Source of the DNA: an uncultured Lachnospiraceae bacterium
Lineage (GTDB): Bacteria > Bacillota > Clostridia > Lachnospirales > Lachnospiraceae
DNA length: 41,831 nucleotides
Direction of reading: 5' to 3'
Assembly: GCA_947174495.1 (NCBI GenBank)
Contig: CAMWJC010000023.1
Span: 1-41,831, forward strand
Positions 1 through 41,831 of the stretch are shown in pieces. Position 1 is the first letter of the stretch; each line of letters starts with the position of its first letter. The position numbers and the translations under genes were made by a program. The notes under the pieces were generated by a model that did not search any database, was not told the DNA's origin, and saw only the letters and a list, made by a program, of their open reading frames with translations.

Positions 1-17
1 AGGGGACAGAAGAATTA

Positions 18-758
18 ATGTTAAATATTGATGAAGATAAGTTAAAGCTATTATTACAAAATAGAAAGAATTTGATTGAAAAGCAAAAATATAGTGGAAT
101 TGGAGATATTATTTCCGGAATATCTTTGGCTATAACTTTGTCGCTTTCAGATTATAGTCAGTTAACGTTCATTAACCCCGTTTTCTTCAAAAGTGTTGCC
201 TGGATTATTACCTGTATAATATTAGGGTATGGTATTTACCAATTCATAAAAAATATAAAAATGATTTATACTATTGAGAATCTATATAGTGAAATATCGA
301 ATCTCGATCCCAAAAGAGAGCATCCGTTTGACATAATTGTGATTAGAGATATTGGCATGAGCGGGAGATATTTAACAGTTAAAAGCAAGAGGTGGAAGAG
401 TTGGCTCTTCCCGAATTATCATTGTTTGGATGGTGCATTTAATATAACGGAGGAAGAAAAACATATAAAAGAATGTTTAAAAAGAGATCTGCATATTAAA
501 AGGGAAGTTACTATTACATACATAGGAAATGAGATAAAAGAACAGTATTCTGTTGGAGATAAAGTAAACAAAAAGTATAACTTTCATTACTTTCAAATAG
601 CGGGTAGCGAGAGCATTGGGGGTGGTCGGAAAAGGTTTTACTGCAATGGAAAAAAATACTGTTGGAAAACATTAGATGAGATGTATTCGAATAAAAATAC
701 TGTAAAGAAGAATGAGAATGTGTTGGCTTATGTTCGGCAGAAGTGTGATACATGTTAA
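18..758 (+). CDS. Two-TM protein with NUDIX-like C-terminus, probable Cap16-type CBASS effector
   Basis: The protein has 246 residues. Two hydrophobic segments lie at about 27-46 and 57-78, followed by a cytoplasmic domain from about residue 103. Residues 120-195 read like a degenerate NUDIX fold: a Trp/Phe-rich strand (KSWLFPNY), then a helix with scattered acidic residues (ITEEEKHIKECL), then strands ending in YNFHYFQIAG. The canonical GX5EX7REUXEE Nudix box is not intact. Two TM helices followed by an inactive-looking NUDIX domain is the architecture of Cap16 (TM-NUDIX, SMODS-associated NUDIX), a membrane effector of CBASS anti-phage defence. That assignment is inference from architecture and pattern, not a database match. 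The start is ATG with AGGGG about 12 bases upstream. The gene is visibly more AT-rich than clpB and later genes, consistent with acquired DNA. The expected cyclic-nucleotide synthase would be left of the window. Alternative: an unrelated membrane protein of unknown function. Confidence 0.6.
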   Translation: MLNIDEDKLKLLLQNRKNLIEKQKYSGIGDIISGISLAITLSLSDYSQLTFINPVFFKSVAWIITCIILGYGIYQFIKNIKMIYTIENLYSEISNLDPKREHPFDIIVIRDIGMSGRYLTVKSKRWKSWLFPNYHCLDGAFNITEEEKHIKECLKRDLHIKREVTITYIGNEIKEQYSVGDKVNKKYNFHYFQIAGSESIGGGRKRFYCNGKKYCWKTLDEMYSNKNTVKKNENVLAYVRQKCDTC

Positions 759-920
759 TTCAAACTTAGCGGCTTGAGGACATAGCAACATTTTTAACGG
801 TGTGCTGTCATCAGGCTTTCCTTTTAGAAAAAGATTATTGATTAATATCCCGTTTTCGACACTTGGTAGATTAAAAAAGCCGATGCCCTGCATAAACACT
901 GGGTTTGCAAATAATTATAC

Positions 921-940
921 AACAATTCTGGCGAATTGTT
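921..940. promoter_or_regulatory. Perfect inverted repeat upstream of clpB
   Basis: AACAATTC and GAATTGTT flank TGGC, giving 8-bp perfect arms, and lie just 5' of the CIRCE element. There is no following T-run on the plus strand, so it is not a standard terminator. On the minus strand it is followed directly by a TATAAT-like sequence. It may be an extra operator. The rest of 759-948 shows no gene I can support. Confidence 0.4.
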
Positions 941-948
941 GAAAAATA

Positions 949-975
949 TTAGCACTCACCTCTTGACAGTGCTAA
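949..975 (+). promoter_or_regulatory. CIRCE operator (HrcA site) of clpB
   Basis: TTAGCACTC, a 9-nt spacer and CAGTGCTAA match the CIRCE consensus (TTAGCACTC-N9-GAGTGCTAA) at all but one position. HrcA binds CIRCE to repress heat-shock genes. The site overlaps the clpB -35 box, as expected for a repressor site. hrcA itself is not in the window. Confidence 0.92.
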
Positions 976-991
976 CAATCAGTGTTATATT
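963..991 (+). promoter_or_regulatory. Sigma-A promoter of clpB
   Basis: TTGACA at 963-968 and TATATT at 986-991 are separated by 17 bp. The -35 box lies inside the CIRCE dyad, so HrcA binding would block RNA polymerase. The untranslated leader would be roughly 115 nt. Confidence 0.85.
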
Positions 992-1112
992 CACACTAGA
1001 ACAAAGAAGAATATAAATAAGCAGTTGATTGGCCGGATATACTGTGAATGAGAAGTCCTGTGGAATTTTTTCTGTGGGCTTCCTCATTTGCGAAGGGCAG
1101 AGAGGAGTGCAT

Positions 1113-3698
1113 ATGAATATATCCAAGTTTACTCAAAAATCCATGCAGGCGGTTGAAGGCTGTGAGAAGCTTGCATATGAATATGGCAATCAGGAGATTG
1201 AGCAGGAGCATCTGCTTTACAGTCTGCTGACTATCGATGACAGTCTGATCCTGAAGCTCATAGAAAAAATGGAAATCAACATCCAGTATTTCTCAAACAA
1301 GGTGGAAGAAGCTTTAAATAAGAGAGTGAAGGTGCAGGGCGGCCAGGTCTATGTGGGGCAGGATCTGAATAAGGTACTGGTTTCTGCGGAGGAAGAAGCA
1401 AAAGCGTTGTCCGATGAATATGTATCGGTGGAGCATTTATTCCTCGCAATGATCAAACATCCGAATAAAGCAGTAAAAGAAATTTTTCGTGAGTTTGGAA
1501 TCACCAGAGAACGTTTTTTACAGGTTCTTTCTACTGTGAGGGGAAATCAAAGGGTTACCTCTGATAATCCGGAAGCTACTTATGATACTCTTGCCAAGTA
1601 TGGGCAGGATCTGGTGGAGAAGGCCCGGGATCAGAAGCTTGACCCGGTAATCGGCAGGGACAGCGAGATACGGAATGTGATCCGCATTCTCTCACGTAAG
1701 ACAAAGAACAATCCGGTTCTTATCGGTGAACCGGGCGTGGGCAAAACCGCAGTAGTGGAAGGCTTGGCACAGAGGATTGTCCGGGGAGATGTCCCCCAGG
1801 GGCTTAAAGATAAGAAGATATTTGCACTGGATATGGGAGCCCTGGTAGCAGGCGCCAAATATCGTGGTGAGTTTGAGGAGCGCTTGAAAGCAGTTTTGGA
1901 GGATGTGAAAAACAGTGACGGACAGATCATTCTTTTTATTGATGAGCTGCACACCATTGTGGGAGCGGGAAAGACGGATGGAGCGTTGGACGCTGGCAAT
2001 ATGTTAAAGCCTATGCTGGCGCGGGGAGAGCTTCACTGCATTGGCGCAACCACATTGGATGAATATCGGCAGTACATTGAAAAGGATGCGGCGTTAGAGA
2101 GAAGATTTCAGCCGGTAATGGTGGAAGAACCTACGGTTGAAGATACGATTTCGATTTTGAGAGGGCTGAAAGAGCGTTATGAGGTTTATCATGGCGTCAA
2201 GATTATGGATAATGCGCTGGTAAGCGCAGCCGTGCTTTCGAACCGTTACATTTCCGATCGATTCCTTCCCGACAAAGCGATTGACCTGGTGGACGAGGCA
2301 TGCGCGCTGATTAAGACAGAGCTGGATTCTATGCCTACGGAACTGGATGAATTGCAGCGCAAGGTTATGCAGATGGAAATAGAAGAAACCGCTCTGAAAA
2401 AAGAAGATGACCGATTGAGTCAAGAACGACTGGAAGATCTTCAAAAGGAACTGGCTGAGTTAAAGGAAGAACTGAACAATAGAAAAGCACAGTGGGAAAA
2501 TGAAAAGGCATCCGTTGAGAAGCTTTCCAAGCTTCGTGAAGAGATTGATGCGGTTGGCAGTCAGATCGAGATTGCACAGCGAGAAGGGGATTATGAAAAG
2601 GCGGCGGAATTAAGCTACAGCAAACTGCCTGCACTGAAAAAGCAGCTTGAGACTGAAGAGGAACAGGTTAAAAACAAGGATCTTTCGCTGGTGCACGAGA
2701 GCGTATCGGAGGAGGAAATTGCACGGATTATTTCCAGATGGACCGGAATACCGGTAGCGAAGCTGACGGAAAGTGAGAGGAACAAAACTCTTCATCTGGA
2801 TGAAGAGCTTCATAAACGGGTTGTGGGACAGGATGAAGGCGTAACCAAGGTTACGGAAGCAATCATCCGGTCAAAGGCGGGGATCAAAGATCCAACAAAA
2901 CCAATCGGGTCATTTTTGTTCCTGGGGCCTACCGGAGTAGGGAAAACAGAGCTTGCCAAGGCGCTGGCGGCATCTTTGTTTGATGACGAGAATAATATGG
3001 TGCGTATCGATATGAGCGAATATATGGAGAAATATTCGGTGTCCAGACTGATTGGAGCGCCTCCCGGATATGTGGGATATGAAGAGGGCGGACAACTGAC
3101 CGAAGCAGTCAGAAGAAAACCTTATTCGGTAGTGCTGTTTGATGAGATTGAAAAGGCGCATCCCGATGTGTTTAATGTACTGCTGCAAGTACTGGACGAC
3201 GGACGTATTACTGATTCTCAGGGGCGTACGGTAGACTTCAAAAACACGATACTGATTATGACCTCCAATATCGGTGCATCTTATCTTTTGGAGGGTATTG
3301 ACCAAGATGGTTATATTAGCGAAGAGGCGGAAACAATGGTCATGAATGACTTGCGTGCTCACTTCCGACCGGAATTTTTAAACCGGCTTGACGAGACAAT
3401 TTTATTTAAGCCATTGTCGAAAGAGAATATCGGCGGTATTATTAAATTGATCATAGCGGATTTAAACAGGCGGCTTTCGGATCGGGAACTGACGGTGGAG
3501 CTTGAACCGGAAGCAGAGAGTTATATTATTGAGCAGGCATATGATCCCGTTTATGGAGCAAGACCTTTGAAACGCTATATTCAGAAATATGTGGAAACCT
3601 TGTCAGCCAGACTGATTCTGGAGGATCGGGTGAAACAGGGCGATACCATTCAGATTGTTGTAGAGAATGGCGAACTGACAGCTGGTGTTAAGAGTTAA
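1113..3698 (+). CDS. clpB: ATP-dependent chaperone ClpB
   Basis: An 861-residue Hsp100 disaggregase that, with DnaK/DnaJ/GrpE, pulls polypeptides out of aggregates through an AAA+ hexamer pore. The order is the family order: N-terminal repeat domain (about 1-145), first AAA+ module with Walker A GEPGVGKT and Walker B FIDELH, a coiled-coil middle domain rich in Glu/Lys (about 405-525, which separates ClpB from ClpA/ClpC), second AAA+ module with GPTGVGKT and LFDEIEKAH, and the C-terminal domain. The ATG at 1113 is preferred over an upstream in-frame start at 1029: it has GAGGAG upstream, gives the conserved ClpB N-terminus and the usual length of about 860. Transcription starts at a CIRCE-controlled promoter. 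A small DUF4250 gene follows 21 bp after the stop. Confidence 0.97.
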
Positions 3699-3719
3699 CT
3701 CTGAGAAAGGAGAAATGAG

Positions 3720-3896
3720 ATGCCGTTACCTGGTGATGCCAATATGCTTCTTAGTTATGTAAATCTTAAGCTTCGTGATTATTATTCAGATCTGGATGCT
3801 TTATGTGATGATCTTGATGAGAATCGGGAGGAGATTGAAGAAAAACTTAAGAAGATCGGCTATGTTTATGACAGTGACCGAAATCAGTTTCGATGA
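3720..3896 (+). CDS. DUF4250 domain small protein
   Basis: A 58-residue acidic protein beginning MPLPGDANMLLSYVNLKLRD and ending in a predicted helix-turn segment (LKKIGYVYDSDRNQF). The conserved pattern of NMLLS.VN.KLRD.Y..LD.LCDDLD and a terminal NQF matches the DUF4250 family of Clostridia, whose function is unknown. It starts at ATG 3720 with AAAGGAG 8 bases upstream, and lies 21 bp after clpB, so it is probably cotranscribed with it. The short length and helical acidic character would fit a DNA-binding-like or adaptor protein, but nothing in the sequence settles this. Confidence 0.85.
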   Translation: MPLPGDANMLLSYVNLKLRDYYSDLDALCDDLDENREEIEEKLKKIGYVYDSDRNQFR

Positions 3897-3997
3897 TAAA
3901 AGTATCGGAAAGTACTGATGTTTGGTTAATGTGTATAAAAATGCACATGATAATTAGTGAAACAGCAACAATGTGACAAGAAAAACTACTTGCTATA

Positions 3998-4026
3998 TTG
4001 ACATTTATTGTGCAGATTGCTATAAT
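3998..4026 (+). promoter_or_regulatory. Consensus sigma-A promoter of the licT-crr-ptsI operon
   Basis: TTGACA (3998-4003), a 17-bp spacer and TATAAT (4021-4026) match the consensus at every position. The predicted transcript starts near 4033, just ahead of the RAT sequence, as expected for a promoter whose output is controlled by antitermination. Together with the RAT and terminator it accounts for the long gap 3897-4213. Confidence 0.92.
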
Positions 4027-4059
4027 CTAGATAATTAATGAACTAATTGATTAATTTTT

Positions 4060-4090
4060 GGATTGTTACTGCACACAAGCGGGCAAAACC
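4060..4090 (+). promoter_or_regulatory. RAT (ribonucleic antiterminator) site
   Basis: The segment begins GGATTGTTACTG and ends GGGCAAAACC, matching the conserved RAT hairpin recognised by BglG/LicT/SacY-type RNA-binding antiterminators. Its 3' end overlaps the first bases of the following terminator stem (4085-4090), so binding and termination are mutually exclusive. Confidence 0.93.
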
Positions 4091-4139
4091 AAATTTTATG
4101 AATCGGCTTTGAAACCGACTCGTAGAATTTGGTTTTTTT
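4085..4139 (+). terminator. RAT-controlled terminator
   Basis: AAAACCAAATTTTA (4085-4098) pairs with TAGAATTTGGTTTT (4123-4136), with one mismatch and an inner hairpin (TCGG...CCGA), followed by a T-run. It lies between the promoter and the licT start codon. The gene's own product is therefore likely to relieve it. Confidence 0.92.
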
Positions 4140-4213
4140 ATGTATGACGGAATGGTTTGCAGAGCATACTGATATTTTACCGGGAGTTGTACAGTGATGA
4201 TGAGGAAATAAAA

Positions 4214-5053
4214 TTGCGTATTGAGAAGATAATCAATAATAACATTATTGCCGCAAGAGACAGTAAGAATGTAGAATTGGTGGCTATGGGAAGAGGGATC
4301 GGCTATGGAAAAAGGGCCGGTGATGAGATTGCGGATGAGGCGGTAGAGAAGATTTTCAGATTGGAAAATATGGATAACACGGAACATTTTAAAGAACTGC
4401 TGGCATCTCTTCCATTGGAGCATATCCGCCTGTCAAACGATATCATTACTTACGCGAAAGAAAGTCTTGGATTATTGCTTGGACAGAACGTATACCTGAC
4501 GTTGACGGATCATATTAGTTTTGTAATCAGTAAGCACAGAGAAGGAATGGACTTCAGTAATATTTTATTTGATGAGGTAAGGCTTTTTTATCCGGTGGAA
4601 TATTCAGTTGGAAGGTATGCGCTGGAGCTGATCGAAGAGAGAACGGGCTGCCGTCTTCTGGAGGATGAAGCGGCATCCATTGCGCTGCATCTGGTTAACG
4701 GAGAATTGAATTCCGTCATGGGAACCACATTTGTCATGATCAAAATGATGCGTGAGATGATGGAAATCATTGAAAGACATATTTCCATTCCTGAAGGAAG
4801 AATGTATCCGAAGGATCGGTTGATCTCAGATTTAAAGCAGCTTGCCAACCGTCTTGTCTCGGAGGAACCGCTCAGCGGATGGAAAGATGATCTCCTATAT
4901 CATTTTGTAAAGGAGAATTACGAGCAGGAATATCAGATTATTAACGGTGTCAGCGAATACATTGAAAAAGAGTATCACTGCAGCATGACAGAGGAAGAAA
5001 AGATATATCTTGCACTTAATATTAAACGCATGAAGGATTTATATACATGCTAA
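4214..5053 (+). CDS. BglG/LicT-family transcriptional antiterminator
   Basis: A 279-residue RNA-binding antiterminator with an N-terminal co-antiterminator domain (about 1-57: RIEKIINNNIIAARD, GRGIGYGKRAGD) and two PTS regulation domains (about 70-170 and 175-279), whose conserved His residues are phosphorylated by HPr or EII proteins. I take TTG 4214 as the start: it has GAGGAAA upstream at proper spacing and puts the conserved KIINNN motif at the N-terminus with the usual family length (about 277). The upstream in-frame ATG at 4157 adds 19 residues unlike the family and lacks a Shine-Dalgarno. The gene lies behind its own RAT and terminator and directly ahead of crr and ptsI, implying autoregulation. 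The specific sugar signal cannot be read from the sequence; glucose (GlcT-like) or GlcNAc are possible. Confidence 0.93.
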   Translation: MRIEKIINNNIIAARDSKNVELVAMGRGIGYGKRAGDEIADEAVEKIFRLENMDNTEHFKELLASLPLEHIRLSNDIITYAKESLGLLLGQNVYLTLTDHISFVISKHREGMDFSNILFDEVRLFYPVEYSVGRYALELIEERTGCRLLEDEAASIALHLVNGELNSVMGTTFVMIKMMREMMEIIERHISIPEGRMYPKDRLISDLKQLANRLVSEEPLSGWKDDLLYHFVKENYEQEYQIINGVSEYIEKEYHCSMTEEEKIYLALNIKRMKDLYTC

Positions 5054-5078
5054 ATGCTAAGCAGAAAGGGGGAAATAA

Positions 5079-5567
5079 ATGAAACTATTTCAGAATTTAT
5101 TTACAAAAGACAACAGTATCGGAATAGGAGCGCCTGCTGCGGGAAAGCTTGTCAGTATCAAAGAAGTGAGTGATCCGACATTCAGCGAAGAGGTGTTGGG
5201 TAATGGAGCCGCTATTATTCCGACGGACGGTAAGTTTTATGCACCGGCGGATGGCACAATCTCCACGATTTTTCCTACCGGTCATGCGGCTGCCATTACC
5301 AGCAGTGAGGGAGTGGAGATATTGATCCATATCGGACTTGATACGGTGAAGCTGGAAGGGAAGCATTTCACGATTCATGCGGAGGAGGGACAAGAGATCA
5401 AAAAAGGAGATCTTATCCTGGAAGCAGATTTGGATCAGATCAAGGCGGAAGGTTACGACATTATTACACCTGTGATTATCTGCAATTCGGATGAATATTC
5501 CGAAATTCAGATGATGGAGCCGGGGGATGTGGCACAGGGAGACGATATCCTGAAACTGCAGAAGTAG
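5079..5567 (+). CDS. crr: PTS glucose-type IIA protein (Crr-like)
   Basis: A 162-residue soluble IIA-Glc protein that passes phosphate from HPr to IIB domains. The active-site His is H84 in EILIHIGLDTV, and H69 in FPTGHA matches the second conserved His. Residues APAAGKLVSI and the C-terminal PEPGD-like turn (MEPGDVAQGDDIL) also fit the family. GGGGG lies 7-8 bases before ATG 5079. It lies 25 bp after the antiterminator gene and 14 bp before ptsI, so the three form an operon. A free-standing IIA matches the downstream IICB permease, which carries no IIA of its own. Confidence 0.95.
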   Translation: MKLFQNLFTKDNSIGIGAPAAGKLVSIKEVSDPTFSEEVLGNGAAIIPTDGKFYAPADGTISTIFPTGHAAAITSSEGVEILIHIGLDTVKLEGKHFTIHAEEGQEIKKGDLILEADLDQIKAEGYDIITPVIICNSDEYSEIQMMEPGDVAQGDDILKLQK

Positions 5568-5581
5568 AAGGAGGCGTTTGA

Positions 5582-7195
5582 GTGGATAAATATATTGGAA
5601 AAAGTGTATTGAAGGGAATTGCTGTAGGCAGGATTTACTGGTATCAGAAGCAGAACTATGAAATCGTTAAAAAAACAGTTGCGGATTCAGATGCGGAGAA
5701 AAGCCGGTTTGAGGAAGCAATAGAAACTGCAAAAGACCAGTTGTCTACTCTTTATGATGAGGCGCTTGCCAATGTGGGTGAAGATCATGCAATGATTTTT
5801 GATATTCATCGAATGATGCTTGAGGACGACGATTATCTGGAAGCAATAGATTCGGTTATCGCAGAAGGATACAATGCAGAGTATGCGGTGGAAGCGGCAC
5901 AGAATCAGTTTTCGGAATTGTTTGCTTCTATGGATGACGAGTACATGAAGGCAAGGGCTGCCGATGTTAAAGATATTTCTCAGAGGGTGATCCGCATTCT
6001 TATGGGAATATCTGAAGATGGAATCCCGACGGATGAGCCGGTGATTTTGGTGGCAGATGATCTGACGCCCAGTGAGACCGTAAAAATGGATAAAAACAAG
6101 ATTCTTGCATTTGTGACTGTGAGAGGATCCGCTAATTCCCATACGGCAATTCTTGCCAGAAGTATGAATCTTCCGGCGCTTGTAAATACTCAAATGAATC
6201 CGGGCGAGGAGTGGAATGGAAAAGTAGGCGTAGTTGACGGATTTAACGGGGAATTCCTTGTGGAACCGAAACAGGATCTTCTGGATGAAATGATTCGCCG
6301 CAAGAACCAATGGGTTGCAGATCTGGAAGCTTTGGAGCAGCTAAAGGGATTGGATAATGTTACTCATGACGGCAGAAGGATCGATGTGTATGCCAATATC
6401 GGAAAAGTGGAGGATGTGGAAGGTGCCCTTTCGGCGGATGCAGGAGGAATCGGACTTTTCCGCAGTGAGTTCCTTTATCTGGGGAAAGACACTTTCCCTA
6501 CAGAAGAAGAGCAATATGTAAGCTACAAGACGGTTCTTGAGAAGATGGACGGCAAAAAGGTAGTGATCCGGACGCTGGATATTGGAGCGGATAAAAAGGT
6601 AGATTACTTCAATCTGGATGCAGAGGAAAACCCGGCACTGGGTTATCGGGCTATCCGAATTTGTCTGGACCGGCCGGAAATATTTATTACACAGTTAAGA
6701 GCTATTTACCGCGCTTCCGCTTATGGAAAGGCAGCTATCATGTTTCCGATGATCGTGTCTGTAGAAGAAGTTAGACGAATAAAAGAAATTGTGGATCAGG
6801 TCAAAGAAGAGCTTTCCGTAGAGGGATATGCCATGGGGGATGTGGAACTTGGAATCATGGTGGAAACTCCGGCGGCAGCTCTCATTTCCAGAGAACTTGC
6901 TAAGGAAGTTGATTTCTTCAGTATCGGAACCAATGATCTGACACAATATACGCTGGCAGTGGACAGACAGAATCAGAAACTGGAAAGCACATGCGATACG
7001 CATCATCCGGCGGTTCTGAAGCTGATAGAAATGACAGTGGCTAATGCGCATAAGGAAGGAATCTGGGCAGGAATCTGCGGGGAATTGGCGGCGGATACAG
7101 ATCTGACGGAAACATTCCTTGAGATGGGAGTCGATGAACTCAGTGTGTCGGCCTCCGCAATATTAAAGGTGCGCAAAGCGGTGCGGGACATTTAA
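5582..7195 (+). CDS. ptsI: Phosphoenolpyruvate-protein phosphotransferase (Enzyme I)
   Basis: A 537-residue cytoplasmic Enzyme I, the first step of the PTS, which transfers phosphate from phosphoenolpyruvate to HPr. The N-terminal HPr-binding helical domain (about 30-140) is followed by the phospho-His domain with H187 in GSANSHTAILARS, then the PEP-binding TIM barrel with GLFRSEFLY, DIGADKK, ETPAA and the catalytic Cys loop GICGELA. The start is GTG 5582 with AAGGAGG upstream. Length is slightly below the usual 570-575 but all motifs are present. Enzyme I is usually next to ptsH; here ptsH is absent and crr precedes it. Confidence 0.96.
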   Translation: MDKYIGKSVLKGIAVGRIYWYQKQNYEIVKKTVADSDAEKSRFEEAIETAKDQLSTLYDEALANVGEDHAMIFDIHRMMLEDDDYLEAIDSVIAEGYNAEYAVEAAQNQFSELFASMDDEYMKARAADVKDISQRVIRILMGISEDGIPTDEPVILVADDLTPSETVKMDKNKILAFVTVRGSANSHTAILARSMNLPALVNTQMNPGEEWNGKVGVVDGFNGEFLVEPKQDLLDEMIRRKNQWVADLEALEQLKGLDNVTHDGRRIDVYANIGKVEDVEGALSADAGGIGLFRSEFLYLGKDTFPTEEEQYVSYKTVLEKMDGKKVVIRTLDIGADKKVDYFNLDAEENPALGYRAIRICLDRPEIFITQLRAIYRASAYGKAAIMFPMIVSVEEVRRIKEIVDQVKEELSVEGYAMGDVELGIMVETPAAALISRELAKEVDFFSIGTNDLTQYTLAVDRQNQKLESTCDTHHPAVLKLIEMTVANAHKEGIWAGICGELAADTDLTETFLEMGVDELSVSASAILKVRKAVRDI

Positions 7196-7304
7196 AGTAG
7201 CGGCACTGCAGAAATTCTTTATGGACTATCTGTAGGCGCAGAAGATAACAGAAAACAATGATATTCATGGGAATGCTTCCATAGAATATAGATGAAAGGT
7301 ATTT

Positions 7305-7325
7305 GTTCTGTGGCTAGGGCAGAAC
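7305..7325 (+). promoter_or_regulatory. Short inverted repeat upstream of the GlcNAc permease
   Basis: GTTCTG and CAGAAC flank a 9-nt spacer in the 157-bp gap between ptsI and the permease. It could be an operator or a small RNA hairpin just before the ribosome binding site. I see no convincing promoter in this gap, so the permease may be read from upstream. Confidence 0.3.
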
Positions 7326-7352
7326 GAAAAAATAAAAAGGGGGTTAATTTAT

Positions 7353-8822
7353 ATGATGAAATTTTTACAAAAATTAGGGAAATCATTGATGCTTCCGGTA
7401 GCATGTCTGCCGATCTGCGGTATCCTGATGGGAATCGGATATGCATTGTGTCCGGCAACCATGCAGGGCGGCGATATTACCGGTTTTTTGAATCTGCTTG
7501 GATTTTTCCTGGTTAAGGCAGGCGGAGCACTGATCGACAATATGGCTCTTTTGTTTGTCATTGGTGTAGGCGTAGGCATGGCGGATGATAATGATGGTAC
7601 AGCTGGTCTTGCAGCACTTGCTTCCTGGCTGATGCTCACCAATCTGCTTTCTGTAGGTACGGTTACCACATTAATGCCTTCCATAGCAGATAATGCAAAT
7701 AAGACGCTTGCTTTTTCAGCGATCGCAAATCCGTTTATCGGTATTCTTTCAGGTATTATCGGAGCAACCTGCTACAACAAGTTTAAGACAACGAAATTAC
7801 CTGACTGGCTGTCATTCTTCAGCGGTAAGCGCTGTGTGGCAATCGTTTCCGGCGTAGTGTCCATCGTTGTTGCGGCTATCCTTTTGTTTGTATGGCCGAT
7901 CATTTACGGTGTGCTGCTTGCAATTGGTCAGGGAATTGTCAGCCTTGGTCCTGTAGGCGCAGGTATTTACGCATTCTTGAACAGATTGTTGATCCCTACC
8001 GGATTACATCATGCACTGAATAACGTATTCTGGTTTGACACGGTTGGTCTGGGTGATCTGAAGCACTTCTGGGCAGGTGATACCAGCGCAGATGTTACAT
8101 GGAGTCTTGGTATGTATATGTCAGGTTTCTTCCCTTGTATGATGTTTGGTATCCCTGGTGCTGCACTGGCTATGATCCAGACAGCAAAAGAGGGCAAGAA
8201 GAAAGTTGCCATCGGTCTGGTAGCATCCGCAGCGGTTTGTGCGTTTGTCTGCGGTGTAACAGAGCCTTTTGAATTTGGTTTCATGTTCCTGGCACCCCTT
8301 CTTTACTTGATTTATGCATTGTTATACGGTATCTTTACGGTTATCACAACACTGGTTGGATTCAGAGCCGGATTCAGTTTCTCAGCAGGTGCAACGGATC
8401 TTGTATTCTCGGCATCACTGCCTGCGGCACAGAGCACTTGGTTGATCATTCCTCTTGGTATCGCGGCATTTGTAGTATTCTATCTGGTATTCCGTTTTGC
8501 CATCGTGAAGTTTGACTTAAAGACACCCGGTAGAGAAGACGATGATGTAGAGACAGAGAAGAAAGCAGTTCTTTCTAACAACAACTATACAGAAGTAGCT
8601 TCCACTATTCTGGAAGGACTTGGCGGAAAGGAAAATGTTACCTCTCTTGATAACTGTATTACAAGACTTCGTCTGGAAATCAAGGATTACACACTGATCG
8701 ATGAGAAGAAGATTAAATCAGCAGGCGTTGCCGGCGTTATGAGACCCAGCAAGACCGCTGTACAGGTTATTGTAGGCACGAAGGTACAGTTTGTAGCTGA
8801 TGAAATGAAGAAAATGTTATAG
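7353..8822 (+). CDS. nagE: PTS permease IICB, probably N-acetylglucosamine-specific
   Basis: A 489-residue membrane permease that imports and phosphorylates a sugar. The IIC domain (about 1-390) has about ten hydrophobic segments and the glucose-family motifs GLHHALNN and GVTEPFEFGFMF. The C-terminal IIB domain (about 410-489) carries the phosphorylated Cys at C435 in LDNCITRLRL. No IIA domain is attached, unlike E. coli NagE and like B. subtilis NagP, so the Crr-type IIA upstream is the natural donor. Specificity for GlcNAc is inferred from nagB and nagA immediately downstream; glucose-type specificity is the alternative. ATG 7353 follows AAAGGGGG at good spacing. A strong terminator follows the stop codon. 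Confidence 0.92.
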   Translation: MMKFLQKLGKSLMLPVACLPICGILMGIGYALCPATMQGGDITGFLNLLGFFLVKAGGALIDNMALLFVIGVGVGMADDNDGTAGLAALASWLMLTNLLSVGTVTTLMPSIADNANKTLAFSAIANPFIGILSGIIGATCYNKFKTTKLPDWLSFFSGKRCVAIVSGVVSIVVAAILLFVWPIIYGVLLAIGQGIVSLGPVGAGIYAFLNRLLIPTGLHHALNNVFWFDTVGLGDLKHFWAGDTSADVTWSLGMYMSGFFPCMMFGIPGAALAMIQTAKEGKKKVAIGLVASAAVCAFVCGVTEPFEFGFMFLAPLLYLIYALLYGIFTVITTLVGFRAGFSFSAGATDLVFSASLPAAQSTWLIIPLGIAAFVVFYLVFRFAIVKFDLKTPGREDDDVETEKKAVLSNNNYTEVASTILEGLGGKENVTSLDNCITRLRLEIKDYTLIDEKKIKSAGVAGVMRPSKTAVQVIVGTKVQFVADEMKKML

Positions 8823-8862
8823 GTATTATAAGCGGACAATAATACCGAAACCCCTAGCATAG

Positions 8863-8888
8863 CGGAGGCCTTCGGGCCTCCGTTTTTT
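8863..8888 (+). terminator. Strong intrinsic terminator between the permease gene and nagB
   Basis: CGGAGGCC, a TTCG tetraloop, GGCCTCCG and six T residues form a textbook intrinsic terminator. Only 28 bp separate the T-run from the nagB start, leaving no room for a normal promoter downstream. It probably lowers, rather than stops, transcription into nagB-nagA, or nagB has a promoter hidden upstream of the hairpin. Confidence 0.95.
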
Positions 8889-8916
8889 AAGATTTTATTT
8901 TAAAGAAGGAGAGAAT

Positions 8917-9645
8917 ATGAAGATCATTAAAGCAAAAGACTATAATGACATGAGCAGGAAGGCTGCCAATATCATATCGGCGCAGGTGATTATGAAACCC
9001 AACTGCGTTCTGGGACTTGCTACCGGCTCTACGCCAATCGGAACCTATGCCCAGTTAGTTGACTGGTATCAGAAAGGAGATTTGGATTTTTCGGAGGTAA
9101 CGACGGTCAATTTGGATGAATATAAAGGGTTGACCAGAGAAAATGAACAAAGCTATTATTATTTTATGAACGAAAACCTGTTCAGTAAGGTTAACATTAA
9201 TCTGGAGCGTACTTTTCTGCCGGATGGAACGGAGCCTGACAGTGATAAGGCATGCAGGGATTACAATAAGGTGATTGCCGATGTGGGCGGCGTTGATCTG
9301 CAGCTTTTGGGTCTGGGACATAACGGCCATATAGGGTTTAATGAGCCCGGAATGGCTTTTGAGGCAGAGACTCACTGTATAAATCTGACAGAATCTACTA
9401 TGAAAGCAAACCAGAGGTTTTTTGCTTCCATGGAAGATGTGCCCCGTCAGGCATATACGATGGGAATCAAAACGATCATGCAGGCGAAAAAGATTCTGAT
9501 TGTTGTCAGTGGAGCGGACAAGGCAGCGATTGTTAAGGAAGCATTTTTCGGACCGATTACGCCGAAGGTACAGGCTTCTGTATTGCAGCTTCATAACGAT
9601 GTAACTCTGGTGGCCGATGAGGCAGCATTGTCTGAAATTAGTTAG
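8917..9645 (+). CDS. nagB: Glucosamine-6-phosphate deaminase
   Basis: A 242-residue cytosolic enzyme converting glucosamine-6-phosphate to fructose-6-phosphate and ammonia. Recognised motifs are the phosphate loop LATGSTP, D67 in VNLDEYKGL (enolisation base) and GLGHNGHIGFNEPG with H138 and E143 (catalytic triad). The position of E. coli Asp141 is Asn136 here, as in other Gram-positive NagB proteins. The length is that of the short, monomer-type NagB lacking the long C-terminal allosteric extension of E. coli (266 residues). The ribosome binding site is AAGGAGAG. It lies behind an intrinsic terminator and 34 bp before nagA. Confidence 0.96.
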   Translation: MKIIKAKDYNDMSRKAANIISAQVIMKPNCVLGLATGSTPIGTYAQLVDWYQKGDLDFSEVTTVNLDEYKGLTRENEQSYYYFMNENLFSKVNINLERTFLPDGTEPDSDKACRDYNKVIADVGGVDLQLLGLGHNGHIGFNEPGMAFEAETHCINLTESTMKANQRFFASMEDVPRQAYTMGIKTIMQAKKILIVVSGADKAAIVKEAFFGPITPKVQASVLQLHNDVTLVADEAALSEIS

Positions 9646-9679
9646 ATATCCGAATAGTATTTGAAGGGAGATGATTTCC

Positions 9680-10816
9680 ATGATTATTAAAAATGCCTGT
9701 GTATATACGGAAGATGGAATATTTCTGAATAAGGATATTTATATAAGAGACGGTCTTTTTGTGGATAGCAGGGAAGTGGCGGATGACGGGGCTGAGATTG
9801 ACGCAGCCGGATGTCTGGCAATTCCCGGGCTTACGGACATCCACTTTCATGGTTGTATGAGCCATGATCTTTGCGATGGAACCCGAGAGGCGATTGATGC
9901 TATGGCAGCATATGAGGCTTCAGTGGGAGTGACCAATATTGTGCCTGCGACTATGACGCTTTCCGAGGATATGCTGCTTACGATCTGTCGCGAGGTTAAG
10001 ACGTATGCAGAAGAAGGAGTTCAGGATAAAAGAGCGCATTTCTGGGGGATTAACATGGAAGGGCCCTTCGTAGCACCGGCCAAAAAGGGTGCACAGAATG
10101 GAGAATATATCTGTAATCCGGATGTCGCCATGTTTGACCGGCTGAATGAAGCGTCCGGAAATCTGGTGAAACTTCTTGACATAGCGCCGGAGCAGGAAGG
10201 GGCCATGGAACTGATAGAAAAAAGGCATAAGGAAGTTGTCATTTCATTAGCGCATACCTGTGCAGACTATGACACAGCTGTTAAGGCTTTTGAAAAAGGT
10301 GCAAGTCATGTGACTCATCTTTATAATGCCATGAATCCTTATACACACCGGGCACCTGGATTGATCGGTGCAGCGGCCGATAAGAAGGGAGTTGAAGTTG
10401 AACTGATCTGTGATGGCGTGCACATTCATCCAGCGTCAGTTCGGACAACTTTTAAGATCTTTGGGGATGACAGAATTATTCTGATCAGTGACAGCATGAG
10501 AGCTACTGGCTTAGAGGATGGAGATTACACGTTGGGCGGACAGTATGTGAAAGTGACGGGAAACCTTGCAGCATTAAAGGACGGCACGATTGCCGGTTCC
10601 GTGACCAATCTTTTGGACTGCATGCGTACGGCAGTGCTTAAGATGGGGATTCCGTTAGAGTCTGCGGTAAAATGTGCTGCGGTAAATCCGGCAAAGAGTG
10701 TTGGGATATATGATTGCTGCGGAAGTATTTCAACTGGGAAAGTTGCGGATGTGATCCTTTTGGAGAAGGAGGATCTTGCCTTGAGGCAGGTGATCTTAAG
10801 AGGGGAGCCATTATGA
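9680..10816 (+). CDS. nagA: N-acetylglucosamine-6-phosphate deacetylase
   Basis: A 378-residue amidohydrolase-superfamily enzyme that removes acetate from GlcNAc-6-P, supplying NagB. Metal and catalytic motifs are visible: DIHFHGC near residue 55, NMEGPF (metal-ligand Glu), LAHTCADY and HLYNAMNPY (His ligands), and ISDSMRATG with the catalytic Asp. Two in-frame ATGs compete: 9671 directly abuts GAAGGGAG, whereas 9680 has the normal spacing of 9 and gives the usual N-terminus MIIKNACVYT, so 9680 is chosen. It ends the nag gene group. The first copy of the structured repeat begins 14 bp after its stop codon. Confidence 0.96.
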   Translation: MIIKNACVYTEDGIFLNKDIYIRDGLFVDSREVADDGAEIDAAGCLAIPGLTDIHFHGCMSHDLCDGTREAIDAMAAYEASVGVTNIVPATMTLSEDMLLTICREVKTYAEEGVQDKRAHFWGINMEGPFVAPAKKGAQNGEYICNPDVAMFDRLNEASGNLVKLLDIAPEQEGAMELIEKRHKEVVISLAHTCADYDTAVKAFEKGASHVTHLYNAMNPYTHRAPGLIGAAADKKGVEVELICDGVHIHPASVRTTFKIFGDDRIILISDSMRATGLEDGDYTLGGQYVKVTGNLAALKDGTIAGSVTNLLDCMRTAVLKMGIPLESAVKCAAVNPAKSVGIYDCCGSISTGKVADVILLEKEDLALRQVILRGEPL

Positions 10817-10830
10817 GAAGCGTTATTAAG

Positions 10831-11210
10831 TTAACGTTTAGCTGAGTTTCAAATAGAAATATGAAAACCCGGATAGAATCAAATTCTACGTCGCCACGCT
10901 CGATAAAGCGTTCGCGAATTGGCTCCTTTAGAATTTGATTCAATCCGGGTTTTAACTTATTGGCTAACGTGAAACTAGCTAATGACTCCACTACAGTCGC
11001 TCAATCTACTATCTGGCTAATTGCTAGAGAGTGGACCATTTCACCTTAGTGAAGTTCTCAGTTGGGCTTTGCGTCATTCAACAATCCAGCTCCGATGAAA
11101 AGAAATCCTTGAGGAAACAATTCGCGAACGCTTTATCGAGCGTGTTGACGAGAGGCTTTCTTTTCATCGGAGCGGATGTCTCGCATATGCATACCCCAGC
11201 TAAACGTTAA
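10831..11210 (+). repeat. Structured intergenic repeat, copy 1 (380 bp)
   Basis: Bounded by perfect 14-bp terminal inverted repeats, TTAACGTTTAGCTG (10831-10844) and its complement (11197-11210). Hairpin A has 25-nt arms at 10864-10888 and 10929-10953 with one mismatch and ends in GGGTTTT. Hairpin B has 17-bp perfect arms at 11089-11105 and 11157-11173. A central region can also pair (AATGAC 10981 with GTCATT 11073; TCCACT 10987 with AGTGGA 11030). A 26-nt motif caps both hairpins, at 10895-10920 and in reverse complement at 11119-11144. No coding frame is preserved among copies and no target-site duplication is visible. It could be a MITE-like mobile element or a structured noncoding RNA. 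It fills most of 10817-11363. Confidence 0.9.
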
Positions 11211-11271
11211 ATCAACTCTATAGCCACTGAAATGAAAATGTCTTGATTGCTCCCAAGGATAAAAAAACACT

Positions 11272-11300
11272 TTGCGGATAAAATATTTTAAGGATATAAT
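11272..11300 (+). promoter_or_regulatory. Promoter of the D,D-carboxypeptidase gene
   Basis: TTGCGG (11272-11277) and TATAAT (11295-11300) are 17 bp apart, just downstream of repeat copy 1 and 63 bp before the start codon. Confidence 0.72.
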
Positions 11301-11363
11301 AAATAAGAGTATGATTAAGAGCACCGGATCTAAAACGGTTGAAAGTATAAAGGAGCTTTATAA

Positions 11364-12608
11364 GTGGATTTGAAGGATAATATGGAAGAAGAAGCCCGGG
11401 CGCGGCGCATGCAGAGAATAAAGAAGATGCAGCAAGAGAAGCAAAGGCAGATACTGCTGCGCAGAATAGTCAAACATGCAGCGCCGTATGCGGCAGCTGT
11501 TGCGTTGCTGATTCTTGTAGTGTGGACGGGAATGGAACTGGCCGGGCACAGAAAAGAAGAGGACAGAGCAGAAATTGACCATTTGGGTCAGGAAGGAATA
11601 ATGCATGATGACGACAGCATTACTGTAAATGACAATAATGTCATAAACCCGGAAACCATTTCGCCTGATCCGGCAGAACAGGGGATTGTGACAGCAGAAT
11701 CTTCCCAGACGGATCAAAAGGCTGAAATTGTGGAAAATCAAAAGCATTATCAGGCGAAGGAAACGAAGGATACCCTCAGTCTTGGGGATGAGATTATCAG
11801 CAAATATGCAATAATGATTGATCTGGACAGTGACAGCATCCTTGCGGAAAAGGGTTCAAAAGAAATCATCAGTCCGGCATCTATGACGAAGATTTTAACC
11901 GTGCTTGTGGCAGCCGAGCGTTTGGGAGATCTGGAGAGATTGGATGAAACTTTTACAATAACACTGGAAATTACGGATTACGGTTATGTTCATAAGTGCA
12001 GCAGTGCAGGCTTTTTGGCGGATGAGACAGTAACTGTGCGTGATCTGTTTTATGGGACGATCCTTCCTTCCGGAGCAGAGGCAGCAGTGGCGTTGGCTAC
12101 TTATATAGCGGGCAGCCAGGAGGCGTTTGTAGAACTGATGAATGAAAAGCTGGATCAGATGGGTCTTTCAGACACAGCACACATGACAAATTGTGTGGGA
12201 ATTTATGACGAAGACCATTATTGCACAATTTATGATATTGCCATGATTCTGGAAGCAGCCATTGATAATGACTTGTGCAGGGAAGTTTTAGCCGCTCATA
12301 CGTACCAAACATCAAAGACAGAGCAGCATCCGGACGGAATTATAATTTCCAACTGGTTTTTGCGCCGGATCGAGGATCATGATACTGGTGGTGAGGTGGT
12401 CTGCGGTAAGACGGGATTTGTGGCACAGTCAAATAGCTGCGCGGCAAGCTATGGAGTTGACCATGATGGAAATGAATACATCTGTGTGACAGCAGACGCA
12501 ATCAACCAGTTTAAATGTATTAACGATCATGTAGCACTTTACAAGCAGTTTTCCAAGGGGAAAAGCCAGACGGGAAGCGAAGAGGATATAGATAAAGAAG
12601 CAGGATGA
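11364..12608 (+). CDS. D-alanyl-D-alanine carboxypeptidase (peptidase S11, DacA/DacF-like)
   Basis: A 414-residue membrane-anchored penicillin-binding protein that trims the terminal D-Ala of peptidoglycan stem peptides. A basic, helical N-terminus (1-37, many Arg/Lys/Gln) precedes one TM helix (about 39-58) and an acidic linker to about 145; the catalytic domain faces outside. The SxxK motif is S173-M-T-K176, the second motif is S236-G-A rather than the usual SxN, and KTG is at 349-351. N-terminal anchoring with a long linker differs from classical DacA, which has a signal peptide and a C-terminal amphipathic anchor; the beta-sheet tail domain is also absent. The start is GTG 11364 with AAGGAG 8 bases upstream. 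It lies alone, followed by its own terminator. Confidence 0.9.
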   Translation: MDLKDNMEEEARARRMQRIKKMQQEKQRQILLRRIVKHAAPYAAAVALLILVVWTGMELAGHRKEEDRAEIDHLGQEGIMHDDDSITVNDNNVINPETISPDPAEQGIVTAESSQTDQKAEIVENQKHYQAKETKDTLSLGDEIISKYAIMIDLDSDSILAEKGSKEIISPASMTKILTVLVAAERLGDLERLDETFTITLEITDYGYVHKCSSAGFLADETVTVRDLFYGTILPSGAEAAVALATYIAGSQEAFVELMNEKLDQMGLSDTAHMTNCVGIYDEDHYCTIYDIAMILEAAIDNDLCREVLAAHTYQTSKTEQHPDGIIISNWFLRRIEDHDTGGEVVCGKTGFVAQSNSCAASYGVDHDGNEYICVTADAINQFKCINDHVALYKQFSKGKSQTGSEEDIDKEAG

Positions 12609-12611
12609 AGG

Positions 12612-12656
12612 AAGAACTGTCGTATAGCATAAAACTATACCGGCGGTTCTTTTTTA
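12612..12656 (+). terminator. Terminator after the carboxypeptidase gene
   Basis: AGAACTG pairs with CGGTTCT around an inner ATAG/CTAT hairpin, followed by a T-run. It begins four bases after the stop codon. Confidence 0.88.
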
Positions 12657-12703
12657 GGTGATAGAAAGCTATTGTTATTTACGGATACAGACCGGCCTGG
12701 TGA

Positions 12704-12762
12704 CTCAAATGTGAAACACGTTTACAAAACGGGAAAGTCGGACTGTAATCGACTCATTTGAG
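12704..12762 (+). other. Unassigned nested inverted repeat
   Basis: CTCAAATG (12704-12711) is complementary to CATTTGAG (12755-12762), and AGTCG (12736-12740) to CGACT (12750-12754), so the two 3' arms are contiguous and the 5' arms are split by 24 nt. It lies between the carboxypeptidase terminator and the chemoreceptor promoter, with no T-run after it. No known riboswitch motif was recognised. Confidence 0.45.
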
Positions 12763-12831
12763 GAAGGTGCTTGCGAATTATACCGTAAAAAGTGTAAATT
12801 GTACCAATAAGAAAATTCACTAACAATATTT

Positions 12832-12840
12832 TGATATAAT
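12832..12840 (+). promoter_or_regulatory. Extended -10 promoter of the chemoreceptor gene
   Basis: TGATATAAT provides an extended -10 (TG-N-TATAAT, hexamer at 12835-12840). No good -35 is seen 17 bp upstream, which is tolerable for extended -10 promoters. It lies 49 bp before the GTG start. Confidence 0.6.
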
Positions 12841-12888
12841 AATAAAGTTGCAGTAAAAATACAAGTGAGGATGAAAAGAGGTGCGATT

Positions 12889-14889
12889 GTGTTAAAAACA
12901 ATTAAAGGAAGACTTACTGCTAGTGTAATCGGCATTGTTGTGGGAAGTATTCTTCTGACTACAGCAGGAATTATTGTGATTGCCGGAAGGCGTATGATCG
13001 CAGATCAGACACAGGCTTTGCAGCTTAATGCTGATAAATATGCGGAGGAAATCAATACATGGATCGAAAATGAGAAGATGTTAGCAGACGGAACTGCAGA
13101 TAGCGTAGGAGCCGGTAAAAACACAGGCGACGAATTTGTTCAAGCCATCGTGGATGCGCATGCGGCAGGTAGAGAAGAACTTTTGAATCTGTATTGCGGT
13201 ACCAGTGACGGAAGATTTATTCAGTCCAACAGGGAGGCAGAGATACCGGAAGGATATAATCCAGTGGAACGCGGCTGGTATCAGAAGGCTGCCAAAGAGG
13301 GAACTGTTATCGTGACGGATCCTTATTGGGATGTGCTTACAAACCAAATGTGTACTACGATTGCAGCACCGGTTTACATAAATGATGAATTGGCAGGAGT
13401 CATTGGACTGGATGTGACGCTGGGAACTGTAACAGATCTGACAAAAAGCATTCATTATGACGATGGCGTATATGGCTTTCTGGCGGACAGCAGCGGGCAG
13501 TATGTAGCGCATGAAAATAAAGAATACGAGCCTACGGAAAATGCGGCGGTTGCGGTTGTAGATGTGATTCCGGGGCTGGAGGGAATGCTTCAGGGAATTG
13601 AAAGCGGGGTTAAGAAGCTTACCGATTATGATGAAAGTACTTGTTATTTTGCAGTATCCGGAATTGAGGGCAGCAATTGGAAGCTGGGAGTTGTGGTACC
13701 GGCTTCTAATGTCACAGCATCTCTTGTTGCCATGATCGTGATGGTAATGGTGATTGCACTTGTGATTATTGGATTGGTTGCATTATTTATGGCAGGACTC
13801 ATCGGAAAGATGCTGGCACCGATACAGATGCTGAAGCAGTTTGCTTCCGGAGATTTCTCAGAAAATGCGATTAGTGAAAAAGCAATTCCCAGTGAATACA
13901 AAAATGAAACAGAGCAGATTAAGACAGCTACAACGGAAGTTAAGCAACAGATCAGGGGAATCATTTTGAATACAAAGCAGGAAGCAGAGAGTATCAGTAC
14001 AATTGCTGAGGGTACATCTGCCAAAATGACAGTTTTAAACGGAAATATATCTGATATCTCCGGACTGGTCAGTGCGGTTATGGATCAGACCACGCAGGCA
14101 AAAGAACTGACCGAGAGTATAAGGAATAACGGACAGGAGTTAGGAGGCGCGATAGAAAGCGTGGTAAGAAAAGCAGGGGAAGCAGCTAAACAGTCCGGTA
14201 ATATTATGGAAAAGGCAGGACGGCTGCACGAAAATTCACGGCAGTCTGCCGGAGAATCGGTTGCGCTTTATCAGGAGACCAGAGAAGATCTGGAAAAGGC
14301 AATTGCAGACAGCCGGAAGGTACATGAAATTGATACTTTGACCGAAGAAATACTTTCTATTAGCTCCCAGACCAATCTTTTGGCGTTAAATGCCTCCATA
14401 GAAGCAGCGAGGGCGGGTGAAGCCGGAAAAGGTTTTGCTGTTGTTGCAGAGGAGATCAGGCAGTTGGCAGATGATTCAAGACAGGCAGTGGATAAGATAC
14501 GAAAGGTGACAGAGAGTGTGATAAAGAATGTTGCTTTTCTGTCAGAAAGTTCCGTAAAACTTTTAGATTTTATGAATGAAAAGGTCATGGAAGATTATAA
14601 GGGAATGACAGAGCTTGCAGAAATGTATCAGAAGGATGCTGCATTTTATAATGATATTTCCGGAGAGCTGGGGACGTCCTCCCGGGAAATGAGCGCAAGT
14701 ATGGACGAAATCAATGAATCGATTGCTGCTATTACAGAACTTGTAGGTGAGATCGCCGATTCCGTACAGAGCATGGAAAACTCGGCAGAAAATTCAAATG
14801 AGAATTCGGAAGCGGTAATGAAGCAGATGGAAGAGTTATTCCACTTAAGCGGACTTTTGAATCGGACAGTGGCATCCTTTAAAGTATAA
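12889..14889 (+). CDS. Methyl-accepting chemotaxis protein with dCache sensor
   Basis: A 666-residue transmembrane receptor. TM1 is about 9-33, an extracellular dCache domain about 35-270, TM2 about 275-304, then a HAMP-like segment and a coiled-coil signalling domain. The conserved hairpin tip ([20 protein letters not shown]) is at about 489-508 and would contact CheA/CheW. In the Cache domain, RGWYQKA, TDPYWD and GVIGLDVTL resemble the Arg-Trp-Tyr...Tyr...Asp pattern of amino-acid or amine-binding dCache domains; the ligand is inference. GTG 12889 is preferred because GAGGTG precedes it by 6 bases, giving MLKTIKGRL; upstream in-frame starts at 12865 and 12871 lack a spaced ribosome binding site. 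A two-component system follows after 43 bp, suggesting joint expression. Confidence 0.94.
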
Positions 14890-14932
14890 AATGTCAGAAG
14901 GGCAGTGTTGACAAAGGAGGCGAAGGTAAGAT

Positions 14933-16252
14933 ATGTTAGGTGGTTCTGTATATATAGCAATACTCCGGTTTGCGCTCAATCTTGCGGGGACAAGTCTTTT
15001 GTTTTTTCTGATGAGCGAATCCAGGTTTGGAGTAAAGAAAACGGTAGTCTGCTGCGTAAGCTTTAGTGTAATTGCCGTTGCGCTGGGGAGTATATGGTAT
15101 GTAATTGACTGGGAAAGCTGTGTAAAGATGGTAGCCCTTGTGTTGTATATATGTTTTGCTGTTTTTGCGGTTTTCATGAGTGCAGACCCTATCTTTTTGT
15201 CAGTATATAAGCTGGCGTTGACATTCTATTTATTGGCAGTATTCCTTGTAGGAGGAATTGAGGTTTCTGTTCTTTTTTTCCAGAGAAACGTGTGGGCAGA
15301 TATTGTTACAAGAATTCTGCTGATTGTGATGATGACTCTATTTATTAACAAAGTAATAAAGAAACCGATTCGGGAATTTGCCTGTTATGTTGAGAAGGAA
15401 CTGGACCGGGTCAGCGCTGCCGTTATGACGATCAGCATTTTGTTCGGAATCGGGTTTATTTTGAATCCAAATATTAAAGAGATGACGCCATACCGACTTT
15501 TTCAGATTGCCATGAACTTTTTTCTTACAGGCGCACTACAGCTTTTGGTGTTCCGGCTTTATACGCACATCGGCAAAGAACGGGAATATCAGAAGGAGAA
15601 CCAGCTTATGAAGATGAATCACAGGCTGCTTGAGAGAAACGTGGAGATTATGGAGGAGTCGGTGAAGGAAGGCAGGAGAATCCGGCATGATGCCAGACAT
15701 CATAATGCAGTTATGGCAGAGTACGCCAGAAGGGGACAGAATGAAGAATTGTTACAATATTTAAAGGAATATGAGAGGGAGATGGACGAAAACGTAGAAG
15801 AGACCATCTGCGCTAATATTGCAGTCAACAATCTTCTTGCTGCATATACAAGAAAGGCGAGGAAGGAACAGATCAAAGTCACTATGGATGTGGAGCTGGG
15901 CAGAAATCTTACGATACCTAATATTGATCTGGTAACAATACTTGCCAATGCCTATGAGAATGCCATTTATGGCTGCATTGAAGTGAAAAAGCAGTCGCCG
16001 GAGAGAGAATGTTTTATTCACCTTATGATTAAGAGAAAGAAAAATAAGCTGGTCATTTGCTGCAGCAACACCTGCAGGCTGGAAACGGAACTGAAGGACG
16101 GACAGCCGAAACCGGAATTTACCGGTGGCATTGGTGTGCTGAGTATCATTAAAACAGCGGAAAACTTTGATGGGGAATATGATTTTAAGAATGATAACGG
16201 GGTATTTGTGTTCCGGCTGATTATGAAAATTCCCATGGCAGAGACTGTGTAA
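14933..16252 (+). CDS. AgrC-like sensor histidine kinase (GHKL)
   Basis: A 439-residue membrane kinase with six hydrophobic segments in residues 5-210, a short coiled coil (about 215-248) and a cytoplasmic kinase core. The phospho-acceptor is H252 in RRIRHDARHH. The ATP-binding domain has the N box at N343 (ANAYENAI) and a G box GGIGVLSI (398-405). This is the polytopic sensor plus GHKL ATPase layout of AgrC/ComD-type kinases that usually sense peptides; no peptide precursor gene lies next to it, so the signal is unknown. ATG 14933 has AAGGAGG about 12 bases upstream. The partner regulator starts 39 bp downstream. Confidence 0.92.
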   Translation: MLGGSVYIAILRFALNLAGTSLLFFLMSESRFGVKKTVVCCVSFSVIAVALGSIWYVIDWESCVKMVALVLYICFAVFAVFMSADPIFLSVYKLALTFYLLAVFLVGGIEVSVLFFQRNVWADIVTRILLIVMMTLFINKVIKKPIREFACYVEKELDRVSAAVMTISILFGIGFILNPNIKEMTPYRLFQIAMNFFLTGALQLLVFRLYTHIGKEREYQKENQLMKMNHRLLERNVEIMEESVKEGRRIRHDARHHNAVMAEYARRGQNEELLQYLKEYEREMDENVEETICANIAVNNLLAAYTRKARKEQIKVTMDVELGRNLTIPNIDLVTILANAYENAIYGCIEVKKQSPERECFIHLMIKRKKNKLVICCSNTCRLETELKDGQPKPEFTGGIGVLSIIKTAENFDGEYDFKNDNGVFVFRLIMKIPMAETV

Positions 16253-16291
16253 AGTGTGGTATGATATATTTAGGTGGAAGAGGTGCCGTTC

Positions 16292-17026
16292 ATGTATTTG
16301 ATAGCGCTTTGTGATGACGAGACAGCAGAGCTTAATAAAACAGAACAGATAATCAGTGAATATGAAAAGAAATATCCGGGAATCGATTTTTTGATAGAGC
16401 GGTTTGAAAATGCAAATGAATTGCTTTACAAGGTGAGAGAAAAAGATTATGCGCCGGATTTTATATTTATGGATATTTATATGCCGGATAAAATGGGAAC
16501 AGATGTGGTCAGGGAACTGCGCGGTATGGGCAATGAAAGCAAAGTGATTTTTTTGACCACTTCCAAAGAGCATGCGCTTGAAGCTTATAGCATGGATGCA
16601 GTACAATATCTGGTGAAGCCTATATCTGAAGAAACGTTGTTTTCGGTGCTGGACAGATTTTCATCGGTAATGGAAGAAAAACGAACCCGATACCTTTTGT
16701 TCAAAATTGAGGGGAAAATACAACGTGTAGCAGCAAATGATATCGTATATTGTGAAGCGCAAGGAAAAATACAACGTCTGTATCTTGCGGATCATATGCA
16801 GTATGTTTTGCGTATGACCATGTCAGAAATTTATGAGATGCTTTCCCGTTATCCGGAGTTTGTGAGGGTGGGGATTGCTTATATTGTGAATCTGGAACAT
16901 GTAGATAATCTGAACGCGCGGGAGGTGCAGATGGACAACGGGAAAAAAATATATCTGCCCAGAGGCTCATATCAGCCGCTGCGGGAAAGATACTTTGGAT
17001 ATTATTGTGGTGAGGAACAGGGCTGA
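16292..17026 (+). CDS. LytTR-family response regulator
   Basis: A 244-residue response regulator. The receiver domain (1-125) has acidic residues D8-D9, phospho-acceptor D61 in FIFMDIYMPDK, T89 and K109 in YLVKPI. The LytTR DNA-binding domain covers about 134-238 (YCEAQGKIQ, FVRVGIAYIVNLEHVD, LPRGSY). It pairs with the upstream AgrC-like kinase. The ATG at 16292 is chosen over an in-frame GTG at 16274 because GAAGAGGTG precedes it and the receiver fold begins directly (MYLIALCDDE). Likely targets are promoters with LytTR direct repeats; I did not identify any nearby. Confidence 0.94.
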   Translation: MYLIALCDDETAELNKTEQIISEYEKKYPGIDFLIERFENANELLYKVREKDYAPDFIFMDIYMPDKMGTDVVRELRGMGNESKVIFLTTSKEHALEAYSMDAVQYLVKPISEETLFSVLDRFSSVMEEKRTRYLLFKIEGKIQRVAANDIVYCEAQGKIQRLYLADHMQYVLRMTMSEIYEMLSRYPEFVRVGIAYIVNLEHVDNLNAREVQMDNGKKIYLPRGSYQPLRERYFGYYCGEEQG

Positions 17027-17071
17027 CAACAGTTGCAGATGGAAAAGAAAACAGCGGGAGAGGAATTGGTT

Positions 17072-18415
17072 ATGTCAGACGACAAAATGTGGGAATTTTA
17101 TGAAGAATTAAGCGAGCTTGTATATGTTGCAGATATGGATAGTCATGAGCTTGTATATTTAAACCGCAAGGCACGTGAATTGTATGGTATTAATTCCATA
17201 GACGAGGTGAGAGGTAAAAAGTGTTATGAGGTACTTTCAGGAAACGCTAAACCTTGTCTTTTATGCAATAACAAAAAATTAAAATCCGGATATTTTCTGG
17301 AAGAGATGCAATATCATCCGACGTTGAAGCGAAGATTTGCGCTAAAACAGACATTGCTGGAAGCGGAAGGCAGGCGATATCGGTTCGAACTTGCTGTCGA
17401 TTTGAATGCGTGGGATCATGAGGATCGGGGATATGAGACAAATGCGGTCATGATCAATGAAGGCTTGCGGATTTCTATGTTGGCACATACGCCGGAAGAA
17501 GGCATATCTGTATTGCTGGAATACTTGGGACAGGCGTTAAAGAGTGAGAGAGTTTATATTTTTGAGGAATCAGACAAAGGAACTTTTGATAATACCTATG
17601 AGTGGTGTGCGGATAATGTGGTTCCACAGAAGGAAAATCTGCAGGATGTACCCTTTGAGGTGGTTAGTTTGTGGTATCAACATTTTCAAAAGGGTGAAAA
17701 TGTGATCATAGAAGATGTGGAGGTCATAAAAGACACGGACCCGGCGGCATATGAATATTTAAAGCCCCAGAATATAAGGTCTTTGGTGGTAAGCCCGCTT
17801 GTGAGTGAGGAGGGGATTATTGGGTTTTACGGAGTAGATAATCCGCCCCGGCAGTTTTTGATGAATATCACAACGCTTTTTCAGATTCTTGGGCACTTTA
17901 TAGTATCATGGTTTCACAGAAGAGATTATGTACGAAAGCTTGAGGCGTTATGCTTTCAGGATCAGCTGACGGGAATCGGCAACCGACATGCCATGAATGA
18001 ATATATTACTAGGTTGCAGCCGGAGCAGAGTGTTGGGGTGCTTTTCTGTGATGTTATGGGATTAAAAAGGGCAAATGATACCAAGGGACATTTGGAGGGA
18101 GATAACCTGCTGGTGCGTGCCAGTGAGTGTCTGAAGAAGGAATTCAGTGATTATGCTTTGTTTCGCATAGGGGGAGATGAGTTCCTTGCGGTTTGTACGG
18201 GAATTACTGAAAAGGAATTCTCAGACAGGATAGAGCGGTTAAGGGCTGAAATGCAAGAGAGAAGTGCAAACATGGCACTTGGGTTTATCTGGCGCCCGGA
18301 TGGAACAGAAGATATTGATAAACTCATTACTACTGCAGATAATCTGATGTACAAGGATAAGCGGGAGCAGTATGAGAAAATGGGAATAGATCGAAGGGCT
18401 CGAAGGACTATGTAA
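17072..18415 (+). CDS. PAS-GAF-GGDEF protein, probable diguanylate cyclase
   Basis: A 447-residue cytoplasmic protein with a PAS-like domain (about 8-115) containing C51, C62 and C65 (KCYEVL, PCLLC), a GAF-like domain (about 137-290) and a C-terminal GGDEF domain. The active-site signature RIGGDEF is intact (near 366-372), as is the substrate region MGLKRANDTKGH, so c-di-GMP synthesis is likely. A canonical RxxD inhibitory site is not seen at the usual place. The three cysteines in the PAS domain could bind a metal cluster or sense redox state, by analogy. ATG 17072 has GGGAGAGG upstream; starts at 17033 and 17039 lack one. It follows the response regulator by 45 bp, so it may be in the same operon. 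Confidence 0.93.
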   Translation: MSDDKMWEFYEELSELVYVADMDSHELVYLNRKARELYGINSIDEVRGKKCYEVLSGNAKPCLLCNNKKLKSGYFLEEMQYHPTLKRRFALKQTLLEAEGRRYRFELAVDLNAWDHEDRGYETNAVMINEGLRISMLAHTPEEGISVLLEYLGQALKSERVYIFEESDKGTFDNTYEWCADNVVPQKENLQDVPFEVVSLWYQHFQKGENVIIEDVEVIKDTDPAAYEYLKPQNIRSLVVSPLVSEEGIIGFYGVDNPPRQFLMNITTLFQILGHFIVSWFHRRDYVRKLEALCFQDQLTGIGNRHAMNEYITRLQPEQSVGVLFCDVMGLKRANDTKGHLEGDNLLVRASECLKKEFSDYALFRIGGDEFLAVCTGITEKEFSDRIERLRAEMQERSANMALGFIWRPDGTEDIDKLITTADNLMYKDKREQYEKMGIDRRARRTM

Positions 18416-18465
18416 TTCTCGAAATGCATATATTTGTATAAAGCATAAGAGATGAACATGGTTAA

Positions 18466-19146
18466 ATGAGTCTGAAAAAAAGAATAATATCCTGCCTGAT
18501 TCTTCTGGCAGGTCTTGGGATTGTCTGTCTGATTGGGTATTTCAGTCAAAAAAAGCTGGAAGCAATGGGAAACAATGTGATAAGCAGCGACAGCAAAAAA
18601 ATCGCTCTCACCTTTGATGACGGTCCCCATCCGTATTACACCAGACAGCTCCTTAAAGGACTGAGGGAACGGGAGGTCAAAGCAACGTTCTTTATAATAG
18701 GGAAAAGTGTGGAAACCTATCCGGAAATTGTGAAGGAAATTTATGAGGACGGTCATCTGATTGGCAATCATACCTACAATCATACACAGCTGACAAACCA
18801 GAACGCGGAAAAGTTCAAAGAGGAGATCATTAGAACCAACGAGGTGATCAGGGAAGTAACGGGGGAGGATACGATTTTTATTCGCCCCCCTTATGGTAGT
18901 TGGAATAAAGAATTTGAAAAGGAGCTTAACATGTTTCCGGTGCTTTGGAACATCGATCCCCTGGACTGGTGCAGCAGTGATGTTTCCTGCATCGTGAGAA
19001 ATGTCTGTTCAAAAGTGGATGAAAATGACATTATTCTTATGCATGACCAGTATAAAACCACGGTTACAGCGGCCCTTAAGATTGTAGACAGGCTGAAGGA
19101 GGAAGGGTACGAATTTGTCACGGTAGACGAGCTTTTGTTTGATTGA
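18466..19146 (+). CDS. Polysaccharide deacetylase (NodB domain), membrane-anchored
   Basis: A 226-residue carbohydrate esterase family 4 protein with one N-terminal TM helix (about 7-27) and an extracellular NodB domain (about 44-222). The full motif set is present: TFDDGP with D51-D52, metal ligands H102 and H106 in NHTYNH, RPPYG (140-144) and H193 in ILMHD. It should remove acetyl groups from peptidoglycan or another GlcNAc polymer outside the membrane. The Shine-Dalgarno is weak (AAGAGAT), so translation may be low or coupled. It is followed 11 bp later by an unknown membrane protein. Confidence 0.93.
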   Translation: MSLKKRIISCLILLAGLGIVCLIGYFSQKKLEAMGNNVISSDSKKIALTFDDGPHPYYTRQLLKGLREREVKATFFIIGKSVETYPEIVKEIYEDGHLIGNHTYNHTQLTNQNAEKFKEEIIRTNEVIREVTGEDTIFIRPPYGSWNKEFEKELNMFPVLWNIDPLDWCSSDVSCIVRNVCSKVDENDIILMHDQYKTTVTAALKIVDRLKEEGYEFVTVDELLFD

Positions 19147-19157
19147 AAGGAACCTGA

Positions 19158-19922
19158 ATGGAAAAAGATACCAAGGAAGAGGAACTTCATAGAAAAAAGG
19201 CGATTTTAAAGGCAGTTTCAGGAATTGGTTTTGGTGTACTTGGATTGGCTTTTTTATTTGTGGGGGCAATTATGCAGGATAAGGGTATTCCGGGGATGAT
19301 TACCGTACCGGTCATTCTTTCCGGCTTTTTGGGCTGCAACATGATTGGACTTGTTTTCCTTTTTAAGGCAGCTCCAGAGCTTATGCTGTCAGATATGATG
19401 AAAAATCTTGCCATTCGGAACAAGATTTATGAAGAAAGTGAATTGAGTGAGCTTTTGGAGATGGAGAAGGAGCGTGTGGTGCACAAGCTCCTTCAAAGCA
19501 GGTTTCGAAGGACACAGGAGGGTTATTTTATCAAAAAGAAGTTTTCCCTCTATAAAGATTTTATTTATTATTATGCTTGTCTGACGGACGATATTGGAAT
19601 TGAAAATGCAATAAGGAGAGAATCAGTACGTTTTAATCAGACGAAGAAAAGGGGGAATGCCTTTTGTCTGATTCTTCTGATATGGCTGGATAAAATTGGT
19701 GAGACGGAAAAGAAGGAATTAAAAGAGGAATGTAAAAAATCTCTCCTTTCGGAATATGTTTATGGTCCCTGTGCAGAATTGATCGTGGTTGCAATCGATG
19801 ACAGCACCCATACAGGTTATTATTTGAGAGCACCAAAAAGAACGGTACCGTTTTTGTACGATCGGGGATGCAGGTTGATTGAGGCGGTGTTTGAAGAGAA
19901 TAGGAATTCTCTGAAAAGGTAG
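19158..19922 (+). CDS. Unknown two-TM protein
   Basis: A 254-residue protein I do not recognise. A charged N-terminus (1-17) precedes two hydrophobic segments (about 19-38 and 45-70), and the rest (75-254) is a charged, mostly helical cytoplasmic domain with a Glu-rich helix (EESELSELLEMEKERVVHKL) followed by a basic patch (SRFRRTQEGYFIKKK) that looks like a small winged-helix-type unit. ATG 19158 has GAAAGGAAC upstream. It lies 11 bp after the deacetylase gene and is presumably cotranscribed with it. Confidence 0.75.
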   Translation: MEKDTKEEELHRKKAILKAVSGIGFGVLGLAFLFVGAIMQDKGIPGMITVPVILSGFLGCNMIGLVFLFKAAPELMLSDMMKNLAIRNKIYEESELSELLEMEKERVVHKLLQSRFRRTQEGYFIKKKFSLYKDFIYYYACLTDDIGIENAIRRESVRFNQTKKRGNAFCLILLIWLDKIGETEKKELKEECKKSLLSEYVYGPCAELIVVAIDDSTHTGYYLRAPKRTVPFLYDRGCRLIEAVFEENRNSLKR

Positions 19923-19963
19923 TCAATACACGATATATTAATGCAAAAATGAAATAACGATAA

Positions 19964-20003
19964 AAAGTGTGGATGAGATTGTCAAGAAATCTTATCCACA
20001 CTT
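19964..20003. terminator. Inverted repeat, possible terminator
   Basis: AAGTGTGGATGAGATT and AATCTTATCCACACTT form a near-perfect stem around a short loop. The T-run lies on the minus-strand side (TTTTTATC), so it is better formed for leftward transcription, although no minus-strand gene ends here. It still separates the unknown membrane protein gene from the helicase gene. Confidence 0.55.
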
Positions 20004-20064
20004 CATTATGTAGTATATCACATTGTAAAAATAAAGTCTAGTATTTTTTTACATATTTCGCTAT

Positions 20065-20092
20065 CATTGGTATCAGCTCATTGGTATCAGTT
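20065..20092 (+). repeat. Two tandem 14-bp repeats
   Basis: CATTGGTATCAGCT is followed directly by CATTGGTATCAGTT, just upstream of the helicase ribosome binding site. It could be a recent slippage duplication or a double protein-binding site. Confidence 0.6.
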
Positions 20093-20111
20093 CATGGCGG
20101 AGGGAAAAGAG

Positions 20112-23100
20112 ATGAATTTTAAAACATCAAAGCAAGCGGAAGAGAATTATTTGAAAAAAACTCTTGAGGTAGTGAAATGCAATGTGGAAAATTATGGCCG
20201 GGAAGTGGCGCGCATGCAGGAGGATATTGATGAAATGCTGGCCCATTATCACGACAATGATGTAGAAGTGTACACGATCCTGAGTAATACGGTAACCATG
20301 CATGATCATATGAAGTGGGCGCTGATTAGAAACGAAAAGGCTCTGAATAAGCCCTATTTCGGTCGAATTATTTTTCATGACAAGGCGCTTGATAAGGAGG
20401 AGTCTCTTTATATCGGAAAAGGAGGAATTTCTGCCGACACAACGCATCAGATTGTGGTGGACTGGCGTGCGCCAGTGGCCAACGCTTACTATGAGAACAG
20501 CCTGGGAGAATGCAGCTACCCAGCGCCCGGTGGTGAAGAAATAGAAATTGACCTGAAACTGAAACGCACCTATGAGATTGAGAACGGGCAGCTTAAGGAT
20601 TACTTTGACAGTGAAGTGGTGGCAAATGACGATCTCCTTACCAGATATCTTGCAAAGAACAAACAGGCGGTACTAAACGAGATTGTTGCCACAATCCAGA
20701 AGGAGCAGAATGAAATTATCCGGAAATCTCCTTATCATAATATTATTGTGCAGGGAGTGGCCGGTTCTGGTAAGACTACGGTAGCCATGCACAGAATTTC
20801 CTTTATTCTTTATAATTACGCGGAAAGATTCCGGCCGGATGATTTTTATATTGTGGGCAGTAATCGGATTTTGCTTGATTATATCACAAGTGTGCTTCCG
20901 GACCTTGATGTGCATGGTATTCGTCAGATGACCATGGAACAGCTTTTTGTCCGCCTGTTGTATGAAGACTGGGATGAACAAAAGTACTCCATAAAAGGTA
21001 CAGATCCAGGAGACCCAAAAGGCAGTATAAAGGGACGGTCACAGTGGTTTCGGGATTTGGAAGAGTATTGCAGGAAAATAGAGCGGGAGGCAATCTCTAC
21101 AGAATCTGTTTATTTAAATCCAAGGCAGTTTGTAGAGGGATTTCGGAATGGAAAGACCGGTGTGTTTGATGAGACTGCCGGAGAGACAATAAATCCGAAG
21201 AGCCTTGTCTGTCTGGTGGATGGAGCGGTGGTGGAAGATTATCTGCGGGAAAATCCTTCGATATCCGTTCAGAATAAAATTGATATGCTTAATCAGCGTC
21301 TGACCGGGAAAATTAAGGACGAGTTTCTGGGGAAGGGGATCAAGTACACAGAGGCGGAGCGGAAGGCAATTTTAAAGGCTTATCGGGGAAGATACGGAGG
21401 AAGAGAGTGGAAACGCTCTATTTACGAAATGTATCAGGAATTCCTGATGAAGCAGGCGATAAAAGGATATGAGGTGGAGATCCCCGATAAGGAGTTCGAT
21501 GTTTATGATCTGGCAGCGCTAGCTTATCTATATAAGAGGATCAAGGAAAAAGAGGTGATCAGCGAAGCGCATCATATTGTCATTGATGAAGCGCAGGATT
21601 TTGGGATGATGGCATATCATGTTTTGAAATTCTGCATTTATAGCTGTACTTATACGGTTATGGGGGATGTTTCCCAGAACATTCATTTTGGCTTTGGGCT
21701 AAATGACTGGGAGGAGCTGAAAAAGCTGCTATTGCCGGATCCAATGGACAGTTTCGGACTGCTGAAAAAGAGCTATCGAAACACCGTAGAAATATCGAAT
21801 TTTGCCACAGATATTCTTCATCACGGAAGTTTTTCCGTTTATCCGGCTGAGCCCATTATCCGGCATGGAGATCCGGTCAGGGTAGAGCAGATTTTGGGAC
21901 GAAAGGAACTGATCATGGAAGCGGCCGAAATCTGTCAAAGCTGGCAGCAAAAGGGACTGGATACGATTGCCGTCATCTGTCGGGATAAACAGAGTGCAGA
22001 GGCAGCAACAAAAGAACTTTCGGAGTATGTCGAACTGATGGAAAGCAACTTGGAAAAAGCGGTGTTTGGAAGTGGAATCATGGTGCTTCCGGTGGAATAT
22101 ACCAAGGGGTTAGAATTTGATGCAGTATTGATCTTAGATCCCACAAGACAGGAGTACCCAACAGAGGATGGACATGCAAAGCTGCTTTATGTGGCAGCAA
22201 CTCGTGCGCTTCATGAATTGTGTGTGCTTCACAGCGGAAACCTTACGGGACTGATTGCAGATCCGATTCCCCAGAGAGCAGTGCCGACAGAGCCGAAAGA
22301 AGAAATACTTTCCGGGGAAAGCGCAGTGACGGAACAGGGCGGGAAAGCTCCGAATAAAACTTTGAGCAAGGCTCCTATTTTTGCTGAGAAATTGCCAGAC
22401 GAAGCTAGAATACAGGATCAGGAAGAAAAAAGGAGCAACGACGAACCCAAGCGAAACAAACGGCCGGTAGCGATCAGCAGGAAGGCGGCTTCTTTTTCTA
22501 TAGCAACACCGGAGGATAAAAAGCCATATATCGCCCGGAAGATCGGAAAGGCATCTGACGATTTCAAGGAGGAAGCGGATGGGCCGGAGGATTTGCGCCA
22601 AAAACAGCCCGCCTATAAGGATAAAAGAAGTGTACAGGAGAAAAAGTCTGGAAGCGAAGTTTTATTTGGAGATATGCCGGTCAATGAAAAACTTCGTCCG
22701 GCAGGGCATTCTAAAATTGATCTGGCAGTCCGCTGGGCGGAAAAAAGACCGGACGGGCTTTATTTGCAGAGTCGTTACGGGACGCTACGGCTTTGTCCAG
22801 TGAGCAGCAGAATTATCCGGGTCACCTTTGCAAAGGGTGGAAGCATTGCGCAGGGAGTACATTCAAAGATAACTGCGGACAAAGAAGATAAGGCATGGAT
22901 GTATAAATCTATTGGTAATACGGTGGAACTTTTGACGGATGAATTGTGTCTGCAGGTGGATAAGGGGACCGGTGCAATCCGCTATATGACACGGGATAAA
23001 AAATTGCTGCTTGCCGAAAGGAGCCGGGAATGCCGTCAGATAGAGAGCAGTCCGAAGGGCAAAATGCGTATATGGACCTTTTTTGAATGGCAGAAAGGAG

Positions 23101-23375
23101 AGAATCTCTATGCGGTAAGTCAAAAGGAAAGCGGAATGAAGCTGAGGGGAACCGCCAGATATATTTCACAAGCGGAAGAATTGCCGTTTGTTTTGTCGGA
23201 TAAAGGATATGGAATTTTGGTGGCAGCAGATTCACCTGTGATCTGTTGCGATATTCCAGCCTATGGTTCTTACCTGTATGCGGATAATGAGATGCAGGCA
23301 GATTTTTATTTCCTCGCAGGAAAGAACCAAAGGGATGTTTTAAGTGAATATGAAAGTCTTTGCAATAGGAGTTAA
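20112..23375 (+). CDS. HelD-like superfamily 1 helicase fused to a GH31 N-terminal-like domain
   Basis: The protein has 1087 residues. Residues 1-720 are a HelD/UvrD-type ATPase: N-terminal coiled-coil arm, HelD-type motifs YFGRIIF and DWRAPVANAYY, Walker A GVAGSGKTT (215-223), Walker B VIDEAQDFG (D492-E493), GDVSQ, EYTKGLEFD and a final motif YVAATRA near 693. HelD proteins bind RNA polymerase and recycle stalled complexes. Residues about 721-865 form a Lys/Glu-rich, probably disordered linker. Residues about 868-1087 resemble the mutarotase-like N-domain of GH31 glycosidases (RIIRVTF, DKGTGAIRYM, ELPFVLSDKGYGILV, DFYFLAG), but the protein stops where the catalytic barrel would begin. That fusion is not something I know. 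ATG 20112 has GGAGGG upstream; earlier in-frame starts are less likely. The domain could serve carbohydrate or protein binding; catalysis is not expected. Confidence 0.88.
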   Translation: MNFKTSKQAEENYLKKTLEVVKCNVENYGREVARMQEDIDEMLAHYHDNDVEVYTILSNTVTMHDHMKWALIRNEKALNKPYFGRIIFHDKALDKEESLYIGKGGISADTTHQIVVDWRAPVANAYYENSLGECSYPAPGGEEIEIDLKLKRTYEIENGQLKDYFDSEVVANDDLLTRYLAKNKQAVLNEIVATIQKEQNEIIRKSPYHNIIVQGVAGSGKTTVAMHRISFILYNYAERFRPDDFYIVGSNRILLDYITSVLPDLDVHGIRQMTMEQLFVRLLYEDWDEQKYSIKGTDPGDPKGSIKGRSQWFRDLEEYCRKIEREAISTESVYLNPRQFVEGFRNGKTGVFDETAGETINPKSLVCLVDGAVVEDYLRENPSISVQNKIDMLNQRLTGKIKDEFLGKGIKYTEAERKAILKAYRGRYGGREWKRSIYEMYQEFLMKQAIKGYEVEIPDKEFDVYDLAALAYLYKRIKEKEVISEAHHIVIDEAQDFGMMAYHVLKFCIYSCTYTVMGDVSQNIHFGFGLNDWEELKKLLLPDPMDSFGLLKKSYRNTVEISNFATDILHHGSFSVYPAEPIIRHGDPVRVEQILGRKELIMEAAEICQSWQQKGLDTIAVICRDKQSAEAATKELSEYVELMESNLEKAVFGSGIMVLPVEYTKGLEFDAVLILDPTRQEYPTEDGHAKLLYVAATRALHELCVLHSGNLTGLIADPIPQRAVPTEPKEEILSGESAVTEQGGKAPNKTLSKAPIFAEKLPDEARIQDQEEKRSNDEPKRNKRPVAISRKAASFSIATPEDKKPYIARKIGKASDDFKEEADGPEDLRQKQPAYKDKRSVQEKKSGSEVLFGDMPVNEKLRPAGHSKIDLAVRWAEKRPDGLYLQSRYGTLRLCPVSSRIIRVTFAKGGSIAQGVHSKITADKEDKAWMYKSIGNTVELLTDELCLQVDKGTGAIRYMTRDKKLLLAERSRECRQIESSPKGKMRIWTFFEWQKGENLYAVSQKESGMKLRGTARYISQAEELPFVLSDKGYGILVAADSPVICCDIPAYGSYLYADNEMQADFYFLAGKNQRDVLSEYESLCNRS

Positions 23376-23430
23376 ATTCCACGGGAGCAATAGAATGCGC
23401 AGAGCAGGAAGATTCATTGGTGTTATTAAG

Positions 23431-23808
23431 TTAACGTTTAACTTAGGGATGCATATGCAGAACATCCGCTCCGATTAAAATAAATCCTTTCGTCAACACG
23501 CTCGATAAAGCGTTCGCGAATTGTTTCCTCAAGGATTTATTTTAATTGGAGCTGGGGTATTGAATGACGCATAGCTCAACTGGAACTCCATTAAGGCGAA
23601 ATGATTCGCGCTTTAGCAGTCAGACAGTGGATTAAGCGACTATAGTGGAGTCATCAGATGGTTTTTCGTCAGCTAAAAAACTAACTCGGATAAGAAATAA
23701 ATTCTTAAGGAAGCAATTCGCGAACGCTTTATCGAGCGTGCTGACGAAGAATTTATTTCTTATCCGAGTGGTCGTTTAGATATTACATGTAAACCAACTA
23801 AACGTCAA
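23431..23808 (-). repeat. Structured intergenic repeat, copy 2 (378 bp, inverted)
   Basis: This copy lies in the opposite orientation to copies 1 and 3. The left end is TTAACGTTTAACTT and the right end CAACTAAACGTCAA, so its terminal repeats are slightly decayed. The hairpin B equivalent has 22-nt arms at 23468-23489 and 23531-23552 with a single G-T pair; the hairpin A equivalent has 23-bp perfect arms at 23684-23706 and 23747-23769. Both carry the same 26-nt loop motif as copy 1 (23497-23522 and, reversed, 23715-23740). Arm sequences differ from copy 1 at several positions but stay paired. It starts 55 bp after the helicase stop and fills most of 23376-23881. Confidence 0.88.
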
Positions 23809-23881
23809 TTTGGTTGATTTCAGAGATTCATTATCAAAGAAAAAAGTAGACAACCCAACCCATTTATAAGAAAATAGAAAT

Positions 23882-25423
23882 ATGAAAAAATTTATAAAAA
23901 CACTATTATATATCTTAGGAATTTTATTTGCGCTTTTTGGCACACTGGTGATCGTCTGTGCATTTCGTCCGGACGTTACAGAGCGGATAGCGGATTTTCT
24001 TTATCCGAATAGGAAGAGTGCAACAGCGGATATGGGACAGGTAGCCGGAGAAGATAAAGCTTCGGAATTTTCTCGGGTGGAGGAAAAAGAGGAAGGAGCA
24101 AAAGAAGAAGCAGCGAAAGCGGAAAGAACGGAAACTGCCCTGCCGGAAGTCAGTGAAGAGGTAACTGCTCCGGCACCGGAAGAAGAGGGAATAGAACCGG
24201 GAATTACATCAGAGTATATGCCGCCTGATGAGACAGATGTGGTAGTGCCAGAAACTGTAGCAGGAAAAAATGGGTATCAGCAGATACAAGATGATAACCA
24301 GCAGATTGCAGAGGAGGAAGCCCGGCAGATACAGGATCAGCTCAGTATTGGGAGTGCAGGGGATGGACTGATCTTTGACAGCCGTTTTTATCCATATTAT
24401 GGCATGTTGGATGAGAAGGGTCGTCACTTATACCGTCAGATCTATGCAAATGCCGGTGAGCTTTATTCAGTATTTGCGCCGGTGGAGCCAACTACGGCAG
24501 GCCAGCTTAAAAATGTGTTTGCTGCGGTGTATAACGATCATCCGGAACTTTTCTGGATGGAAACTTCCTACGCCTGTAAATGCAGAAGCAACGGGCAATG
24601 TGTGGAAATAGACCTCCGGTTTAACCGTACGGCACAGGATCTGGAAAACGCAAGGACACTTTTTGATGAAAATGCAAACCAAATTCTGACAGCAGCGCAG
24701 AGTGCGGTAAGTGATTATGAAAAAGAAAAGCTTGTTCATGACGCCCTAATCGACAAGGTGAGTTATAATCTGAGGGCAGAGATGAATCAGAGCGCATACA
24801 GCGCATTGGTAAACGGGCAGACTGTGTGCGCCGGTTATGCCAGAGCTCTTCAGTATTTATTACAGCAGCTTAAGATTCCCTGTTATTACTGTACCGGGTA
24901 TGCCGGAGAAAACCATGCATGGAATATCGTGGAGCTTTCTGACGGATATTATAATGTGGATGCCACATGGGATGATACAGGCGAGGGAGGTTACGAGTAT
25001 TTCAACAAAACGGATGCGGATTACGCGGATACTCATGTGAGAAAGGAATTAGCAGTATATCTGCCGCCTTGTAACGGGCAGAGTTTCCGAAATCTGGAGC
25101 CCGGGCGGGAGGACGGAAAAAGGAGCCTTGAGGATATCGGTTTTTCTGAGAGTCAGATTCTTTATGATCTTCCGACATATCATGAGAATTGCTATGCCCA
25201 GGTGACCGCAAACGGGCTTGGAAGCTATACGTTTTACAGTGTTATTGAAGGGGAAGAGCTTTTGGAAGCCTGGTATACAGATTACCGGTCAGAAAACTAC
25301 CGGCAGGAGTATATGGAGGAGGCAATGACGCAGATCGGAGCATCTGCCTGTGAAATAAGGTTATCTGTGGAGGAACTTCAGGGAGGGCGGTATCTGATTA
25401 CTCACGAAGTGGTTCTGCACTGA
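23882..25423 (+). CDS. Transglutaminase-like domain protein, membrane-anchored
   Basis: A 513-residue protein with one N-terminal TM helix (about 5-28), a long Glu/Ala/Pro-rich linker (about 45-165) and an extracellular domain. The transglutaminase-like catalytic triad is visible: Cys in GQTVCAGYARALQYLL, His in GENHAWNIVEL and Asp in YYNVDATWDD. Such proteins act as cysteine proteases, amidases or cross-linkers at the cell surface; the substrate is unknown. The start codon has no clear Shine-Dalgarno, unlike almost every neighbour. It lies 73 bp after repeat copy 2. Confidence 0.88.
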   Translation: MKKFIKTLLYILGILFALFGTLVIVCAFRPDVTERIADFLYPNRKSATADMGQVAGEDKASEFSRVEEKEEGAKEEAAKAERTETALPEVSEEVTAPAPEEEGIEPGITSEYMPPDETDVVVPETVAGKNGYQQIQDDNQQIAEEEARQIQDQLSIGSAGDGLIFDSRFYPYYGMLDEKGRHLYRQIYANAGELYSVFAPVEPTTAGQLKNVFAAVYNDHPELFWMETSYACKCRSNGQCVEIDLRFNRTAQDLENARTLFDENANQILTAAQSAVSDYEKEKLVHDALIDKVSYNLRAEMNQSAYSALVNGQTVCAGYARALQYLLQQLKIPCYYCTGYAGENHAWNIVELSDGYYNVDATWDDTGEGGYEYFNKTDADYADTHVRKELAVYLPPCNGQSFRNLEPGREDGKRSLEDIGFSESQILYDLPTYHENCYAQVTANGLGSYTFYSVIEGEELLEAWYTDYRSENYRQEYMEEAMTQIGASACEIRLSVEELQGGRYLITHEVVLH

Positions 25424-25463
25424 AAAGATCTGACAAAAGAGCAGGAAAGAAAAGGAGAGAAAA

Positions 25464-25826
25464 ATGAAATTTAAAATGGTTCATGAAAACTATAATGTCT
25501 ATGATCTGCAAAAGTCCATGGATTTTTATGAGAAAGCATTAGGACTTAAAGAGAAAAGAAGGAAAGAAGCTCCGGATGGTTCCTTTATCATTGTTTATAT
25601 GGGAAGTGATGAAAATGACTTTCTGTTGGAGCTGACTTGGCTTAAGGATATGGACAGACCTTATAACCTGGGGGACTGTGAATTTCATCTTGCCTTTCAG
25701 ACCGATGATTTTGAAGCAGCCTATGAAAAACATAAAGAGATGGGATGTATCTGCTTTGAAAATCCGGAAATGGGAATTTATTTTATCACGGATCCGGATG
25801 GCTACTGGCTTGAGATTGTACCTTGA
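25464..25826 (+). CDS. VOC-family protein, glyoxalase I-like
   Basis: A 120-residue protein made of two beta-alpha-beta-beta-beta modules. Candidate metal ligands are in the glyoxalase I positions: H7 (MVHENYNV), E56 (LLELTW), H74 (EFHLAF) and E117 (WLEIVP). This fits lactoylglutathione lyase-type enzymes that detoxify methylglyoxal, although in Clostridia the thiol cofactor is uncertain and other VOC activities are possible. AAAGGAGAG precedes the ATG. It lies 40 bp after the transglutaminase gene and upstream of the MerR regulator's own promoter. Confidence 0.86.
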   Translation: MKFKMVHENYNVYDLQKSMDFYEKALGLKEKRRKEAPDGSFIIVYMGSDENDFLLELTWLKDMDRPYNLGDCEFHLAFQTDDFEAAYEKHKEMGCICFENPEMGIYFITDPDGYWLEIVP

Positions 25827-25852
25827 AAAATTAAAAATATTTATATTAACAG

Positions 25853-25883
25853 TTGACTCTGACGCTGCGTCATAGTTTATGCT
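25853..25883 (+). promoter_or_regulatory. MerR-type promoter with a dyad in a 19-bp spacer
   Basis: TTGACT (25853-25858) and TATGCT (25878-25883) are separated by 19 bp. The spacer holds the perfect palindrome TGACGCTGCGTCA (25860-25872), extended by matching ACT/AGT ends (25856-25876). Overlong spacers carrying a dyad are the hallmark of MerR-family promoters, so the gene directly downstream is probably autoregulated here. Confidence 0.82.
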
Positions 25884-25905
25884 GAATTTACACGGAGGAA
25901 GAAAT

Positions 25906-26640
25906 ATGAGAACTGTAAAGGAAGTCAGCAGACTCACGGGTGTAAGTGTGCGCACACTTCACCACTATGATGCGATCGGGGTATGTAAGCCTTCGAAAGT
26001 TACAGAGGCAGGTTATCGGCTGTATGACGATGCAGCACTTGAACGCCTGCAGGCTGTTTTACTATTTCGTGAACTGCAGTTCCCGCTGAAAGAGATCAGA
26101 GAGATGCTGGATAGTCCCGTCTTTGATCCGAAAGAAGCGCTGGATCAGCAGATCAGGCTATTGGAACTGCAGAAAAAGCACATTGAACAGCTTATTTCTT
26201 TTGCCCGTGAAATAAAGGATAAAGGAGTGAAGGAAATGAATTTTGATGCTTTTGATAAAACAGAAGTGGATCAGTATGCGGCAGAGGTTAAAGAAAGATG
26301 GGGAAATACGAAAGCTTACAAGCAGTGGGAAGAAAGAGCAAAGAAGAAGACTTCCGAAGAGCTTCGGGAGAGCAATGCAGGTCTTATGGCATTGTTTGCC
26401 GAGATCGGTGTCCGGAAGGAGCTTCTTCCGGAAGACGAAAGCGTGCAGCAAAAGATTGAGGAGCTGCAGAAGTTTATTACAGACAACTATTATACCTGCA
26501 GCGATGAGATATTGAGCGGTTTGGGACAAATGTATGTGAATGATGAACGTATGAAGCACAATATCGATAAAGCTGGAGGAGAAGGGACGGCTGAATTTGC
26601 CAGCAAGGCTATTTCATTTTATTGCAAAAAAAAGAAATAA
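25906..26640 (+). CDS. MerR-family regulator with TipAS-type ligand domain
   Basis: A 244-residue activator. The N-terminal MerR winged helix (1-70: VKEVSRLTGVSVRTLHHYDAIGV) is followed by a dimerising coiled coil (about 75-110) and a C-terminal TipAS antibiotic-recognition domain (about 120-240), with the family's YYTCSDEILSGLGQMYV segment. TipA-type proteins bind thiopeptides or other amphipathic ligands and activate their own promoter and efflux genes. ATG 25906 is chosen because CGGAGGAAG precedes it; an in-frame start at 25879 would fall just inside the promoter -10 region. It ends at a bidirectional terminator shared with the convergent DUF362 gene. Confidence 0.92.
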   Translation: MRTVKEVSRLTGVSVRTLHHYDAIGVCKPSKVTEAGYRLYDDAALERLQAVLLFRELQFPLKEIREMLDSPVFDPKEALDQQIRLLELQKKHIEQLISFAREIKDKGVKEMNFDAFDKTEVDQYAAEVKERWGNTKAYKQWEERAKKKTSEELRESNAGLMALFAEIGVRKELLPEDESVQQKIEELQKFITDNYYTCSDEILSGLGQMYVNDERMKHNIDKAGGEGTAEFASKAISFYCKKKK

Positions 26641-26660
26641 TGCACGAATAATTTGTAAAA

Positions 26661-26700
26661 GGAGAAAGCGGATGCTTGCAGCATCTGCTTTCTCCTTCTT
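26661..26700. terminator. Bidirectional terminator between converging genes
   Basis: Arms at 26661-26675 (starting GGAGAAAGC) and 26681-26695 pair with one mismatch around a 5-nt loop. Pyrimidine-rich sequence follows on the plus strand and TTTTAC on the minus strand. It separates the MerR gene from the converging DUF362 gene. Confidence 0.85.
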
Positions 26701-26710
26701 CTCTTTTCCT

Positions 26711-27838
26711 TTACATTTTGATCAGTTCATATTCCCGATTTCCGATTCCGATTTTAGCGGCATGCTCTAAGCAGCTTTTCCATTCGGATTCCGGTGTAGA
26801 GTTAGTAAAGTGATCGTGGTGATCCACGAAATCGTCGCTTGCCATATTATCCGTAAGCTGGCTGTTAGGAAGGGGCGTGGAATTGATGCATGCATCGACG
26901 CAGGCCTGATCCAGAGCCAGAGGATCAAAGGAGGCAAACATTCCGACATTTGGAAGAATCGGGGCATCATTCTCACTGTGACAGTCACAGTTTGGTGAGA
27001 CATCCACCACCAGGGAAATATGGAAGGAAGGACGTCCGGAGATAACTGCTTTGGTATATTCAGCCATACGGCAGTTCAGATCTTTGGTGGCCGCCCAGTT
27101 GGCAAATTCAATGGCATCAAAATTGCAGGCACCGATGCATCGGCCACAGCCTACGCAGTTATCTGCATTGATGGACATTTTATGAGCCCCTTCATCGTAA
27201 CTAAGACCATTGTTGGCGCATTCGCGAAGGCAAGCACGACAACCCTTACATTTATCGGGATCGATCTGCGGTTTGCCGTTATTGTGCTGGTCTTTTTTGC
27301 CGGCCCGGGAGCCGCATCCCATTCCGATGTTTTTGATGGCACCGCCGAATCCGGTCATTTCATGACCCTTAAAGTGGCTCAGGCTGATAAAGATATCAGC
27401 ATCCATGATCGCTCTGCCGATCTTTGCTTCTTTTATGTATTCGCCGCCTTCTACAGGAACGGCAATGTCATCGGTTCCTTTCAGACCGTCGGCAATAATG
27501 ACGGGACAGCCTACGGTAAGAGGAGTAAAGCCGTTTTCCCAGGCGCATTCCAAATGTTCCAGAGCGTTTTTGCGGCTTCCGGGATAAAGAGTGTTGCAGT
27601 CGGTAAGGAAGGGATGACCGCCTAATTCCTTTACGACATCAGCAACTGCTTTGGCGTAGTTGGGACGAAGATAGCTGATGTTTCCCAATTCTCCAAAATG
27701 CATTTTGATAGCAACGAATTTTCCATCCATATCAATTTGATCAATTCCGGCCCGCCGGATTAGTTTTTTTAGTTTGGTGGGAAGTCCTTGCCCCAGTGTG
27801 GTACGAAAATCTGTAAAATATACTTTTGACTTTTCCAT
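26711..27838 (-). CDS. DUF362 protein with two 4Fe-4S ferredoxin motifs
   Basis: A 375-residue protein. The N- and C-terminal parts form the DUF362 fold (KVYFTDFRT, GDISYLRPNY-like, SLSHFKGHEMTGFGGAIKNIGMG), and two ferredoxin-type clusters are inserted in the middle: CKGCRACLREC and CVGCGRCIGAC (about 190-235). It is a predicted cytoplasmic iron-sulfur redox protein with unknown partner. The start at 27838 has AAGAAGGAG upstream; an ATG seven codons earlier lacks a spaced site. It is divergent from rarA. Confidence 0.9.
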   Translation of the reverse strand: MEKSKVYFTDFRTTLGQGLPTKLKKLIRRAGIDQIDMDGKFVAIKMHFGELGNISYLRPNYAKAVADVVKELGGHPFLTDCNTLYPGSRKNALEHLECAWENGFTPLTVGCPVIIADGLKGTDDIAVPVEGGEYIKEAKIGRAIMDADIFISLSHFKGHEMTGFGGAIKNIGMGCGSRAGKKDQHNNGKPQIDPDKCKGCRACLRECANNGLSYDEGAHKMSINADNCVGCGRCIGACNFDAIEFANWAATKDLNCRMAEYTKAVISGRPSFHISLVVDVSPNCDCHSENDAPILPNVGMFASFDPLALDQACVDACINSTPLPNSQLTDNMASDDFVDHHDHFTNSTPESEWKSCLEHAAKIGIGNREYELIKM

Positions 27839-27925
27839 TTGAACTCCTTCTTTAATCATAATAAATTAAGGTTTACTTTTTTATTCTAGCTGATAGATGC
27901 ATTTTGCGCAATGTAAAAATCATTG

Positions 27926-27954
27926 TTGGCGTAATGCAATATTTCATGTATAAT
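27926..27954 (+). promoter_or_regulatory. Promoter of rarA
   Basis: TTGGCG (27926-27931) and TATAAT (27949-27954) are 17 bp apart, 35 bp upstream of the rarA ATG. Confidence 0.72.
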
Positions 27955-27989
27955 CAATCGTGAAGGTCAAAAACGCAGAGGTTGAGTAT

Positions 27990-29339
27990 ATGGATTTATT
28001 TGAGTATATGCGGTCTGCAAATATGGAAAAGGAATCGCCTCTTGCAGCAAGGCTGCGTCCGGTCACCCTGGACGAGGTGGTGGGACAGCAGCATATTATT
28101 GGAAAAGACAAATTATTATATCGTGCAATCAAGGCAGATAAGTTAAGCTCCATCATTTTTTATGGGCCACCGGGAACCGGAAAGACCACACTGGCGAAGG
28201 TGATCGCCCAGACCACCAGTGGGGAATTCACCCAGATCAATGCGACGGTGGCCGGCAAGAAGGATATGGAGGAGGTTATTAAATCTGCCAAGGATATTCA
28301 GGGAATGTACGGAAAGAAGACGATTCTTTTTATTGATGAGATACACAGATTCAATAAGGGGCAGCAGGATTATCTTCTTCCGTTTGTGGAGGACGGTACC
28401 ATTATCCTCATCGGAGCAACTACGGAAAATCCTTATTTTGAGGTGAACGGCGCGCTTTTATCCCGTTCCATTATTTTTGAACTGAAACCGCTGGAAAAAG
28501 AGGACATTAAGCAGCTTCTTAAGCGGGCAGTATATGACACCGAAAAGGGGATGGGCTCCTATGATGCAGTCCTTCATGAGGAGGCCATGGAATTTCTGGC
28601 GGATATTTCAGGCGGAGATGCAAGACATGCACTGAATGCCATTGAACTCGGAATTATGACCACCGAGCGGAGTGAAGACGGGAAGATCCATATCACGCTG
28701 GATGTGGCGCAGGAATGCATTCAAAAGAGAGCAGTACGTTATGATAAATCCGGAGATAATCATTATGATACGATTTCCGCCTTTATTAAGAGCATGCGGG
28801 GATCAGACCCTGATGCCGCAGTCTATTATCTGGCAAGGATGCTCTATGCAGGCGAAAGTGTCACCTTTATTGCGCGCAGGATCATGATCTGCGCAGCGGA
28901 GGATGTGGGAATTGCGGACCCGCAGGCATTGCAGGTCGCAGTTAACGCTTCTCTTGCGGTGGAGCGTGTAGGAATGCCGGAGGCACAGATTATTTTGTCA
29001 GAGGCGGCTATGTATGTGGCATGCGCGCCCAAAAGCAATGCCTGTGTGGAAGCCATCGGAGAGGCGATGGCAACTGTAGAGCAGACGGGAAATCTGGCAA
29101 TACCGACCCATTTGCAGGATGCTCATTACAAGGGGGCAGCAAAGCTTGGTCATGGGACAGGCTATTTGTATGCGCATAATTACCGGAACAACTATGTTAA
29201 ACAGCAGTATCTTCCTTACGAATTAAACGGCAGGGAATTTTATAAACCCTCAGGAAACGGATTTGAGGTTAAGGTAAAGGAACACTTGAAACGGATCAGA
29301 GAAGAAGCGTCGGATCAAGATATAGAAGCGGATTCATAA
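27990..29339 (+). CDS. rarA: Replication-associated recombination protein RarA/MgsA
   Basis: A 449-residue AAA+ ATPase related to clamp loaders and RuvB that acts at stalled replication forks. Motifs are RPVTLDEVVGQQHI, Walker A GPPGTGKTT, Walker B LFIDEIHRF, sensor 1 GATTENP, and the C-terminal tetramerisation region with MRGSDPDAAVYYLARM and the terminal FYKPSGNGFE. ATG 27990 with AGAGG upstream is preferred to an in-frame GTG at 27960, which would add ten non-conserved residues. It has its own promoter. Confidence 0.95.
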   Translation: MDLFEYMRSANMEKESPLAARLRPVTLDEVVGQQHIIGKDKLLYRAIKADKLSSIIFYGPPGTGKTTLAKVIAQTTSGEFTQINATVAGKKDMEEVIKSAKDIQGMYGKKTILFIDEIHRFNKGQQDYLLPFVEDGTIILIGATTENPYFEVNGALLSRSIIFELKPLEKEDIKQLLKRAVYDTEKGMGSYDAVLHEEAMEFLADISGGDARHALNAIELGIMTTERSEDGKIHITLDVAQECIQKRAVRYDKSGDNHYDTISAFIKSMRGSDPDAAVYYLARMLYAGESVTFIARRIMICAAEDVGIADPQALQVAVNASLAVERVGMPEAQIILSEAAMYVACAPKSNACVEAIGEAMATVEQTGNLAIPTHLQDAHYKGAAKLGHGTGYLYAHNYRNNYVKQQYLPYELNGREFYKPSGNGFEVKVKEHLKRIREEASDQDIEADS

Positions 29340-29421
29340 GTGGAAAGCCAAGTGTATAAGAAAGTCAAGGGTAAAAGAAAGCAAAGTCTAAAGGAAAGCA
29401 ACACGGAAAAGGAAAGATAAC

Positions 29422-31305
29422 ATGAATTTAGAAACCGGAAAGAGAAGAAGGCCGGCAAGGAAAAGAAGAGTAAGAAAAACGAATAGAAAAGTATTAAGTT
29501 CGAAAGCAGGGGCGAGAAGCAGGATCATTAGCAGAATACTGATTGGATTGCTTATTTTTCTAACAGTAGGAGCGGCGGGAGTAGGAATATCCTTTCTGTT
29601 GAAGGAGGAACCAGAGGAGAAGCTCCCGGAGATCGAACTGACGGAAATCATGGAAGAGGTGATTCCGGAAGTGGAAGATGAGACAGATATAGGCAAAGGG
29701 ATTCTGAATCACATTTTTACGGCGGGAGATGCTGTGCGGGATTCTTACGGGAAAAGACCCAAAAGTTATGAAGTATCGGAAATAAACGCATCGAATCTTG
29801 CAAACGTCAGTGAATGTGTCATCTCGGATACAGGAAGAGTTTCCGTTACGGTAACAGGCGAGGGGATTCCCAAGAGTGACGATAAATATTATTATTTATT
29901 TGCGCTGAATACCTACGATGATGGAATTACGGAAGGGATGGAATATCTTGACCGGGAATATAAGGACAGCGAAACAACCCTTTCGGCAGGTTTGAATTAC
30001 AATACATCAGGAAGCCGCCTTTACAAAAAATTTGTGACAGCAGTGAAGCTGAACGGGGAATATGTGCAGGTGGGTACGCCCAGGTATATAACAAATCCGG
30101 AAGCAATCGCAAAGTATAGCTCAGTATTTCAGCAGCCGGCCTCCATAAAAGGAATCCTGGTTGATCCTAATAAGCTTCGTGGAAATGAACTGGATGATCT
30201 GGGGGTGAAACAGGCCGCCTATAACATTCCGGTTGCCAGACTTTTAGGTCCTACAACCCATGCGGCTTATCCTACCATTTATTATACATATAACGGAAAA
30301 ACATACACCTTCAACGGACAGGTGATAGCGGAATACGATCTGGTATTCAGTACATTGACTGCGAAGGGAATCACCACCACGGCAATTATTTTAAATAATT
30401 ATTCGTCCGCCTATTCGCAGCTCATTCATCCGCAGGCGCGCAGCGGCGGTTCCGCGCCGTACTACATGTTTAACGGCGCGGAGGAGTCCGGCGTAGAGTA
30501 TATGGCGGCAATCGGATCTTTTCTCGCGGAGCGCTATTCGGGCAACAGCCATGGAAGAATATCTAACTGGGTCATTGCCAATGAGATCAACGCCCGTAAA
30601 GAATGGAATTATATGGCACATACGGATGTGAATACATACGTGGAAGAATACGCCAAGGCGTTCCGGGTGTTTTATACAGCAATTAAGAGTGTAAGCAGCA
30701 GTGCAAGAGTTTATATTTCTTTAGATCAGCAGTGGGATCGTAATATTAAGAATAACACCAATTATGATGCAAGAGATGTGCTTGACGTGTTTAACAGCAG
30801 TATTTCCGCCAAAGGAAATATTGACTGGGGCGTTGCGCAGCACCCGTATAATGTGCCGCTTACGGAAGCTAGAATCTGGAAATCTTCAAAATATGTAGAG
30901 CATAATGCGGGAACCTCCATGCTGACTATGGCGAATATTGAGGTATTAGTGAATTATTTAAGACAGGATCACTTCCTGAAGGATGACGGAGAGGTCAGAA
31001 GTATATTGATCAGTGAGCTGGGCTACACTTCGAAGGCCGGAGAAGCGAATCAGGCGGCCGCATATGCTTATGCATATTATAAGATGGAAGCTTATGAGGA
31101 GATTGACGGATTTTTGCTGAACCGGGAGACTGATGCGGCTGAAGAGGTGGCACAGGGGTTGGCGTTTGGTCTTTCCAGTGCAGGGGGAAATCGAAAACAG
31201 ATTTATAACGTGTTTAAATATATTGATACACCGCAGCATGCGGAATATACTAATTTTGCCAAAAGCATCATTGGAATCTCCAATTGGAGTGAGATTGTCA
31301 GATAG
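29422..31305 (+). CDS. DUF5722 protein, glycosidase-like TIM barrel
   Basis: A 627-residue surface protein with a very basic cytoplasmic N-terminus (about 1-35, many Arg/Lys), one TM helix (about 38-60), an acidic linker, a beta-rich region (about 115-240) and a C-terminal region (about 250-627) that reads as a TIM-barrel glycoside hydrolase. WVIANEINAR resembles the acid/base-Glu NE motif and LISELGYTS a nucleophile strand. I assign it to DUF5722, whose substrate is unknown. ATG 29422 is preceded by AAAGGAAAG. It follows rarA by 82 bp and may be read from that promoter. The next gene converges. Confidence 0.82.
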   Translation: MNLETGKRRRPARKRRVRKTNRKVLSSKAGARSRIISRILIGLLIFLTVGAAGVGISFLLKEEPEEKLPEIELTEIMEEVIPEVEDETDIGKGILNHIFTAGDAVRDSYGKRPKSYEVSEINASNLANVSECVISDTGRVSVTVTGEGIPKSDDKYYYLFALNTYDDGITEGMEYLDREYKDSETTLSAGLNYNTSGSRLYKKFVTAVKLNGEYVQVGTPRYITNPEAIAKYSSVFQQPASIKGILVDPNKLRGNELDDLGVKQAAYNIPVARLLGPTTHAAYPTIYYTYNGKTYTFNGQVIAEYDLVFSTLTAKGITTTAIILNNYSSAYSQLIHPQARSGGSAPYYMFNGAEESGVEYMAAIGSFLAERYSGNSHGRISNWVIANEINARKEWNYMAHTDVNTYVEEYAKAFRVFYTAIKSVSSSARVYISLDQQWDRNIKNNTNYDARDVLDVFNSSISAKGNIDWGVAQHPYNVPLTEARIWKSSKYVEHNAGTSMLTMANIEVLVNYLRQDHFLKDDGEVRSILISELGYTSKAGEANQAAAYAYAYYKMEAYEEIDGFLLNRETDAAEEVAQGLAFGLSSAGGNRKQIYNVFKYIDTPQHAEYTNFAKSIIGISNWSEIVR

Positions 31306-31359
31306 CTGGCTGACTTTGTAGGCAGTGACATCAGTCGGGAAACAATATGACATTTAATG

Positions 31360-31875
31360 TCAGGAAAAAAGCTGACGGATCAGATACTGATAGATATCCT
31401 GATTTTTAGACTGCCAGTTATCACAAATAGAAATGGCAGTTTCTTCAGAGGGAACCGACAGAGTTATGTTAACCAAATCAATTCCATGATCCTTTGCGAT
31501 TAGGTGGGCACTATATTCTCCGGAAGCATTTTTGTGGTAGTTAGCTAAAATAGATACATCATTGCGAAGTGAGAATTCATTTTGACGGAAAAATGTATCA
31601 ACATCGGCCCGGATTCCTTCGTTAATGTTGCCGCGGAAAAAATTTAAGGTTTCCAGACCTTCCGGTGTAATACTCAGATGAGTCCGGTTACGAATCGTCT
31701 GCGATGTGATCAGGCCGGTATCGGTCAGTTCACCGATTGCCTGCTGAAGGGACAGAAAGGTAGTATATTCTTTTTCCAGGATAAAATCGCTGATCTGGGA
31801 GGTGGTCAGCGGAAAATCCACTTTGGAGAGCATATAAAGAATGATCAATTTATAAAGGGTCAGTGGGTCGCGCAT
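31360..31875 (-). CDS. DUF4364 protein, probable winged-helix regulator
   Basis: A 171-residue protein with an N-terminal winged-helix-like unit (about 1-75: LYKLIILYMLSKVDFPLTTSQISDFIL...GLITSQTIRNRTHLSITPEG) and a C-terminal mixed alpha/beta domain. It matches the DUF4364 family of Clostridia, which is unassigned but looks like a DNA-binding protein. GGAGG lies upstream within the end of the radical SAM gene, 15 bp away, so the two are cotranscribed. Confidence 0.87.
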   Translation of the reverse strand: MRDPLTLYKLIILYMLSKVDFPLTTSQISDFILEKEYTTFLSLQQAIGELTDTGLITSQTIRNRTHLSITPEGLETLNFFRGNINEGIRADVDTFFRQNEFSLRNDVSILANYHKNASGEYSAHLIAKDHGIDLVNITLSVPSEETAISICDNWQSKNQDIYQYLIRQLFS

Positions 31876-31890
31876 AAAAACCTCCGTAGT

Positions 31891-32907
31891 TTATTGGAAA
31901 AACTTGCCCTGCCAGGCATCCATATCACGCATTTTCTGATGCAGGGTATTTAGCAGGTATCGCTTATTACTGCTAAAAGAAGGAGCAAGCAGCAGTGAGC
32001 GTTTCGCATCGCCGGTAACACGATGCACCACCAGATTGGGACGCAAGAGCGTCAGGCAGGTAATTAACAGATCAAGATAAGAATCCGGATCGTTTATAGT
32101 ACAATAACGGTCCGGATCTTTTTTGTACAAATCTCCAAGATCAGTACCTTTTAAAACATGAAGAAGCTGGAGCTTGATGCCGGAAATAGGCGCATGGTTC
32201 AGGTAAGAGATTGTCTCCAGCATATCCGCCCTGGTTTCTCCGGGCAATCCCAATATAACATGGGTGATAACCGGAAGCCCGGCGTCATGCAGCCTCTTTA
32301 CGCTGTCTTCAAAACAGGAAAGAGGATAACAGCGCCTTATAAAATCGGCGGTTCGCTGGTGGATCGTCTGAAGTCCGAGCTCAATCCAGATAAATTTTGG
32401 AGCAAACTCTTCCTTTAACCGGCACAATAATTCTAACACTTCATCGGGAATGGTATCCGGACGTGTGGCAATGGAAATGCCTGCCACCGATGGTTCCCTG
32501 AGCGCAAGACGATAAATGTTCTCCAAATAAGCGAGGGGACCATACGTGTTGGTAAAAGCCTGAAAATAAGCAATGTACCGCTGCCCGGTGGATTTACCGG
32601 CAAGAGCGCGGAGGCTTTCTTTATATGCATGATGAAAAGAAGCTTCCGGCGTCATGCCGGGCGCAAACAGGCTGGCAAAGTCACCACTGCCTTCACCGCT
32701 GCAAAAGATGCATCCCCGGGTATCAAGAGTGCCATCCCGGTTGGGACAGGTCAGACCCGCATTTAGTGAGACTTTGTAAAGCTTTTCACCAAAAGTGTTT
32801 TTACAATATGCATCCAGAGAGTAGTAGCGTTTGCCATGCCATACGTTTTGGAAAAATTCAGCCGAAGGTTTCGGGCTTGTATGTGTGAATTCTGTATTCA
32901 TAGGCAT
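31891..32907 (-). CDS. TIGR01212 (YhcC-type) radical SAM protein
   Basis: A 338-residue radical S-adenosylmethionine protein. The cluster-binding cysteines are in GLTCPNRDGTLDTRGCIFC, the longer cysteine spacing typical of the TIGR01212/YhcC family rather than the plain CxxxCxxC. Further motifs are GISIATRPDTI, WIELGLQTIH and THVILGLPGE. The substrate is not settled; related Elp3-like enzymes act on RNA. No clear Shine-Dalgarno precedes the two candidate ATGs (32907 and 32901). It starts 20 bp after the malic enzyme stop codon, so it is likely to be in that operon. Confidence 0.9.
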   Translation of the reverse strand: MPMNTEFTHTSPKPSAEFFQNVWHGKRYYSLDAYCKNTFGEKLYKVSLNAGLTCPNRDGTLDTRGCIFCSGEGSGDFASLFAPGMTPEASFHHAYKESLRALAGKSTGQRYIAYFQAFTNTYGPLAYLENIYRLALREPSVAGISIATRPDTIPDEVLELLCRLKEEFAPKFIWIELGLQTIHQRTADFIRRCYPLSCFEDSVKRLHDAGLPVITHVILGLPGETRADMLETISYLNHAPISGIKLQLLHVLKGTDLGDLYKKDPDRYCTINDPDSYLDLLITCLTLLRPNLVVHRVTGDAKRSLLLAPSFSSNKRYLLNTLHQKMRDMDAWQGKFFQ

Positions 32908-32927
32908 ATCTTAATAAATTTGGGTAG

Positions 32928-34082
32928 TTATCTGTTAATATGAGATTTTACTGCCTGGGAAACAACCTCCGCCACTTTGGGATCAAAGGCTTCCGGCATG
33001 ATATTATTCTCATTCAACTGATCATCCGGTACAAGAGAGGCAATTGCCTGTGCGGCAGCCAGCTTCATTTCTTCTGTAATCTGAGATGCCCTGCCTTCCA
33101 AAGCGCCCTTAAAAATGCCGGGAAAGGCTACTACATTGTTGACCTGATTGGGAAAATCACTGCGTCCGGTTCCTACAACCTTTGCGCCCGCGGCTTTGGC
33201 AAGATCGGGCATGATCTCCGGAACAGGATTAGCCATAGCGAACAGGATCGCATCCGGATTCATGGAAGAAACCATTTCCGGGGTAACAATGCCGGGAGCG
33301 GACACGCCCACAAAGATATCGGCACCTTTAAGCGCATCGGCAAGAGAACCGGTTTCATTTTTTAAGTTGGTGACCTCCGCCATTTTTTGCTGCATCCAGT
33401 TAAGACCTTCCGTCTTTTGGGATACAATTCCTACCTTATCGCACATAATTATGTCAGGAAAGCCGTAAGTGAGCAGAAGCTTTGTGATGGCAACACCGGC
33501 GCTTCCTGCACCGTTTACAACTACCCGGCAGTCTTCTTTTCTCTTGCCGACAACTTTCAGAGCGTTGATAATGCCTGCAAGAACCACGATTGCCGTGCCA
33601 TGCTGGTCATCGTGAAAAACAGGAATATCCAGAATTTCTTTCAAGCGTTCCTCAATTTCAAAGCATCTGGGAGCGCTGATATCTTCCAGATTGATTCCGC
33701 CGAAACCGGGGGCAAGATAAGTGACTGCTTTGATGATCTCTTCCGTATCCTGGGTATCCAGACAGATCGGAACAGCATTGACACCGCCGAATTCCTTAAA
33801 CAATACGGCCTTACCCTCCATGACCGGCATTGCGGCATAGGGACCGATGTTGCCGAGGCCTAGAACAGCGCTGCCATCGGAAACTACAGCTACCGTGTTT
33901 GCTTTCATGGTATATTTGTATGCTGCCTCGGGATCTTCGGCAATTACCTTACAGGGTTCAGCTACACCGGGCGTGTATGCAAGTGATAAATCTTCCCGCG
34001 ATTTTACAGGGGTTTTGGATATGGTTTCAAGCTTTCCGTTCCACTGTTCGTGGAGCATTAATGCCTTTTCATTTGTGGTCAT
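32928..34082 (-). CDS. NAD(P)-dependent malic enzyme
   Basis: A 384-residue short malic enzyme (about 390 residues in Gram-positives, without the phosphotransacetylase extension) that decarboxylates malate to pyruvate. Motifs are SLAYTPGVAEPC, SDGSAVLGLGNIGP, FKEFGGVNAVP (catalytic Lys), NLEDISAPRCFEIE (metal ligands), PVFHDDQHGTAIV, and the nucleotide-binding GAGSAG. TGAGGTAAC precedes the ATG. It heads a minus-strand group with the TIGR01212 and DUF4364 genes, and its promoter faces degV across a large palindrome. Confidence 0.94.
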   Translation of the reverse strand: MTTNEKALMLHEQWNGKLETISKTPVKSREDLSLAYTPGVAEPCKVIAEDPEAAYKYTMKANTVAVVSDGSAVLGLGNIGPYAAMPVMEGKAVLFKEFGGVNAVPICLDTQDTEEIIKAVTYLAPGFGGINLEDISAPRCFEIEERLKEILDIPVFHDDQHGTAIVVLAGIINALKVVGKRKEDCRVVVNGAGSAGVAITKLLLTYGFPDIIMCDKVGIVSQKTEGLNWMQQKMAEVTNLKNETGSLADALKGADIFVGVSAPGIVTPEMVSSMNPDAILFAMANPVPEIMPDLAKAAGAKVVGTGRSDFPNQVNNVVAFPGIFKGALEGRASQITEEMKLAAAQAIASLVPDDQLNENNIMPEAFDPKVAEVVSQAVKSHINR

Positions 34083-34125
34083 AATAGTTACCTCACTTTA
34101 CTTTTTAAAATGTATCGACTGTTTT

Positions 34126-34154
34126 ATTCTATAATATTTTTTAACAGGGTGCAA
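34126..34154 (-). promoter_or_regulatory. Promoter of the malic enzyme gene
   Basis: On the minus strand, TTGCAC (34154-34149) and TAGAAT (34131-34126) are 17 bp apart. The -35 box ends 5 bp from the edge of the 43-bp palindrome. Confidence 0.72.
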
Positions 34155-34159
34155 TGGCG

Positions 34160-34202
34160 AAAGTAGTACTTCAAGAAGTAGTACTTCTTGAAGTACTACT
34201 TT
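34160..34202. promoter_or_regulatory. 43-bp perfect palindrome between divergent promoters
   Basis: Arms 34160-34180 and 34182-34202 are perfect complements around a single G at 34181. The arm contains two near-copies of GTAGTACTTC. The palindrome sits 5 bp from the malic enzyme -35 and 6 bp from the degV -35. A two-dimer operator or regulator-binding array controlling both genes is the natural reading. As RNA it would form a 20-bp hairpin, but no T-run follows it. Confidence 0.8.
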
Positions 34203-34208
34203 ACTTCC

Positions 34209-34251
34209 TTGACAGGATATGGTAATATATGTAGTAATTAAAACTACATAT
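34209..34251 (+). promoter_or_regulatory. degV promoter region with second inverted repeat
   Basis: TTGACA at 34209-34214 is a good -35; the -10 is weak (TAGTAA at 34232-34237 with a 17-bp spacer). A perfect inverted repeat, ATATGTAGT and ACTACATAT (34227-34235 and 34243-34251), covers the -10 and start region. Its GTAGT/ACTAC core also occurs in the 43-bp palindrome. Confidence 0.6.
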
Positions 34252-34334
34252 TACGGCTAAGAATAAGAAATGCAAAGATTTGAACAACCACATATCAAAG
34301 TGTATTGGACAAAGAATGGAAATGGAGAAACAGT

Positions 34335-35171
34335 ATGAGTTATAAAATTGTGGCAGACAGTTGTTGTGAATTTCCGGAAGAGTACAGGGAAGATCCCAGA
34401 TTTCAGAGGGTTCCGCTTGAGCTTATGGTGGAGGATGAGGTGATCATCGATGACGAGACCTTTGATCAGGCATCTTTTTTGAAAAAAGTTGCAGATTCGC
34501 CCAGGTGCCCTAAATCCTCCTGCCCATCACCTGAAAAGTTTATGGAGGCTTACCAGACAGATGAGGAGAATGTATTTGTTTTTACGCTGTCCTCAAAACT
34601 GAGCGGCAGCTATAACAGTGCTGAACTTGGTAAAAAGCTTTACCATGAAAAATACGGAGAAAAAAATATTTATGTTTGTGATTCGGAGTCTGCGAGCTGC
34701 GGAGAGACACAGCTTGCGCTGAAAGCGGTCCAATGGTCGGAGGAGGGGCTGCCCTTTCAGGAAATCTGTCAGAAGCTTGCCAATTATCGGGATCATATGA
34801 ATACTTATTTTGTATTAAATAATCTGGAAACGCTGCGGAAAAACGGAAGGCTTTCGCTGGTTAAGGCACTGGTGGCGTCCACTTTAAGCATAAAACCGGT
34901 TATGGGAGCCACGAAAGGTGAGATCATTCAGCTCGGTCAGGCAATCGGGATTAAGAAGGCGCTTGCAAAGATGGCGGAGATCGTGGCAAAGGAAGCAGTT
35001 CATCCGGAGGAAAAAATGCTGATGATCACTCACTGTAACTGCAAAGAGCGCGCGGAGAGCGTGAAGAAGATGATACTGGAGAAAGTCAGAGTAAAAGGGG
35101 TTATCGTGATGGACACCAGAGGGGTCAGCAGCATGTATGCCAATGATGGCGGGGTTATCGTGACATTGTAA
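34335..35171 (+). CDS. DegV-family fatty-acid-binding protein
   Basis: A 278-residue protein of the DegV/FakB fold, which binds one fatty acid and presents it to a fatty acid kinase in some Gram-positives. Motifs include the N-terminal YKIVADSCCEFPEEY, KSSCPSPEKF, LSSKLSGSYNSAEL (acid-binding Ser/Ser) and LRKNGRLS. ATG 34335 with AATGGAG upstream is chosen; an in-frame ATG at 34305 lacks a site and would extend past the conserved start. A terminator follows directly. Confidence 0.94.
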   Translation: MSYKIVADSCCEFPEEYREDPRFQRVPLELMVEDEVIIDDETFDQASFLKKVADSPRCPKSSCPSPEKFMEAYQTDEENVFVFTLSSKLSGSYNSAELGKKLYHEKYGEKNIYVCDSESASCGETQLALKAVQWSEEGLPFQEICQKLANYRDHMNTYFVLNNLETLRKNGRLSLVKALVASTLSIKPVMGATKGEIIQLGQAIGIKKALAKMAEIVAKEAVHPEEKMLMITHCNCKERAESVKKMILEKVRVKGVIVMDTRGVSSMYANDGGVIVTL

Positions 35172-35177
35172 ATAGGA

Positions 35178-35223
35178 TTTGGGCATCAAAACTTGAGAGT
35201 CAAGAGTTGATGCCCAAATTTTC
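35178..35223 (+). terminator. Terminator after degV
   Basis: TTTGGGCATCAA (35178-35189) pairs perfectly with TTGATGCCCAAA (35207-35218), followed by TTTTC. Confidence 0.9.
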
Positions 35224-35261
35224 AATAGGGAGTGTAAATTAGCGAAGTTATTTGCACCTTT

Positions 35262-35840
35262 TCAGGGTGTTTGTTTTGAAAAATCTCCTATTTTGCCCAG
35301 CAGGTTTCCAACACTATGATACATACCCGAATAAACTATAGGGTCAAATTTGGTGAGATCAATATCAAAAGTACCATCACATGCCAGCTCTTCATCCACT
35401 TGAACATTTTTTATCTGGCAGAAAAAGGTAGTAGATTCCCCTGTTTCAACTGATCGAACAACTTCACATTCATATACCCATCGGCTTGCACCAAGAATAG
35501 GGACATCCACAACTTCGCCTCTGCAAACATTGTATGGGATTCCATCCTTCATACTGTCTTTTGCGTGGTGCAGACCAAAATAGTCCACAAGTTCAAGCAT
35601 ATCCGTACTAGCCAGATTTACACTTAAAATACCTGTTCTGATAACATTCTGTTTAGTCATTTTCGTACCATACATACTAATGACCAACAAATAATCCTGA
35701 TCCTTCTCACAGGTAACGCTGATCCAGGTAATTGGGGCAAAATTATGTGATCCATCCTCATTGTTTGTGCCAATAATAAATGTTGGTTGAACGCACATTG
35801 AAAAATGAGTTCCTAATGATTTTTTCTTTATATTTTTCAC
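35262..35840 (-). CDS. Flavin reductase-like FMN-binding protein
   Basis: A 192-residue protein of the flavin reductase-like split-barrel family (PTFIIGTNNEDGSHNFAPITWIS; LSVNLAS; PYNVCRGEVVDVPILGASRWVYECEV), which binds FMN and uses NAD(P)H or serves as a redox partner. The GTG at 35840 has TAGGAGG 7 bases upstream and is preferred; an in-frame ATG at 35882 falls inside the end of the preceding gene and lacks a spaced site. It is the last gene of the marR operon. Confidence 0.88.
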   Translation of the reverse strand: MKNIKKKSLGTHFSMCVQPTFIIGTNNEDGSHNFAPITWISVTCEKDQDYLLVISMYGTKMTKQNVIRTGILSVNLASTDMLELVDYFGLHHAKDSMKDGIPYNVCRGEVVDVPILGASRWVYECEVVRSVETGESTTFFCQIKNVQVDEELACDGTFDIDLTKFDPIVYSGMYHSVGNLLGKIGDFSKQTP

Positions 35841-35859
35841 TTCTTTTCCTCCTAAAATA

Positions 35860-36285
35860 TTAATCAATATTATCCATATCAAAGCTTTCTTTCTTCAAAT
35901 CATAATACTGTCTTCCTCTTAGTGCTGTAAATTTCAGGACACAGTAATCGGGATCAGTCACACCGCCGGGATAATACAAGGTATCACCGGTTTGCCATAT
36001 TTCTTTCTTGATTTCCGGATCTTGCAGAACTTCCATTGTTCCGACAAGCATGATCCCTTCATAGCGGAAACGTCCCCGATGGTAAAAATAGATGCTGGCT
36101 TTGGGGTTGTCTATGTATTGCTCGGTTCGCATAGAAGAGGTATTGGTGGAAAAATAAAAGCAGTTCCCTTTTATTTTGCGGGGAGTAAACATTGCTTTTA
36201 TATTGGGGAAACCATCCTCATCCACTGATGCAATAAATGCCGTTTTCTGTTTTTGGATAAAGTCAAATAAATGTTCTCTTGTCAT
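35860..36285 (-). CDS. Pyridoxamine 5'-phosphate oxidase-like flavin protein
   Basis: A 141-residue split-barrel protein (TREHLFDFIQKQKTAFIASVD..PNIKAMF; KGNCFYFSTNTSS; ASIYFYH). Members bind FMN, F420 or haem and reduce varied substrates; the specific activity is unknown. AAGGAGG precedes the ATG, inside the tail of marR. It lies between marR and a flavin reductase gene, so the operon is probably a redox-stress or drug-detoxification unit. Confidence 0.88.
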   Translation of the reverse strand: MTREHLFDFIQKQKTAFIASVDEDGFPNIKAMFTPRKIKGNCFYFSTNTSSMRTEQYIDNPKASIYFYHRGRFRYEGIMLVGTMEVLQDPEIKKEIWQTGDTLYYPGGVTDPDYCVLKFTALRGRQYYDLKKESFDMDNID

Positions 36286-36286
36286 A

Positions 36287-36727
36287 TTAAAAATCCTCCT
36301 TTTCTGCAGTTGTCAGTGTGTTTAATATTCTGTCAAGGTATTTTTCAAATTGTTGCTGTTCTTCAAGTGAAAATCCCTGATAGAACAGGATATTCATTTG
36401 CTGGGATACCTCCTCATACCTGCTTTGCAGGGATTTGGCGTAATCGGTCAGGGAAATGATGGTCTGGCGGCGGTTCGTGGGATTGATATTCCGCTCCAGC
36501 ATTCCTTTTTGAACCATGCCATCCACCACGATGGAAACTGTATTAACGGCAAGTGATGTCTGGCGGCTGATTTCACTGACAGTGAGATGGTCGGATTTCC
36601 ACAGGATGAATAGAATGCGACCCTGACCGCCGCTGATCTGAATATCATTTTGGGCAAGGAGCCGCTCAAAAATCCGGTCCTGAAGCTGTTTAATCTGCGT
36701 AATATAAAATCCACCTTTTGTTTCCAA
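36287..36727 (-). CDS. MarR-family transcriptional regulator
   Basis: A 146-residue winged-helix regulator. The DNA-binding part covers about 30-100 (LTVSEISRQTSLAVNTVSIVVDGMVQKGMLER, then the wing NPTNRRQTIISLT), flanked by dimerisation helices. The TTG at 36727 has GAGGTG 7 bases upstream; an upstream TTG at 36733 is too close to that site. It leads the operon with two flavin proteins and is divergent from a tetR gene, so it probably controls its own promoter. Confidence 0.9.
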   Translation of the reverse strand: METKGGFYITQIKQLQDRIFERLLAQNDIQISGGQGRILFILWKSDHLTVSEISRQTSLAVNTVSIVVDGMVQKGMLERNINPTNRRQTIISLTDYAKSLQSRYEEVSQQMNILFYQGFSLEEQQQFEKYLDRILNTLTTAEKEDF

Positions 36728-36776
36728 TATCAAACACCTCGAATCATGTTAGAACATTTCTATATAGAATAATTGA

Positions 36777-36805
36777 AGTATGACATAAATAATGAAGAAT
36801 GTCAA
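36777..36805 (-). promoter_or_regulatory. Candidate marR promoter
   Basis: On the minus strand, TTGACA (36805-36800) is followed after 17 bp by CATACT (36782-36777), a 4/6 match to TATAAT. It faces the tetR promoter, and the two -35 boxes are 24 bp apart. Confidence 0.55.
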
Positions 36806-36829
36806 ATATTTTTTTATCCCATGACGCTA

Positions 36830-36858
36830 TTGACAATTAATATTGTATCATTTACAAT
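36830..36858 (+). promoter_or_regulatory. Promoter of the tetR-ABC operon
   Basis: TTGACA (36830-36835) and TACAAT (36853-36858) are 17 bp apart. The spacer holds ACAAT and ATTGT arms (36833-36846), a plausible site for the TetR protein. Confidence 0.8.
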
Positions 36859-36905
36859 TTAAAACAGATGTTGCAAAACACTTGTTTTATATAAAAGGAG
36901 ATAAT

Positions 36906-37523
36906 ATGCCGCCAAAAGCTAAGTTCACAAAAGATGAAATTATTGAAACAGCATTAGATATTGTCAGGGAAGAAGGGTTTGAAGCATTGACAGCCAGGGC
37001 GCTTGGGGCGAAGCTTGGCAGTTCCGCAAGACCAATCTTTACAGTGTTTCAAAGTATGGATGAGGTACAGCAGGAGGTCATGAAAGCTGCCAGAGCTCTG
37101 TATGACAGTTATATTGCACAGGCGTTATCGGGGGAGCGGGCATATGAGCATGCCTTTAAAAGTGTAGGAACCCAGTATATCCTTTTTGCATGCAAAGAAC
37201 CGAAGCTGTTTCAGCTTTTGTTTATGAAAGAGAAAGATAATCCACCGGATTTTGCAGGTGTTTTACCTTTGATTGATGAAAATTATGAGTTAATTCTTGG
37301 TTCGGTCCGCGATGATTACAAGATAAGCGATGCATTGGCGTTAAGGCTGTATAAGCATTTGTGGGTATATACACATGGTATTGCATCTTTGTGTGCTACC
37401 GGTATGTGTCGGTTTAGCGGAGAAGAGATCAGTGAAATGGTAACTGATGTGTTCTCTTCTTTGCTGGCGAAGTTTGCAGCAGAAAAAAGAGATGAGGAGA
37501 GAAAAGAAAGGGGAGAACAATGA
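36906..37523 (+). CDS. TetR/AcrR-family regulator with WHG C-terminal domain
   Basis: A 205-residue repressor. The HTH covers about 8-55 (TKDEIIETALDIVREEGFEALTARALGAKLGSSARPIFTVF), and the C-terminal ligand domain contains the LWVYTHGIASL segment typical of the WHG subfamily. ATG 36906 with AAAGGAG upstream is chosen; an in-frame ATG at 36843 lies inside the promoter. Its stop overlaps the start of the ABC ATPase gene (ATGA), so it is translationally coupled and likely represses the transporter. Confidence 0.92.
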   Translation: MPPKAKFTKDEIIETALDIVREEGFEALTARALGAKLGSSARPIFTVFQSMDEVQQEVMKAARALYDSYIAQALSGERAYEHAFKSVGTQYILFACKEPKLFQLLFMKEKDNPPDFAGVLPLIDENYELILGSVRDDYKISDALALRLYKHLWVYTHGIASLCATGMCRFSGEEISEMVTDVFSSLLAKFAAEKRDEERKERGEQ

Positions 37524-38212
37524 TTGAAGTAAAAAGTGTTCAAAAGTCGTACGGCAGCGGTGAAAGCCGTTTTCTTGTATTAAAGGGAATCAGCTTGAAA
37601 GTAAATACCGGAGATTTTGTAGTTATTTTAGGAGCTTCCGGTTCCGGAAAATCCACATTATTAAATATAATGTCAGGGCTGGAAAGTCCGGATCAGGGAG
37701 CGGTCCTTTATGACGAAACAGATATAACAAAGCTGTCTGATTCGGAAAGAACGAAGTTTAGGAAGGATAATATCGGTTTCATTTTTCAGCAGTATTATCT
37801 GCTTCCTAACATGACTGTGGAAAAAAATGTAAAAATGGGTGCGGATCTGGCGAAAAATACGGATTACAAGACCATGCTTGAGGCAGTGGGACTTGGGGAG
37901 AAAATGAAGAAATATCCCAGCGAGCTTTCGGGCGGAGAACAGCAGAGGGTTTCCGTGGCAAGAGCACTGGCAAAAAAGCCCAGAGTGTTGTTTTTGGACG
38001 AACCTACAGGAGCTCTTGATGAACAGACCGGACGGCAGGTGCTTGATTATATCTGTAAATTACATAAGGAATACGGATTCACTATTGTGATGGTAACACA
38101 TAATCAGAATATTGCGGAAATGGCAGGTATGGTGATTAGGATGAACAGTGGGAACATTTCAGAAATCTACACCAATTCTGTAACAAAAAATGCTTATGAG
38201 ATAGGATGGTGA
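37520..38212 (+). CDS. ABC transporter ATPase, MacB/LolD type
   Basis: A 230-residue ATPase. Walker A is GASGSGKST, the Q loop [13 protein letters not shown], the signature [10 protein letters not shown], Walker [13 protein letters not shown] and the switch His VTHN. These belong to the FtsX-permease class (mechanotransmission) of ABC systems, used in resistance to peptide antibiotics or in lipoprotein and toxin export. It overlaps tetR by 4 bp and the permease gene by 7 bp. Confidence 0.95.
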
Positions 38213-39375
38213 TTGCTGTGGTTGTAGGGATAAAAGATGCGGCAAAGCTTACCGGAATATTTATAATCGTCTGTTGTGCTGTGCTTGTATGCACACTGTT
38301 TTTGAATTTTAATATTGATATTGCAGGAATCCGGGATGAAATTACTTCCCAGCAGGTGATGCTTTTTTATGAAGCGCAGGTGTCGACGGCAAAAGTGGTC
38401 AGTTCTCTGTGCGGAGGCTGTCTTTTGATCACATCAGTGATCATGTTAATCTTTTATATTAAGCATTATGTTGATACCCACAAAAAGGAGCTTGGTATTT
38501 TAAAGGCAATAGGTTATTCTGGTGGAAAGATTGCAGTTAACTTTTGGGTATTTGGAAGCAGTGTTTTCCTTGGAGCATTAGCAGGTTTTGCGGGAGCGTG
38601 GATGATGATGTCTGCATTTTATGAAGTGCAGAATGAGGATAAGATTCTTCCGGCGATGAGTCCTCATTTCCATCCGATTCTCTTTTTGTCATTGGTGATA
38701 CTGCCTGCAGTTCTGTTCGGGATTATTTCAATTTTTTATTCGTTTTTAAAATTAAAAGCCCCGGTACTTAGATTGTTGAAGGAAAGCTGGCAAATACCGA
38801 CGGGGAAAGAAAAACATAGGGAGAAAAGAGAAGAAAAAGGCGGAGAGCGTCCTTTTCTGGATGAACTGAAGAGAAGTACCCTTCGTGATAAGAAAACACT
38901 GGTGTTCTTTATTATTTTTGCTTCCTTTTGTTTTGCCTCTATGACTCAGATGTCTTTTAGCATGGATGAACTGGCAAGCGCCATGATGGGGATCATGATT
39001 ATGCTGATTGGTATCGTTTTGGCCTGCACAACTCTTTTTCTGGCAATTACAACCGTGATAAACGGTAATAAGAAGACCATTGCCATGATGCGTGTATTCG
39101 GATATTCCCAGAAGCAGTGCTGCCAGGCTTTGCTTGGAGGATACCGGCCTATGGGGTACATTGGTTTTGCAATCGGAACTATCTATCAATATGTCATACT
39201 GAAAGTTGCGGTGTATGTCATTTTCAAAGACATTGAGGGAATGCCGGAATATGGGTTCGATTTTAAGGCAATGCTAATAGCTCTTGCAGCGTTTCTGGTA
39301 ATTTATGAAACTGTGATGTATCTTTATTCGGAGAAGTTGAAAAAGATTTCCATTAAGGAGGTTATGTTGGAGTAA
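38206..39375 (+). CDS. Compact FtsX-type ABC permease
   Basis: A 389-residue membrane protein with two FtsX-like halves. Hydrophobic segments occur at about 15-35, 65-85, 110-135, 160-185, 225-245, 255-285, 325-345 and 360-380. KKELGILKAIGYSGGKI and KKTIAMMRVFGYSQKQ are the cytoplasmic coupling segments that follow the second helix of each half. The large extracellular MacB domain expected between the first two helices is reduced to about 30 residues, so this is a small member. The start at 38206 overlaps the ATPase gene. The first base of repeat copy 3 is two bases beyond the stop codon. Confidence 0.87.
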   Translation: MVIAVVVGIKDAAKLTGIFIIVCCAVLVCTLFLNFNIDIAGIRDEITSQQVMLFYEAQVSTAKVVSSLCGGCLLITSVIMLIFYIKHYVDTHKKELGILKAIGYSGGKIAVNFWVFGSSVFLGALAGFAGAWMMMSAFYEVQNEDKILPAMSPHFHPILFLSLVILPAVLFGIISIFYSFLKLKAPVLRLLKESWQIPTGKEKHREKREEKGGERPFLDELKRSTLRDKKTLVFFIIFASFCFASMTQMSFSMDELASAMMGIMIMLIGIVLACTTLFLAITTVINGNKKTIAMMRVFGYSQKQCCQALLGGYRPMGYIGFAIGTIYQYVILKVAVYVIFKDIEGMPEYGFDFKAMLIALAAFLVIYETVMYLYSEKLKKISIKEVMLE

Positions 39376-39376
39376 A

Positions 39377-39806
39377 TTAACGTTTAGCTGGGTTACAGAG
39401 ATCAATATAAAACTCGGATAGAATCAAATTCTACGTCGCCACACTTCCGTTCTACAAAAAGCGTAATGGTGCTAAGCTCGTTAAGAACCTTGCTAAGCAC
39501 CAACGCTTTTTGAAGGGCTCCTTTAGAATTTGAGTTCTATCCGAGTTTTAAGTTATTGGCTGACGGAAAACCAGTTAATGACTCCACTATAGTTGCCCAG
39601 TCTACTGCTCGGCTGTCTGCCAAAAAGTGGACCATTTAATATTAGCTGAGCTGCCAGTTGGGATTTGCGTTATTCGATAACCCAGCTCAGATGAAAAGAA
39701 ATCCTTGAGGAAACAATTCGCGAACGCTTTATCGAGCGTGTTGACGAGAGGCTTTCTTTTCATCTGAGCGGATGTCTCGCATATGCATACCCCAGCTAAA
39801 CGGTAA
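39377..39806 (+). repeat. Structured intergenic repeat, copy 3 (430 bp, expanded)
   Basis: The left terminal repeat is TTAACGTTTAGCTG (39377-39390); the right end is CAGCTAAACGGTAA (39793-39806) with one mismatch. Hairpin A arms are 39409-39433 and 39524-39549. Hairpin B arms are 39685-39701 and 39753-39769 (17 bp, perfect), with the reversed 26-nt loop motif at 39715-39740. The hairpin A loop motif is replaced by a longer nested hairpin. Paired changes relative to copy 1: C-G to T-A in hairpin A (39414/39544) and C-G to A-T in hairpin B (39689/39765). It fills most of 39376-39912. Confidence 0.9.
39456..39511 (+). repeat. Nested hairpin replacing the loop of copy 3
   Basis: Arms 39456-39477 and 39492-39511: AAAAAGCGT pairs with ACGCTTTTT (9 bp), then after an AA bulge TGGTGCTAAGC pairs with GCTAAGCACCA with one mismatch. 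It stands in the place of the 26-nt motif seen at the other five hairpins. Confidence 0.82.
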
Positions 39807-39841
39807 TTTGAGAACACTGCGCATAGCAGTTTTTTAATGTG

Positions 39842-39870
39842 TTGACATTAGCAGTAGAATTGACTATAAT
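39842..39870 (+). promoter_or_regulatory. Consensus promoter of the gntR-ABC operon
   Basis: TTGACA (39842-39847) and TATAAT (39865-39870) with a 17-bp spacer, both at full consensus. The -10 overlaps the operator. Confidence 0.92.
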
Positions 39871-39892
39871 GTACCTGTTCAATAAGTACATT
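39868..39892. promoter_or_regulatory. Probable GntR/YtrA operator
   Basis: AATGTAC (39868-39874) and GTACATT (39886-39892) are perfect inverted arms 11 bp apart, covering the end of the -10 box and the transcription start. This is where an autorepressor of the GntR/YtrA type would sit. Confidence 0.8.
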
Positions 39893-39912
39893 GTAGCGTG
39901 AGAGGATAAAAC

Positions 39913-40290
39913 ATGGAAATTATTATCAGCAACAATGCCAATAAACCGATTTATGAGCAAATTACCTCTCAGATCAAGGCGATGATTATGAGCGGGGAGC
40001 TGCAGGCAGGGGATACAATTCCATCCATGCGAGCGCTGGCGAAGTCGATCCATGTAAGTGTCATTACGGTTCAAAAAGCATATGAAGATTTACAGAGAGA
40101 TGGATTTATTGAGACCACAGTTGGGCGTGGAAGCTTTGTATCGGCACAGAACAAGGAATTTTATCAGGAAGAGCAGCAGCGTATTGCAGAAGAACATTTG
40201 CAGGCGGCCGCTGAAATTGGGCGGATGAGTAATATCTCGCTAAGTAAACTAACAGAACTGCTGGCTCTGTTTTATCAGGAGGATGAATAG
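39913..40290 (+). CDS. GntR-family regulator, YtrA subfamily
   Basis: A 125-residue regulator with an N-terminal winged helix (about 8-75: PIYEQITSQIKAMIMSGELQAGD..PSMRALAKSIHVSVITVQKAYEDLQRDGFIETTVGRGSFV) and a short helical tail for dimerisation, without a large ligand domain. That length and layout are typical of YtrA-type repressors found next to ABC genes. GAGAGGAT precedes the ATG. A perfect operator overlaps its promoter, implying autorepression until an inducer, often a cell-wall antibiotic, is sensed. Confidence 0.94.
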   Translation: MEIIISNNANKPIYEQITSQIKAMIMSGELQAGDTIPSMRALAKSIHVSVITVQKAYEDLQRDGFIETTVGRGSFVSAQNKEFYQEEQQRIAEEHLQAAAEIGRMSNISLSKLTELLALFYQEDE

Positions 40291-40291
40291 T

Positions 40292-41158
40292 GTGGAAAAT
40301 CTTTTAGAATTGCAGTCAGTTTCAAAGGCATTTCCAAAGTCGGACTTTATGCTGGAGCAGGTAACATTTTCTTTGCCATATGGATCTATTTTAGGCTTTG
40401 TGGGAGAAAATGGTGCAGGAAAGACAACGACCATTGGATGCATTTTAAATACAATCCGGAAAGAAAGCGGAACGATAAAACTGTTTGGCCGGGAAATGCA
40501 GGATAGTGATACGGATATGAGAGAGAAAATCGGTGTTGTCTATGACGGCGATAATTTTCCTGCCTACTGGACTGCGAAGCAGTTATCACAGGTTATGGGT
40601 GGAATTTACAGCAGATGGGATCAGCCTTTGTTTCTGAAATATTTGGAGGAGTTCCATTTGCCGGTTGGACAGAAAATTAAACATTACTCCAGAGGAATGA
40701 CTATGAAACTGGCTATTGCTGCTGCATTAGCACATCATCCTCAGTTATTGATTCTGGATGAGGCAACCAGCGGACTTGATCCTGTTATGCGTGATGAAAT
40801 GTTGGATGTGTTTCTTGAATTTGTGCAGGAAGAAGATCATTCCATTCTGATTTCTTCTCATATAATAAGCGATTTGGAAAAAATTGCTGATTATATTGCA
40901 TTTATTCATCATGGAAAGATGATTATGACGGTATCCAAAAATGATCTGGCGTACCATTATGCAGTTATGCGCTGCAAGGAAAGTCAGTTTCAGCGATTAG
41001 ATCCCGGCGATATTCTTGCATATAGAAAGCGGGATTTTCAGATTGATGTATTAGTCCGGGATAAAAAAGAGGCAGAGCGGAAATACAAAGATGCCGTTAT
41101 AGACCATGTTTCGGTTGAGGAAATCATGCTGCTGTTGGTGAAAGGGGAGCGAATATGA
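40292..41158 (+). CDS. ABC transporter ATPase (YtrB-like)
   Basis: A 288-residue ATPase. Walker A is GENGAGKTT, the signature is YSRGMTMKLAIAAAL (non-canonical, as in YtrB-type proteins), Walker B is LLILDEATSGLDP and the switch His is ISSHI. A C-terminal extension (about 215-288) follows. The GTG at 40292 is chosen because AGGAGG (40277-40282) is 9 bases away, whereas the in-frame ATG at 40283 abuts it directly. It is followed with a 4-bp overlap by a membrane gene. Confidence 0.93.
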   Translation: MENLLELQSVSKAFPKSDFMLEQVTFSLPYGSILGFVGENGAGKTTTIGCILNTIRKESGTIKLFGREMQDSDTDMREKIGVVYDGDNFPAYWTAKQLSQVMGGIYSRWDQPLFLKYLEEFHLPVGQKIKHYSRGMTMKLAIAAALAHHPQLLILDEATSGLDPVMRDEMLDVFLEFVQEEDHSILISSHIISDLEKIADYIAFIHHGKMIMTVSKNDLAYHYAVMRCKESQFQRLDPGDILAYRKRDFQIDVLVRDKKEAERKYKDAVIDHVSVEEIMLLLVKGERI

Positions 41159-41799
41159 AGGGATTATTGAGAAATAATTTTTTTGCCGTGTGTGCAAATG
41201 CAAAAGTATTTTCTATTTTCATGATCTCATTTGGTGTTTTTGTTGTGGCTGTCGTCAGTCAGTCACTATTGATCGGTTATGTGATGATTGGGATGGTGGG
41301 ATTTTCCGTAAATGCGGCTGCCGTTGCCAAAAACGAGTTTTCATCAAAATGGGGAAAGTATAAGCTGACTTTACCGGTGAGACGGATAGAGATTGTAAGG
41401 AGTCTGTTTTGGAATCAGATTATCTGGCTTGTCATAGGAGCATTTTTTGCCGGAATAGGAGTGAGTTTATCCTGGCTTTTGCATGGCTGCCCATTTGATC
41501 AGCAGATAGACATATTCACTATGTTTGCGCTGGGAATCAGCATGAGTCTTTTTATGGGGGCTGTGTTCTTTCCGCTATTCTATTTGGTTGGTGAAGAAAG
41601 AAGCGAGGTGCTTTTAATTATTTCTTTACTCTGCGCGTTTTGTATCAATTTTGTAATCATAAGTATAATGAATGATCTGTTAGATCCGGGGATTATTGCT
41701 GTTTTAACGGGAAATGCGGTTATGATCATCAGTTCAATATTCATGTTTGCATTATCATATTGGCTTACAGTGGAGATTTTTAAAAGAAAAGAATATTGA
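41155..41799 (+). CDS. ABC-2 type permease subunit
   Basis: A 214-residue protein with about six hydrophobic segments (about 13-35, 37-55, 80-105, 115-140, 150-175 and 180-208). It begins inside the stop of the ATPase gene (ATGA), so the pair is translationally coupled and forms the transporter regulated by the YtrA-type repressor. The exported substrate is unknown. The window ends 32 bp after its stop codon with nothing further visible. Confidence 0.88.
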   Translation: MKGLLRNNFFAVCANAKVFSIFMISFGVFVVAVVSQSLLIGYVMIGMVGFSVNAAAVAKNEFSSKWGKYKLTLPVRRIEIVRSLFWNQIIWLVIGAFFAGIGVSLSWLLHGCPFDQQIDIFTMFALGISMSLFMGAVFFPLFYLVGEERSEVLLIISLLCAFCINFVIISIMNDLLDPGIIAVLTGNAVMIISSIFMFALSYWLTVEIFKRKEY

Positions 41800-41831
41800 A
41801 AAGATTATCAAAATTTTATAAATATTTTATT

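What the first reader, a model, noticed from the sequence alone, without database searches (positions are those of the whole stretch)
10831..39806. Three copies of an unrecognised structured repeat with 14-bp terminal inverted repeats
Copies at 10831-11210, 23431-23808 (inverted) and 39377-39806 share ends (TTAACGTTTAGCTG type), two long hairpins and a central paired region. They occupy the three largest gaps in the window. Having three in 42 kb suggests many more in the genome. It may be a nonautonomous mobile element, a family of structured RNAs, or both.
Basis: seen in the sequence. Interest (0 to 1): 0.85.

Follow-up and report, generated by a model that had tools for sequence, protein, structure and literature searches.

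The report
Jumping DNA hairpins overwriting each other
Three repeats in this gut-type bacterium are copies of a short gene-less element, likely a transposon moved by another element's enzyme, whose two long hairpins change over evolution as a DNA shape would rather than as an RNA would; the hairpin core turns up in at least six genera of one bacterial family, and at the same chromosomal sites in a sister species the copies are mostly not each other's closest relatives, likely because recombination swaps them.

Summary
Confirmed. The three copies belong to a family with at least 40 copies, some truncated, in this Lachnospiraceae-type MAG. Each has two long hairpins in opposite orientation inside 14-18 bp inverted ends. 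The hairpin core (~90 nt, complete in copy 3) is found in 26 of 37 genomes of the genus, in 8 of 16 sampled genomes of the family, and in none of 375 others of the class.

The core covaries strongly (33 of 44 pairs) but shows no G-U preference: 14 G-T against 16 A-C. SRP RNA of the same genus gives 153 against 1, or 19 against 1 without fixed wobble columns. So the shape looks kept as DNA, not RNA.

In sister species the core sits between GTTACTTTTCAC ends with 8-bp target duplications. Those ends are shared with a transposon bearing an IS66-type transposase. In the window species the ends differ, no duplication is detectable and no mobilising enzyme was found.

At 21 orthologous sites in sister species G032 the copy best matches its counterpart at 1 and is inverted at 7: likely overwriting. 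No Rfam match. The core's function is inferred only.

The parts
10831..11210 (+). Element copy 1 (380 bp; hairpin 1 with short apex A)
10831..10844 (+). Left terminal inverted repeat of copy 1 (TTAACGTTTAGCTG)
11197..11210 (-). Right terminal inverted repeat of copy 1
10868..10949 (+). Hairpin 1 of copy 1, core with internal deletion (form A)
   Evidence: model R1, 46.3 bits
11089..11173 (-). Hairpin 2 of copy 1, same core in opposite orientation (form A)
   Evidence: model R1, 35.4 bits
23431..23808 (-). Element copy 2 (378 bp; form A)
23685..23768 (-). Hairpin 1 of copy 2
   Evidence: model R1, 46.8 bits
23468..23553 (+). Hairpin 2 of copy 2 (read from the sequence; not listed by R1 at E 0.01)
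   Evidence: absent from the table
39377..39806 (+). Element copy 3 (430 bp; hairpin 1 with full core, form B)
39413..39545 (+). Hairpin 1 of copy 3: full ~90-nt conserved core on a ~20-bp stem
   Evidence: model R1, 140.7 bits
39685..39769 (-). Hairpin 2 of copy 3 (form A, opposite orientation)
   Evidence: model R1, 35.2 bits
39373..39375 (+). Stop codon TAA of the upstream FtsX-type permease gene, supplied by the outer edge of the element's inverted repeat (TAAATTAACG)

Best explanation
The three repeats are copies of a gene-less, MITE-like DNA element bounded by inverted ends and built on two long hairpins that appear to be kept as DNA shapes; it is likely moved in trans by a transposase that recognises the ends, and after insertion the copies are likely overwritten and flipped by recombination with one another. 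SHOWN: multicopy, fixed ends, two sites empty in relatives, strand-symmetric covariation, a core found in six or more genera of one family. Also SHOWN: 8-bp target duplications and IS66-type ends in sister species, and contents at orthologous sites that are mostly not each other's closest relatives and sometimes inverted. INFERRED: an IS66-family transposase (probably ISBst12 group) mobilises the GTTACTTTTCAC-ended relatives in trans. INFERRED: the window's lineage carries the same hairpins on other, probably older ends whose mobilising enzyme is lost or not yet found. INFERRED: homologous recombination, bounded by the ends and hairpin stems, replaces copies in either orientation. INFERRED, weakest step: the core is kept because a host or element protein recognises the extruded hairpin in single-stranded or cruciform DNA.
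For: Copy number, at least 40. R1 core in 26 of 37 genus genomes, and in 8 of 16 family against 0 of 375 other class genomes. 33 of 44 pairs with compensatory change. G-T 14 against A-C 16 in 1579 cells, while the SRP control gives 153 against 1 in 989, or 19 against 1 in 839 without its five fixed wobble pairs. 8-bp duplication: best of 66 offset/length combinations, z 6.7; 7 of 40 elements perfect, while no mismatched left-right pairing reached 8 of 8. A 91-bp core-less relative also has a perfect duplication. A 10.9-kb transposon with 23-bp perfect ends of the same type carries an IS66 transposase. The same ends lie beside IS66 transposase matches in two more genomes. Published IS66 members have 8-bp repeats (passages). 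The window-type end also bounds a second, different mini-element of ~315 bp, as expected of ends that a transposase reads. Orthologous contents are best-matched at 1 of 21 sites and inverted at 7, with ends kept and middle replaced at one pair and a milder mosaic at another. Empty sites.
Against: No 8-bp (or other) duplication was found for 33 window-species copies (max z 2.6 of 132 combinations). The one IS66 transposase match of the own genome has no matching ends, and no transposase was seen in 10 ORFs near orphan ends. IS66 was absent from G020 and G028 although both carry many copies, and the G006-type transposase was found in only 6 of 37 genus genomes. Outside the genus I could not show inverted ends: 15 of 19 true pairs against 212 of 342 mismatched pairs had such an inverted repeat. 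There, single folds show a mild strand asymmetry (G-U 19 of 878 on +, 49 of 906 on -). The genomes are MAGs, so part of the replacement signal could be assembly error at repeats; only 6 sites are full-length with both flanks on one contig. The empty sites do not give a clean junction.
Confidence: 0.68

Rival explanations
1. The element is a family of structured noncoding RNAs that also happens to be mobile.
For: Very stable predicted folds and rich covariation. Location mostly downstream of genes (20 tandem, 10 convergent, 2 divergent of 32), as for transcribed REPs. In an RNAalifold fold of 47 whole copies G-T was 197 cells against 19 A-C.
Against: The excess comes mainly from a weak 6-bp central helix and one loop pair; without the five pairs where G-T is the majority it is 23 against 17 over 48 pairs. 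In the core alignment no pair has a G-T majority and the count is 14 against 16; SRP RNA of the same genus, treated alike, gives 19 against 1. The minus strand folds better than the plus strand (-60.5 against -51.7). The two hairpins of one element carry the core in opposite senses. No Rfam match.
Confidence: 0.1
2. The window copies are a bidirectional transcription terminator or 3'-end insulator family that happens to have spread, and selection at gene 3' ends keeps both the structure and the sites.
For: 26 element ends lie between -5 and +8 bp of the end of a frame of at least 100 codons, 11 of them using the TAA of the inverted repeat. 10 of 32 classified copies sit between convergent genes. 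Sites persist while contents change. One weak terminator-like site lies inside copy 3 (39615-39632).
Against: No terminator-like site in copies 1 and 2, although that scan allows loops of only 3-8 bases and so cannot judge the long hairpins. A conserved ~90-nt apical core is far more than a terminator needs. Lack of G-U preference argues against selection on RNA. The ends contain stop codons, so frame ends at the element are partly expected.
Confidence: 0.15
3. The window-lineage elements are Tc1/IS630-type MITEs with TA target duplication (TA|AATTAACG...CGTTAATT|TA).
For: TAAA...TTTA flanks on most copies.
Against: No TA-specific signal can be separated from the conserved end by shuffling. 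The two empty sites do not show a bare TA. No IS630-type partner was looked for by family in this genome.
Confidence: 0.2
4. The mismatch between orthologous copies is an assembly artefact of repeats in metagenome bins.
For: Many G032 contigs end inside the element.
Against: Six full-length sites lie within single contigs, with 89-94% flank identity. In one pair both end segments match the ortholog best (rank 1 of 32) while the middle does not (L044/L070). One site (L025) is a normal ortholog in the same assembly.
Confidence: 0.2

Closest known systems
MITEs (nonautonomous IS derivatives), e.g. MITEPsy1 (PMC3189936, passages)
   Same: Short, no coding, inverted ends, many copies; in sister species also ends shared with an IS-type transposon and a target duplication.
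   Different: Carries a structure conserved across genera of a bacterial family; 380-450 bp rather than the usual under 300; no target duplication detectable in the window species; contents at fixed sites are mostly replaced.
IS66 family, ISBst12 group (e.g. ISDge4, PMC12898284, passages)
   Same: 8-bp target repeats, ends beginning GTNAC, single transposase ORF; the GTTACTTTTCAC-ended relatives share ends with an IS66 transposon.
   Different: The window copies have other ends (TAAATTAACGTTTAGC) and no detectable 8-bp duplication.
REP/BIME/REPIN elements (PMC3733652)
   Same: Intergenic palindromic repeats, inverted pairs of units, mostly downstream of genes, rarely between divergent genes.
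   Different: REPs are 20-40 bp; that paper uses frequent G-T stem pairs as a sign of transcription, which is not seen here; Y1/RAYT genes do not track the core (17 of 26 core-bearing and 4 of 11 core-less genus genomes have a Y1_Tnp match; the own genome has none).
Insertion sequence inversion by recombination between terminal repeats (Wolbachia ISWpi1, PMC3004938)
   Same: Inverted resident copies at orthologous sites; 23-bp ends suffice there.
   Different: Here most copies also seem replaced in content, not only inverted.
BOX/RUP and Correia elements (recalled, not tested)
   Same: Structured intergenic repeats in bacteria.
   Different: No sequence relation tested.

Membership tests
MITE | Short, multicopy, no coding capacity | tested here: met
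   377-448 bp full-length copies; at least 40 copies; no ORF of 80 aa or more within a window copy
MITE | Terminal inverted repeats | tested here: met
   14-18 bp
MITE | Target site duplication | tested here: not met
   window species, 33 copies: none, so the window copies are called MITE-like, not filed as MITEs; sister species with the same core: 8 bp
MITE | Autonomous partner with the same ends | tested here: inconclusive
   own genome: 25 orphan ends, 20 regions fetched, 10 ORFs from 10 of them scanned, no transposase, no convincing 0.7-2.9 kb pair; sister species G006: found for the GTTACTTTTCAC ends
IS66-derived MITE (window copies) | IS66-type ends and 8-bp duplication | tested here: not met
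   ends differ
IS66-derived MITE (relatives in G006, G035, G020) | IS66-type ends and 8-bp duplication | tested here: met
Structured noncoding RNA | Rfam match | tested here: not met
Structured noncoding RNA | Strand-asymmetric covariation with G-U pairs | tested here: not met
Structured noncoding RNA | Transcription | not testable with these tools
   no RNA-seq held
REP/REPIN | 20-40 bp unit | tested here: not met
   unit about 135 positions with its stem
REP/REPIN | Associated Y1 (RAYT) transposase | tested here: not met
   PF01797 absent from the own genome and from 9 of 26 core-bearing genomes
Integron attC site | R/L boxes and array of gene cassettes | not tested
   copies are dispersed, one per site; boxes not scanned

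The most novel reading that the evidence does not exclude
A DNA hairpin under selection across Lachnospiraceae is read by an undiscovered DNA-structure-binding factor. It rides on different transposon ends in different lineages, and in the window's lineage it occupies fixed 'sockets' at gene 3' ends whose contents are continually exchanged and flipped between copies.
Probability: 0.3. Interest if true: 0.85.

Novelty: new variant of a known kind. Interest (0 to 1): 0.62.

Why it matters
Conserved hairpins in bacterial intergenic DNA are usually read as RNA. Here a simple control (G-T against A-C in pairs, beside a real RNA of the same genus) says that the shape is kept as DNA. If a protein recognises it, this is a new nucleic-acid signal in gut bacteria. 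The fixed-site, changing-content behaviour also makes gene conversion between bacterial mini-elements directly measurable.

Tried and rejected
Rfam at gathering score on the window and at E 1 on three loci: nothing. Plasmid and phage records: nothing, for copy 1 and for the single-hairpin form. Viral contigs: no exact match to two core patterns.

Y1/RAYT transposase as mobiliser: rejected, it does not track the core. The own-genome IS66 as mobiliser of the window copies: rejected, no matching ends. An 8-bp or other duplication for the window copies: none; for G028 copies only 7 pairs of ends were measurable and nothing stood out (max z 2.4). Inverted ends outside the genus: not distinguishable from background. 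A ~1.2-kb candidate pair of ends in G020 (C52) lies over open frames that do not look like an insertion sequence (no family search was run on them). Orphan regions of the own genome with candidate pairs of ends 0.7-2.9 kb apart, at up to 3 mismatches, have poorly matching ends, and the ORFs scanned there are ordinary genes or without a family match.

The RNA reading was considered first and dropped after the SRP control (30 of the 34 genomes with a match). The control is not matched for divergence (mean identity 0.90 against 0.71). Of its 153 G-T cells 134 lie in five fixed wobble pairs; without them it is 19 G-T against 1 A-C, a smaller but still one-sided excess. I left the odds as they were. 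Single-sequence folds show some G-U on both strands (A2: 54 of 1779 pairs on +, 47 of 1823 on -; other genera, 17 of the 19 loci: 19 of 878 and 49 of 906), below SRP (164 of 1023).

For the orthology count I kept 21 of the 24 G000 sites with a flank match. I dropped L001 and L007 (flank identity 76-80%) and L014 (only short repeat-like hits). In four of the 21 the flank match stops 10-28 bp short of the junction. L030 (a 160-bp remnant) is counted among the 21 but not among the inverted. For the duplication count 62 loci were given and 40 had both ends measurable. For the window species 33 of 40 copies were used; truncated copies and those with an unlocated end were dropped.

Papers seen: PMC3733652 (abstract, CGTC section, passages), PMC3004938 (abstract, discussion), PMC12898284, PMC3281130, PMC3189936, PMC9769881 and PMC13155455 (passages only). 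Searches are search listings. Searches for Lachnospiraceae or IS66 together with MITE or repeat terms showed no listing that describes this element; the library is partial and ISfinder is not held.
Full report
OBSERVATION. The three copies are real, at the stated places, with 14-bp ends, two hairpins and a shared centre. Copy 1 folds with z -10.2 on the plus strand and -12.2 on the minus strand against 100 shuffles. The window is one contig of a 2.89-Mb, 78%-complete bin. Its sister genomes are recorded as Lachnospiraceae MAGs: G032 corresponds to Mgla_MAG_18-bin_8 and G028 to NALB_7863_6, by matching contig lengths. The window genome itself is unnamed.

COPY NUMBER AND ANATOMY. With copy 1 as query, 40 separate copies were scored in the own genome (40 of 74 candidates). 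Full-length ones measure 377-448 bp; a few are truncated or run into a contig end. In most the inverted end continues outward as TAAA before TTAACG and TTTA after CGTTAA. Hairpin 1 carries either a short apex (A) or a long one (B); hairpin 2 carries the short apex in opposite sense. With the whole copy as DNA query only 3 of 60 genomes, own genome included, match.

THE CORE IS FOUND ACROSS THE FAMILY. The long apex of copy 3 matched many other species of the genus on its own. An alignment of 36 such hairpins gave a covariance model R1. R1 finds 26 of 37 genus genomes, with up to 64 matches in one (90 candidates scored per genome). In an even sample of 391 genomes of the class it finds 8, in 6 genera, all within the same family (8 of 16 sampled there, own genome included; 0 of 375 elsewhere; stricter filters). 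Other species of the genus carry the core either as a single hairpin (~193 bp element) or as two full hairpins head to head (~400-430 bp). Conserved unpaired features include an AA bulge, an A.A mismatch in CTAAG/CTAAG and a small side hairpin (read by eye).

DNA, NOT RNA. In the core alignment 33 of 44 pairs show compensatory change. Of 1579 pair cells 1515 are Watson-Crick, 14 G-T, 16 A-C and 34 other. As control I took SRP RNA from 30 genomes of the same genus: 834 Watson-Crick, 153 G-T, 1 A-C, 1 other, in 989 cells; its minus strand folds far worse (-17.0 against -36.6), while the core's minus strand folds better (-60.5 against -51.7). Most of the control's G-T cells sit in five fixed wobble pairs; without them it is 19 against 1 in 839 cells, while the core has no such fixed pair. 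Over 47 whole copies a raw count gave 197 G-T and 19 A-C, but the excess sits mainly in a weak central 6-bp helix and one loop pair; without the five pairs where G-T is the majority it is 23 and 17 over 48 pairs. In other genera single folds are mildly asymmetric (19 of 878 on +, 49 of 906 on -, 17 hairpins). Strand symmetry suggests that the pairing is maintained at DNA level, by selection on a DNA hairpin or cruciform, or by templated repair of one arm from the other; I cannot separate these two.

MOBILITY IN SISTER SPECIES. Elements of G006, G035 and G020 end in GTTACTTTTCAC. Of 62 loci given (four of them from G060 and G002), 40 had both ends at up to 3 mismatches each. The best-supported duplication is exactly 8 bp directly outside the ends (z 6.7, best of 66 combinations tried). 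Seven are perfect and 12 match at 6 or more of 8, while no mismatched left-right pairing reached 8 (first seen with 25 copies). A 91-bp derivative without the core is also flanked by a perfect duplication, so the core is probably not needed for transposition, unless it was lost after insertion. In G006 a 10.9-kb transposon has 23-bp perfect ends GTTACTTTTCACACCCACGCCAG and a shared 8-9 bp flank. It carries a transposase gene matching DDE_Tnp_IS66 above the curated cut-off (E 1.7e-15) and NCBIfam's IS66 model below its cut-off (134 of 180 bits). Of 7 loci found with this transposase in 6 of 37 genomes, those of G006, G026 and G014 (the last broken by stop codons) have GTTACTTTTCAC within about 180 bp of the matched stretch; the G024 locus holds an IS with GTAACTATTCAG ends and a perfect 8-bp duplication. 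IS66 members are reported with 8-bp repeats (PMC3281130 table passage; ISDge4, PMC12898284 passages).

THE WINDOW'S LINEAGE. Here the ends are different, 33 copies show no duplication at any offset, and the only IS66 match has no such ends. Ten ORFs near orphan ends include no transposase. Yet of 12 sites tested with joined flanks, two are empty in relatives: the L004 site in G032 and the L037 site in G032 and G028, so insertion or loss has happened since divergence. The same end also bounds a second, different mini-element: TTAACGTTTAGC followed by an AGGAAGGGGAC-type sequence at four orphan places, two of them with a similar partner end 315-316 bp away. Of 40 copies, 26 ends lie between -5 and +8 bp of the end of a frame of at least 100 codons, and 11 use the TAA of the inverted repeat as stop codon. 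In copy 3 the G028 orthologue of the gene ends at the same residue. Context: 20 tandem, 10 convergent, 2 divergent of 32 classifiable. Some of this follows from stop codons contained in the ends.

COPIES OVERWRITE EACH OTHER. At 21 sites with orthologous flanks (85-96% identity), the G032 copy has its own G000 counterpart as best match at 1 site only (L025), and it is inverted relative to the flanks at 7, copy 3 among them (copy 3). Of five full-length co-oriented pairs, one is a normal ortholog (L025), one keeps the ortholog-like ends but not the middle (L044), one is a milder mosaic (L040), and two look replaced throughout (L016, L026). This fits recombination between copies in either orientation. 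TIR-TIR inversion of insertion sequences is known from Wolbachia (2 of 22 loci, PMC3004938). The caveat is that both genomes are metagenome bins.

VERDICT. A mobile, MITE-like element: a new variant of a known kind, because its conserved payload is a hairpin kept at DNA level and shared by several genera of a family. What recognises the hairpin is unknown; my inferred answer is a structure-specific DNA-binding factor. A passive hairpin perfected by template switching remains possible, but it would not explain the conserved unpaired bases.

Noticed in passing
L333 (G006:C5:9900-21500), 307-11208: 10.9-kb transposon with IS66-type ends carrying a MobA/MobL relaxase-type gene, an Imm1-like gene, an HTH regulator, an ASCH-domain gene and a GNAT acetyltransferase beside the IS66 transposase.
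   Followed up: partly
L421 (G024), 1426-3249: Complete-looking IS66-type insertion sequence with GTAACTATTCAG ends and a perfect 8-bp duplication AGGAATTA.
   Followed up: partly
L174:501-815 and L180:552-867; ends also in L171 and L175 (own genome): A second mini-element of ~315 bp sharing the window-type end TTAACGTTTAGC but with different insides (AGGAAGGGGAC-type).
   Followed up: partly
flank of L014 (G000:C34, left of the element): Another dispersed repeat (GCATCATAGTTGCATCA-type) that matches many places in G032 and G028 (query about 1828-1893).
   Followed up: no
G000:C16:44722-44835 and G000:C27:4061-4235 (L170, L173): Pairs of the window-type ends only about 110 and 171 bp apart: miniature derivatives of the element.
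   Followed up: partly
window 39816-39870: Directly downstream of copy 3: a short terminator-like hairpin with a T run (39816-39830), then a 12-of-12 sigma-70 consensus promoter (39842-39870) before the GntR/ABC operon.
   Followed up: no
window 20067-23375: 1102-aa protein with UvrD-type helicase domains and a weak C-terminal match to a galactose-mutarotase-like glycosyl hydrolase domain, just under the cut-off; an odd pairing.
   Followed up: no
L082 (JAGBTH010000071.1, Kiritimatiellae MAG): One exact hit to the short-core pattern; R1 finds nothing there at E 0.01, so probably chance or contamination.
   Followed up: partly
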